A DNA stretch of 64,000 nt, taken from the NCBI RefSeq assembly GCF_028502605.1, contig NW_026611594.1, forward strand, positions 265,501 through 329,500, read 5' to 3'. Positions 1-64,000 of the stretch are shown in pieces. Positions within the stretch are counted from its first letter, which is position 1; each line of letters opens with the position of its first letter. Below the pieces are notes generated by a model. That model was not told the origin of the DNA and searched no databases. It was given only the letters and a program-made list of their open reading frames with translations. This DNA is from Trichoderma breve. Its lineage: Eukaryota; Ascomycota; Sordariomycetes; Hypocreales; Hypocreaceae. The position numbers and the translations under genes were made by a program.

Positions 1-899
1 AGCGCCCATATGATATGCTTGGTATTGTACTCATAAACATTTCAGAACTGCAGATAGGCCGTGATAACGATCGTCTGCTGGCGATCCAGAAGCTACTACA
101 TCTCGAAATATACTCTCAGGAGTATGAATGGGAACTGCTGCAGAGGTACCACCGTAATGCCGATGCATATTTTGATCAGCAATGTTCTTTATTAGAGGTT
201 ATGAAAGGGTCTCGGCTTGAAACCTTCAAAAATAACCCGAAAATACGCCAATGGCAATATTCTGAACATTCATGCACACTGATTTTGGCAGGATATAACC
301 ACGACATTTACTCCGGGATGTGCTGGCTCTCTCCCTTTGCATTGGATACAATCCAAAATCTGAGAGGATCGCAGGATAATAACGTATACGCTTTCTACAT
401 TCTTGGGCAACGCGATCATGATTCATTCTCTCAGGTCCTCTGGTGCATTTTATTTCAGCTACTAAGACAAACGAATGAAGCTTTACAGGATGATACTCAG
501 TATGCAGAGTTACACGCAGAAATCCAGAAGTACCAGAAAGCGACCGAAACCGGAGGATCGAAACATACTTTGCATGATTACAGCGACGTAACTGATACAC
601 TTCTCCGAAAGGCAGCTGTGAGGATTATGAAGATGATTAACCAGAATAAAACTGTATGGATTATCCTAGATCGCGTGGATCAATGCAAATCAAGCGCAAA
701 AGCAAAGCATCAAAAAAGATTAATAAAAGCATTGGTCTATATGCTTGAAAATACTACTATTCGAATAAGGATTCTTGCTATTGTTAATGGGTATGACTGG
801 AAAGTGGAAGAACAGCACGACGAATTCGGAGCAAGTAACCAGTCTAGTGTTATTGTCGATACACACAAACAACGATTAATTAGTTCAATATGTGGATAG
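1..899 (+). CDS. Partial STAND/NACHT-like protein (5' end outside the window)
   Basis: The frame is open from the window edge, so the ATG at 15 need not be the true start. The protein ends at 899. It has a weak P-loop-like segment (LILAGYNHDIYSG, around residues 90-102) followed by CWLSPFALD, a spacing I associate with fungal STAND-type ATPase proteins. A Walker-B-like strand WIILDRVDQC lies near residue 217. A canonical GxxxxGK[ST] is missing, so nucleotide binding is doubtful. The C-terminal end is short for a full NLR and shows no repeats. It could be a truncated relic or the normal end of a small STAND-like protein. Family assignment is inference from pattern only. Confidence 0.4.
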   Translation, partial: RPYDMLGIVLINISELQIGRDNDRLLAIQKLLHLEIYSQEYEWELLQRYHRNADAYFDQQCSLLEVMKGSRLETFKNNPKIRQWQYSEHSCTLILAGYNHDIYSGMCWLSPFALDTIQNLRGSQDNNVYAFYILGQRDHDSFSQVLWCILFQLLRQTNEALQDDTQYAELHAEIQKYQKATETGGSKHTLHDYSDVTDTLLRKAAVRIMKMINQNKTVWIILDRVDQCKSSAKAKHQKRLIKALVYMLENTTIRIRILAIVNGYDWKVEEQHDEFGASNQSSVIVDTHKQRLISSICG

Positions 900-1100
900 T
901 ATGATTAAACATCTTATGGTTGCAATAATAGTTGTCTTGAAGTTTGGATTAGAATTCTACTCGATCTATGTGGCGGATATACTCCAGTTCTGTCTTATTG
1001 GCATCGATAGCCCTTAACCAGTATGTAATAAGGTCTAGGCTTCACTGAACTTCTAATCCAAGTGTTCGTAGCCAGGTCTTCCATTCATTTATTTCTCAAG

Positions 1101-3291
1101 CTAAATTATCATTATCTCGCGGTGTTGTGCGCCATGTAACCAGTCAATTCCATACCTTGATTCAAGGTGCTCAGTCAACTGCACAATACCAACTCGTTGG
1201 TAAACCTTCAATTCTCCCCTCCGCAGGCGCGTGTCCGACAAAACAAGACATACCCTTGGGAAGAGTGCAAAGAGATAGAATGCCCTTATCTCGCCCCTAA
1301 CTGGATCATTGAAAAGATAATCCGCCGAAAAAGGTAATCTTACGGACGGTACTTTGCACGAAGACGCTTCAGAAAGCCCTATCTCAAGTTCAAAGGTGGT
1401 CATATCCCTTGGCGATAGGAAGGCTGGGTTGACAACCAAGGTGGCTGAGCGTAAAAGACCTGAAACAACCAAGGTGGCGGATGAAACCTCGCCATAATAG
1501 TTCTTCCCTTTGGCTTTGACTTGAACCGAACGGATTATTGGCTGTCGGTAAGATGATTTTTGCCAGGTATGGTCTGTATTACGAACGTGGGTCTGTTCGG
1601 GTGAGAGCCAAATGTCTTCTGCGTTCAAATAGCGAACGCCTGCATTTACAGACACCCATGACCAGGAAGGGCCAATATATTCCCGAGAGCGATTTAGATG
1701 ACTTGAAGGTTTATCGGCAGCCCAAGCAAGATCGAGAAATAGGGATGACTTCCATAGCCCCGCGTGATAATCGCCAAGGAAAGGAGCCATGCGATGTGCA
1801 AGACCTGATAGCGCTGGAAGGCGATCCGTCTGTTTCGTCAATTTTAGCTTGGAGTAGTGCTCGACGAGACCATGCCACTGTTTGACGGGCAGAAGTATTT
1901 CTTTCATTTGTAAGTTATAAGTCCTCAAAGCATCCTCCCTTGATGCTCTGAGTTTCTGCTCTCGAGTATCAAGTTGATCATTGACCTCATCAAAATCTGG
2001 ATCGAGTCTTCCAATTGACTGCCGCTCATTCACTTGTGATATCACAGATTGTACAGCGTCCTCTCTGCTTGAGCTCTCACTTTCGCTTTCGGGTTGGTCA
2101 TTGCTAATTTTCAGCTGTGACGCAATCGCGAATAATGATTTCAGATTGAGACTATTCGACAACCCTCCGCATTCGCAAATTGTGTGTTCACAACACTCCC
2201 AAATCATCTCCCGTAGGCAGAAATGAAGGACTCTGGGCGACAGTACTCGCTCCTGGAATACCCAGGCTCTGGAGAGCAGCGGATTGTCCCGTGTTGGCAT
2301 CGCGGTTGGATTGGTGGCCCAATGGGGAAGCTTACGACGAACTTTGAGACTGAAGTTGTCTTGAGCCGAATTTGTGACTTCCAATGAGTGCTCAGCGTAT
2401 TCATCTGCCTGGGCTGGGAAGCATCCAGTCGAGTTGGAATTAGACCAAGTTGCAGCCAGTGTGAGACATGATTGATGGTAAATGTCGGCCATTTTTGCGG
2501 ATTGAAGCTCCCAATCCATTGGGTCGTCTTGAATAATACAAAGCGCGTCAATCCAGAGGTAGGAAATGTTGAGCTCCAAGCAGAACCGAGCGGCGTCCTG
2601 GAACGTTTTGGGAAGCTCTTCCCACAGTATTCCCTCTTTTCTGTTGCCAATATTCTCGATGGTGGTGATAAAATTGTGATCCAAGCTCCAACGGTGACTC
2701 AAAGTAGCGTATTTGTCTAGAGCTTTGTCTGGTTCGGTGAGCCTGACCGTGATGTTGCCTTCAGTAGAAGCTTCAAGTGAGAGAACCCTGTCTGGCAAAG
2801 GAGAGAGCTTTGGAGGATGACATAGATGATCATTGTCACACTCTTCCATTTTTGCTTTCACCCACTCTATTGCTTGTTTAGATATGGGGTAGCCATTGCG
2901 GGTCGATCTTGACCAGAATACTTTCCGTAGCGTCGGATCCGGGTCTGAGATATTGGTGAGCATAAGGCAATATTGCATGAATAGAATAGTCCTTACGAGC
3001 TTTGTCAGTGAAAAACTCTATCACGACTCTTGGCTTTCGCTTTTCCTTAACGAAGGAGATTTCTAAGAAGAGTGTATCGCCGGAGAAGGCATAGCCATTG
3101 ACAGTAGAGACATCCCTCGCAAATGACCAAGTTTCATCTTGCATAAGAAGAATTCCCTGTCGCAAAATAGAACAGAATTGGCATTTTTTGACAAGTGCTG
3201 ATTGATCTAATTTGCTGGGTGTAAATTCGATGGCTAGCCTCGCTCCCGGTCTCTTTTGTTTGAGATCATTGCAGACTTCACAGTTCGCCAT
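1101..3291 (-). CDS. HET-domain (heterokaryon incompatibility) protein
   Basis: Two exons, 3291-2997 and 2944-1101, encode 712 residues. The intron 2945-2996 (52 nt) starts GTAAGG and ends CTCAG, and joining restores frame in phase 1. I chose the ATG at 3291 because the product then begins MANCEVCNDLK, typical of HET proteins; an upstream in-frame ATG at 3384 exists. The HET domain is clear: YATLSHRW near residues 177-184, then LPKTFQDA and LWIDALCIIQDD near 228-239, followed by KMADIYHQSCLTLAA. Known HET proteins trigger a cell-death reaction when genetically different hyphae fuse. A CxxC pair near the N-terminus (KCQFCS) may bind metal. No second domain (NACHT, ankyrin) is seen; the C-terminal half is the usual variable region. 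Confidence 0.85.
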
Positions 3292-4289
3292 TGAGTAGCG
3301 AAGCGCCCTGCTAGTAAGAAAAGATAAGAATAATAATAGACTGGAAGTGTTGTCACCATTGAAGCCTTTTTGCGATCGAATCATCGACCTTATCTCGGTG
3401 AGATTGGCTTGAGTCTAATATTCTTCTGGTTGGGCTTCTGCCTGGATTGTATGCCTTGGCTATGTAATTAGTGGGCACCCTCGTGTTAATTGTTGAATCA
3501 GCCTAACAGATTCAGATTGACTCGTTTCCTGCCGGGCGGCAACAGTCCTTGCCAAATTATTTAGGGAATGATATAATCATGTACGGAGCAGTTAACAGTA
3601 TTTATATCACTACCATGTGCAAAATAACAACGACACATTTGTTGTAGTCTGGCCGGTGTTAGGCGGCTGAATTTACATGTACTTACGGTTCTCTCTGGGA
3701 GAGATGCGACAGATCCAAGTAGAGTTGACTGTACTAGACAGGTAGTCAATTCTGTCATAAAAGGTAGTGTATTACTTGAAAATTTATCTAATTCTGTTAT
3801 ATATATTCATTTTTCTTCCCTTTGTGAAAGCGGAAGGTAGAAATCTTCAACTACCCTAGGTACTGCCTGGTGGTAGACTTGAACAGTTTGTATTATGTGA
3901 TCATCTGCCGTTGCTTTCCCTTGTTCTTTGTTGCTCCTTTAACATCAATGCTCCCTGATAGATATTATGCTCACTATATTCTCACCGTCAATAGCTAGTC
4001 TCATTTTTCGAGGTAATATTGATATACTAGTTCGTCGCACAATAAAGGTAAAGAAAGATCTTGATCTGCCAGGGTTTCGGTTTCACCAAGTCTGTCGTTT
4101 CCACGCCTCAAGGCTGACAGTGGCTCCAGAAATAGCCCGAAGGAAGCGCGCTAGCATCCTTTCTAGAAACAGCAACTCCCGGGGCCCCTTTTTTAATTTT
4201 CTCAGAAAGACCATCAGTCAGGCATCTATCTCTCTTCTACTTCATCATCTCTGTTCAGCCCCGTCAATGATCGATAAAAGTCACGCAGC
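3292..4289. other. Intergenic region between the HET gene and the acyltransferase gene
   Basis: Divergent promoter region of about 1 kb. It is AT-rich, with pyrimidine runs just before the acyltransferase ATG. Short open frames occur on both strands, but none shows a recognisable motif or amino-acid bias. I see no gene here. Confidence 0.5.
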
Positions 4290-5591
4290 ATGAGCCGAGC
4301 TGTTTGGCTCGATGGCCTCCGGGGCATCGCGGCGGCCATTGTGGCGACTGACCACTATTTCATGGGCGCCGTGTTGCACGCCGGCTTCAGGTCCTTCTGG
4401 GCGGATCCGCCCGAGGAGAATCGTAAACTCATGCAACTGCCTCCCTTTCGCCTGATCTTCGCTGCGCACGCTATGGTGCCCTTGTTCTTTGTCATTTCAG
4501 GTTACGCCATCTCGATCAACCTCATCCGACTAAGGACCGCCAATAACAGTGAGGGCTTCCTTCGCCGGCTGTCTTCGGCGGCCACGCGCCGCGGCTTGCG
4601 CATTTATCTCCCCGTGTTCTGCATCACCGTCATTTCGCAGATCCTCTTCTTTCTCAATCTCTTTTCATGGGTACCTGGAGATGACATTGTATGGGGCCGA
4701 AAGCCTTGGACTGCACCATGGTTCCATGTTACCTTTGTCGTTCGGTACATGCTCGACAACATCAACATCATCGCCATCCAATACAACGGTGGTCTTAATG
4801 GCCAGCTTTGGACTATGGCTCTCGAATTCCGCGGGTCTTGCGTTGTCTACCTCGCTCTCCTGGGTCTGGCATTTTGGCAGCCGAGGCCTCGACTTTGGCT
4901 GCTTGTAGCTTCGATGGCTTACTGGTTCTACTTTGGGTATTGGGACGTGGTGGGATTTCTGGCGGGGTACTGGTTGGCTGAGCTGCACGTCTTGTCCGAG
5001 TTGCAGACTGTCAGCACCGAGGCAGAATACCTATTCTGGCTCAAACCATATATCCCCGTTCAGGCGCGATCTGTCAACTTCACCGCCGTCCGAACGTGGG
5101 TCATGTTTGTCGTCGGCATCTGGTTTCTCTGCTTGAGCGACGACGGTGCTCTCCCGCCGGGATATCAGTTCTTACAAATTGCCGAATCCTCGCGATGGGA
5201 TGGAAATTGGGGGACCATTGACAAGACGTGGAAGACAGTTGGCTCCGTGCTGGTTGTCTCTGCAATCAGCGCCACAGAAGTACTTCAACGGCCCCTCAAC
5301 TCCAAGTTCGTACAGTATTTGGGGAGGATCTCTTTCTCCTTGTACCTCGTACATCAATCCATTTACCACTTGTTCAGCGACCCTGTCAGGAATATGCTTT
5401 GGTTCATAGCCACAGGGGGAACGGAATCCGAGGTTGGCGCGAGTGAAAACAAATTTGCAGGCGCAGTCTGTTGGATTGGGGGCTACATCATCCTCTCAAC
5501 AATCAACTTGTATGCGGCAAACTTATACACGAGATTCGTCGACGAGCGATGCATAAATATTGCAAAACGTTTCGACCAATGGGTCTCCTAG
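4290..5591 (+). CDS. Acyltransferase 3 family membrane protein
   Basis: Single exon, 433 residues. The start MSRAVWLDGLRGIAAAIV is the classic opening of the acyltransferase 3 family (D-G-L-R-G followed by a first membrane helix), and a His follows in TDHYF. About ten hydrophobic segments follow, including MVPLFFVISGYAI and, late in the protein, YLGRISFSLYLVHQSIYH, the typical last conserved block of the family. Members move acyl groups onto sugars, lipids or secondary metabolites at a membrane. The substrate cannot be told from the sequence. The downstream DUF4863 and Zn2Cys6 genes lie on the same strand and could form a small metabolic group, but no biosynthetic core gene is present. Confidence 0.85.
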   Translation: MSRAVWLDGLRGIAAAIVATDHYFMGAVLHAGFRSFWADPPEENRKLMQLPPFRLIFAAHAMVPLFFVISGYAISINLIRLRTANNSEGFLRRLSSAATRRGLRIYLPVFCITVISQILFFLNLFSWVPGDDIVWGRKPWTAPWFHVTFVVRYMLDNINIIAIQYNGGLNGQLWTMALEFRGSCVVYLALLGLAFWQPRPRLWLLVASMAYWFYFGYWDVVGFLAGYWLAELHVLSELQTVSTEAEYLFWLKPYIPVQARSVNFTAVRTWVMFVVGIWFLCLSDDGALPPGYQFLQIAESSRWDGNWGTIDKTWKTVGSVLVVSAISATEVLQRPLNSKFVQYLGRISFSLYLVHQSIYHLFSDPVRNMLWFIATGGTESEVGASENKFAGAVCWIGGYIILSTINLYAANLYTRFVDERCINIAKRFDQWVS

Positions 5592-6213
5592 TAACTGTTG
5601 GAACAGCGATGACCATCAAATGCAGCCTGCAGCATATTTTCGGCTGCAAAAAACAGAAGACATCCAACTCAAAAGAGAGCGAGGATATGAGACATGAGAA
5701 TATGGAGGTTAGCACACTTAGATCTGGAACTACATGATATAGAAGAAAGAAAATGTTACGAGTATGAAAGGAAATTTCTACAAGATCTAGTTTTAAAGTA
5801 TTGCACAACTTTCTTGATAATGCCAGTATCGGTGTTATACATCTATCCGTAACGTAGGTCTTTGCCATGGCAAGGGGTTGTTTCCGAAAGAAATTAACAT
5901 CCTCTTCGCCTGGATCTTGAGGAACGATGATCTGTTCGGATAGATCTGGAATATTCGAAAACCTGCCATCCTCTGAAATCATTACTACTACTCCATTTGC
6001 CTTCATAAGAGTGTACACGCATGCTCTATTAGATAATCTTCAAACTAGCGAATTAGCGTGCTATCCGGAGTAAGCATCGCTCATGAATGCTGGCTATGTC
6101 ATTCAAATCATCTTTCCGGAACGTATCCGGCGCTAAAAACAACCCTGTAGATCCCAAAACAGAGGCTTCATGGCGAATAATAGGAATGATCATGTGTAAA
6201 CAAGTTGTCGTAG
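5592..6213. other. Intergenic region, no gene seen
   Basis: Downstream of the acyltransferase gene. A minus-strand frame (6018-5503) is open for 171 codons and overlaps the acyltransferase 3' end. Its first 70 codons have a protein-like composition, but I recognise no family. It may be a relic; I do not call a gene. Confidence 0.4.
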
Positions 6214-6251
6214 TCCGAGGTACTAGAATCCGAGGTATTGGAATCCGAGGT
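6214..6251 (+). promoter_or_regulatory. Three direct TCCGAGGT repeats at 15-bp period, candidate operator
   Basis: TCCGAGGT occurs at 6214-6221, 6229-6236 and 6244-6251, exactly 15 bp apart, about 110 bp before the ATG of the DUF4863 gene. Zn2Cys6 factors commonly bind repeated CCG/CGG triplets with fixed spacing, and a Zn2Cys6 gene starts 214 bp after the DUF4863 stop. The repeats are seen directly; the role as a binding site for the neighbouring factor is inference. Confidence 0.4.
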
Positions 6252-6360
6252 TTATAAGCCTACCAATATTCCAATACTTATTGAAGCAATACCCAGCGTC
6301 TTCGTGCCAATATTGTCGGTGTCCTATGTCCTACCTATTCTGGTTTTACATATTGTGAAA

Positions 6361-6976
6361 ATGGAGACAACCCGCAGCATTCATCCCAACCAGCAAAAGC
6401 TCATCGACCGGGCTCGAGAATTCTTGGCCGAAGTTGAAGACTTGTAAGTAAGGGATCTTGACAAAGACATTATAATCATACCTTGAGCGCTCATTTCCCT
6501 ATAGAACTCCGGGCAAAGATCTTGAAGCGACACTGAACCGAGACTACGGTCCTGGAAACCCATACTATGATGACTTCTGCCACCTAATTCGACAAGCTCT
6601 CGAGAACGACGAAGGTTGGGTGGCAATCGACGAGATAGATGGTCCAAAGTATCGTCGCACAAGGATCAGTCCTCCGTCTGAGTTGAACCGTCACTTTAGC
6701 ATTACGACCGTTTACATGGACAGCCAAGAAGAATATCGCGGCCAGTACCACCTCCACCCATACGGCGAACTCAACTGTGTCGTTCAGTTGGATTCATCAG
6801 CCGAGTTGATGGGAATGTCCGGGTGGCAAGGCTCCGGTTGGACTTCGCCAGGTCCCGGGACTCATCACTATCCAGAGGTCCGCGGAGGCGCCCTGGTGGC
6901 TCTCTTTTTCCTGCCGGCCGGCCGCATATCCTATAAGAGATCGAAACCGGGAGATCCGCAGCCAATAGCTATCTAA
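6361..6976 (+). CDS. DUF4863 family protein, similar to 4-hydroxylaminobenzoate lyase
   Basis: Two exons, 6361-6443 and 6505-6976, encode 184 residues. The intron of 61 nt begins GTAAGTAAG and ends CCCTATAG, and the join keeps frame (EVEDL-TPGKD). The core has conserved His-containing segments YHLHPYGELNCVVQLD and SPGPGTHHYPEVRGG, which match my memory of the DUF4863 / 4-hydroxylaminobenzoate lyase family (small cupin-like proteins used in bacterial nitrobenzoate breakdown). The length fits the family. Whether the fungal protein has this activity is unknown. An upstream in-frame ATG at 6238 exists, but the short start fits the family better. Three TCCGAGGT repeats precede it. Confidence 0.65.
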
Positions 6977-7189
6977 TGGGGAATAGGAACCGGTTCGGAG
7001 GCTAGTGCATCTTAGTTGGCGATGTGTGTGTGAGTCTGACAAACCTAGTCAACGTAGGCGATCCCCGCATTAAATAAGCAGCTTTATTAGAGTAATAAAC
7101 TGGGCAACGTTTCTTGAGTCCTATTTATCATTGTCATAACCCAAAACCCTTGCTCTTCTATCCCCTCAAACCTAACTGTTACCGTCATC

Positions 7190-9597
7190 ATGCCTCGCCA
7201 TAAAGTGGCCGAAGAGAGAAAACGAATTGCGAAAGCCTGCATCCTTTGCCAGACCAACAAGACAAAATGCGATGGTCTCTGTCCTTGCAGCCAGTGTATT
7301 AAGCGGGAGAGATCCACCGCCTGTTCTTATTCATCACACAAACGCTTATACGGACGCCAACGGCGATGGCCAAAAGACGCGGACGCGGACGCGGACATCT
7401 CCAAACCAACACAAAAAGATGCCAAAGAGGCTGGCGATTCACCATTCGATCACTCTGACCCACATATTAAGCGCACGCAACTTCATGAAGATGATGAAAA
7501 ACATGGCATACATATTGCGATCCCAAAACTACCCAGCACTATGCGCGATACAAAAGGACAGTCAAGTACGTAGTCATCAATGCACCCAGGTTCCCAAGCA
7601 CACAACGGATAAAAAGGCGCTCATGTTTTTGATAACGCTTGCTAAACTGTTTTATAAATTCTTGTAGTGTACTATGGAGATTGCGCGGCGCTCTCTTTCC
7701 TCCAAAACATACAAGAACTCATACAGGGCGAACAAGAACTCGCCGATGCAGCCAAAGAGCTCTCATCGCTCTCAGTAGTAGAAGAAGTTCCCTCGACGGA
7801 TGGTGAAAGTGTGTTGGCCTATGATAATGCGAATCTTGGCGACCTGGAAGCTTTGGTTCAGGCATTCTTCACATCGGTATTATTCCCTTCCCACAAACCT
7901 AAGGAACTACGCGATTTTGAATATACTAACTTGTCAACTTGATTATAGACGTGTGGTATCCTCGATATTATGGACCGATCTTATATAGAGAACCTGCTCA
8001 GCTGCTGGATTAATGGGAATATTTCCGTCACAAGTAGCAGCGCTGCTATATTGTATCTCGTACTTGCTTCCGCTTCTCAAATACGAAGCAACTCTGCGCA
8101 AGATCACCACCGCTCTCAGTCATTCTTTTATCACGGCCGACGAATTGCACTTCTAGAACTGACAGAGTACCCTAGTATGGAAACAACACAGGCATTTATG
8201 TTGATAAGTTTATACATGCTTGGCAGCTGTCGACGAGATGGAGCGCACTTGAATCTGGGCATTGCAATCAGCGCGGCAAAAGCACTCGGGTATCATAGAA
8301 CTGAAGCTACTTTTACCCAGTGCGAAGAGAACAAGCAATTGAGGTAGGGGACACATCCTCGTTTGAAAAGATGCGGCATTATTAATACAGCCAAAATAGG
8401 AAGCGGATATGGCGCACCTTGTGCTATCACGATTTATTCTTCTGCGCCATGATGGGGAGAGCTCCATTGGCCGCTGCGATGGATTCCGCCGAAGAAGAAG
8501 ACAACCGGCAACCCGACCCAAAACATCCCGATAAATGCCAACAGCTTGGCATGTACGAATCAGCACGAGCCTTTTCGATTTTAAAACAAACCGTCCTCGA
8601 GATATACACAAAACACTCTGCGCCGCTGGAGCGACTCCAACGACTCTCTCGACAGCTTCGCGAAATGGGAACAGCGCTCCCTTTTGAACTTCGCAGTATC
8701 AGCCCCGCAGCATTTCCAGAGCATAAATGTCCTAAGACGAGACAGCTCATCATACGGAACGCTACTGTTGCCTGCAACTATTATTTCAGCATGATGCTTT
8801 TGACGAGGCCATTTCTCATCGCTTGTCTTAGGGCGAAGTACAACAAAACACCAAAATCGACTCAAAGCCCTGAGTCGAATGACGACTCTCAAGAATCTTC
8901 AGAGGTTGACAAGAATGTCAAGCATGGTGCTATGACTTCGTTTGATACAGCTCTAAAGACAATCCAGCTGCTACATGAGTTGTATGTCAATGGAGTATTG
9001 TTTAACAATATGCCACTTGTTGTGTAAGTCACATTTCTCTATGAAAGTATCTGACATGAACTTGCTGACTTTACATCCAGGGCATGGACTTTTGTTTCGG
9101 CCTTGACCGTTTGTGCCGCCTACTTCGGACGACTAGGCGACGCCCGAGAATGCGAACTCGTCATCTACAGAGCGAATCAGATACTGCAGCATTTCATGCC
9201 ATACAGTCCCCAAGCGAAGCAGTACGACCTTATTTTGAAGAAGCTATCCCGAGTTGCACTGAGCTGTATAAGCGGCTCTGGAGACCAGCCCTACGACAAC
9301 AGCAACTTGTTCTGGTCCGACTTATTCAGACTGACTCCAGCGCATCTACATAAGCTGAAGGAAGAGGAGACTGATTCAACTTTGGATATCAGTGAATTGT
9401 TTGGATTGGGCATACCAGAAGGAGATGCCTGCTCTCTGTCGGAAAGGTTTGGAGCATCACTGGAAACTGCCCAGACGGACACGAGTATGAGTGATATTTT
9501 TCACTTTCCGGATGGGGCGTATAAGGACTTCTCTAATTACATGTTGATGACTGACGATTTTCTTTCTGAGCAGCAAGATTTCTTCTTGAACATCTGA
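7190..9597 (+). CDS. Zn2Cys6 fungal-specific transcription factor
   Basis: Five exons: 7190-7565, 7668-7876, 7949-8343, 8400-9023 and 9081-9597, encoding 706 residues. All joins keep frame and the introns are GT-AG; the second has a CTAAC branch site. The N-terminal binuclear zinc cluster is [20 protein letters not shown], completed by a Cys nine residues later. An acidic, low-complexity stretch follows (repeated DAD). The middle homology region appears as [19 protein letters not shown]... with [20 protein letters not shown], the usual fungal-specific transcription factor domain. Targets are unknown; the neighbouring DUF4863 gene with its triplet repeats is the obvious candidate. There is no sign of damage. 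Confidence 0.85.
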
Positions 9598-10007
9598 TGC
9601 CTTATGAGCGGTATCACTGCTTTCCAGTTCAGCTGTTTCTTGCATTTATTCAGTGTAGTTCTTTAGCATGCCGAACGCTCATTTTGCCTCCTCAAATTTT
9701 AAGACTTAAATTTCACAAAATTTATCTCTCCCGCTTAAATTTATGCTGATTCCACTAACAAAAGATATATTTGCCTCTGAATGTGACAAACGTGTATCGC
9801 GGCAAAGACAAGGGAATGGCATGAGTGGTAAGAGAATAATGCTGACTCATCAAGACATGATGCTCCGCAAAACGATCGCATCCTTAGTGCACGTGACTTT
9901 CAGTCACGGAATTCAGTTCTTCCGATCCGACGCGTACATTCATCGCCTATTGTCGCATCTCCTCCAGCCATTTTCTTCATCATGCATCACATCACCAACG
10001 ACTGACC
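9598..10007. other. Intergenic region, no gene seen
   Basis: A short region between the Zn2Cys6 gene and the next plus-strand gene. The first part is AT-rich. Near 10,008 an ATG opens a short Asp-rich frame (MATPCIAADDDDPTQPFSSP) that may be the first exon of the following gene. Confidence 0.4.
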
Positions 10008-10524
10008 ATGGCAACGCCATGCATCGCCGCCGACGACGACGATCCCACGCAGCCTTTCTCGTCTCCCATCGGGTTAGTGAAATAGTCCCTGTGTGATTCC
10101 ACTGGGCGACACGCCTAAGTGGATTGCCGTGCCGCTCTACTCGATGGCTTGTTCAGAGACGGCCCCCTGCGAAGCAAGACCAGGTTCTCTCTCGGGAAAA
10201 CCAATAAAATTCCGTCGCATACTCAGCACGTTTGCACTTGTGTGAATCTGCTGAAATGGGCGGGGTCTTGTAGGCCGCTGGTGGTGAGAAATGGACGATG
10301 GCTCTCAGGCTTGAGTCTGCGGGAGGTTGTTACTCGCTTCATGCCGGTGACTCCTCGCTCCCATCAGTTGCTATTAGCAGTTCTCTCTCTGTATCAATAC
10401 CGTCCGGTGGAGTGGTGGGACTTTCCACTATATCCGATTCCGTCTCGCCTCTGGCCGTGTGCCAGCGACTTTTGCCTACATCGCGTCCCCGTTCGCTGCT
10501 TTTGGTGGTCTACTAACGTCTTAG

Positions 10525-11862
10525 GTCCAAGTCGTGATCACATACCGCAAGGCATAGATGAAGCTCAGGCCAATCGTGATGAGGATCACGATGGCGTCGA
10601 GAATAAAGACGATGATGTGACTTTGTCAGACCCCAGCGACTGCGATACAGAGACCATCGAGCCCAACATCTCTTATCAGAATAATGCTGTTACGTGGAAG
10701 GATGACACCAACCAAACTCAGCATGCTGATGGCATCCATCTCGATATCTACCTCGACACTTTGACCAACACGTCTCTTTTCAAGCTCTATTGCAACATTC
10801 ACCACAAAGGCAGTAAAGCCAAAGGCCAGAAACATACCATCTTTTTGTTCATACATCCCGAATCAGTGCGAGCTATTACGTTGGATAGTGGGAGATCCGC
10901 AGGACCGAGCTCCTCCAAAATCAGTCGCCAGATTTTGTCCTTTTCCATCGCACATCAACCGTCTTTTATTATTCCCAAAGGCTATGTTCTAGAGTCCAAG
11001 CAGAGAAGCAAAGGCCTTTTGAATGCAGTGCTCGCCCTGGCCAACGTGACTGATTTCAGCGTCCATCTCAACAGTTCCAACATAACCATACCCAAACAGA
11101 CGCGGCTGGAGTCGGTCGCCCGAATCTTTTCACTGAATTCCGCACATAACCGGCCATTGACGAACAAAAGATGTGCCAATCTGGAGTCGTTGTATGGCGG
11201 CAGAGGAGGCGAAGTCGCTAATCCAAGCAGAGATGTGGGCAAGACACCTATCCAGGCTGATCTGCCCCCATCTTACGACGAACCAGAACGTGGACAAATT
11301 TCTAGTAAGCACGCACACCTTATCCCATTCTCCGGTTTTTTTGTCTTGATCCATCAAGGCTAACTCATTCCTCTCAGATAAGCGCCGACGTATTGATTCT
11401 GATGTTACGAATGACAAGTCTCCCGCAGTCCACGATGATCTGTTTGAATCTATTCGTAGCCATCTCAATGGTATAGAGAGCCGCATTTGCAATCATATCG
11501 ATGGCATGGAGAGTCGAATCAACACTCGCCTCGACAGTATCGAGGGCCGTTTGAAGCAACTCGAAGACAAGGTCTCGGATGCACTAGATGTTGATCGTGA
11601 TCAATACATTCTAGAAGAAATCGGTGAACAACTGGATGATTGCATAACAGGTGTAAAAATTGAATCCGAGGAGCTGTTCAAAGCCATTGATGACCGAGCA
11701 GACATGACAATAGAGCGATTAGAACAAGAGGTGAACGAGAGAATCGACCAGTTGGGAGCAGAGGTCAAGGACAACACAGCGGAACTCGTAGAGGAAAGTC
11801 TGAAGAAGAAGCTAGTCAATGCGAGTTTACGAATTGATGGTAGCGTCTTTCTGGACATATAA
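10525..11862 (+). CDS. Uncharacterised protein with C-terminal coiled coil (5' end unresolved)
   Basis: The clear part consists of 10525-11304 and 11378-11862, joined over a 73-nt intron (GTAAGCACG ... CTCTCAG) that keeps frame. A strong acceptor (CTACTAAC then TTAG at 10,524) suggests an upstream intron. A first exon may start at 10,008 (MATPCIAADDDDP), but I could not find a donor that keeps frame, so the start is open. The protein has an acidic N-terminal stretch (DEDHDGVENKDDD), a central globular part with HLDIYLDTLTNTSLFKLYC, a DLPPSYDEPE linker and a basic KRRRID motif. The last 150 residues are a long charged helix rich in heptads (ESRINTRLDSIEGRLKQLED). I do not recognise the family. 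A nuclear role is possible because of KRRR, but this is a guess. Confidence 0.55.
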
Positions 11863-12218
11863 CATTGCTCTTTAATACAACGATAAATTTCTTCAAATTA
11901 CATATTGTGAGACACTTGAAACACACAGAGAAGAGTAGTGAAGTTAAAGAAGGGAACAAGCAGTAGATTAGCTACGAGTTTGCAGCTAGGTATCCAATAA
12001 TGACCGTATTTATCTTTAAACTCATTCAAACAAAGAGGAAAACCTCTTCTTTTATAGTTCTCTTTCAAGCCTCGAAGTCGTAGCTTGAATCTAGGCACTT
12101 CCTTTCAGCATTCTAGCTTCTAGGCGCCTGACACATACTACATTCGATTCATAAATGCTTCATACAATTGTAATCTCACATTTTGGTAAGAGGCAATGCT
12201 CGTACGGACAACTCAATT
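11863..12218. other. Convergent intergenic region
   Basis: About 350 bp between two converging genes. AT-rich, with no coding signal; presumably the two 3' untranslated regions. Confidence 0.5.
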
Positions 12219-15200
12219 CTACGAGATGTCAGGGAATTTTGCATGTCGAGAGGACGACCACCAGCTTTCTGCCGCTTCCCTAGAAGAAATGGTATAAGGG
12301 TGGTTTTGGCCAAGAACTCGCAACCGAGCTTCGGCACACTCGTCCATCTTCCACCTGCCATCCGCATCTCGACCTTGGCTTTTCCAAATGAGAGCAATAT
12401 TGTTCAAGCTCGTCAGAGTATGAGGATGCTCTGGCCCGAGCTTCGTCTTGCAAATCTCCACCACTTCCGACTGTAGCTTGGCAGCGACTTGATGTTTGCC
12501 TTGAGCGCAGTATATCAAGGCGAGGTTGTTCATGCTGGCGAGCGTATAAGGATGGTCTGGCCCCAATATATTCCCTCGCATCTCCAATGCCTCTTCTTGC
12601 AGAGATTGGGCCTCGTAAAGGCGGCCTTGGAGCCTGTATGTTGATGCTAAGCTGTTCATGCATGTGAGTGTATCGGGATGTTCTCCCCCGAGCTTCATCC
12701 TGAGGGAGACGAGGGCTTGTGCTTGAAGAGTCTCGGCTTCCCCTAATTTTCCCTGGAGCCGGTATATCGACCCCAAGTTATTCAAGCTGGTCAGAGTTAG
12801 GTGATGATCAGGACCGAATTTGTTTCTGTAGCTGTCAACCACTTCTTTCTGTGTAGTCTCTGCGTCCGTATAACGGCCTTGGGCTCTGTAAATTGATGCC
12901 AGGTTTGATTTACTTGTTAAAGTTCTTGGATGATCTGGCCCTAAAATTCGTTCTCGATAGGGTACTACCCTGACTTGGGTGTCCATTGCCTTCTTCCACC
13001 GGCCCTTGGCTTTGTATACCAACGCTAGGTTATTATCCAGGATCATCTCCGTTCGATGGAGAATGCTACTGCTTCTTTTTCCGGATGCATCAACTGCTTG
13101 GTTGAACAATTCCTCGGCCCTGTCATATTGTCCTTGGTCCATGAGTATCAACGCAATTAGTGTCAAAGTTTTCGTATCATCCTTGTCTGCCTTTTGTCGC
13201 GCTATTAATGCTTGTTCGGCCAATTGCATCGCAATCTCGTATCTGCCTTGTAGCCGCGCAAATCGGCCTCCGTTGTGTAGAAGATTTGCAAAATCTTCCA
13301 GCAAACGATGGACTGGTTGATAGTTGGCTGCCGCTTGGACATGGGCAAAGAGCTCTTCGCAGGTTGCCCAGCTGGAGTAGATGCTTCTCGGAAATGCCAT
13401 TGCTAGCCTCCTAATAAATTGCTGCTCAAATATTTGTAATTGAGACGCGTCCAGATTCTTCTTCACTGAGAGCTGGATAAGCCCGTGCATCTCGAACACT
13501 TGCTTCGTCCCATTCGCTGTGATGAGGCAGTGATTCAGTAATATCTCCAAGTCCTGATTTAATAAGACGTCTAAGTCGCCGCTTGCCTCATCCAATGTGT
13601 CTCCACTGGGAGAAACATCCGTCAATTGAACGCTGTGATCTCCTACAAAGGGTCTCAGTAACCATTTTGGAATGCCTCGGCGATCAAAAAAGCTCATGAG
13701 CGATAAGAGATCAGTCGCAGATGAGCTTTGTGAGCGAATAGCATCAAGTGATAACTTGAAAGTCTTAAAAAGACTTTTGTGAATCTGTCCGCTTCGATCG
13801 GGGCTGAGATATTCCAACTCTAATAATTTAATTTTTGCCTCTTCGCTGTCTCTTAATTGTATAAGTTGCTTCTCAGTATTGAGTAGCGCCTGTCGTGAAT
13901 ATGTTAGCTATTTGGGAATGCTGATGGGTCCGACATGGAATTAGATTGATCGTGGACTTACTGCCTTTCTCTCTTCTTTCTCCTCTGCCGTTTCCCTTGC
14001 CGTCCGCTGTTCTTCCGATAACTCCGGCATATCTTCATCAGAAGAAACTTTTGCCCAATCTCCATGGTGATCGACTCTTTCCCAACCTCCATGATCAACG
14101 ATGCGGTCGTCTCTATCACCCTCATACATAAAAGGATCATCAGGAACATCTTCCTCGTCTAAATCAACTGTCGAAGGCGATGAATCACCAAGATTTGATG
14201 ATTTGGTGAATGGCTTAGCCAAGATGTTTCTTGAGATGAACTTGGTATGGTCGATCTGGTTACGCCTTGGGCGTAAATCATCGTGGGAAGCTTTGACTAA
14301 TTGGTAACCCAATGGATTACCCTCGTCATTGAGGTATCGAGTAATCGAAACAGGATACTCATCATCGGTGAGCCGCCCTGCTGGTACATTTTGTACATTC
14401 AACGGCTCTGCTGATGCATATTGTACATATTTGGCCACTCGACAAATTGCTAGCGGAATCATGGAAAGTGATTTCACGAGACCACTTGCTGCGTCAATCC
14501 TTGGAACTGGTTCTTTCATTGTCCGTCTCAGTTTCGTTTCTAGAAGAGAGACGGCATTAGATACTGATATAGGTCCAATCTCAATCACGTCTTGCTGGTT
14601 TCCAGTTAGTCCATAAGCCACATCTCTGCGGCGGGTTGTGACGACGATTGTCCCATTTCGGCTCTTAGGTAGGTAGAGTTCGTCCTGGAAAATGCTATGA
14701 TCGTTGGCACCATCCAGGAATAATATCCATCGACCATTTCGTTCTTCGGAGAGCCAACGGTGCGAAATTTGTATCGAAGCTGCCGTACTCTCTGGTCTCC
14801 ACGAGCTGAGATTGGATGCAATTGTTCTGAAACTTTCGTTGATGCTCGACTGACTTTCGGCGTTGACCCAGAATACAGACATTTTTGCTGATGCGACCAA
14901 ACGATAAGCTAGTTCAATAGCTAATTGAGTTTTGCCAATGCCACCTATGCCAACGAGGGCTAAACGAGCGGGAGGCGAAGAGCATGCATGGACGAGATCA
15001 TGAAGAAGAATGTCGTGGCCAGTAAAATCTGGATCGTGGCGGAAAGGAAATATTATGATCGTCGCTGGTGGTGTGCGAGGTCGTGCTAAGGATGTCAGTT
15101 TCGCCTGGGTAATAGCTCAAGTTGTAGTTTCGCTTACCTATTATTGGTTGTTTATCAGATGCATTGTTGGCGATAGTTTCAAGAGCTAAAGACTGATTCT

Positions 15201-17266
15201 TGGCTTGAAATGCCCCAGAATCTATCACTTGTTGCAAAAATGCGTCGGCTTCCGGAGGAGGCTCACTATTAGGAATGAAATCTTGCCAATTCATGTCCAG
15301 CTCACAGTCCGGAATGGTATCTTCCACCAAAGAATTGTCAACATCCATGACTTCAGTTTCTACCAGCAGATCATTGATACTTTCAAGTATCCCTTGAGTC
15401 TCAGGAAGAGAGAGTTGTTGCTTTGAACCAAGGCGGGACAAATCATTGTCGGTGTTACCAGCCAAAACCTTATCGTCCGTTGACTTATCTACGACAGCAT
15501 CCAGAGAAATGATGCGAAGAGAGAAGAGCATTATGCCTTGAAGATGCGCAGCCACATGCCTTGCAATTGTTTCAATATTTAATTGGCCTTGGCTTTGGGA
15601 GACTGGTATTTGAGGATTTGGTGTTTCTTGCTCTGATGACCCAGTGTCGGTGTCACTGTGCTGATCAAGTTGTACGGAGCCAGTCTCTGTCTTTATGCGC
15701 TTTGAACTTTCTGTGAGCTGCTCGCCTTTATTTGGAACCTTTAATAGTGTTTCTTTTGAGGGTTGACTATCTCGATCGGTATTTTGCTCATCGTTCATAG
15801 AAAGGCAACAAAGGGGACAAGTATCTTGTGGACGGGGAGCTCGAAGTCTGCTCTGGTGCACGATGATCTGGATCTGTTGCTCTGTAAAAACGTCCGAGTG
15901 CAGTCTTGATATGTGTTCTGAGAGGTCTTGTGATTTTGGGTATGTTGTCTCCTGGTTGTTGCATAATGGACAACTCCACCAAGCCGGCAAATGTACTTCT
16001 CGGTGCCAGTTCTGACCATGAGTTTCGAGCATGTGGCTAAACCAGGCTCTGGAAGTTGCGAATCGTTTTAAGGGCTCACTACACTTCTCTGAGAGACAGA
16101 GGAAAGGCTTAAAGTCCTCATTTAAATGCTTCCTAGATAAGGAGTGTGTTAGTAACCCGGTATTCTAAGGATCATAAAAGCGATGCTCATACTTCCATTT
16201 GTCCCCTTTGAACTCGTCCTCAGAGAGAGGTGAAAAGCACCAATCACAGACTAGACTAGCTTCTGATGGTTGCGGATAAGCGACAAGATTAGCAGCGACA
16301 GATTTTGTTTTGCTTTTTACAGAGCCGTCCTTTCTCTGCGAAAATCTCCTTTTGAACTCTTGGCTGTCAAGAGACGTAGGCTTGGATTCCTTGGACTGGT
16401 GAGATCTGGCTCCTAAATGTGACATAACTATTGGGCGAACCAGCCGTTTATATATATCGTTTACTGGAGTAGGAGGAGCAGCAACTGGTGGTGGATCAGC
16501 TTCCCATGTGGCAGCCTTTATCTGTGGAGCTGACTCTTCGTTTATAGTAGATAACTGTAACTGAGGTCGAGGTTGGAGCCTCACTTGACGAGATCGCCTA
16601 TAGTGAAACTTTTGATACATATCCGTCATTGCGCGCGCGAGTTGCTCGATCAGAGATGGACTTGCGTCCGGATAGAATGAAGTGATGGCTAGGCGCGCGA
16701 CTCCTTCGAATGAGGTAGAGTCAAATTTTGCCGCGAATTTTCCCAATTTAGTTGCCTGGCTTGCTTCTGATGATGATTGAATGGTCCCTCCAAGATGATG
16801 GAGTCGTTCGATGGCCCCCTCGATACCTCTTAGACTTTCTATGCTGATTTGGAGTTGAGGCTGAGGCGATGAAGCTCCGTCTGAATCGGAGACCTCAATA
16901 TCCTCTCCATCAGAAGCATTCTCAGGTTCGAAAACTGCATTCTATATCAGCTTTCATCGAATAGAGATACAAAATGCCTGACGTACGATAGGTCAAATTT
17001 CTCTTCATAATATCTAGCAAACGAAGAGCCAGATCTTGTATATCGGCATGCCTCTGTAGCCTACGATCAAGGCACATTTCGGGAACGGCGAACACGCCTA
17101 AGAAGGCCGCCCATGCTGAAAATCGTTGTTGGTATTCCCCAACAACCTTTGCTCCATTAAGGTTGGCTTCGTCTTTTAGCCTCGAGATTTGTTCGGCGAA
17201 TAGCTTCTCGCATTCGCTCGCGAGCTCATAGATTGGCTCGCCTGACTCAATACAGTCTTCATCCAT
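12219..17266 (-). CDS. NLR protein: zinc-finger-like N-terminal region, NB-ARC and TPR repeats
   Basis: Five exons: 17266-16987, 16934-16193, 16132-15138, 15085-13962 and 13889-12219, encoding 1603 residues. Four introns of 52-72 nt all keep frame. The N-terminal helical part (IYELASECEKLFAEQ, then YQQRFSAWAAFLGVFA) is the one I know from fungal NLRs that carry C2H2-like regions. Cys/His pairs follow at about 320-450 (CDWC, WWSCPLC ... HISRLH, CPLCC). The third intron must be removed to give the NB-ARC P-loop GIGGIGKTQ near 718-726, followed by ILFLDGAND (Walker B) and TTRRRDVAYG. The C-terminal third has at least five 42-residue TPRs (ALVYKAKGRWKKAM, SIYRAQGRYTDAE, LGPDHPYTLASMNNLA). Known relatives act in incompatibility or innate-like responses, where TPRs sense a ligand and the NB-ARC oligomerises. 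It appears complete and undamaged. Confidence 0.85.
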
Positions 17267-18055
17267 GACTGTTCAGCAGCATGTGAATATATGTGTTCCG
17301 AGTGTTCATTTAGTAGGAGGCCCAATTCATGGGCAGGATGCGGCCGCGGGTAAGAAGAGAATGTGGAGAGTGGAAGTATGCGGGAAGAGACGAAAACTCC
17401 ACAGTCGCATTTAACGGTGGATCGGATGCGCTACTCTCAGCTGTTTGAAGCAAGATTAAGAGTTTGTTCTCGGTAGATGAGAAGAGACTATTGCATGTAG
17501 GTACATGTAGTCATCGTCGAAATCCTCCATCTGTGGTTGACCCCGCCTTCATGCATTGTCTATAAATCCTGAGGATAAATTACCCCATCCATGTACTTGA
17601 CTATACTTAACTCAATCATCTCTTCTGTTGCCACTGATGCCCCAACCTAGTTCTTGATTCATGAATATTTGGTTGCCAGTTGGCGTATTTGAACCTATCA
17701 ACTATGTTCTGTCTTGGGTATTCGCCGTCCAGAAATTGGCCCGATGAGCATTCAATTTCATCTTCATTCCTCTGCAGTTACCGCATCATAGAATGTACCC
17801 AAAGGTATAGTAGCACGCACTTTGATCCTTAGCGTTATTACATGGGATGTTTATAGCGCAATAAGTCTTCATACTCGGACAGGGTTCAGGTGATATGCAT
17901 GATCGTCTCCGGCCGGTAGCTTTGCTTATGAGAGGCTCACAAACCCCCGCTTTCAATCTTCAGCCGCAAACCGCACTCGCAACCACACAAAGGATCGTAC
18001 TGGTCACACATGGTCTTATCCGTTGTAAACAGGCAATCAAATACACAGACATGCC
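17267..18055. other. Divergent promoter region of the NLR and DUF7580-like genes
   Basis: About 790 bp. No protein family recognised on either strand. A minus frame (18281-17937) overlaps the next gene and looks like a shadow. Upstream control of the NLR (minus) and of the DUF7580-like gene (plus) should lie here. Confidence 0.4.
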
Positions 18056-19983
18056 ATGCTTCCAACAGAGTCTCTTGGGTGGATTGGCTTTCAAGCACTA
18101 AAGGTGCGCTTGGTGGGCCGACTTGCACCGTTTGCAAGTCGCAAAGCAAGCGTAGATCGTCCCACCAGGATTCAAAACGACGCTGATCTATTGGATTGCG
18201 ACCTGCGCGACATCTTGAAGACAGCAACTTTAGACGTCGACCTATCAGTCGAGGAATACCATGACTTACACCAGAGGGCACATGGTCTTTTGGTGTCTCT
18301 CGATCATATGGTGAATGAAGAGTTTATTGGAAGATATGAAGATGACGACAATTCTCTGGGCGAGTCTCACGATATCGCAAAAGTCGGCAGCGTCTACCCA
18401 AGGCTAGCTGCCTTGATGCTATTCCTCGATGCATCAAACCACAACCAATTCGACTTATTGAGCGACCCAAGCTCGTCTCTTTTTACCTTGCCTTCCGGAG
18501 CGATCAGAAACCAAGCTGTAAGCCAAATAGCGGCTTGGAAAGCAGCTTTACAGCGGTTGATAGCGAGATCAGATCAATCACAGAGCCGACATGATGCTTT
18601 CAGGCCACAGATGCGCCCAGATGAGCCAAAGCCCAAGCTGCATCAAAATACCGTGATGCAAAACCCTGTGGGCATTGTCATGGATGCCATTTTCAAGGAA
18701 TTTCAACAAGTAAATTGCGGCATGACACACGAGATTAAGTTGAGAGTCTTGGATGAATCGCATACAGACTCAAGCCGGCCAAAAATTGAAATGCTCATGT
18801 CCTGTTGCCAGTCTGGGTGTGACTGGCAAGAGGCTGTTTGCGACTCTATTCAGTAATTGAACTTACTAAAACATATTGGTCATCAGAAGCACAAATCTGA
18901 CAGATATATAGGGCGCCGATGAATCTCAGGAAGAAAAATAATATTTGCATCGCTATTCACGAAACATGGAAGCAACGTACAAAACTTCGCCTATTCTTTG
19001 ACCAGAGAGGACTATTCGATATTACAGACGAGGAGCCGCCGATGGCCACGTCCCTTCATGACTATGAAGAAGAAACTCTGAATTCGTTATTCGATAAAAA
19101 CATGTTCCGTCCAATCAGTCCCGGAGCCTATCTACAAGGCTTAGCCATAGAAAGATTTGATCACAAAGAAAAGACGTCGCTAGCCTTGGCCCTAGCTAGA
19201 TGTCTCATGGTCTTTTTTGACAAAACCCTTGAGCGCGCATTTTGTAATTGGAATGCTAACAGTATATTCATCATGCGCTCAGCTCGTTCTCACGGGGAGC
19301 CGCCGTGGTGGCATATTTTGGTGAGATCACGTCCTCCTACCTCCAGGCAACCTAATATTCACGATAAAATCGGCCCTGGCAATCCAATTCTCCTGTCATT
19401 TGCCAAATTGTTGCTGGAAATTGTCAACGGTGAGCCGATTAAACTCGAGGTCGATCCACAAAATATTAACAAAAACATTGGGAATTGGGCTCAGATGTGT
19501 GGCTACGTGGAAGAGGCGCGACAAGACCGAAACAGCTTCTATCTTCAAGCTGTCCAAGGATGTTTGTATCTACACATGCACCTACAAAGAGGCCAAGATG
19601 AACAAACTGCTTTGTCAGGGATCGCCATGAGAGAGGTCATATATGAACAGATTGTCCGGAACCTAGAGAAGGAGCTTCATCCTGAGGGACTAAAGCGGAA
19701 ACGCCGAGGATCATTTTCTGAACCTTCCCAATCCAACAAAGTATACATCACGGAGCCTTTACAACTGGATAATCGCCATGAAGAGAGCTTTACGTCTCGG
19801 GTCATGAAAAACACTCAGAGTATCTCATTATCTCACAGCAACATAAAGGATGATCCGTCCACACGGATCTTACGACGGAGTACTTCTAACTTTTCTACCT
19901 ACAATAGTTCGGAAGCTCTCTCCAATAATTTGTTCGTAACTCACCTGTTTATGACCCTTTTATTAACTGGAGAAGGAGTTTGA
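18056..19983 (+). CDS. DUF7580-like protein of the fungal NLR/incompatibility type
   Basis: Two exons, 18056-18852 and 18912-19983, encode about 622 residues. The intron (GTAATTG ... ATATATAG, 59 nt) keeps frame (DSIQ-APMNLRKK). The start is uncertain; the first about 30 residues do not look conserved. The N-terminal half is helical (VDLSVEEYHDLHQRAHGLLVSLDHMVNE). The C-terminal half has features I associate with DUF7580, a pseudokinase-like region: LALALARCLMVFFD, then FCNWNANSIFIM and LLLEIVNGEPI. The tail is basic and Ser-rich (LKRKRRGSFSEPSQSN). It stops 35 bp before the ATG of the nucleoside-phosphorylase-like gene, in another frame. In many fungi such N-terminal parts are fused to effector or nucleotide-binding domains, so this may be one half of a split gene. 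Confidence in the family is moderate. Confidence 0.5.
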
Positions 19984-20018
19984 GTATTAATTCGTGCCTT
20001 AGTTTCCGCTCTGCAACC

Positions 20019-21116
20019 ATGACACCCATGGCTCCTCCAGACCGCGACCATTTTGATGTTGCGATTATCTGTGCCATCCCTACGGAATATAATGCTATTT
20101 GTCAAATATTCGATGAGTTTTGGGACGAGGACGGCGATCGCTACGGCAGAGCTGCCGGTGATCTCAATACCTACACAACAGGCCGCATTGGGAAGCACAA
20201 CGTCGTCCTTGCGCTTCTCCCACAGATGGGAAAGTCCAATGCTGCAGCCGCAGCCGCTAGCTTCAGATCAAGTTATAACAACATCGAGTTGGCACTACTT
20301 GTGGGCGTTTGCGGAGGCGTGCCTCGCACTGATTCCTTTGCAGAGGATGAGATTCTCCTAGGCGATGTGGTGATTAGCAGGGCAGTTGTCCAATACGACT
20401 TTGGTAGGAAATATCCTAATGGGTTCGTACGCAAGAGCTCTTTTCAGGACAACCTAGGCAAAGCTTCAAAGAATATTCAAGGTCTCTTGAATACTTTTGA
20501 GACTGATAGGGGACTAAGTCTGCTTCAAAGACAAACGGCCCAGTTCTTGACACAGCTTCAAAACACGGGGCAAAACAAGAATCGTCGAACACTTAACAAG
20601 TACCGATACCCTGGGACGGCCAAAGACAGGCTATTTAGACCAGATTATCGTCACAAGCATCGCGACTCACGAGCTAGCACCTGCACTATTTGTAGCAGTG
20701 ACACCAATGCTGTTTGCGAAGAGGCTTTGGGTGAGACTTGCGAGGCGCTGGGATGCGAAGAGAGCTATTTAGTCGAAAGGGAGCGTCTCCAGGAAAAACA
20801 AGAGCTTGAAGAGAGCAACCACGAGGAAGCACAGGAGCCCGCAATCCACATCGGTGCCGTCGCATCAGGCGATACAGTTCTGAAGTCTGGAGAGGATCGC
20901 GATAACATTGCGGCAAAAGAAGGTGTTATTGCCTTTGAGATGGAGGGAGCCGGCATTTGGGGAGAGATTCCCTGCATTATTGTAAAGGGGGTTTGTGATT
21001 ACGCTGATTCTCACAAGAACAAGAGGTGGCAGGATTTTGCTGCCGCAACTGCAGCTGCAGCTGCAAAGGCTCTCTTACACAGATATCCCAAGACAGAGAA
21101 GACGAGATATGAATGA
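20019..21116 (+). CDS. Nucleoside phosphorylase-fold (PNP/UDP family) protein
   Basis: Single exon, 365 residues from the ATG at 20019. The start HFDVAIICAIPTEYNAI is the usual opening of the fungal PNP_UDP_1-type domain, often the N-terminal module of NLR proteins. LLVGVCGGVPR and ILLGDVVIS follow, then a long charged insertion rich in Glu (residues about 215-285). The catalytic-end motifs are FEMEGAGIW and IIVKGVCDYADSHKNKRWQ. The protein stops after an Ala-rich helix (AAATAAAAAKALLHRYPK) with no NACHT or repeat domain, so it is a stand-alone version. Such domains cleave or bind nucleosides; recent bacterial and animal parallels use them as immune effectors, but no activity is shown here. 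It lies directly behind the DUF7580-like gene. Confidence 0.75.
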   Translation: MTPMAPPDRDHFDVAIICAIPTEYNAICQIFDEFWDEDGDRYGRAAGDLNTYTTGRIGKHNVVLALLPQMGKSNAAAAAASFRSSYNNIELALLVGVCGGVPRTDSFAEDEILLGDVVISRAVVQYDFGRKYPNGFVRKSSFQDNLGKASKNIQGLLNTFETDRGLSLLQRQTAQFLTQLQNTGQNKNRRTLNKYRYPGTAKDRLFRPDYRHKHRDSRASTCTICSSDTNAVCEEALGETCEALGCEESYLVERERLQEKQELEESNHEEAQEPAIHIGAVASGDTVLKSGEDRDNIAAKEGVIAFEMEGAGIWGEIPCIIVKGVCDYADSHKNKRWQDFAAATAAAAAKALLHRYPKTEKTRYE

Positions 21117-22034
21117 ATTGAAGTATTAAAATTGTATTAAGAAGTGCACGGTATTGCTGGGAGCTGACTGATTCTCAACAACCCCACCACACCACAACTT
21201 TATGCATCTCACCACATTTGTCACTCCGTAGGCCTGTGACTGAGACTCTTGGCTTACGTATACTGTCTCCTACTGGCCCGAAGAGAAATGGTCGTGAGAG
21301 CTCAGACCGGTGAGCCCATAGTTTGACTTACAGTGGCTTTACATGACCATTGAACCTTTTCTGCTCCACATATCGGAGCCCTGGCCGAAATACCAATGAT
21401 CCAGTAGACATCTGGGCTATTCCTTAAATAACAGCAGGTATAGAAGATCATGTGGATCAATAACGCTCTGCGAATTAAACTGGGTGCTTGGAAGGTCCGT
21501 TGATACTAAGTTAATAATTGCTTAATTACTTAAGACAAGCACGGCGAGCGAGACTAAGGGCAATAACAAGCTTTGCAGCTACTCCCACACTGGAATTCTG
21601 TATTCTTCACGCCTTAGGCCATTCGTGTGATAAAACTGGACGGCTGCAGCATGCCCACGCGGACATAATTGGCCTGGTGTAAAGCTCCCGGTATCGCGGT
21701 GTTAGTTACCTTGCCAAGTTTTACATGCAAAAATAGAATCCAGACAGCCCTCCAAGTCACCTAGCATGTAATTCCGTTTCATATAGTGACTCAAAAATCC
21801 CGTGTTCCAGTTATTTCATGCCCTGTGGCCCTATAAAGTTCAACCTTGTGCTGCATTTATGTGTTGTGACGTCAAGTTACGTCGTCATGCACACATCATC
21901 AAACTCATCGAAGCAACCCCATAGTGCTCACAAGCAGAACTTACTATTTTGTTATAAACCGTCCGCTTGCTTTTGTTTTTCCCCTTCGCTTGGTCATGCT
22001 CTTCAACTGTAGTATTACAACATATATACCCATC
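21117..22034. other. Intergenic region, no gene seen
   Basis: About 900 bp between the PNP-like gene and the decarboxylase gene. AT-rich with short unrelated frames only. The first part is the 3' untranslated region of the PNP-like gene; its first about 110 bp recur in the relic at 24,595-24,770. Confidence 0.5.
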
Positions 22035-23252
22035 ATGACTATGTGGGGTTATATTCACGCGATAGCAGACTATTTGCTGTCCTGGGTGAAACTCGTATGT
22101 TGGAAAAGTATGCAACACTTCTAGAATAGAATTTTGACACCTTTATAGGAGCAAAATGCGGAAATTGGGTGGCGTTCGTTCAATCGAAAGGTCATATTTG
22201 AAGACTCGTGTATCCCATGTCACCAGTGTGCCTGACTTTGACTGCAGACCGGAAAGTTAGAGCGCGAACAACAGACACTATGGAAGAAGCTCAAGCTTCT
22301 CGTCTTATTTAACCCACTCATGGAATGGATTGATAGGAGTCAACTCATGCGTTTATACATGCATGAAGAGTCAATTGCAGAAGGTTTGCACCAGGCGCAT
22401 GATTTTTTCCTGATAGGACAGGTTGTTGATATAAGCTGCAGGGCGAAGAGAAAGAACAACGAGTTCCAGGAGGCGCATCAAGGCTTTCGTTGACGCCTAT
22501 GGAATAAACATGCATGATTTCGAGCCCTCTGATATCAGTCGCTATCCTACCTTTGAAGATTTCTTCACTCGTTCACTCAAAACAGCGTCGCGTCCCATTT
22601 GTGATCTTGACGACCCTTCCCATGCCGTCGTGGTGGCTGACTCGAGAGTCGTCGTCTTCAATTCCATTGAGGAAGCAAAAGCGTTGTGGATCAAAGGCAA
22701 GAACTTTGGCCTCAATGATCTAGTCATGAGTAATGAAGTAGGTGATAAGTTTAGAGATGCTGCCATTGCGAGCTTTCGGCTTTCACCGCAGGACTACCAC
22801 CGGTACCACTCACCTGTCCAGGGTACAATCCAAAGCTTTCAGAGCTTACCGGGCGATTACTACCAGGTCGATCCTGTAGCTTTACAAAGCAAGGTGGATA
22901 TATTAACACGCAATAGACGGGATTTCGTTGTAATTGAGACGAAGGAGTTTGGGGAAGTTCTATTTGTGGCGATTGGTGCGACGGACGTCGGAAGCGTGCA
23001 GTAAGTTGTTGAATATACGGGAAACACTATAAAGTACTAACTGGCTACTTTAGTATCCACGAGAAATATCAGAGGACCGGGCAAACTGTTAAGAAAGGAG
23101 ATGAACTGGGCGTTTTTCAGTTTGGAGGCTCATCTATTATTGTTGCTTTTCAACGTGGCAGTATCAAATTTGACGATGATCTGTTGGGACTAAGTGAGCA
23201 GAAAATCCAGACGTCTGTGGAGGTTGGTATGAGCCTGGGGTGTTCTACGTGA
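22035..23252 (+). CDS. Phosphatidylserine decarboxylase family protein
   Basis: Four exons by my model: 22035-22094, 22248-22383, 22442-23000 and 23054-23252, 317 residues. All phases fit. The second donor is GTTTGC, weak but workable. The product contains FEPSDISRYPTFEDFFTRSL, SFRLSPQDYHRYHSPVQG, the substrate-site block GDYYQVDPVALQS and the C-terminal FGGSSIIVAF. In this family a Gly-Ser bond in the LGST/GGSS motif is self-cleaved and the Ser becomes the pyruvoyl group. The enzyme makes phosphatidylethanolamine from phosphatidylserine. It is shorter than housekeeping fungal enzymes and lacks C2 domains or a mitochondrial leader, so it is probably an accessory paralogue. The first 60-nt exon is the least certain part. 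Confidence 0.75.
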
Positions 23253-23608
23253 GAGGTTTCAGAGAGGGTCTTACATGAATATATGAGAAACTTTGCACAT
23301 ATTCTGCGTCCATTAGGTCTGTGCCATGGAGCTACGCAAGTTGGCCAATAGGAATAGTCTCTCGGCGAAACTCGAGCTCAGCCAACACCTCAGACTAAAC
23401 AAGACCTTGGGGGCATTAGACTTATCTGCTCCCAGAATATTGGTCTGTGCAAATGTTGCTTCCGGTGTAAGGCAGGTAGGTTGTTCAGCGATCCAGTCTG
23501 CTTGAATTCGCCGCCTCCCTCCGCCTCGCCATATTCCCATTAGCCTATTAATTTACTCCAGGATACCGGCCAGCAGGAGTACTGACAACTACGTCGCCAA
23601 GTCAAATC

Positions 23609-23839
23609 TTAAGGGGGAATGCCTCCGCCGATACTAACCATTAAGCCAAACTTAATAGATAGAAAGGTGTAGATCATCCAGGTCACGAACGTTGCTGCGT
23701 AGGCTATAATAATGTTATACTTGCTGATCGACCCCAAGGTGTATGGATTTGGGTCATTAGGCGGTTTTGGAAGACAGATGTGTCTATCCTCCAGCATAGC
23801 CGTCGCCGCAGCCTGCTCTTTGGATGAGCACAGACCCAT
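23609..23839 (-). CDS. Possible small N-myristoylated membrane protein
   Basis: An open frame of 76 codons. It starts MGLCSSKE, a good fit to the N-myristoylation pattern (Gly2, small residue at position 6) with a Cys next to it for palmitoylation. One hydrophobic helix follows (IIIAYAATFVTWMIYTFLSI). There is no homologue that I recognise. A splice donor-like GTTAGTAT sits near the end, so the gene may continue. It could be a chance frame. Confidence 0.25.
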   Translation of the reverse strand: MGLCSSKEQAAATAMLEDRHICLPKPPNDPNPYTLGSISKYNIIIAYAATFVTWMIYTFLSIKFGLMVSIGGGIPP

Positions 23840-24594
23840 CCAACCGTGTATTCATCATGAGTTTTAGTCTTAGTAGCTAGTTATCAGCTAGGTGGTAGTA
23901 AGAACAAATAATTCTTTCCAACTTTTCTTAAGGAGATTTTCTCTTATAGCAACTCACCAGTAGAAGACTTGTTTCGTTTCAGCTCATATGGTCAGTAGCG
24001 ATCAATACTTACGTATAAGGCATCAATACATACTGCAGTCTGGGCTCCATCCAGCAATGGGCGATCAGCCAGTGTGGCGGCAAGAAGACTTGTCTAAGAT
24101 TTCACACCCACCTTTTAGGGAAATATGGAGCAAAGTCTGCATTAACCTGCCCACACATTCTTTGCTCAAGCCGTAGACACGATGACCTTCTTCTTTGGAA
24201 TTATTGGCAACTACAGACCCGCGCAGAATAAATTGTACAAAGATCTGCTAGCTTCCAGCGCTGCTCTCTGAGAGAAGGGCTAATGTGAGGCATTGTGACA
24301 TCACTAGAAATGGCTCCGGACGCCGTCTGATTGGCCAGTAGCAAGCCGCGTTGTCTTTTGTTACTCTTCGTCTGCGACATTTCAATGGCTAAGTGGTTGC
24401 GACACCAGAAAATGTGGCAAGAGATTTCCACATGATATTTAATGAGATAGTTTTACTAGAGATATGACGTGACGGAATGATCGGGACAGTTACCACTATT
24501 ACTCATTCTGCTGTATGTGTTATTGTAATACACACTAGCTGTACTGGCTAGTGTTTATGAACAACTATAAGAGGCATTGCCATCAAATATACAG

Positions 24595-24770
24595 GATTTT
24601 GCTACTGCAACTGCAGCCGCAGCTGCAAAGGCTCTTTTACGCAGATACCCCAAGACAGAGAGTGCGAGATATGAGTGAATTGAAGCATCAAAATTGCATG
24701 AATAAGTTCACCGCATCGCGGGCTTTCAGCAGCCCCACCACACCGTCCTGCATCTCACCACATTTGTTAT
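24595..24770 (+). pseudogene. Relic copy of the 3' end of the PNP-like gene
   Basis: Positions about 24,595-24,680 repeat the last 85 nt of the PNP-like gene (21,032-21,116) with a few substitutions, most at third codon positions. The encoded end is ATATAAAAAKALLRRYPK, against AAATAAAAAKALLHRYPK in the intact gene, and both end with RYE and a stop. The match goes on into the 3' flank as far as the shared CATCTCACCACATTTGT. Nothing of the upstream gene is seen before 24,590. This is the leftover of a second gene copy, not a functional gene. Confidence 0.7.
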
Positions 24771-25362
24771 AGACTGCATATTAGCAGTGTTGGTTCGACG
24801 TGTTGAAGATGTCGAGATGCCAAAAAAGCAAAAAAGAAACAACATACAACAGCCGGTGTTCGCTGATGGTCTCCCACTCAACTACTAATCTGCCGGTTAG
24901 TGGCTTGTCTCTGGGGGAGCAGACGAGACCCCGAATTTTCCACTACCTATGGTCGTATGTGCAAGTTCACGGCTCTATTCAACTTATATACTCGTACGAG
25001 TATCCCCTCTCCTGCAAACCCCTGTCCTAGGTCAACTCTGCCGTGTCTCAGCCGGTTCTATATTCTGCTTCTATTGGTGTAGCCGTGTGAGATATCACTT
25101 TTTTTTAAATTGCTTTGCAGCAGCTGCCTAGTATTAGCGCCAGCATGTAAGCAAGGCTGCATGGTGGCGTCTCTAGAGCCAACAACAAAAAAGCAGTACT
25201 GATATTTTATAAAAGGGGCAAAGAAAACAAAAGAAGAAAGATGTTCTGAGGTACCTGGTTGTAGTAATAAATATCTCCTGCCGCCTTTGTGACACTAATT
25301 ACATAACTGGAGCCAGACAGGTTTTCTTTACCTTGTTTCGTCCAATACCGTTAAATATAATG

Positions 25363-26873
25363 TCTCGTGCTACTCGCCAAAGCCACCACAACAGTAACAG
25401 AATAACAACTCCATTGATAAATAACGTTATAAATAGCGGGTTTGAGAGGGTCAAAGAAGTCTTCTGCTCCTTGGCAATTTCCGAATGTGAACCGAAGCAC
25501 TTGGATCAACTATGGCAAGAGCTGAGAAGATCATATGACGCTGAAGATACTCATAATAGCCAGCCGTTTCCAAATTGGGCCCTCAAAAATCTTCCGCTGG
25601 TATAGATGAAAGCAATGATCAGGCAAGCCTACTACAAAGACCTCGGAGCCCTGGACCATAATGCAGCTACTGTCGCGACGCATTGGAACACCGAACCATG
25701 GAAATTTGTTCTTTTTTTCAACTATATCGAGCAGGCTAGAGCACGACTTTTAAGCAAAATTTCTAAAAAGCGCCCGACCATCACATTCGAACAATTGTAT
25801 GGGGAAGTCCGGCGCAATCGGCTCAAGCGGCTCAGTGCCCCAAAGGTTTCCAATAGGCGTCCAAAGGATCCTAGAGGTCATTTTTACATATCGGATTATA
25901 AAGGCTGCTGTTCGTAAAGTTCATGTCGTTACTAGATTTGCTCAAGCTTATTTAAGTAGTGCAGGAAACTGTCGATGGAGATGGTATTGATGAAGAGATT
26001 GAAGACGAGAGCGAGGTTGAGAACGAGACTGGAGATGAAGACAACGAGAACATTGACCAAGACGAGATTGAGATTGGCCAAGAACCTTATTTCCAACTCA
26101 TCAATGAAAACATCAATATGGGTCATCAAGAAGGCGATAATGTTGATGGTATTAGTACACGAGATGAAGAGTACACGATTGTCAGCGATGATGAAGATGA
26201 TACATCCGCATCTTCCCTTCGGGCAAATATGCCCACACCGGGGACAAATTCTCCAATCGATACCCTCGATGACTCAGAACATAGGACTCCAGTTGGGCCT
26301 ACTAGAGAAGCAAATACAGTGGATGACGGTAGTCTTACAATAACGGATCTTCTTCAGGATGAGGCGCAGAGACAAGATGTGGACCAGACGCCACCGTCAT
26401 CCCCGGACATATATTCTACCGTTCGCTCATTCGTCGATTCAGAAGAACCACAGCTTGAATATGTTGCCAAACAGCTTGAAAATGCTACCAAACGGTTTGA
26501 AAATAGACAAAAACGATTTGAAGACGCGAAATCGATTCTAACTGGTCTTGCTGAGTTAGAAAGGGAAGATGCAGTCAAAACAAACAATATTAAAGAGATT
26601 GATGACAATCTTAGCAATAGAAAAGCTGAATGGGATAATTCTCAACCTACTCCAACATCTATTGGAGACACATCTCTCGAAGAGTATATGTCTAGAGCAA
26701 AGTCATTCTTTTTGGGCGTGGAAGAAGGGAAAACAAAGCGTCAGGCAGAGGAGAGTGGGCTTGCGGAAAACAAAAATAAGAGAGCGAAACTGAAGGCTGA
26801 GTTCAAAGAGCTCCAGGCTACTGCAGCAAACAGAGAGCCCTCTTTACCGATACGCTCTCTGGAATCATTTTAA
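25363..26873 (+). pseudogene. Coiled-coil protein gene with an in-frame stop
   Basis: The frame from the ATG at 25363 (MSRATRQSHHNSN) is open for 80 codons, meets TAG at 25,603-25,605, then goes on in the same frame (MKAMIRQAYYKDLGAL ... EQLYGEVRRNRLKRL) to about 25,915. A second block in another frame, about 25,960-26,873, encodes an acidic stretch (DEEIEDESEVENETGDEDN) and a long heptad-rich helix (KQLENATKRFENRQKRFED), ending in a basic tail. An intron around 25,875-25,960 would join them; the donor is uncertain. No family recognised. The stop may be real (a pseudogene or a short protein) or a sequencing error. The translation on both sides has protein-like composition, which argues for one original gene. 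Confidence 0.45.
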
Positions 26874-27724
26874 GAAGCTTCACCTAGGCTTCTAACGCTT
26901 ATGGAATCATTTTTCTTTCACATGGTTTTATTGATGCTTAGTTATGAACGGCATGTCTAGAAAGTTATGCTATTGTGTGTATAGACTTTTGTCATTCCGT
27001 GGTTTGCTTGTTCAGGGAGAGCGGTAATGATTGAGATTTCAAGTAGGGCAATTTTCTGTATTTATATTAAAGCGCATCATCGCAAGTTCAGCTATTTCCT
27101 TTATTAATTAAATTGTATTTTTATTACCCGTTCCTGCGCCGATTTTCGCATCCGCAGAAATAAGGCTGACCGTTGAATGATGCGCCAAGAAGCTGGTTGA
27201 GAATAGGGTATGCCTGTGCCTCAACATACACTGTTTTGTATTGAGATAAGCTAATGAACCGGCACAGTGGCTATCATAGTCTACGTTTTTATGATCCAGT
27301 CTTCTCCGTATACAATACATATCAATAGAAACAACCACCTCATGGGGATATAGGAGATCAGACAACCACAGGTATATTATAGAAGATACTATAAGTGGCA
27401 CAGCTGTCGATACTATTCAAAACTATAGTTGTGATCCAATTACTTTTATATTTTATATACAATGCTAAATATGTACCTAATTTAGTAGGGCTGACGGGTA
27501 ACCCTTGCACGAATACTCCGTAACAGAGTGGGTTACACAATGCTACCTGAATACCTATTTCAGTAGGGCTGAGGGGAAACCTTATCAAATAAAAGGTTAT
27601 GAAACAAAATGAGTCATAATCAACTCTACCAACACTCGTCCAAAGCGGTGACTGTTGGCAGTTGTTAAATGGTAACCCAAGGTTAAGAACCCTTACTTGC
27701 CCGTCAAATCCTTTCCACTAACCA
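26874..27724. other. AT-rich intergenic region with an imperfect direct repeat
   Basis: No coding signal. Two diverged copies of a about 42-bp unit containing CAGTAGGGCTGA/TTAGTAGGGCTGA lie at about 27,464-27,506 and 27,542-27,583. The region is AT-rich and may hold decayed repeat DNA. Confidence 0.35.
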
Positions 27725-28323
27725 TTAAACAAAGTAGTAGATAGAGTGGCACTGGCCACTTCCTCGGAAGAACATGGTGTGCTTGTCGTCCTTGAAACCC
27801 GCGTAGGCACGGAACTGGTTGCCACCATCGCTACATCACATTACATTAGTCTGAGAGCTTAACCGCGCCGGAGAGTTTTGCAAGACTTACCCAACGTGGA
27901 CAAAGTTTGGCTGCGACTGCGCATCGCTGTTGACAAACCAAGAGAATCGAGCGCCAGAAGAGAATGTGCAGGCCTGAGCTTGTCCCTCCCATGTGAACCA
28001 GAAGTTGACTCCCATCGTGCAGATGTTGTCACCAGAGGGCGAGAAGTTGCAGTTGCTGTCATTCTCGCAGAACTAACATAGCAATATGGTTATTTAGAAA
28101 CCCTCAACAAGAGCTAGGTGATTGTGGGTTGTGAACTTACAACAACGTGGGAGCTGGGGGGCACAATGGTACCCTCGCCTCCAAAGCCATCACAGTTCAC
28201 AAGGTGAACACCTGAGCCATCACCACGCTTAAGGAGCTCATTGATGCTTCCCTCTGCCGCGTCAGCGACAGGAGCGGCAGCTGCGAGCCCGAGGAGAGGT
28301 GCGAGAAGAGCGAAGAAAAGCAT
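27725..28323 (-). CDS. Small secreted protein with six cysteines
   Basis: Three exons, 28323-28141, 28072-27891 and 27830-27725, encode 156 residues; both introns (68 and 60 nt) keep frame. The signal peptide is clear (MLFFALLAPLLGLAAAAPVA), followed by a short propeptide ending in Lys32-Arg33, a likely Kex2 site (INELLKRGDG). The mature part of about 120 residues has six Cys (44, 63, 69, 79, 96, 149), which can form three disulfides, and aromatic-rich strands (GVNFWFTWEG, ARFSWFVN). I do not recognise the family. The form is that of a secreted effector or antimicrobial-type protein; this role is inference. Confidence 0.75.
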
Positions 28324-29592
28324 TGTGAATCTGTTTGTCCAAACTAGGGAACTCTTTGTGTTGGAAGACTGAGTTGATTGGTTGAGTTGTGGAATAGAGT
28401 TCTCGGATCGTCGCAAAAGTGGAAGGAACTTGAGACTCTTTATAGAAATGATTGTCGCTGTGATGGGTTGATGGGTTTATTGATGGAAAAAAAACTTACA
28501 GCCTTATGGCTTGTGATACCCAACTTTCACGGCTTGACTCGCTCGAATTACCCAGTTTGATAGCCGAGCCCATATGAAGCTATAACATTCGCAGCTACAT
28601 AAATAAGCTGACCTTTTGATAGCGCTTACGGCCCACTATAGTCCCTGCAGGTATGGGAGCACAAGTGCGGTGTAGTGTCAATTGTAATTGGATATTTACG
28701 AGTATAAGGTATGTAGCCTATGTATATCAACTTATAGAAGGGTTTCGCTATGCTTAACTTTATACTTAGCGCGATAGTCAACTCCTAACAGAGGATAAGG
28801 TATAGAAGTGCAATGTCCACTGTTCGGAGCAGCACAAACCGCGGCATCAACTGGTCATACTATTGTTCTCAATAATTATCTAAGTAATTAACCCAAGGCG
28901 AACAAGTCCTCAATATTAGAAATCGCCCAGACCATGTAACTACCCCATTGGTAAAGCAAGTTAGTAAGGAACACAAGGCTTACGTTCTACGCGGGTCGAT
29001 GGTTTATGACCTTCCTAGATTGTCTATGTGCTTGAATTGACTAAGTCCAACGTTGCCGCATCCGGGAGGTTATAAAGAAGCTGCGGTCGGCTGTCAAATA
29101 ACGCTCTAGATTAATACGCAGCAACTATTTTTAAAGCACGCCGAGATTTGTAAAAGGATTGGATAGGGGTGCTCTGGACATGGCTACCAAATAGTACACT
29201 TATATGTTCTCTGCATATATTAAACAACACACTAGCATACAGAAGCTGACCAATGCGGAGACAAAGTGTTACTATTGGTGGGATTATTAACAATAAATCA
29301 TCACTCAAAAATGATCTATATCTTGTGACGTCGCTCGCTGGCCTACCTCGTATACTGTAAGGCTGTACTGTACTGTACTCTGAGACATTGGGTAAGGTTC
29401 TCGTATAAGTCGTATTGTGGCTCATTGACATATCTACGTCTGGCAGTGCTCATTCGTATTTCGTCGCACTGAAGAGCCGTTGGGGTACTGGGTTATCAAC
29501 GGATTGGCGGACTACAAGATATGGAAGATGGCGGGCGGCGACAGACGGCCGCGCATATGTTGGTGTGCTCGTGTACTGCATTTATACGGTCC
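28324..29592. other. Intergenic region, no gene seen
   Basis: About 1.27 kb. It contains the promoter of the small secreted protein gene (minus strand). There are short frames only, and a few GTACT repeats near 29,365. Confidence 0.45.
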
Positions 29593-32500
29593 TTAGCCGG
29601 CTTTAAATTTTGGAAAATGCCGAGCCACATTACGATCCAAAATTTTGATGCCGACGGGTTTCACCAGATATTCATCAGCGCCAACGTCCTCTGCAGTCGT
29701 TTTGTCTGTCGGGCTGTCTTGGCCGGTCACGATAAACATGATACTTTGTCCCCATTTGTTCTGTTTCTCCAGCTGGCGTATCTGTTGGGTGGCTTTGAAT
29801 CCATCGCAGACTGGCATTTGGAGATCCATGAAGATTAGGTGGATCCCTGCTCCCTTGCCGGCGGTGGCCAGGGATTGTTGCCGGGAAAATATCTCCACAG
29901 CTTGCAGGCCGTCAGTTGCACAGTGGTAAGGGAGTCCCCGTTTGGTGCAATACATCTGCAAAATGCGGAGATTGATGACATTGTCATCAACGAGTAGTGC
30001 CGTAGGCGTGGAGATTGTGAGCGCGGTGGGGATTGAAGTATCATAATTTATATCCTCGGGAGGCGTTATTAAGCCAGTTTCGGCCGCGTTACCTGCCGTT
30101 GGCTGAGCCGCCTGTTCATTTGGACCGGTTGAGGGCTTGTCCTCATTCTCTGTGCTCAGATCTGTGATTATTTCCAAGGGATTGATCGAGGAATCGGCCG
30201 GTCCAGGCGTACATGCATTTGAGGTTTTCATATTTGAAAGATATTTGTCTGCCTCTTCGAGCGCTGAGCTTATCGTGGAAGGTAAAAAGGGGGCGCTGAT
30301 ATATATTATGTTCCTAGATGTCTGATCCAGGAAGCATTTCCCTTCTGAGGCCGGCACAAGACAGAGAGCAACGTATCCTGATGGGATCTGGGACATGTTT
30401 GAGCGATGCTTCCTCAAGTCTGACACAAAATCAAAAATGGCAAAGGAGTCATCCAGGCTGTCCGAGGATTTAAAGCCATGCCAGGCCAGGAAACGAGTGA
30501 AGTGGTCGAACAACATTGTGTTATCTGAGCCCGTCACCATGTTGTAAAATTTGGAGGGTAAAGTATTGAATTTCTGGGCAAGGGGTTGTGATGAAAGTGG
30601 TACGCGGGCACAATCCATCTCCTGGAATGTGGCTTTGAAGTGTGACCCCCGGTTGACCTCTGATGATACCAAGCTGACAGACCCGTGGAGCAGTGTTGCC
30701 AGCCTAGATGCGATGGTCAGGCCGAGTCCAGCACCCAGTGAATGCATTTCGACCTTTTCATAAGGCTCGAATATGCGTTCATGGTGGTCAGGATGAATGC
30801 CACGGCCAGTGTCCTCGACATCAACGATTAGTTGTTGGTGATCCGACTGTATCGATGTGGTTACCGTTATAATGCCTTTTGGAGTATTTTGAATGGCATT
30901 AATGATGATTGGTACCAAGCTATCACGAAGGAGGCCGAGGTCGGTCCGAAAGTTGATGCAATCCAGCGATGGGTCGTGGTGAAAGAAAACAGAGGCCTTA
31001 TAACGAGTATCGTCTGAAGTTGTTTTGCGAAGCTCATTTCCCATCTCCATCTCAAGATCGTTAATAGTGTGTTCAGCATAGTGTCGATTCGTCATCGCGA
31101 TGTCGGCCCATCGATTTAGAGTAATCATGTTGTTGACTATCGACATCAGATCTCGTCCTGCCGATTTGATGGTATCCAGATAGACGGTGGATTCTAAAAG
31201 TTTGGCCGTCAAATCTATGGCCGGCAATGATGTCGCATCCTTACTTTCACGCTGTTTCCGCAACAAAAGCTCTTCGGCCAGCAGGTCTACAGAACCGAGT
31301 ATGCCATGAATTGGGGTTCGTAGCTGGTGAGAAATTCCGCGAAGAAACTTTTCTTTCGCTCTCATTACTTCCGTTAGGAGGCGCTTGTGCCATACCTGAG
31401 AGAGCATGGTTGCACAAGTATAAACAAACCAGGAATCAACATCATCAAACACCAGTCGAAAGTCTTTGGAAGCTACAACAAGCGAAGAAGGTCCCGCTAG
31501 GGTGTCGCATGGTGCAACAATGGCACGCACTACCCTGGTTGACGGGAAAGCCTTTTGGTTCGAGTTATTAATGAAATCGTCCAGGTAGTCTGTGTCCTCC
31601 CACAAACCACCCTCAAAGTCGGCCAAGGGTATAGGGTCATGATCTTCGATTTCGACACGGGCCTCCTTGGATGATTGTACATTTACTGCCGCATCTGGAT
31701 ACGTAGCCCTTAGTATCCGTAAAATTGGCTCTTCTGAAGATGTTTTGTCTGCTTCAGCTTGTGCGGATGAGATAAGTTCCGACATTCGGCGCCGGTCTCG
31801 CTGACGCCTTGCTCTCGCACATTGGACGATATCGGCGACGACCCAGTCGGCCAAGCGAGCGAGCGTTTGTTGTTGAGATTTGGTCAAAGGCTCCTGTTTT
31901 GTTCTTGAAGTGACACAAAGTGATCCAAGGCTAACGCAGTCTCCCGACTCATTTTGCAAGCGGAGTGGAGCTCCAGCGTATGCCCGTAGCCCACCAGACT
32001 CAACGTACGGTGAGTTTCTAAATCTCCAGTCTTCCATCATGTTTGGTAACAGAAAAACATTCTATCAAGGGTTAGTAAAACTCGACACACAGGACATGGC
32101 CATTCACGTACGCCGGGAGGCTGGGTAACGGTGTGTGCACACAAGGTCTCTCCACGTGGAAGAATGGCCAGAGGAAGCCCGATAGATGCCAGGCGAATGT
32201 AGTAATTGACATCGAGAATGCCAATGACGACGAACTCCCACCCAGTCGATTCCTGCGCCAAATGTGCCTTTTCCTGAAGTCCAGAAAGGAACTCGGTCTC
32301 GCTGAGGATATCGCGAGTGTAGTACCAAAGCATGGACGACCTCAATCTCTCATTCTCGGCTAGAAAGGCGCGCAGATATTTATCGGGGATGCACATGGGC
32401 TCGTCAGGGATTGACGATGCTGCAAATTCGTCCACCTTCGGAGGATAGAAGCATTTGTCTACTTCCGGGGTCCACGCTCCGATTGGCCTGTCCACATTGT

Positions 32501-32630
32501 CCGGATCGAAGACAGGCCAGACGGTCCGCGGGCGAGCCGGCGGGAGTCCATGTCTCGATGTTAGAATGGCGGCGTCTGCCTTTGGGAAGAACGGCTTCGG
32601 CCGCCCAGTATTACCAGAGGCCGTCGCCAT
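29593..32630 (-). CDS. Hybrid histidine kinase with GAF-like sensor and receiver domain
   Basis: Two exons, 32630-32112 and 32061-29593, encode 995 residues; the 50-nt intron (GTACGTG ... TTGATAG) keeps frame. The N-terminal about 280 residues form a GAF-like input region (LILPRGETLCAHTV type segment, GLRAYAGAPL). HisKA follows with FLRGISHQLRTPIHG, phospho-acceptor His about 418. The HATPase part has the N box (IINAIQNTPKG), G1 (VEDTGRGI) and G2 (LGAGLGLTIASRLA). The C-terminal receiver has LLVDDN, IFMDLQMPVCDG (phospho-acceptor Asp about 919) and YLVKP (Lys about 974). No membrane helix, so it is a cytosolic sensor of the fungal multistep phosphorelay, acting through an HPt protein encoded elsewhere. 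The GAF identification is moderate; the rest is firm. Confidence 0.9.
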
Positions 32631-34368
32631 GGGTGTATCCGTGGAAACGCGGTCCCAGCTAAGGGGCCTATTGTCGTCCTCACAGCATCGCCAATGGATG
32701 ATGAATGCTTGGTCCTAGTGAGTAGAAACCTGTGCCTTGGAAGTTCTGTTGTTCTCGCAGGCCGTGTCCACGTGACGAGTCAACGCCCGCCCCGGAGCTT
32801 TTTGTCCTGACGATGTAGTGGGATCGAGATTTGCGCCGTAAATGTCGATGGTCGCGGCATTAGTTTGTCGACTACTAAGCAAGTTATGCATTGAAGACGG
32901 TCCCGATCATAGCCTAGCGCTTCTATGTGAGATGGGGCTTCGACCAAAGGAGGAATCTTCAACAACTTGCATAAACGGGGATACCCCGGATAAAATTCTT
33001 GAAACGATCAAGTTTTCAGAGGGAGATACTCGTTAATAAGCCTACCCCTTTGGAATGGCGAGTCCAGTGAGCTTGACAAAAGCACAGCTTATGCCTTTAA
33101 ATGCTTGGCCGACTGATGTCTTGATGAATATTTCTTAATAGGGTTTCATATGCACAGACGTACATGACTCTTTAACCTTCCAAAGGGATCAGAAGGATGC
33201 GTAACCTACACTACTTTGGCAGTCTGTAAGCGGTCAATGTAGCTCTCTTCGAATTCGAACTGGACATCTCGTGTGGATCCAAAACGGAGACGCAGTATAT
33301 AATAATAGAAGCCGTTGAACTTAAAACCCCGAAGGTTCCGCTACCATGGTTCATATGCACGTGCTCGCTCTTGCCTAACTCTATTCCCACTACCCGCTCC
33401 GAGAAGCAACCACACAGCCAACCAACCCGTATACCAACTTCATTTTAGATGATTCTCTATATTGTTGAGTGATTCAAGAAGCATTCTTTTGCAGAAATGC
33501 TCTTAAAACACTGAGATGGCGTTCTATTATATAATATGTAACCAAGAGCTGGTGACAACATGATCCTGCGCTTGATCAAGGCGTGTAAATGCTGATAGTG
33601 TTATATACTATCCATCCTTTACCAACAACTGGTTTCATATGGAGAAACTTTTGGCTTTGCTTAGTTAGTGTCTGTGTTCTAACGGGTGTTAGAAGGGTTG
33701 AACAATTCACAACAAGCACGCTGCGTTATAACGCATTGATCTTCAGAAGACTCGTCGAGGAGACAGCCAAAGACTTGGGTTAATGGTATAAACTTTAAAT
33801 AGCTGAGAGAAGTAGTTTCTGCGGTTGGAGCATTCTGTGATATATCAATGGTAAAATCGATGTCAGCAACGGGTACTTTGCATTGTCTGGGGGATCGGGA
33901 GCCAAGGAATTCTTCAGGAGACTTCTCCGATCGACTTGACGAACAAAAAGAGAGTCGGTTCATAATTCAAGTGTCTTCCCCAGCGCAAGAAGAGGTCCGC
34001 TAGCATGTGGATGTCTCCTGGCCAGATGATGATGGGCTAATGAAATCTCATAGCCAGATGATGATGGGTTAATGAAGCTTATGTTTCCAAAAGTAACATG
34101 ATTTCTTGGGCAGGTCAAGACTGGCTTAAAATTTTAATAGAAGAATTTATGATTGAAATAGATGATGCTTATCCCTTTTTTCACTGCTATGTCAAGCATG
34201 CCAAGAACAAATTTGATACACAAATCAGCACTGATTGTGGTATGAGGAGTATAATTAGAGTAACGAATACATGAGATGAGTAGGAGAATTTATCATGTCA
34301 CGTTAAATAGGATATTCTGAAACGTTAATCAAATTGAAAAAAAAAAAGAAATACCCTTCGTTACATCG
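32631..34368. other. Long intergenic region, no gene seen
   Basis: About 1.7 kb between the histidine kinase promoter and the 3' end of the ankyrin gene. Short frames exist, for example 33,963-33,679 on the minus strand, but none has recognisable motifs. A 24-bp unit GCCAGATGATGATGGG(C/T)TAA... is repeated at 34,021 and 34,053. Confidence 0.4.
34021..34076. repeat. Short tandem duplication, 32-bp period
   Basis: GCCAGATGATGATGGG followed by (C/T)TAATGAA occurs at 34,021-34,044 and 34,053-34,076, differing by one base. Likely a simple local duplication. Confidence 0.6.
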
Positions 34369-37300
34369 TCATGAGTTCGAAGCTCTTCTTCTTCCGCCTT
34401 GCTTACCCAATTCCACTTCCCAAAACTTTCTATATCTTTCTACTGCTCTTCGGCCGTCCTCCTTGAAAAAAATCTGAAGCCAGTCCTCGTCAGGCTGCTC
34501 TTGCAGATGGCAATCAGGTGTAGCGCCAGCCTCAAGCAGAATTTTGACAATGTTCCAATGACCACTGATGATAGCCCCGTTCAAGGCGGTGTGGTATTTT
34601 CCACCGCGTGCATTAATGCTAGCGTTTCTGTCTAGCAACATCCTTACTGATAGGGCCTGGCCCGAATAGGCGGCGGCCTGGAGAGCTGTATGGAACGTTC
34701 CGCCTTGTGCATTGACATCAATGTTCGGACATTGTTCAAGAAGATACTCTGTTCTCCTGGATGAAATGCTGATATCCGTACAATTCATGCAATCTATGAT
34801 GAAATCTGCATGTACATCTTCGTGCTTGATCGCACACGCTATGTGCAGCGCAGAGCCTAATCGCTCGTTTACGATGTTTGGATTCATATGGTGCTTGAGT
34901 AGCACACTGATCCCTTCATGCCATTTTGAGCCTGTTTGTTTCTCCTTCATCATAGCGTGTAGGGCAGTGCCATACTCTGCGTGCTCATGATTGATGTCCA
35001 TGCCGTGAGAAAGGAGAAGTTCAAGTACAGCGGTGACGCATCTGTGAGTGGCTATACGACGGATGACCGAATACCACGCGGCGCAGTCTTGGAGATGGAA
35101 CTTTGCGCCGTGGTTGAGCAGCAACTCCACCGCTTCATAGTAGTCACAACTGCACGCAGCTGAGAGCGCCGTTCCATGCTTGCCGCCTTGTGCATTTACA
35201 TCAGCGCCGCAATCCAACAGCCATCGTATTATTTGGGTGTTTCCCTCATCAAAATGTGACTGGCACGCAGCGATGAGTGCCGTTCCATACTCCTCACTTT
35301 GTGCATTCACGTCGGCGCCATGATCCAGCAGCAACCGCACACACTTTTCGCCCCAGTCACGTGTACAGGCAGCTATGAGTGCCGTCCCATACTTTCCGCC
35401 TTTGGCATTGACATCTAGGCAGTGTTTGAGGAGAGAGCGGAACGTTTCAGCTTCTTGGGGAAAGCGGTGAAAAAAGGCCTGTAGCGCAGATCCATACTCT
35501 CCGCCTTGATAGTTGATGTTGGCGCCTTTATCCATAAGGAGGTTGAAAATTGGTAAGGAGTCTTGTCGAGCAGCAGCAGCCAGTATTGGCGTGCCGAATC
35601 GACCACCTTCAGCGTTGACATCGGCACCTCGGTCAACTAGCAAGCGCACTGCCTCAATGGTCCCCTCGTAGCAAGCGACATGCAGCGGAGTGCCCCAGTT
35701 GTCATTACCTTTTTGGTCGACTTTGGCACCATTATCAAGGAGCAACTTCATCAACTCGACCTTTTCCTCGGAGAATCGCGACGCTGCCGCTGCGTGAAGA
35801 GCTGAGCCCCAGTGCCCTCCTTGAGCATTCACATCAGCGCCGTGCTCAATAAGAAGCTGAACGGCTTTTATTGGGAACTCCATTTCACCTAGGGAGATAA
35901 TATTGCACGCAGCTTGTAGCGCTGTGGCGTACTCTCCACCACGAATGTTGGGATCTGCGCCGCAGTCCAAGAGCTTCTCGACGTAGTAAAGTTTGTGGGG
36001 TTCATATCTGTTGTTATGTTCTTCTGCTCTCAAGCATGCTACCTGGAGCGGCGTGCCGAGTTTCTCACTCAGCGCATTTATGTCAGCGCCTCTTTCCAAC
36101 AACAGATCGAAATGTGCATAATGCCAATCGGCTATTGCCTTGTGTAGTGCGGTCCCACGCTGTGTATCCTGTATATCAATATTCATCCCATGGTCGAGAA
36201 GATACTTCAAACATTGTGTGTCCCATCTAGAAATACACACAAATAATGGCGGTTGAGAGTTGACATCGGCCCCTTTGCTGACAAAAAGCTCCAGAATATT
36301 CATGTGTCCACCGCGCACGGCCGCATGTACTGCTGAATCCCATCTGCCGCAATGCGCATTGATGTTGGCGCCCTTTACCAGAAATAATTGCACAATATCC
36401 AAGTGACCTCCATAGGTCGCATAACAGAGTCCAAAATCCAAATCTTCTTGCGTAATATACTCATTCGCACAATGTTTCTCAGCGATCATTACCTCGGTTA
36501 ACTGGCGGAAGCCGCTGTAAGCAGTGTAACAATGTGGCTTCTTCAACATATATTTGAAATCAGGCTTGCTGGCTCTTGTTACTCGGCCGGTTGAATGAAG
36601 CCATAGCCTTGCTTGGCTTTCTTGGCTGGCATGAGTGAGCAATAACAATAGGCTTAGGCTATGGTCGGCAAGTGCAAATACAGCGCTGAATATGACTTTA
36701 GCTGACCACTGCGCAAGGGGTATTTCTTCGAGATGCATCGCCCAATACTTAATTGCGTAGTCTGTTAAAGGATAGGTCACTTGCAAATCAGATATGGTTG
36801 GTTCAGTGCTTCTCTCGACTGTAGTGTTCAGGTGCGTAAGATACGCGAGACACGAACGCGCGATATAGATATAGGCGTCCGTTTCCGTAAACAAGAAGAC
36901 GGAGGTAGGCCTTTCTTCTATTCTATTAGAAGTCAAATATTCTTTGATGGAAAAGTGAACAAGGCGGACTCTTTCATTGTTGCGGCCCCAATCTTCTTCA
37001 ACGACAATCAAGCCAGAAAAATTTCAAGAATTCGGTCATAAGTTGCATCAAGCCCGATTGGAAGATCTAGGAGTGCTGCGTGGATCTCTGGTACAGACGA
37101 AAGCTCTTGTAGTACTTCAAGTTGGAAGCATACATATTGAAACCTTAACGCAAAGCTATTGTTAGCAACACTTCACTGATTAGTATGGACGAACATCTTC
37201 CGACTCACATGCTATCCGCCTTCTGAATAGTGTGACTGCTTCACCTCCTCCTTTATATCAATTGACCAATCCTGGAAATTATTCGTCGCTAGTGTTGAGA

Positions 37301-39229
37301 TAATATATTGACGAATATCATCATTAAACCTCCACTGTAGGGCTGAAAGGTCAATCTCGATTTTTATTGGTGGATATAGAAGAATACGTATTCGGAGGTC
37401 AATATCTCGCTCTTTTCGGCTTGCTAAAAAACTGTGAAGGTTCTTGGGTGCATTTGAAAGGATGCAGTGCAAACTCTTCAACAGCTTTTCTCTTTGCCTG
37501 TTGAGAAGCGGACACTAATCTAAGCCGTCAATAACAAGATACACAAGCCAGAGCTCTGGTGTAGAAGCTATAAGTGCTTTTTCAAGAGTTTTAGTATCTG
37601 GACGTTCGCCTTTAGTTTTATATTCTCCAAGTTGTTTGACCAATTGTGGTATGGCAGGCAGACTAGAACAGATCTGTTTAATAAGGGATGCAAGCATTCC
37701 GTCCACTTCTTGTTTCTTCACGTCACTGAAGGTAAAATAGAAGTAAGCGAGAGCGGTTGAGGGCTGCGATGCGTATTTGCCTTTCAAATAGCTGATGACC
37801 GAGGAGCTTATGACTGATTTTCCCGAGCCGGCTAAAGATATTCAGTTTAATATCTGAGCAAAAAGGCGATTTATACATGTAATTTATTTTATGAAAAAAA
37901 TCGAAAGCGTTCGACTCACCTTTTCCATGAAGCCATAGCAGCGACCCGTCACTCCTCTCCCAATTCTGAAACACCTCACTTTTTATTAGCCATTCATTAG
38001 TGCCAGCCTCGTGTCTTTCTCGAACGGTATTGTATATTGATGAGGGATCAATATCACAAAGCCAGCTGAATAGTTCATGGCGTTCTTGTTTGGTCATTGC
38101 ACTTTCGGCGGCCTCGCGCGATATGGACATCTCTGTTTTTTATAGCGGCTATAGAGTTTATGGTTTCTCGCTGCAGACGTTTGGCTTCTAGACGTTCTTC
38201 AAGATGCTGCATATCTCGCCAAATCCGCTCGACCGCAGCAAATTCTGTATCGCGCTGGTGCACGTCGTCCACTAATTGATCCCAGTCGTTCCACTTGACG
38301 GCATCAAGACCGTAACGAAACGCTGAGCTATTTGAGTAATAGCAGCAGCTTTTAATCTGAAATTTCAATATCTCTCTGTAGAGTCGCTCCAAGGCGACCT
38401 TATATTCACGGTGTGATTGCTGAAACTGCTGGTGGGAGTGTTTGTGTAACTCGTAACATTTAATGTAGTATCTGGCTTTGGGATATAAGAGATGAAATGT
38501 ACTCCAGTCCCTTTGCCTGAACGGCACTTTCTGTTGATATATTCATGAATAGCTGCTTATTTATATTAGTCATTAGATGTTATCATACTTCATTGCCTAG
38601 AGGATTAATGATGCGTCCTGACTTACCGGTAGCAAAAAGCTGACACCGGCCCAAGCTATGGAGGCTGACGGGTTGGCGCTTACAACCTGGCTGATGTAAC
38701 TGTTGGCAGCGCCCACAACATTTAATACGAGTTGGGCAACGTCTCTCGTTTTGACTTCAGTGTTGCCTATATTAAACTTGGTCGTATTTTTATTTACTTC
38801 GTTCATCTTGCTCTGGAGGATCGCCCACATCCGCTCTCGGATGTTTGATTTTAGCTTAAGCGTCTCGCCCAAGCCGGCCGTAACGCTCCTCTGCAGTCTC
38901 GCCTCATATTCTGCAACAAGGGCGCCTTATTCTTCTCGCAGTTTCTCGTATGCGACATTCCAAAGTTCTCGAATCGGAGTATCATCAAAGGTTGGTGATG
39001 TCGCTGAGGGTTGAATAGCCTCAGATCTTTCGATGGTTTCAATTGCCTTTACTTGAAGGACGGTCGACGCATTTGCATCCGGCACCACGTTAGCAACTGG
39101 CTCCGTTAGGTGCCTTCGATCATTTTGGGCATCAGCGGAATCAACTGCATCAGGCTGCCTCGTGGATAGGGAGGAGGATGAACGTGAAGGCCAAAGAGAA
39201 TGTTTTTTAAGCCAAGTTTTTGCGCCCAT
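34369..39229 (-). pseudogene. NACHT-ankyrin NLR, damaged in its N-terminal and NACHT parts
   Basis: Read from the ATG at 39,229 (MGAKTWLKKHS). The N-terminal NLR-associated part (ELWNVAYEKLREE ... GLGETLKLKSNIRERM) is cut by TAA at 38,927-38,929 in unbroken frame. Introns 38,531-38,626, 37,832-37,919 and 37,144-37,208 can be placed; the second joins the P-loop (HGK-AGSGKSVISSS). There are frameshifts near 38,470, at the A6 run 38,136-38,141 and near 37,225, and a TAG at 37,515-37,517 replaces the expected Glu in the Walker B region (VIDGLD then CPLL). About 80 residues seem lost near 37,015. From 37,011 the frame is open for 880 codons to 34,369. It has a short HFSIKEYL segment and about 18 ankyrin repeats (LLLDHGADVNAQ, GTALIAAC). 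The ankyrin part could still be translated alone. An intact relative would be a STAND receptor of the incompatibility type. Confidence 0.85.
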
Positions 39230-39388
39230 ATTGTCATCATGGATGCTTCGTAACGTGTTCGGAATGCCCGCGATCACAAATAAAGAAGGGAGGAGGAAGG
39301 TTGAAGTTATTGCAGCCTGATGATATCTAACTTCGGGCACCCCTAGGCAGAGCGACAGAATTATGGAGACTTTAACTGCAATGCTCAT

Positions 39389-39992
39389 TGGATGGCCTTG
39401 CGAGTCGTAAAAACACTATCATGTATAGATTAATGCCTTTATTTTAAAGGAGTTGCTTAGCCATTGCTTGTGACAGACATATGTTACGAGCTTTGGATAC
39501 CTTGGTCTTAACAAGCCTGGAAAACAGCGTGACTTATATCAAGCGTGGAGTCGGCAAGCCCATTGAATAGGTAGTTAGAAAGCTAGAATCATCAAAGATG
39601 AGACATTGAACGCCTTTTATAAAATAATACATTACATTACGCCCCATGATTTGAAAAAAATATGCGATTATGTCGCATGCAACAGCCAGTAATCACTCTC
39701 GATTACACTTACATACACCAATATGTGGCTTGGATGCCCTCAATGGACAATGGGCTCCGTATATCTATGCCAAAAGCCGCAATTTTCAAGTCTCTGGGAG
39801 TTTAATTACAAGTACACGGCTATGCCCCGAAATGAACAAGGTAGCGAAAGAGGAAACGCGAGCATTCAATTGAGACTGCGCAATGAGCTACAGAGGACTT
39901 CAATCCATGTCCAGTCGCACTACCTCTGTTCTCTCATTACCATGAAAACTAACTGACAATACAAGTCAATTGACCCGAATATTCTCATCTCA
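39389..39992. other. Intergenic region
   Basis: About 600 bp, AT-rich, between the promoter side of the NACHT-ankyrin pseudogene and the 3' end of the 1228-residue gene. No gene seen. It marks the border between the NLR-rich part and the giant-protein cluster. Confidence 0.45.
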
Positions 39993-42900
39993 CTATTGTG
40001 CCCATTGTGGATTGTCAAACACCGTGACTCTCGTCGTGATTGTATTAGGTATCTTGACGGTATTGTCGTCTCCCAACTTGGGGTTCTGCGCATCTTTACA
40101 GTAGATTGCCCACACATCCAGCTCGACTTGTGTTGGATCACCCAGTGATTCATTAACCTGGGCAAGCCCCAGCATAAAGCCGAGCTCCTTGACCGTGCCA
40201 ATGTCGATCCAGCCTTTGGCGGCGCGCGGCAAGACTCGCAGGCGCAACACCCGCTGACCGCCATCATCCAGAATCTGAGGCAGCACATTGAAGCGGAGAT
40301 TAGTTAACATGATGGCGCCAGTGCCTGCGTAAGTCGGCATCAAGTAGTTTTCGTCTTGTTTGGCTGGACCGAGCTTGATCTGAATGTCGAGTTCCGCGAG
40401 CATGTACTGGTTGCTCTGGTTCTGCTCCACAGAGACAGCAAAGATGATGTCTTGCTGCAAGTTTGGCTTGCGGAGAGTGATGACGTCCCAATGGCTGCCG
40501 ATGTTGCTGCTGACAGTGATTCTGTATCTTGGTGCACTCGCTGGGTCGCTGAACTTATCACGGGGCTTGTGCTCAGCAAATGATGAGAAGGCTTCGCTTG
40601 GCCTCGGCAGTTTGTGAGCTGCGATGGTTGGGATGTGGCGGACATGGGGTGCCAAGTTCTTTGCAAGGGCCTTCACCGTTGGCACATATTCCCCATGACG
40701 TTGAAAGGTCACACCCGTTGCACCTTCATCATCGTCGTCATCATCATTATAGGGTGTAATTTGAGAGGGGACGCCATTGCCCCCTTGTCTATAACCGGGA
40801 TGCATCGCCATTCGAGCTGGTTCCAGCTGTCTCAGCGTTCTGACTTCAGTAGCGCTGGGACCACTCGACGGGCCAAGGGCGGCCAAGCTCTCATTCTCTG
40901 GATGGGCCTTAAGATCAACGGTGAGCTTGTAGACAGGATCGTTCAACTGCATAGAAAAGAGTGCCGAGGTTGCCGTATCATCTTTGAAGTAAGGCGTCCC
41001 ATCAGGAGCAGTCTGTTTCCATTTCTCAAGCTCCTCTAGCTGCACATTTGCATATTTTGGGAGACGCAAGATACGAAGGTCGTTGAGGCCTTGCCCTGGC
41101 TTTGACCCCCAGATGAAGATGTTGTCTTTAGACTTGTCACCCGTGGGGTTGGTTATGATCTGCGTAAGCTTGTCATGCCTGCCAGTGTCTGTCTCACGAG
41201 TCTTTTGGTCCACCGTATACTGTTTGCGGATATTGACCTTAATCTCATTGACGTCGAGTCCGCGAGCTACAGCAAACCGCTGCTGGTGGGCTGGCTGCGT
41301 GAAGACGAGTTGGCCAAACTGGTTTGACCCTGGTAGGCGGTCCATGAAGCCCATCATGATGCCGTCTGTGACAATGTTGTGGCGGAGGAGTGGAGCGCCC
41401 TCTGGAGGCTCCTCACCAGCAGCGCGAAGAGCATCTTCATCAGGGAGTACCTCCACGCGAAGATCCGGAAACATGGTGACCAAGTCGGATCGCAGGTAGA
41501 ACCCGTAGGCAGGAATCTGAATCTTGTGTTTGGCTCCTTTAGGTATGCTATCAATGTAGAGATTGAGCGCCGTCTTGATAGCAACCCGATCGTCGTCGAC
41601 GAGCGAATGATTGCCTAACGACAAAGCACCATCAATCATAGAGTCGATCCAGTTCTTATCAATGTGGAAGAACCTCAGGCTTTCTGGGCCCAAATACGTT
41701 GGGTCCGGTATCAAACTGTGCGCGGGGACTCCCGACAGGAACATTTTATCAACGAGCCACGAAAGCACAATCATCCAGTCCGTCGACACTGGGTCATTTG
41801 TCTCATCATACAACAAACCCTGCGACTTGCTCCCTGCAAGCCTACGGGCAACGTCTACCGCCGCGGCTTTATACCTTTGTTCAAAGTCCAGATCGGTAAA
41901 GGACATATTTGGAAGATCAGAGCGACCCATCTTCGGGCGGAACCAGCGTTTCTTGGCTCCTCCAGGGGAGAAGAATGGCTGGCCGGGCACTGGAGGCGCA
42001 AAGTTATTACCATCGTCGCGCCTGATGTGAATATTTGCAAGACTCTGGATCACTTCAGGGAGGTCTTCAAGCACTTCATCTTTTGTTCGAAACGAGATGT
42101 CGTTGATGTCCTTGATCGTCTGTAGCTTGACTGTTTTCATGGCGGGTCCATGAATAGCCGTTCTCAGCCTATTAAGGGCAGCAGTGAAGACTTCGTCTCC
42201 AAGTGCCATGGTGCGGCCAGTCTGCCATGCTATCGAATAGGTAATGTCCATAATGCCAAGCTCTTTGTCCAGGATCTGGAGATCAACACTGGAGTTTGAG
42301 GACTTGGTCAAATGGGCTAGATCTGGCACATACGTGGGCGTGAATGGCCCTCTGTAGAGTGCAACAGTTGGTTCACCCGTCTGCGTGCGATACTTGACCA
42401 GCGTGTAACCATCGTCAAGGCGACTGGCAATGCGCTGTCGGATCTTGTCAGGAGCATCTCGCAGCGGCTTGATAATACTCTCTGGAGCGCGCAGAACATC
42501 CAACGTTCTGCCAAGATGCTCAAAGGCATCAGGCACGTTGAGAGTATCGGGCGGCAGCACCGTATAGTTCCAGCTATAGAGCGAGCAGAGAGCCACATAG
42601 CGCTGGCTATCGCTAGGGAACGCCATATCTTCCACGCCTTCAATTGAAACGAGATGTGCGCACATGGTTGTTGGCGTCTGATTGTCCAGAGGGCCAGATC
42701 TGTTGCCGATGACAATGCTAAAGACGGCGGTGTTTTCTACTCCCGCGAGGGCCATGCCTGAGCCGTTGATCTTGCGTACATGCGCCAGATACTGATACTG
42801 TAAGGTATCTGCCTTGTTGTTTTCTGGAATCACCCTGTTGTTGTCTTCGTCCCACGTGGAAAAGAAGCTCTTGAAGATTTCAGGCTGGACGAAGATAAAA

Positions 42901-43679
42901 TCTCCGCGGCTGTCCTTCATAGATTCTGGCCCAAGGTCCGGTGTTACGGGTGTGATGACATCGCTGGTCGGCAGTTTCCACAGATCTGCGATGCTCATGT
43001 TGACAGTCATGGTAGAGGACTGCTTGACAGGCTTGATGACACCATCGCTCGTGGCACTGAAGATTTTGTCCAGATCTTCAGGAGGCAGACGCAGTTCGCT
43101 CTGGTCAAAAGAAAGCACCACCAGCCAAGGAACACGATTGCGCACCGGTTTCTCTTCAGATCCCTGAGCCATCAATCTCACTTTCTCCCTCAGCTCGGCG
43201 TTGGTGCCTTGCTTTGGGCTACCTAGGCGCTCCCATGGAAGATGAGGGTCTGTGAGGACAATATGCGGCAAGATTCTGTGATCATCGCTGTAGCCCGCAG
43301 GAGGATATGTCGAGTGAACACTCCCGTCAGGCAGCGAGAACTGAGGAGCGTCAACAAAGAAGCCTTGCTCAGCTGTCAGGTGCAACTTCTTGCTGCCCTT
43401 TTTTGTAGTGTTTGGATTAATGTCCTGCTCCACAGAGACAATATGCTCCTTGCCCGCCTCCAGGCCAGGCGCCCAGTATGAGTTGAGCTTCTGCTGGCCT
43501 GCTGGTAAGGGATCAATTTCTTCCTCACTGCTCTCTCCCTCATCTTGAAGTTCTCCAGAGCTGCGAAGAGCAAGTCGGACATTGCGCTGATGTATAGCCA
43601 CAAGACGACGAGCATGTCGAATAGTGAGGTGGCGGGGAGAGTCAATGCGAACGCTTTTGCCGCCAGGGTAGATACCCAT
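39993..43679 (-). CDS. Uncharacterised 1228-residue protein of the giant-protein cluster
   Basis: Single exon, no intron over 3.7 kb, unlike the neighbouring genes on the left. The start MGIYPGGKSVRIDSPRHLT is the only sensible one. No signal peptide or membrane helix. Recognisable blocks: an N-terminal HARRLVAIHQRNVRLAL helix; WLVVLSFDQSELRLP near 185; a central SLIPDPTYLGPESLRFFHIDKNWIDSMIDGAL, where a conserved-looking ESLRFFH-D-NW-D-DGA pattern sits; an IPAYGFYLRSDLV segment; an acidic run (DDDDDDEGATG); and a beta-rich C-terminal part. I have the memory of similar ESLRFF...NW...DGA segments in large bacterial hypothetical proteins, but cannot name a family. It is divergent from the DUF6603 gene and may share its promoter region (43,680-44,730). 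Confidence 0.8.
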   Translation of the reverse strand: MGIYPGGKSVRIDSPRHLTIRHARRLVAIHQRNVRLALRSSGELQDEGESSEEEIDPLPAGQQKLNSYWAPGLEAGKEHIVSVEQDINPNTTKKGSKKLHLTAEQGFFVDAPQFSLPDGSVHSTYPPAGYSDDHRILPHIVLTDPHLPWERLGSPKQGTNAELREKVRLMAQGSEEKPVRNRVPWLVVLSFDQSELRLPPEDLDKIFSATSDGVIKPVKQSSTMTVNMSIADLWKLPTSDVITPVTPDLGPESMKDSRGDFIFVQPEIFKSFFSTWDEDNNRVIPENNKADTLQYQYLAHVRKINGSGMALAGVENTAVFSIVIGNRSGPLDNQTPTTMCAHLVSIEGVEDMAFPSDSQRYVALCSLYSWNYTVLPPDTLNVPDAFEHLGRTLDVLRAPESIIKPLRDAPDKIRQRIASRLDDGYTLVKYRTQTGEPTVALYRGPFTPTYVPDLAHLTKSSNSSVDLQILDKELGIMDITYSIAWQTGRTMALGDEVFTAALNRLRTAIHGPAMKTVKLQTIKDINDISFRTKDEVLEDLPEVIQSLANIHIRRDDGNNFAPPVPGQPFFSPGGAKKRWFRPKMGRSDLPNMSFTDLDFEQRYKAAAVDVARRLAGSKSQGLLYDETNDPVSTDWMIVLSWLVDKMFLSGVPAHSLIPDPTYLGPESLRFFHIDKNWIDSMIDGALSLGNHSLVDDDRVAIKTALNLYIDSIPKGAKHKIQIPAYGFYLRSDLVTMFPDLRVEVLPDEDALRAAGEEPPEGAPLLRHNIVTDGIMMGFMDRLPGSNQFGQLVFTQPAHQQRFAVARGLDVNEIKVNIRKQYTVDQKTRETDTGRHDKLTQIITNPTGDKSKDNIFIWGSKPGQGLNDLRILRLPKYANVQLEELEKWKQTAPDGTPYFKDDTATSALFSMQLNDPVYKLTVDLKAHPENESLAALGPSSGPSATEVRTLRQLEPARMAMHPGYRQGGNGVPSQITPYNDDDDDDEGATGVTFQRHGEYVPTVKALAKNLAPHVRHIPTIAAHKLPRPSEAFSSFAEHKPRDKFSDPASAPRYRITVSSNIGSHWDVITLRKPNLQQDIIFAVSVEQNQSNQYMLAELDIQIKLGPAKQDENYLMPTYAGTGAIMLTNLRFNVLPQILDDGGQRVLRLRVLPRAAKGWIDIGTVKELGFMLGLAQVNESLGDPTQVELDVWAIYCKDAQNPKLGDDNTVKIPNTITTRVTVFDNPQWAQ

Positions 43680-44730
43680 TGTGAGAGTTAGACTGCGAGA
43701 GCAGTTGAGGCTTTACTGCTGAGTGTTGCTCTCCAGATTGTTGTCTTTGGAGCGTTTCTGTATGTATGTAATATCCACAGATGCTACTTCCCGATGGTAG
43801 AGGATTGAGTAACTCAACCACTAGTTATCAGGCAAGTCTGTCAAGTAAGCCTAGAACTAATAAGGATATAATTTCAAGAAAACTACGCAATACTTGTACA
43901 TAACTCCAGAATACTTCCTTTATCGCTTAAGTTCACAACTGTATGTCTTGTAAAGGAAGCATAGATAAAGATCAATACCCCAATCCGGGCATATTATTCG
44001 AGGTGCATCATTTTTCTCAAGGTAGTTTCAGTCGTCTCAGTCTCTCTTTTTTTTTACTATTACTCTCCAATACGACAGGGAGTCTCTTTAGCTAAGATCC
44101 TTGTAACGCACCCCCAAGCTCAGCTCTCATGCAGGTCGCAGTTGAGGGTGTGGGGATCTCAAGGGTTGGCAATGCGGGGAAGTATACGGTACTTGTATCT
44201 AGAAAATCCTCCAAGCCACAGTAGCATTGATGCTATCATGATATATGATGCACCCTCGGCTTAAACAAAAGCACCTGAAACCCATTTTGGGATCGCTAAG
44301 AACAGACTGCAGGAGGGGAAGCGCGCGAGAAACGCCAATGACGAGATTAATCACGCCATGTGCGGTGATAGTCTCATGGACACTTCTATTGGCCGAGTTA
44401 CCCTTGAGTCTGGGAAACGAATCAGACAGGGTATCTGGGGGCTGGATCGGCCCTCGCTACTATTGAATCGTATGGTGACAGAATTGGAAAAGAAAGAGAG
44501 AGAGAGTTAGGGAGGAACAAATTCCCTGTGTTGTTCGGGATTATTGCACTGCACTCACAATTTTTTGATGTGGATGCACCAAGACTCTGTGTTTGGAAAC
44601 GAAAGACAGCAAACAAAGCGTATCTCACCTATTGAAATTCATAGTAGGTATACAAATCCTCATACTATGACATTCCTCTTCCATTAGGATATCATAGGGG
44701 TAGTTTCTTTAGTCTAAAGCCATCCTCATC
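43680..44730. promoter_or_regulatory. Divergent promoter region of the two giant genes
   Basis: About 1 kb between the start codons of the 1228-residue gene (minus) and the DUF6603 gene (plus). It holds a pyrimidine-rich run around 44,035-44,070 and a purine-rich run around 44,490-44,505. No gene is seen. Co-regulation of both genes is inference from the head-to-head layout. Confidence 0.4.
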
Positions 44731-47700
44731 ATGGGCGTGGCATCTACTGAAGGAGCCCTTGTACGGGCCGGAGATACTTCACGAGAAATTCAAAATGGCA
44801 AAACCTACACCATCTACGCCAGCACAGCCAGCCAACAGCCTGGTGATGATGTCCAAATACTCAAGGCAGATACACCCACGGACAAATTTGTTGCTACTTT
44901 AAACAAAGAACAAGCTATTATCCTCTCCGAAGCACCAAACCTGACGGCACCCCTGGCAGATACGGATAAAACAAAGAAATGGTTTCAAAGTTTCGACACT
45001 GGTGCCACAGGCACGGTGAGTCTTGACAATGTAACCGACAAGAATATCGAAAAGTTCACTGTCTCGTTCATTGCACCCTGGGCTCTCACATTCAGTTCCG
45101 CCGTGGATGTCCTCATTTTCACGTTTGGTGCTTCAAGTGACCTTATCGGTGGAGGCACAGAGCCTCGATTTGTCCCCCCAGGCATTGATACCGATGGCAA
45201 GATGCTTACCTTGGGCCTCGATTTCACTACCACAAAGGACATTACCGGTGTGAAGCTCGGTGATTTATTCAAATATGTTGGATCACAGAATATGGTGGAC
45301 TACTTCTTGCCCAAGAAACTGTCTGGCCTACCACTGACTCTCAAACAACCTGGGAAAGAGGATGACCCAAAGCGTAATGCCATGTGGCTAGTACCAGACG
45401 CCGACATGACTACCACAATCCGTCTGCAGTTTCAATTCGAGCAGCTCACGTACCTGCAAGATCTTTTCAGTATCGGTCTCAAAGGCTTGACACTTACCAA
45501 CGCAGATGCCGTCTGCAAGAGAAAGCTGGTTCTAGGACAGACCGACAAGGGAGATGTTCCAGTGGATCAGGGAACCGTCGCATTGAGCATCGGATGCAAG
45601 GTCAAGGGCTCTAAGGAAAATGCCCCAGAAGTTAAAATGGTCGCCGGTGTTGAGTTTGGAGCCCGCAGCCTCAGCTTGACATTCATGTTCCTCTCAGAAA
45701 GCCCGCTCAAGGGACTTTTAATGTGGCTTGCGGAGCTCATTGATGACCCGGGCCTGGAAGAATTTGTCTCTGGACTCCTGAGCAAGAAAGAAGGCAGCTT
45801 AAACGTGCTTTCTGCTACCACTCTGCGACGTTTTACCGTTGGACTTGAGACTGAGAGCGGCAAATACTCGCCCAAATTGGCAAAATTCTCATTTGATATT
45901 GAAGTTACGGCCAACGTTGGTACGGCAAAAAGCGATAAACCTGCCGTCTTCCTGCTCTCGTATCGCTGGAATAGGAGTGAAGGTGGGCTCGGTACGCTGG
46001 AAGGACAGCTCTGGAATGGTGAGTCGATAAAAAGTCCTCTCTGTGATACCCCTGATTCAGCTACCTGCTAACGAGATGAATGAATCAATGACAGACATCA
46101 CTTCTACGGACAACTTGGATCTTAAGCCGTCGGTAGAAACGTGGAATATCTTGGTGCCCGTCACGAAAGACCCGGCACCCAGCATTGAGATTGCATCTCT
46201 GATACCCGGCCAGACGGTGGTTAACATTCCCAATACACTCCCTTCTGAAATTACACGCGCCTATATCCAACTGTCGGACCACTCCTTTGCCATTGCCGGT
46301 ACGGCTACTGCCAAGAAAATTACTCCAGGCTCAGCCCCTCAACCATATCTGGGCGAGGTTTCTTTGGACGCATCCTTCGAATGGGGCAAGAGCAGTTCCG
46401 GATTTGCCCTCAAGTTTGCATTCAATGCAGGCATTGTGCCAAGTGTATCGGCCAAGCATCAAGTACCTGCAGTGTTGGTGGGTTCTTTGAGCTATCAGTC
46501 CCAGGCGAAGAAATGGGAGCTTAATGCCTCCCTCAGCAACCTCTACGCCTCAACGTTAGTAGAGTTCTTCGATGACGATGTGAAAGATGCAGTCTGCCCA
46601 CTCATTGAATCTATTGTCGTTGACAGCCTTAAAGTTAACTATACATATGAGGGCATCACTGAGGGCACTGATAAAGGCAAGTCCAAGGGCACGTCTTTTT
46701 CAATCACTGGCGACTTGATCATCGCCGGCCTGGAGCTTGGCCTCACATTTACTCATGACAAGACGGGCTTCAAATTTACCGCGTTCCTCACCCCCACCGA
46801 TGAGAGTGTCACCATCGGGGAGGTGCTGGAGGATATTCTCGGAGACGATGAGATTGAGCTTCCCGACTTTGTGGCAAACACCCCGCTTGTCACCGACAAC
46901 GAAAAAGCCTTCCAGCTGGACGTTGAAAAGAAGACTGCAACCATTGAAAAAAAGGAATCGACTTGGTTCCATTTCTTGGCTCAAATCAATATCGGCCAAG
47001 TACATGTCAAATTTGCCCAGTTACGCAGCACCGATTGGGGCAAAACGGCCTCATCCAAGCGCCTGGTTCAAGTCGCAGTTGACGGCTTCTCAAAGAAAAA
47101 GGTTACGATTCCACTGGTTGGCGATGTGGAGCAACCGCTGGATGAACTCTACTTCCTTTGGGTGCAAGACCCTGACAATGCAAAGAATCCTCAGCCTGGG
47201 AAAGAGGCCGGTCTTACACGCAAAGACCTCGCCCAGGTGAACGCTGATGCCACGGATCCGATTTTAGTAAAGGACAAGATCGACCCCAATCTAGCGAAGG
47301 ACACGGACATCTTGGTAGCCGCCGGGTGCCACTTTGCTGTCATCATCCATAGTCCTACCGGCGAAAGATCATGCCTGTTGGACTATGCATTCATGAAGCC
47401 CAAGCCTAAGCCTAAGCAATCCGGATCTGCATCCGAAAAGGCTCTCGTATTGAAGGGTGGCAAGGGCAAGAAAGAAGAGCCAGCTGATGACGGAAGTCCA
47501 AGTGCTCAGGCTCCTTTCAAGAAGAAGGCAGGCCCGATATCCATCAGCAATGTCGGACTCAAGTACAAGGATAAGATGCTGGGCTTGAAATTCGATGCGG
47601 CCTTTGAGTTGGGTCCTATCGGTTTCTCGCTGATTGGCTTCACCATCATGGTGGACATCAAGTCTCTTAGCTCGACACCCACGTTCTCGGCAAGCATTGA

Positions 47701-49946
47701 AGGTCTTGCCGCTGCTTTTGACAAGCCGCCGTTGATGATCGCAGGCATTATTCGCCATGGCAACACAGGCGGCATCGATTACTACGCTGGTGGCCTCATC
47801 GTGGGTTGGGTGCCCTACCAATTCCAAGCGGCCGGCTTCTATGGTACGGTAACGCCCAAGGGCCAAGACGCTTTCAAATCCGTCTTTGTCTTTGCCAAAC
47901 TTGATGGCCCCCTCATTACACTGGAGTTTGCAGAGATCTCGGGCATATGTGGTGGCTTCGGCTACAACAGCAATGTCCGCGTGCCCACGGCAGAGGAGAT
48001 TTACCAGTTCCCCTTCATCGCCAGTACTGATCTCGGAGGTGCGGCAAATGCCATGGAAGCTCTACAAAAGCTCACAGATCCCGGTCCGTCTGGGTGGTTC
48101 CAGCCTCTCAATGACACGTACTGGGCTGCTGTGGGTATGAAGATTGATGCCTTTGAGATGATCAGCCTTGATGCAGTTGTGGTTGTGCAATTTGGTCAAG
48201 CCATCAAGCTGGGCATCTTTGCGCTCGCCCTCGCGGACATTCCAAATGCAAAGTCTCCCGTCAAATTTGCCCACGTTGAACTCGGCATTGCAGCCGTGGC
48301 AGATTTTGAATTCGGCACCCTCAAGATTGAAGCGCAGCTGTCTCCGCGGTCCTTCATTTTGTATCAGGACTGCCATCTTACTGGCGGCATGGGACTTTAC
48401 TACTGGTTCGATACTCCCAAAGCTGACAAATCGATTGTTGGCGACTTCGTCTTTACGTTGGGAGGTTATCACCAAGCATACAAGGTCCCAGTGGGATACC
48501 CCAATCCCCCTCGCCTTGGAATTAGCTGGAGCCTCGGCAGCAACCTGAGCATCACAGGGCAAGCATACTTTGCCATCACTCCTAAAGCTTGCATGGGCGG
48601 TGGACGACTTCATGCTTCCTTCCACGCCGGTCCTCTCGAGGCCTGGTTCGATGCATTTGCTGACTTCCTCATCAACTACAAGCCGTTCCACTTCAATGCC
48701 CAAGCGGGTTTGTCTGTTGGTGTCCGCTTCAACGTGGACTTCCTCTTCATTCACACCCATATTTCTGTCGAAATCGGTGCTCAGTTGTACCTCTGGGGAC
48801 CTCCATTGGCAGGTCGCGTCCACGTCGATTTCTGGATTGTTGCCTTCGACATCAACTTTGGCGACTCAGAGCAAAAGATCGAGGCCGTGGACTTACTCAA
48901 GTTCTACCAGCTTGTACTGCAAGCATCTGAAGACCCGTCCAAGACGGCTCAGGCCTTCATTACCATGGGCAAAGAGGCAGAAGAAGAAGGGGAAGAAAAG
49001 ACAGCTATGTTGGCAGACGACAAGTACCCAGACCCAAAGGAGAACGAAGCGCACAACTTCCTCGCCCAGACTGGTCTGTTGAATTCGGCAGAGAATCCAA
49101 CGAGGAAAACAACCGACCCATGGGTAGTCCGAGCAGGATCCTTCTCCTTCATTGTTGCATGCAAGATGGCCATCAATGAGTTTAAGAATGAAAAAGACAA
49201 GGATCCTATCATTAAAGGCGGCGACGTCTTTAGCAAGCCCATGCAACTGGATCAATCCATGACATCAACCCTTCTTGTGACGGTCGCCCAGAATGGAAAA
49301 GAAGATAATGGATGGCAATACGAAAAGTACACCAAGAATGTGCCGAGAGCTCTTTGGGCCAAGTGTAAGTGTCTCTTGTCTGTTTGAACTTGAAATGGTT
49401 CTATATCTATCTCTCTATATCTATATGTATGTGCATGGGAAGCTAATCTTTGAGAACCCAGATGACCCAAGTCAGGATCCCAGCGGTGGTAAAAACAACA
49501 TCACCGATCTTCTCAAAGGCGATGACAGTTCCGTTACTCTGATGATGGGCGTGAAATTGACCGCACCCAAGGCCCAAATGGCGCCTGATCCTTTCCCGGC
49601 GTTTGACGTAGCTGACGCTTCACTGGAGCGCCTCAAGTCTGTCAAACCGTTCCCAGCCATTGCAAATGCCAACACAGCCTGGGAACCTGTCGAGCCCTTC
49701 AAGAAGAAAGACGAGCATGACAAGGAGGTGGAAGACTTTGACAAACAGTACGCTGCCGTGCTAGATAGCTGGTCCAACCCTTCGTGGGGCACGGAAGACG
49801 ATGGACAAAAGGGATTCGTAGGTATCCTGGCAGAGAGCTTCAAGTGGGACAAGCCAGATTTGCTCAAGAGCACTGCAGGAATTCCGGAGAGGTTGAAGAA
49901 GGGATTCATGAAGATGTATGTAGCAGCACCGCTGTTGACTGCTTGA
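44731..49946 (+). CDS. Giant DUF6603-domain protein
   Basis: Three exons, 44731-46018, 46095-49364 and 49462-49946, encode 1680 residues. Introns of 76 and 97 nt keep frame (QLWNG-DITST; ALWAK-YDPSQ); the first has a CTAAC branch site. The N-terminal half (to about 860) is made of beta-rich segments (FTVSFIAPWALTFSS; LTLGLDFTTTKDITGVKLG). A low-complexity linker of Lys/Pro and Lys/Gly (KPKPKPKQSG ... GGKGKKEE) lies at about 862-908. The rest is DUF6603-like: ISNVGLKYKDKMLGLKFDAA, GGIDYYAGGLIVGW, GYPNPPRLGISWSLGSNLSI and PFHFNAQAGLSVGVRFNVD. The alternating polar/apolar strands with many aromatics suggest a long beta structure. Function of DUF6603 is unknown; it is known from large bacterial and fungal proteins. 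No signal peptide. Confidence 0.85.
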
Positions 49947-50319
49947 GGGAATGTATACGGAGAGCAGGCGTCTTTCGTGGGTAGCAGTAGAAATTGAGTA
50001 CATGTAGCCTCTTCTAACAGCGTCTACTATCTTTCCTAATTGATTTCGTCTGATTTGTGCCCAAAGACAGGCAATTAGTCGTGTCAGAATCAAAGAGAGA
50101 TACTACATAGTCTACATGCAAGGCTTTGAGGCAATACTGAGCTTGGTAGCTCGTATCTAGGTCCTATCACAATTGCTTTTGTCAAACATTACATATGCAA
50201 GAGATAAATCAAGACCTTCAACATACTAAAACTGTTCACTGTAGTCATCTACTTACAGGATAGCCCACAAGTGGCTCACTGAACGATCCAAAGACAAACA
50301 TACATTCGCACATCACCTC
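49947..50319. other. Convergent intergenic region
   Basis: About 370 bp between converging 3' ends. No coding signal. Confidence 0.5.
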
Positions 50320-51800
50320 CTAATTCGACGCCACCTCCACCATTTCCTGGACTGGTGGTTCTTTCATGTCCCGTATTACAAAAACCTCTTCTGCCTCAAT
50401 CTCTGGCTCTTGTGGAGGACCCGGTGGAGCATTCTGATAAGTGGCCTTTTCTACCTCATATTCTTTTGCAAAGAAGAGCGCCTGGGCATGGGAGTCATCA
50501 ACCAATTTCGCGCAGTTTCTACAAGGAGGGACGACGCTTTCCCAGATTTTACCGTCGCGGTAGCCGCTGTAATCCGTGACAGGTATTTTCTGGTCAATAA
50601 ACTTCTTTGAGAGGGCCAGGCCTTGCACTTTCTTGTTGCTCTCTATCCCACTATATATTACATGTTAGCATGGATTAAACCGCTGAGAAGTTGAGTTTCA
50701 ATACATACGCAGCCAAGCCATGGACAAAGGGATATGTTTCGGCACAATTACCCCAAAGGTTCCCCGTCCCCCCGGCCACATTTTTTTCAGGCTCAGTATT
50801 GTTGAAATCCTCTTGTTGCAGCAATGTCGGTTTTTGATGCGTGAGCAGCATGGTGAATCGTTGTTCTTGCAGTTTGCTTTTCCAATCTCTTCCGCTATCA
50901 GTCTTGAAGAACTTGTCTCCAGCCATCGATGCGCCGAGAAGAAACCACTTAGCTTTCCCATCTTGCCGCTCACGCCAAGTGCACTGAAACATAGCGGGCA
51001 CTTCTCCAATTCCGGGTTCTTCGCCTTGATGACTGGCCTTGTTATCCAGTTTCCCTGCAAGCCTGGTGCACCATCTTGCGTAGACAGCCGTCAGAGGGAG
51101 GAAAAAGTTGTTCCTGTCAGCTGCGAGAGGCGCACTGCCTAACAAACCAAGGAACAAACCAATCAGGTCATAGATGCACCAGTACTCTATTTTGACCACT
51201 ATGGCATCTGGATCCGGAGCGTCTTTAACATAGGGGTCCGGAGCGCCTATGTACTCGTTCAACCATGTCTTGATCACAAAAGGCGACACATTTTTACTTT
51301 GGTCCTTTTTCTTGCCAAACATCGGATTCTCTGCACGATAAATGTGACACTTGTCCCCAGGCGCCTTATAGTTTTTACCTTCTGTAGCTCTTGTCTGGGA
51401 ATCAGTTTCGCGGACAGGCCATAATTCTATACAGAAAAGTCTGACGTTTCCATATTTCGGTATGTAGTACTTACGCGAGAGACTCGAGCTGTTCGTAGAC
51501 TTCCAACAATAATTTGAAATGATCATCGGTTCTTAAGTCTTTAGGAGGGCAGTTGGGATTGTTTTTCGATGCAACATTTTTCATCCATTCCAAGACCTAC
51601 TGACACGTCAATCCCTCTACCTCAGACCCTCTTTGCCGTAGTCTCGTATTGCACAGCGACAAGACATCGGATTTGGCTCAAGTTCGATGACTTACCTCAG
51701 CTCTTTTGTAACGGAATGCCACACGAAACCAATTCTTATCCTCCTTTCCCTCATCCCCAAAAGGACGTAGAAGATCTGGCTCTGGTGGGGGGTTAGCCAT
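50320..51800 (-). CDS. Deaminase-fold-like protein
   Basis: Exon 1 51800-51696 (MANPPPEPDLLRPFGDEG), exon 2 from 51596 down to about 51,475 and a main exon ending at 50,709 are joined; the last exon is 50650-50320. The last intron (50,651-50,708) keeps frame (VHGLAA-GIESNKK). I could not settle the splice between exon 2 and the main exon near 51,400-51,470, so that part is open. The C-terminal part has LWGNCAETYPFVHGL (C-A-E) and, about 55 residues on, ESVVPPCRNCAKLV (P-C-x2-C), the two zinc-binding motifs of the cytidine-deaminase-like fold. The middle has a hydrophobic stretch (YDLIGLFLGLLGS). No signal peptide. Substrate unknown: the fold acts on free nucleosides, RNA, DNA or other amides. 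Family name not recognised; this is a motif-level call. Confidence 0.6.
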
Positions 51801-52135
51801 AACTTCCTATGTTCCAGGTTCCTATACCGCGACGGCAAACTCTAGAGATGGTGATCGATCGTGGATGGTGTCGGTCGGAAGGGGGACTTCAAGGCTCGAG
51901 TGACTCGAGTCCAATAACAGACGAGAGCAGTTGCTTGTAATTGAGCTTGATCACGTGCTCAGCATCTGCGCATTTAAGGAGGGGTTCACCACCATAGTTT
52001 GATTCATCATCATCTTACTCCTTCAGCAACCGACAACTCTCCTCTCACACTGCCACGACATCAGGCGTCGGCTACAAGACAGATACGTCAACATTGCTTC
52101 CCCTCACAAGTCTTCAGCTCTCATAACAACCAATC

Positions 52136-52554
52136 ATGGTACGTCTCTCATGCCCAACGGCTGCAAATCTAACACGTAGTGTGCATATTTTCAAAGGCCT
52201 ATTCTAACCGACATACAGGTCGCTTCCAACCCACCTTACGGCTGGACTGTTGATGACAAGGAGATGGACATGGATTACTACTGGTCAGACAATGGCCCTG
52301 GCGTACAGGCCGCCGCGAGCGCCGGCTTAACCGAGCTTTCGAAGCTGCAGCCGCAAATGATCAGGAGCAGTGAACATGGAGGGGGCGCCTACCTGTTCAC
52401 ATACGATGGCAAGGTATACCTTTGGAACATGATTCAAGATGACGTGTACCTGTACAGCGACCCCGCAGATCTTGAGGGAGTACTACGGGAGATGAGAAAG
52501 CAGTCCGGGAAAGTGACAAGGGAGCTGGTCCTGGTTGAGGAAGCGGAGGAGTAG
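52136..52554 (+). CDS. Small acidic protein of unknown function (112 residues)
   Basis: The start codon ATG (52136-52138) forms exon 1 alone. An 80-nt intron follows (GTACGT ... ACATACAG), then exon 2 52219-52554. The product begins MVASNPPYGWTVDDKEM and contains DYYWSDNGPGVQAAAS, SSEHGGGAYLFTYDGKVYLWN and an acidic tail (LVLVEEAEE). No signal peptide and no membrane segment. The long CT-rich leader before the ATG looks like a well-expressed gene. No family recognised. Confidence 0.6.
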
Positions 52555-52603
52555 AGATGAGATGACGAATGATAGGCCTCTAGTTGGGAGAATTTGCCAG
52601 GCC

Positions 52604-52871
52604 GTGGCTTGCATAGAGAAGCTGATAGTTCAATCTATTGATAATGTGCAGAATGTGGCTTGCGTAAAGAAAGTGTTGGTGAAGTGTGATGAAACTCGGT
52701 AGTAGTGAGCTGGCTACAGTGGAGTAGCTCAACATGCAATGAGACGCTACAATCTTGCAATGGTTTTCGTAAGGACATGAGCTGAGGGCTCAATGAGGTG
52801 AAGATGAACAGCCTGTGGCTTGCGTAGGAATTCTGATATATCAATGTGATGAGAGGAGAGAGTGGCTTGCG
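52604..52871. repeat. Four degenerate GTGGCTTGCG-containing units
   Basis: GTGGCTTGC(A/G) occurs at 52,604, 52,655, 52,815 and 52,862, each followed within about 40 bp by a CTGATA/TGAT element. Spacings are 51, 160 and 47 bp. It is a decayed tandem repeat rather than a clean microsatellite. Confidence 0.5.
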
Positions 52872-53774
52872 ATGGCAAGCTGATGCGGAGTAGTTTTATG
52901 TGATGGACGTCAATCGATAGCTGAGGCGGGGTCAGGGGAACGAAATTAAAAGGAAACCAGTTTCATTGGATTCCTTATGTTTGATGGGTGAGTGAATAAG
53001 TAATGAGAATTGATAGTTTAGGTATAGTAAGTGCAGACTTAATTTTTGTGTCATGTAGGAAAACTAAATAGGTAGTTTATTGCGTGATTTACATAACAAA
53101 ACGATATCATTGACGAATAGCTTCATTCCAAATACGCATACATAGCAAAACAATCCAATGTTAATAAGGAACATATGAAGCTAAATACCGAAACTATTCA
53201 TGTGATAATCCAGCCCAAGAAGAGACCTAACAGGGGCATTGCCCCCTCCACACACGGCACGTTAATAGCTGATCTCCCGGGATCCTCCGCCCCAGCCCAT
53301 GGGACGAGTTTCCGAGGTGGAGATGGTCAGGGTGTCAGCTATTTGAAAACTGCCGGGTCCGCTTTTTAAGGACACTTATTGCCTAGCTTTCACTGCAACC
53401 TGCCTCGAAGCGCTTGGGCGTATTTCAAAGGCGGTTGGAGAAGGGGGAGGGGTGAAGCGTAGCATAGGTGGGAGTGAAGATAGCTATCCGGTGGCTTCTC
53501 ATCCAAGTTCAAGAATCGTTCAATTCCATAGGGACAGCGCCACAAAGAGATTACCCCGCTGATGATAGACTACTTGTGCAGATAATGACAGAGTGAAACC
53601 ACACATTTGCTCGGGGAGCGGTTCCTTAGAGCCTTCCAACATGTGGGTAAGTTGCGACAGTCACGGTGTTCAATCCGATCGCAGAAATCGCGTTTACCCT
53701 GTAATCGATGTGCCACCTATGTGGCTCCGTGACGTACCTACGTATGATGAGATTTATGCATTATAGTTTGAAAG

Positions 53775-53796
53775 GAGAGAGAGAGAGAGAGAGAGA
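53775..53796. repeat. (GA)11 microsatellite
   Basis: A run of 11 GA units, plainly visible. No coding frame around it. Confidence 0.9.
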
Positions 53797-54413
53797 TTGA
53801 CTATAATGCGTACCCTACAGTGAAACTTTTTATTAATCTCACGACACACTTACAGATACTCCATAGGATAGTTTACGTTAGTTACTACTATTTTATCAAC
53901 ATTACTACACTCATTTCTTTACTTTCCTGAAAGCTATCTGGATGACAAAACTTGGATACTGTCTCTTTTTTCAAGCGATAACTCTCTTTTACCCTCTTAT
54001 ATATGAAGTATATGTGACGTGTAGTGTCTTCAGTGTATACATTGATATCGCCTCATGGATACTGGACTGACCACCTTGTATTATATGCGTGTCACGTCAA
54101 TAACTGTTTAAATGCGTGATATTGTTGGCCGAGACTATATTGCAGGTAATGCTTCCAGTACTCAAATGGACAATTGGTTGCTTACTTGGACCAAACTGAC
54201 TTCTATCAAGTTGGAGCTGACGAAGTCATCGAGCTAGGCTAAATATCGCGTAGATGATATAAGAAGTTGCTTTGGAATATCGAACACCATCCTACAAAAC
54301 ACTGCAGAACTGATGCGGCGATGAGGTTTTCAATAACTCCAGACGAGTTGCATTGCTATCTGTTCATATCTAACTGATTTCTGCTAATTCCAGGGCAGCC
54401 TCCTCCCAGTTCT

Positions 54414-55427
54414 TTACTCCTGGAGCGGATCGGTCACGTGGGTGAAATCATTGTCGGCAAGAGAGTTGTCGACAGACACGTAGAAGAGATGGTTGAGGCC
54501 ATTGGCGGTAGTGACAGTCAGCTGGCCGGGAACGCTAATCTTGGTAGCGTCGTCGATTCTCACGCTTGACGACCAGGACGCGTTTCCATCAACACCAGTC
54601 TTGATAATTCGTCGAATGTTGGATCCTGAATCAACGTAGTAGATGTAGACCTTGTCGTTATCGTACGTGAGAGCAATGGTGGTGCCGTCGAGAGTACCCT
54701 GAGAGTTCTCAATGTCAAAGCCTATGTGGAAAAACTAAGGTCAGTATATAACGGAAAATAGGACTGCGTTGTTCAAAGGGAGACGTACTCTGGTTGCTGT
54801 TAATGTCGTACTCCTTGAGGTGGCCCTGGTTTACCTCCTGGTAAATGATATAACGGTGACCGTTCTTGGGGTTAACATAGGCCGCGAGTGAGCTGTTAAG
54901 CTTGATATCGGCGTTCTTGAGGTAAGTTGCGGTATGCTGTGTCAAGAAGTTGTATTCCTTGAGCGACGTTTGGTAGTTGGCGGAGCCACTGTATATCTGG
55001 TTAGTAAAGCTGTCAACTCTTTAACCGGTACATGATTAATTTACTCCAAGAAGTATGCCCAGGCGCCCTTATCAGACGAAGCGAACGAAGTGTTTTTGTT
55101 GGCCAAGGAAGTAGTGTTCAGCTTTTTGTACACAGGAGAGACGAGAGAAATCTGGTTCTTGGTCACAGAGGCGCCCTTTTCAACCAGGGGAACTGTGGTT
55201 GCGATAACATGGTGAACGCCACGGAAGCTACCACCAGAGATCTCAGAGGGGTTGAGGATGTAGCCAGGGTAATCGTCGTCACCGCAGACGTAGACATCAT
55301 TCTCATCACTGCCATCAGTGCCAGTCTTCAAGGTCAAGGCAACTTGAGCATTGCCAGTGTTGAAGAAGAGGTTGACGCTCCTGTCCTTGGGAGCAAGAGG
55401 GTTGTAGATTGCTGCGAGGGCGGCCAT
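54414..55427 (-). CDS. Beta-propeller lectin-like protein
   Basis: Three exons, 55427-55045, 54988-54789 and 54721-54414, encode 296 residues; the two introns (56 and 67 nt) keep frame (AYFLD-GSANYQ; NSNQS-FDIEN). The start is MAALAAIYNPLAPKD and there is no signal peptide. The sequence shows repeated blade-like strands: VNLFFNTGNAQVALTLK, GTTIALTYDNDKVYIYYVDSG and NHLFYVSTDNSLAD. This layout resembles fungal fucose-binding and related six-bladed beta-propeller lectins of about 300 residues, which are also leaderless. I cannot confirm the sugar-binding residues. Such lectins often defend against grazers or are used in recognition. It lies inside the giant-protein cluster, but may be there by chance. 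Confidence 0.6.
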
Positions 55428-57069
55428 TGTTGATGATTGTGTTTAAGTTAGAAGAGTTATTTCAAAGAGCTGAGAGCTGTGAAGATGTCTGTGGAAAGAA
55501 TCCTGTTGATGCTGGATGATGAAGTTTGAAGTGTCGAGAGCTCAATTAGAAGGTGGTTGTCGTCCTTGATATAGTTGTCGTCCTCGTCGCATTTTCCTTC
55601 CAACTTGAAGCCCAAGAAGAGGCCCACGGATTCTGTCTGCCTTGTTGTCACCCGCGTTGACGAAATGATAGGAGAGCTTGAACTCGGGGCACGCGATTTT
55701 CCTCCATCATTACGTAGCTGGCGCCTTCCCAGTCCGAATTGAAGCTCATTGATCCATCAGTTTGGCAGTCAGCCAGCCTCTTGACAGCTAGACTGTGTTG
55801 TTCAGCTTGGTTCACGCATCTTTCGCCAGCTGAAGGAATATCACCACATCCAATAAAATGCCTAAAAATCTTTCTCCTCTGTGGCGGGCGGTTGTATCGC
55901 TCAATGACACCCAATTAGCGATGTAGCGTGTTTCCAATGCATCCCAAGTTGTCAATCACAACAGCTCAGGACGCATGTGATTGCGACAACAAACGTTACT
56001 GGTATGTCCGTAGTGTAGGCAGTTATGGATGCTTCATCACGATCGCCATGCAGGCGAAGCAGAAAATGGTAAGAGACGGCAAGCCACTGTCATCACAACA
56101 TGAGCTGAATGACGGTAGTTGCTCAGCGGGTTGACTATTCTGACTATTCAGCGCCGTCGACTAGTTCCCGCGTCTCCATCAAGAGAGGGGGCGGGAACTA
56201 ACCATAGACAAACGGGAACTAGTCGACCGCGCTGGCTAGTCAATGGAGCATTGGCCAATCCATGTCTTCGCCATTTACGCTATGCTGTTTTCAATAGTTT
56301 ACCCCTCACTGGGAGCCGGTCCTGACAAGGTTGTCGGCCCTCTTGGCAGCTGGGACACGGATCGAGGAGTTATCACTTGTATCAGTGACTTGTGGCGGGG
56401 ACACGAAGGAGCTTGAGTGTGGCTCGGCAATGCATCGCCGTCGTCATTACGGTAGCTCTAGTTTTCTGTGGAGTAGCTGAGTGAAAATAAAAGTGAGAAG
56501 TGATGGAATTAGCAGAAGTGTGCCGACGGAATCCACGAGTTAGCCTCCGAATGGACTCAGTATGGAGCTATTGCGGGCGGGGATACGCCATTAACACCCG
56601 AATAAGCTAGTAAAGCAAAGAAGCAAATTATTTAGTCTAACTAGGAGGTACAGGGCAAAGAATTATTATTGTTGCTTGATACCAACGGGGTACCGTATAT
56701 ATCAAGCAGTTTTGATAGTATGATATGTAATCTCCTATGTAGAATTATAACTATATATACTTAAAATGAGGGAGGCATGAATTTAAAAAAGAAGGTTAAA
56801 CTAAATCAGGCTATGACATTCTTGAGATCAAGTAGCACTGATAGAGAGACACAATATGGAACCGTACTTATCCAAGTAATGTGAGCAAACAATTCATGTA
56901 AATTGAGATTCAGTTCTTCATCTTTGCTGGCATTATCTCAGTAAGGGCTACAGGTCTAAACCATCAGGAAGCAGTGTCTGCTCCGGTGACCCGAGCCCGG
57001 ACGCTGAATGCACCTTGATCTCTCTCTTCTTCTTTTCCCCATAAAGCACATACATCAACTACCTGAAAA
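55428..57069. other. Intergenic region with an inverted repeat, no gene seen
   Basis: About 1.6 kb, containing the promoters of the lectin-like gene (minus) and the 1415-residue gene (plus). A strong inverted repeat lies at 56,151-56,232. Short frames on both strands have no recognisable motif. Confidence 0.45.
56151..56232. repeat. Inverted repeat with 15-bp perfect arms
   Basis: Left arm GTCGACTAGTTCCCG (56,156-56,170), right arm CGGGAACTAGTCGAC (56,213-56,227), loop of 42 bp. Beyond one mismatch the pairing goes on for four more bases (GCGC outer ends). CGGGAACTA is repeated once more inside the loop (56,192-56,200). Could be the ends of a small transposable element, a hairpin or a binding site. 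Confidence 0.6.
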
Positions 57070-60000
57070 ATGCCGGATACAGTCAAAGACTTCGACACCG
57101 TGCTGGTGCCAATGCAGTTGGAGGCCTTTGTGCTAAATCCAGCTGTATGTGGTACTGGCCAAGAGGGCGATGATACAACACGCATCGCACCCATCACGCA
57201 GCCCAACTACACTTTCCTGCGACTAGACAAATACATGCTGCAGAAAGATGTTCAGAACCACGCAGATCTTCATAACACTGCTCCTGCTATTGTGAACCCG
57301 CGTCTCTATGATCTCGGGAGCCGTGATGATGAGGGACAGCCTAAAGCTCTCCGCCATCGCCACGGCGTGTATATCCACTGGATTCTGCCTCGTTTCTATC
57401 GATCAGGCACATCATCTGGTAGCACAGTTTCGAAGCAGAGGCGGCGAGAAGAGCGCTTGAGACGTGGCTTGCATGCTGCGCCTGGAGACGCTGAAGAAGA
57501 TGGCGGCAACGACACGCCGGATTTTGTCCAACCACCGACTCGATGGATTGTGATTCGCAAGATTGAATTGGATAGTATACAGCCAGCAGATGCGAAATCA
57601 GCTTTCCAAGACAAAGAATATGAGGCGTGGGTGGTTGATAGTGACCACATCTGGTCACTGGACCAGATACCATTGGATATGGACTTGCAGACGGACTTTG
57701 CGCCGTTTGTCAAGGGACACGCCGGCTCGGATATCAACATTGGCGAGCAGGCCGAAGTCTTCATCGGACGCAAGACTCCGTTGGCGGACTGGTCCGAAAC
57801 ACCAAATCCCAGCGTTGATCCGCCCAATCTCAGTCTGCTACAGAGCGGCAATCAGCTGTTCGCAGACTTCCAGATGCACAACACGAATGTCTTCAGTGTG
57901 CTAGACAATTTTGAGTACGGGGCTGGCGATAAAGATGGGCCCAAGTATCTGTCTTATGCCAAAGCTAGCTATTATGTCCTTGGATGGCACTGGAAAGATG
58001 ATGTTGATCCTTTGTGGACTTCTGGCAAGACAATTGCCCACGGCGCCAGCTTGGCAAACCTCTTCATGACTCTCCAAGGCGCGGATCCTACAGACTCGTG
58101 GATGGAGAAAATCAGCCAATTGCATCTCATGTGTCACGGCGCTATGTACGACGTTACATGGGACCATGAAAATAAGCCAAAAGATGTGCCGGCGGATCGG
58201 TACAATGCTCGTCTCCGCGATCAGGAACTGGCGGCTGTCTCTGTGGGAACAACTCCTATGGATGCCATCATCTCGTACTGCACGGCTCGCAAAGACCACC
58301 CGGGGATTCCTGGTGACATTGCTAAATTGGAAGAGTCAATCTTGGCGATTGATTCGCTTCTATACGCGCGTGATGATGGCGTCGAAGATCAACGCCAAGC
58401 CAAGGATACCATTTATAACTGGTCCTTTACACGCTCTCCCGGAGGTGAAAGGTACTATTTCTCCGGAAATGATGATGACGGGAAATCAGACAATCAGCCA
58501 ATGGTACCGGAGAGGGACGCCATCCTTGCGCTCCGCGACTTGAATCAGACCAAGAAGCTCCTCGATGCGTGCCGTTTTGCAATGACTCAGTATCGCTGGG
58601 ATATGTTCTCTCTGTGGTGGAAGTTTGTCAGCGATGCCGGCAATGACGGTACTGATCCCACCGCCCCGGCATTCCTTCAAAAAGCCAAAGATCTATCAGA
58701 GCATATTTCTCGCCTCAAAGACCGCATGGATGAGCTGCAGCATAAGATTGATCTTATGCTGGACCCCCCGATTGCTATCCATGGGACAAATTTCTTGGCG
58801 ACAGCCAAGCCTGCCAGTATGCCTGCCTATTGCCGAGCGAACAATCCTACTGTCCTCATTGGCGGCATAGAGTCAGGCTGGCCGACGGACTATCTGAACA
58901 GAGTCTCTGTCCGAGCACCATATCAGGTCATTCCCTCGTCCGCTACCTTACCCGAGTCCTTGAACAAAGTTTTGGCTCTATTTACAAAATTGCCTCCATT
59001 GCTTAAGCAGCACGCAATTGATCTGGTGACAGAGTTCTATGCGCTTCGCCCCGGTGGTGGTGATTCTGGCACGGCGCCGGAGACTCGCTTCTACCCACAG
59101 TTCCACGACAAGACAATGGATCCCGAGACTCAAATTGAGCGCTGGCGGGATCAGTGGTCGGAGCGACAGCCATGGTTCCCGCTGTTTGTGGAGTGGGAGA
59201 TTGAGTACGACCACATTCCCTTTGAGTATTGGAACTTGGACGAGCATACAGCCCGCCTATCAGCCAATGTGCTCTCTCGTTATGGCATCACCGTGAAGCC
59301 AAGGGACGGCAAAGAAGCGCTTCCTCTTTGGGACGATTTGAAGATCTCTCAAAAAGATAAAGGTCCAGATACACGCATTCTATCTGGGCGCTCGCTCATA
59401 TTGCCGCAGCCCAGCTTCTCCCTTGAGGCCAAGGTCGTCCAACTATTTGATAATACCCCCAAAGATGCCTTGGACAAGTACTTGACCGAAGATGACCGGA
59501 CTGATTTGAGAGCGAACATGCGCAAGTTGTCATATCTTTCTTCTCCGCTTTCTGGCTTGTTTGATGGGTTGGTCACCCAGGCAGAGGGCAGCCATGTGAA
59601 GCCCGAGAACAAGTTCGTTGGTCCCGAAGGCGAAGTCAGCGAAGCAATGGTTGAAGCTGTCATTGAAACTGCTGGTTTGACAAAGCCCAACCTGGAGATG
59701 ATCATGGGCAACTCTGCCCTCACGCCGTATGCAGCACAGCAAGATTTTGCAACAGATAAATGGAACCCCTTCAAGCCGGTCACACACGGACAGTTTAGGT
59801 GAGCATTCCCAGTCACACATATACACAGTCTCTGTCGTATCAACCAGAGCGAACCAAGCTAACTACTGTTGTGCAACTAGATTCCGCAAACTCAATGTCA
59901 TTGACAAGTTTGGGCAAGCTCTGATGGCCATTGACCAGAAGCCGCGAGTGGATGGGCCGCCACCAATCTACCCCTGCATCAGTGACTTTTACGAGCCACA

Positions 60001-61399
60001 GACCATTGAGGTAGACGGCAAGCTCTACGCTAATACGGTGATCAAAGATGAGGCCAAGCAGTGCGAATTCCTGCAACTGCCGCCTCAAATCAACCAAAAT
60101 GCTCGTCTAAATGCCGACTTTGTCAAGCGAATTGCTGACGATCCGCCTGACATGAAAGAGGGACTGGATGAAGGTGCGAATGGAGCTACTTGGCGTCCGG
60201 CTACAGAGTGGGAAAACCCAATCTGGGGCTGGGTCATCACCAACTACGCCGACTTTGGCATCCAGCTCTTCTTGCCAGACGGTACTTTCTACCGCGAGGT
60301 TCGCTTTGGAGGGCCCCTTGGCGCATTGGATGCCCCCAAATGGCTGCCTTTTGCACCATCTACGGACCCTCCGACGCCAGAGACCAAGCAACTTGATGCA
60401 TTGGCCAAAGAGCTTAACGATCCCTCATATCTGGAGGGATTCTGGTATATGATCACGACTGCTCAATCAAAGCTAGCGGCTGCTCCAACCTCTTACGCAT
60501 CGTTTCTCAACGCCATCGTGGGTAAGCCTCTTGCCTTGGCCAACATGGGCTGGTCGCTTGAGCTTGAAAGCCAACCATTGCAAACTCAAACCACCAAGAG
60601 TCCCCTGACAGCCCCCGAGCGCCTGTTGACCAAACCAGACGACGACGAAGATGAGTCGCCGTATTATAAGTTCCAGATCCGCTTTGGCGACCGTGAGGCT
60701 GAATATGACGGCCTCGTGGGTTACTTTGATACCACTACTCCGAAATCAGACGAGCTCAATCTGAGCAAGGTCAAGACATTTTTTGCGCCAGAGGAGGGAG
60801 AGAAGAAACCACTGGAGCGTCTCAACACTACAAACTATCCCCTCTTCACACCTTTCTGGGAGGCTCCATTCCCTACTCGGGCACCATATGACAATGAAAA
60901 CCTCATTGTCAAGCCGGCAGCATTTGATGACCGCCGCAATGCACGCATGTCCGTCTTTGGCGCCATCATCGACCCCTTCACTCCCGTGCAAGCCTATTCG
61001 TCATTTTTGCCACCCGTTTCGCTGACCTTGCCTCACTGGAGCTGGCAAAGCGCCATGAACACCATGACCGCATTCTTCCACGCGGGGCCTTTGACCATAC
61101 CGCTGAATGACGTTCCAGAATATCATGAGAAGGAACTCCTGACTAGCAAAAACGCTAGGGATATGCCGTTGCGGAATCTTCCATTGCCCTCTCTGGGGCC
61201 GGGAGATTGGTCCTTTTTCCAGCCATATGCTCAGCCGTCTGAGGAAGAGGATCCCCAGCCTAAATTCAATCCGTTTGGTATTGAAAAGACGGGTAATCTC
61301 ACCAAGCCTGGGCTGCAAAAGGGTCCGTATACTGCCATTGAGGGATTTTTGCAGTTGAGAAACCCAATCATGATGCCTAAACCTAAGCAGACTGCTTGA
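57070..61399 (+). CDS. Uncharacterised 1415-residue protein of the giant-protein cluster
   Basis: Two exons, 57070-59798 and 59881-61399; the 82-nt intron (GTGAGC ... CAACTAG) keeps frame (THGQFR-FRKLN). The start MPDTVKDFDTVLVPMQLEAF has no signal peptide. The N-terminal part has RHRHGVYIHWILPRFYRSG, then RWIVIRK and AWVVDSDHIWSLDQIP. In my memory a similar order (a G-YxHW-LP segment, then RW-V-R, then a W-V-SD segment) marks a group of large bacterial proteins that I cannot name. A helix-rich middle follows (ISRLKDRMDELQHKIDLML), and the C-terminal third has NPIWGWVITNYADFGIQLFL. The gene resembles its cluster partners in length and in having almost no introns. Function unknown. Confidence 0.8.
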
Positions 61400-62078
61400 T
61401 AGGATAAGACCTCATTAGAAAGCTAAAAGAAATTGTCTATTGGAATCAGTTCGTCACTATGTCTATTAACGGCTTGAGTACCCGGTAGTCTTTGCCTAAG
61501 AAAATGCTGTGCTCCCTAGTTTTCCCGCAATCGTGACATTGCTGTATGTTCCGGTTATTCTATCCAGATATACTTCAGTCACGAGATGTTTCTTTAGATG
61601 CCCACAAGTGATATCCCTTTGTCCCATGCTCACACATGATGAATCCAAATCTGTCACTTCAAGTGCTCTTCCTCTAATGCTGTCGTGATTTCTAATCAAA
61701 TGGGAAAAAAATTACTCCATCTTATTCATCATCTTTAAAGGGTAATTTATTTATCATTTTTGTATAAATTATTATAAAATTAACCATCGGATTAAATAGG
61801 CTTAATAGCATACGTGTACGCCGATGTGTGTGTCGAGTGCAATACTACTTGTCCACGTAAGCCCCCTAGCTGCACCAAAAGACACCCAACCTAAACGTGC
61901 TCCTGCATGTGCTATTGAATGGATGTTATAGAGACACTCCATGATGTACAAAGTCTATTATAGGGTCTCAGAACTTCCGGGATATATACATGTATTTATA
62001 TATATATAGGGCCGGCCTCCTTCAGACCGTCTAAATAGCCTCCGTTCAACTTGACCAAACTAGCCTCAAGCCATCATC
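61400..62078. other. Intergenic region, no gene seen
   Basis: Between two genes on the same strand. AT-rich (61,690-61,800), with a TATATATATAGG stretch at about 61,995-62,010 that may be a core promoter element of the next gene. Confidence 0.4.
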
Positions 62079-63083
62079 ATGGAGTTTAATACAGAACACC
62101 TGGATCTCAAGTATGTATCTCTCGATATACACGATGTTTCAAGATAGCTTATTAGGAACAACAGCAAATTTTATGCCAACCACCAGGATCTCTGGGGCGG
62201 CAGTCGAATGGATGCCCTTGTCGGCCTGGTCGAAAGTAGCATCCTGGAGCCCAAAGACCTCATCAAGCGCGGCGAGGTCCCAGTTTCGTACATCTTCGCC
62301 ATAGAGCCGACGAGTGACGACGAAAGTGTACATAGAGCATTTGAGTCTCTCATGAGCGCCGCCGGGATGATCCGCTTCTTCGCTGCCGTCAACGAAGTGT
62401 CGGACTATGACAATCAGAGTCGCAAAGAGACTTATTCCATCAAGAACCCGGACGAGGTTGCTCTGGCTTTTGAAGAGGCCGCCAATGCGACCATGACTTC
62501 GCTCACCAAGGCCCAAGTCGGAGCTGTTTACACAGTGGACAGTACCGTGACAGAATCCGTGTGCGTGAACAAATCGCGTGCGGAACTTCGCCAATACGTC
62601 ATTGAACGCATCCTTGCCGGTCTTCCTGATGTCAACAGCTCGGTCATCAACAAGGTCAATGAAGCCTTTGCAGACTTCATTCGCAAGATAAGGCCGTTCC
62701 AGGTCAGCGAGGCATCAGAGCCTTCCACCGTGAATCACTGCGTCGTTGTTCACTACATTGCCATGAGTGACGCGACTGGGGATGCTGCGTCTCCGGTTCC
62801 ACAGCCAAAAACACGTGTGGTGTATTTCAAATGCAAGGCTGGGGACTGGGACCGTGCGATGCAGAAGCCCGATGGTTCCATTAAGGATGAAAAGATACCT
62901 TTTGTCATGGAAATTCTGGTTCAGGAGATGAGGCTAGACGAAACGCTGTTCCGGAGACGAAAAGGCAATTGGGAAACCATGGCTAGGTTTATTGCCGAAA
63001 ACAAGGACGATGTCAAGGAGGTTGTCGAAAGTGAGGGTATTGAAGGGTTTGGCAGGAAGACGGCGTTTGTGTTTGAGGCTTAG
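62079..63083 (+). CDS. Uncharacterised 319-residue protein next to the giant genes
   Basis: Two exons, 62079-62110 and 62156-63083; the 45-nt intron (GTATGTATC ... TTATTAG) keeps frame (HLDLK-NNSKF). A small protein with FYANHQDLWGGSRMDALVGLVESS near the start and SYIFAIEPTSDDESVHRAFESLM; the C-terminal half contains VVHYIAMSD and FKCKAGDWDRAM. No signal peptide, membrane helix or recognised motif. The gene follows the 1415-residue gene on the same strand, so it may belong to the same system. Function unknown. Confidence 0.75.
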
Positions 63084-63758
63084 TGAGAGCCCATGTCCAA
63101 GATAGCCCAAACATCTTTTCATCAACATGGGTGAAGAGGAGAAGTAAACTAGAAAATGATGAGATATAGCGACTGTATTTCTCACAATATGGCATCTGAT
63201 TGCAAACTGTCTTTCCCACAATACCGCAATGAATACTGCGTGATTGCAACTGATTACCTCTTTATGCAGACGCCTTGTTGTTTTTTGACCATTCCTTCTC
63301 AGCTTTTGGCATTCCCAATCCGAGAGCAAACTCTCTCTTGAAGAGTTTCGTTGGTTGTTGGGTGCCAGCAGCTCAAGTTTCCAAGGCTACCCCGCACGTT
63401 GAAGCCAATCTGGTAGTGTTTGAGTAATCTGAAGCTCAAATGAAAGTGTCCATTTGTTTCTCTCTCGTAGGGCATATCACTTTCGTCCACAACTATAAAA
63501 GCTCATGCGGATCCTAAAAGATCACTTCAAGTCGCTCCAACTGGTTATTCCTTCTTTGTTGCCACTTCATCCGAGCTAGCCAGCCTGATAGGAAAAACAG
63601 GTCACTCCTGAATGCCTCCAATTCTGCCACTCCGCGCTCGGACCTGGATAATTGGAGCTGGCCTTCCACGGTGTCATCACTTCCTCCAACAACCGACCGG
63701 CGGCCTGCATCTTCTCCATACTTCCAAACCACTTCAATGGCTTCACTCAGCACCAAAG

Positions 63759-64000
63759 ATGAATAACCCACTCTTGCTCCTCCGCGATGGCAACAAGATA
63801 CCGATGGTGAGCTCCGTGTAGGCAGAACATCAGCGTATCATCGACACTAACAAACATCTGTAGCTTGCCTTCGGCACCGGAACAGCCTGGTTAAAGAAAG
63901 CCGGAGACACGAACATTAACCAAAAGCTCGTGGATCTGATCAAAACGGCCATTGATACAGGGTTTTACCATCTCCATTGCGCTGAAATGTACGGGAACGA
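63759..64000 (+). CDS. Aldo/keto reductase, 5' part (runs off the window)
   Basis: Exon 1 63759-63806 (MNNPLLLLRDGNKIPM), a 57-nt intron (GTGAGC ... CTGTAG), then exon 2 from 63864 to the window end. LRDGNKIPM-LAFGTGTAW is the usual first strand of aldo/keto reductases (substrate strand and G-x-G). The later AIDTGFYHLHCAEMYGNE matches the D-T-G-(F/Y)-x-H-x-D-x-A-x-x-Y-x-N-E block with the catalytic Tyr and, a few residues before it, Asp in the family; here the second Asp is replaced by His-Cys. NADPH-dependent carbonyl reductase role expected. Confidence 0.75.

Follow-up and report, generated by a model that had tools for sequence, protein, structure and literature searches.

A conserved module of three large genes in Trichoderma breve related to a bacterial B-A-C operon

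Three large genes of Trichoderma breve, designated A, B and C, share common descent with a trio of bacterial genes, and their linkage has been conserved. They almost certainly constitute a conserved module related to a bacterial operon of the order B-A-C. The genes are located in a stretch of 64,000 nucleotides (hereafter the window) of a 38.5-Mb genome in nine contigs. A preliminary description had grouped them with a fourth gene (D) as a possible undescribed assembly, perhaps horizontally acquired. A, B and C held together as an undescribed conserved gene module, D fell outside it, and the physical complex stays putative. The explanation that we tentatively put foremost, at a little short of an even chance, is that the genes encode the fungal counterpart of a bacterial machine of three subunits, B-A-C, which was transferred once, was later duplicated and has a role in conflict. 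If true, this would be a rare inter-domain transfer of a multi-protein machine, kept linked across the Ascomycota, and DUF6603, a Pfam family without known function, would acquire two recurrent partners as well as a predicted fold and a role open to testing.

Gene models were rebuilt (Table 1) and agreed to the residue with the lengths first given for A to D (1228, 1680, 1415 and 319 residues). The intron counts (none, two, one and one) and the head-to-head placement of A and B were also recovered. B was identified as a member of DUF6603 (PF20248; E 5e-158, 527 bits against a cut-off of 27), as had been claimed for one of the partners. A, C and D matched no Pfam family (E up to 1, searched exon by exon; whole D to 0.5). 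A and a homologue of C (P0121, 98% identical to C) had no NCBIfam match at E 0.1, and the NCBIfam matches of D were all far below the cut-offs. When A, B, C and the fourth bacterial family described below were searched as profiles against PDB sequences, the matches were all weak and chance-like; the best (E 0.033) was to a coiled-coil stretch of C. Homology of A and C, or of B and C, to each other was rejected (hhalign probability about 0). Judged by hydropathy alone, a crude check and no dedicated predictor, A, C and D carry no signal peptide or membrane helix, as first stated; for B that statement is qualified by a peak of 1.92 over 19 residues, which lies inside the beta domain. The deaminase-like, lectin-like and acidic genes between the large genes had no Pfam match (E up to 0.5), and the lectin-like gene had no PDB-sequence match at E up to 1, so that its label could not be confirmed.

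Table 1. Coordinates of the features in the window and in the second cluster on contig C2
Feature	Position	Strand	Remark
Gene A	39993..43679 incl. stop (39996-43679 coding)	-	1228 aa, single exon; rebuilt model
A-B intergenic, divergent	43680..44730		head to head, about 1.05 kb
Gene B exon 1	44731..46018	+	B is 1680 aa, three exons, two introns
Gene B exon 2	46095..49364	+	carries the DUF6603 domain
DUF6603 domain (PF20248) in B	47519..49150	+	profile match
Gene B exon 3	49462..49946	+	stop included
Lectin-like gene (earlier label)	54414..55427	-	between B and C; role unproven
Gene C exon 1	57070..59798	+	C is 1415 aa, two exons, one intron
Gene C exon 2	59881..61399	+	stop included
Gene D	62079..63083 (exons 62079-62110, 62156-63083)	+	319 aa; neighbour, outside the conserved module
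B' open frame	C2:6845178-6850961	-	DUF6603, 497 bits
MBL-like open frame	C2:6850978-6852162	-	adjoins B'
C'	G000:C2:6855450-6859928	-	paralogue of C
A'	G000:C2:6860395-6863991	+	paralogue of A; head to head with C'

The left part of the window (1104-37023), next to the trio, has the character of an incompatibility or immunity region. It holds a HET domain (1104-3017), NB-ARC plus TPR (12222-15116), a DUF7580 adjoining a PNP_UDP phosphorylase domain (18901-21113), a hybrid histidine kinase and an ankyrin protein (34372-37023).

A search of the genome with PF20248 gave two places, the window and contig C2, where diverged copies of A and C were both located at the same locus as B'. The cluster on C2 spans about 19 kb, and the trio has thereby been duplicated at least in this genome. 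Window proteins were 30-37% identical to A', B' and C' (tblastn, 50 kb of C2). Each of the three copies is one open frame, and as a set they are hence even more intron-poor than the window copies. D had no match in the C2 cluster (tblastn, 50 kb) or in the bacterial loci. Between the MBL-like gene and C' there is a multi-exon gene (C2, about 6852700-6854100, minus strand), in the same B-to-C interval as the lectin-like gene of the window; it matched no family, the only hit being a WD-repeat protein at E 0.88.

Bacterial homologues of C were found, in agreement with the resemblance to large bacterial proteins noted for it in the preliminary description. With the fungal C alignment as query, no relative was obtained among 55 genome stretches and none in a viral scan of 53, because the patterns had been drawn from fungal sequences only. 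On plasmids, tblastn detected B in 14 records; A and C shared one set of 8 records (Streptomyces, Embleya and Paenibacillus), 7 of which, all but Paenibacillus sonchi, also held B. When bacterial C was used to scan genome contigs, 135 loci were confirmed, and phages yielded none with this query. Of the 135 loci, 80 were retained, and gene content was counted in these. They came mostly from Actinomycetota; SAR324, Gammaproteobacteria, Acidobacteria and Chitinophaga were each the label of one locus. All 80 loci contained A and C, and 78 contained B, the two loci lacking B being contigs of 4.5 and 3.2 kb. The order was B-A-C on one strand in all 78 loci showing the three genes, and the median gaps between matches were 185 and 50 bases. 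Bacterial open frames were shorter than the fungal ones (medians of 830 aa for B, 755 for A and 1204 for C, with starts picked automatically and fragments included). Residues about 55-750 of fungal A match the bacterial A protein, beyond which the fungal protein is extended by ~480 C-terminal aa. A hydrophobic N-terminus was seen in 18 of 81 bacterial C frames by the crude check. Apart from B, A, C and the fourth family, none recurred in more than 5 of the 41 bacterial loci compared, the flanks of which reached about 10 kb at most.

Several single loci had features of their own. One bacterial C (L018:20232-24230) contains an inserted stretch that by eye resembles an F5/8C discoidin domain. On a Paenibacillus polymyxa plasmid, two baseplate-V genes and one DUF4280 gene (L015:1612-6607) lie ~9 kb upstream of B-A-C, which may be chance, and on a Streptomyces plasmid a CATRA conflict-system gene and one with a CHAT domain (L016:4048-9104) lie about 5 kb upstream of B-A-C.

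Co-occurrence was determined in 245 genomes drawn evenly from one order, with the genome of a carrier (that of locus L050) as the centre. Of these genomes, 39 carried B, 29 carried A and 26 carried C. Strong A matches (E below 1e-26) were confined to 25 genomes, exactly the 25 holding both B and C; the other four A matches were weak, three of them in B-positive genomes, and C without B or A occurred once (G214). B and C were associated at a Fisher p of 4e-23. A and C thus depend on B, which also has other partners. A variant order, with C ahead of B and A, was observed in two genomes of the sampled order (G043 and G192). Four DUF6603 genes examined in haloarchaea and other Streptomyces (L105-L108) were followed by other large genes. 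The first gene after each had a weak match to the A profile (hmmsearch E 1e-6 to 2e-4). Since these operons combine a leading DUF6603 gene with a distant relative of A, they suggest a wider superfamily of DUF6603-led operons, which seems to exist.

Of 87 bacterial loci, 12 had an MBL-like gene ahead of B; this count is a lower bound because flanks were cut, and it includes the query's own locus. A thirteenth locus (L095) was matched by the fungal query only. A bacterial example scored 17.9 bits against the Pfam Lactamase_B cut-off of 22.7, and the fungal protein on C2 had no Pfam match. Both proteins nevertheless matched PADLOC models for the MBL components of defence systems, LmuA at 1.5e-8 and 1.7e-12 and Avs1a at 4e-4 and 5e-5.

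The fourth bacterial gene (family 4) was present in 64/80 loci and hence does not strictly define the module. In 63 of them it lies downstream of C, with its start no more than about 1.5 kb away. Conservation covers the first ~262 residues, and the remainder (the head) is variable. In a Gammaproteobacterial metagenome (L095:5104-9942), A and family 4 form one open frame of 1613 codons, which suggests that family 4 docks on A. An Ig-like fold in the N-terminal part is a guess; the best PDB profile match of that part was a fibronectin-III protein at E 0.63. Domain scans of 48 members gave four with F5/8C, four with NedA-like galactose-binding, two with bactofilin and one with fn3 domains, and a phage tail-fibre family was matched by 2 of the 48. 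Heads were compared in 75 members of at least 330 aa, cut at residue 262. Among 129 pairs (not independent of one another) with N-terminal parts at least 70% identical, the heads were unrelated in 74 and related in 55; within the closest group they were unrelated in 53/55 pairs. With heads that differ between close relatives, the bacterial copies look like a targetable recognition system. The family 4 profile had no match at E up to 1 among the open frames of the window or of 50 kb of C2, and the fungal recognition part, if any, is therefore a different one. The C-terminal extension of fungal A was considered as a fused family 4 domain and rejected (E 0.05, probability 1%).

Fungal homologues were searched with A, C and D, B being covered in this genome alone. 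At E 0.001 there were 409 homologues of A and 337 of C. Identities to Trichoderma harzianum proteins (97% for A, 98% for C) place the genome in the T. harzianum group. All named homologues among the best 120 of each belong to genera of the Ascomycota, and they include Sordariomycetes, Eurotiomycetes and Pezizomycetes as well as Orbilia and a lichen. At least 41 of the best 120 A matches (of 409) share a contig with a listed C match (of 337), as judged from same-sized contigs among the best 120 matches of each. Locus tags of A and C were from neighbouring to six apart. They were adjacent in two cases (EYZ11_008793/008792, ANO14919_135950/135940) and separated by one tag in others (TOPH_07326/07324, DCS_00101/00099, FAVG1_06872/06874, F53441_1547/1549, DL767_000736/000738, NHQ30_003467/003465, CDD83_513/511), a gap that fits B being there. 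Wider pairs were MN608_10960/10957, PT974_01748/01744, G7046_g4218/g4214, CDD83_8565/8560 and ESCO_005595/005589.

The repeated co-occurrence proposed for all four genes therefore holds for the trio, as seen on C2, in the 78 bacterial loci and in the fungal A-C linkage, and not for D. D had 13 homologues, 11 of them named Trichoderma, one a metagenome protein and one a shorter metagenome protein; the tag of T. viride D is six away from that of A (ACHAPE_008070/008076). Being almost confined to Trichoderma, D is a lineage-specific neighbour and was rejected as a component of the module; it also lacks a match in C2 or the bacterial loci.

Trees were built for A and C from 38 fungal pairs (the two Trichoderma clusters and the 36 of the 41 linked pairs that passed a length filter) together with 25 bacterial pairs (24 of the 80 loci plus one Paenibacillus). 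In both trees fungi and bacteria are parted by one branch (support 0.998 in the A tree, 1.0 in the C tree), which is most simply read as one ancient transfer. Distances in A and C were correlated (r 0.897 in fungi, 0.869 in bacteria; 0/1000 permutations as high), for pairs chosen for linkage and with organismal kinship ignored. The direction from bacteria to fungi was taken from the wider bacterial spread and the intron poverty, the root being the midpoint. Third-position GC (GC3) was 0.57-0.61 for A-D and 0.58-0.62 for the C2 trio. The values of A-D fall within the range of 11 left-hand open frames (0.40-0.66), and the comparison with the left part of the window gave no sign of recent arrival; recent transfer by composition was accordingly rejected. 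The Ascomycota-wide spread, the single branch and the unexceptional GC3 indicate that the transfer is old. On the simplest reading, the trio moved once between the domains, from bacteria to an ancestor of the filamentous Ascomycota, so that the suggestion of horizontal acquisition is retained for an old event and not for a recent one.

Structures were predicted for B and A. The core of a modelled bacterial DUF6603 protein is an antiparallel beta-sheet of ~20 strands, a long and mostly amphipathic meander. It resembles outer-membrane beta-barrels and ApoB in this long antiparallel amphipathic meander, but the rmsd was about 10 A and the identity at most 10% among the best 50 matches listed. B showed no clear signal peptide, and most of its hosts lack an outer membrane. 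For the A model, Foldseek returned nothing at E 0.001 from the PDB or from viral models; its weak fold matches were Ig-like and S-layer pieces.

We propose that A, B and C would be subunits of one assembly, in which B, as an amphipathic beta-sheet or barrel, would bind or insert into lipid, A would be the hub carrying a recognition head and C may serve as a scaffold. The complex would be made and stored in the cytoplasm, without a signal peptide, and be released on injury or ingestion, when cells are damaged or eaten. It could then bind surface glycans or receptors and act on foreign membranes, in a conflict, defence or anti-predator role. Such a cytoplasm-stored, surface-recognising conflict complex built on a beta-sheet (pore or lipid-binding) is a possibility to which we give clearly less than an even chance. 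More doubtful is the joint reading that B-A-C, with its head where present, is a new class of machine common to bacteria and filamentous fungi, in which exchangeable heads would direct a giant subunit, a beta-sheet pore or a lipid extractor, against foreign surfaces, and that fungi, having captured the whole of it once from bacteria before the filamentous Ascomycota spread, evolved recognition parts of their own.

The weak Ig-like and S-layer matches of A speak for a rival in which B, A and C would build a sheath, spore coat or other surface layer on filamentous cells, with family 4 as a decorating adhesin and no killing. The hosts of the 80 loci are by name largely Actinomycetota, and by habit presumably filamentous or spore-forming for the most part, and a few family 4 members have bactofilin-like and haemagglutinin-repeat matches. 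We nevertheless consider such a layer unlikely, since no clear signal peptide or anchor was seen in the crude check, and patchy presence (B in 39/245 genomes) with exchanged heads fits conflict better than a housekeeping coat. A conflict role could also be intracellular, as antiviral or antiphage immunity in which the variable head senses an invader and B-A-C, sometimes with an MBL-fold hydrolase, kills the infected cell. MBL-like neighbours, in bacteria and on Trichoderma C2, match the Avs1a, LmuA and RTasMBL models, one bacterial operon has a CATRA/CHAT conflict locus in its vicinity, and HET, NB-ARC and PNP genes occupy the left side of the window. Against this, no PADLOC model was matched by A, B and C (window A, the C homologue P0121, and bacterial A, B and C), Pfam showed no NTPase or nuclease domain in them, and the MBL-like gene was not seen in 75/87 loci (flanks cut); fibre-like proteins with F5/8C heads would, to our knowledge, be unusual sensors. 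Immunity of this type is judged improbable.

That the large genes are dispersed, unrelated and neighbours by chance, as the preliminary description had allowed, agrees with the lack of a demonstrated conserved partnership for D and for the small genes that separate B from C. A, B and C share a neighbourhood and co-occur, and the second cluster, the bacterial operon, the co-occurrence and the linkage refute chance for these three, leaving it next to no probability. The preferred reading remains the transferred and duplicated bacterial machine.

B is a clear member of DUF6603 (PF20248) in the fungus and in bacteria; that family is defined by one domain, and the profile output names no link to A or C. 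A full-text search found no paper on DUF6603 or PF20248, and none on the A-B-C trio was found by title and start of abstract (PMC7159879 among the literature so covered), subscription papers and preprints being outside the scope of both. Tc toxin complexes were recently reported in Metarhizium (PMC13236867) and are alike in being large, multi-subunit, bacterial-type proteins in a fungus. Their subunit sizes differ, no Tc toxin was among the listed matches of the A and B models, and A, B and C contained no SpvB/TcdB, TcA or Rhs domains (Pfam, E up to 1, exon by exon). Bacterial family 4 resembles the tail fibre of phage-tail-like systems in its exchangeable head; bacterial A, B and C had no PHROG match, and B-A-C is not a contractile injection system or tailocin, since no sheath, tube or baseplate family recurred in more than 5 of the 41 loci. 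Fungal anti-nematode lectins are stored in the cytoplasm and act when cells are damaged or eaten (PMC6272156). Such cytoplasmic lectins and chimerolectins, for example LSL (PMC6272156), share with the proposed complex signal-less storage, glycan targeting and the idea of a beta-pore; LSL-type lectins are far smaller single proteins as against three giant ones, and glycan binding is hypothetical here. With AVAST- and Lamassu-type systems the comparison covers the MBL protein alone: the MBL-like neighbour matches the Avs1a and LmuA models. Set beside these systems, the trio appears to be an undescribed conserved gene module and not a catalogued defence system, a Tc complex or a tail-like system.
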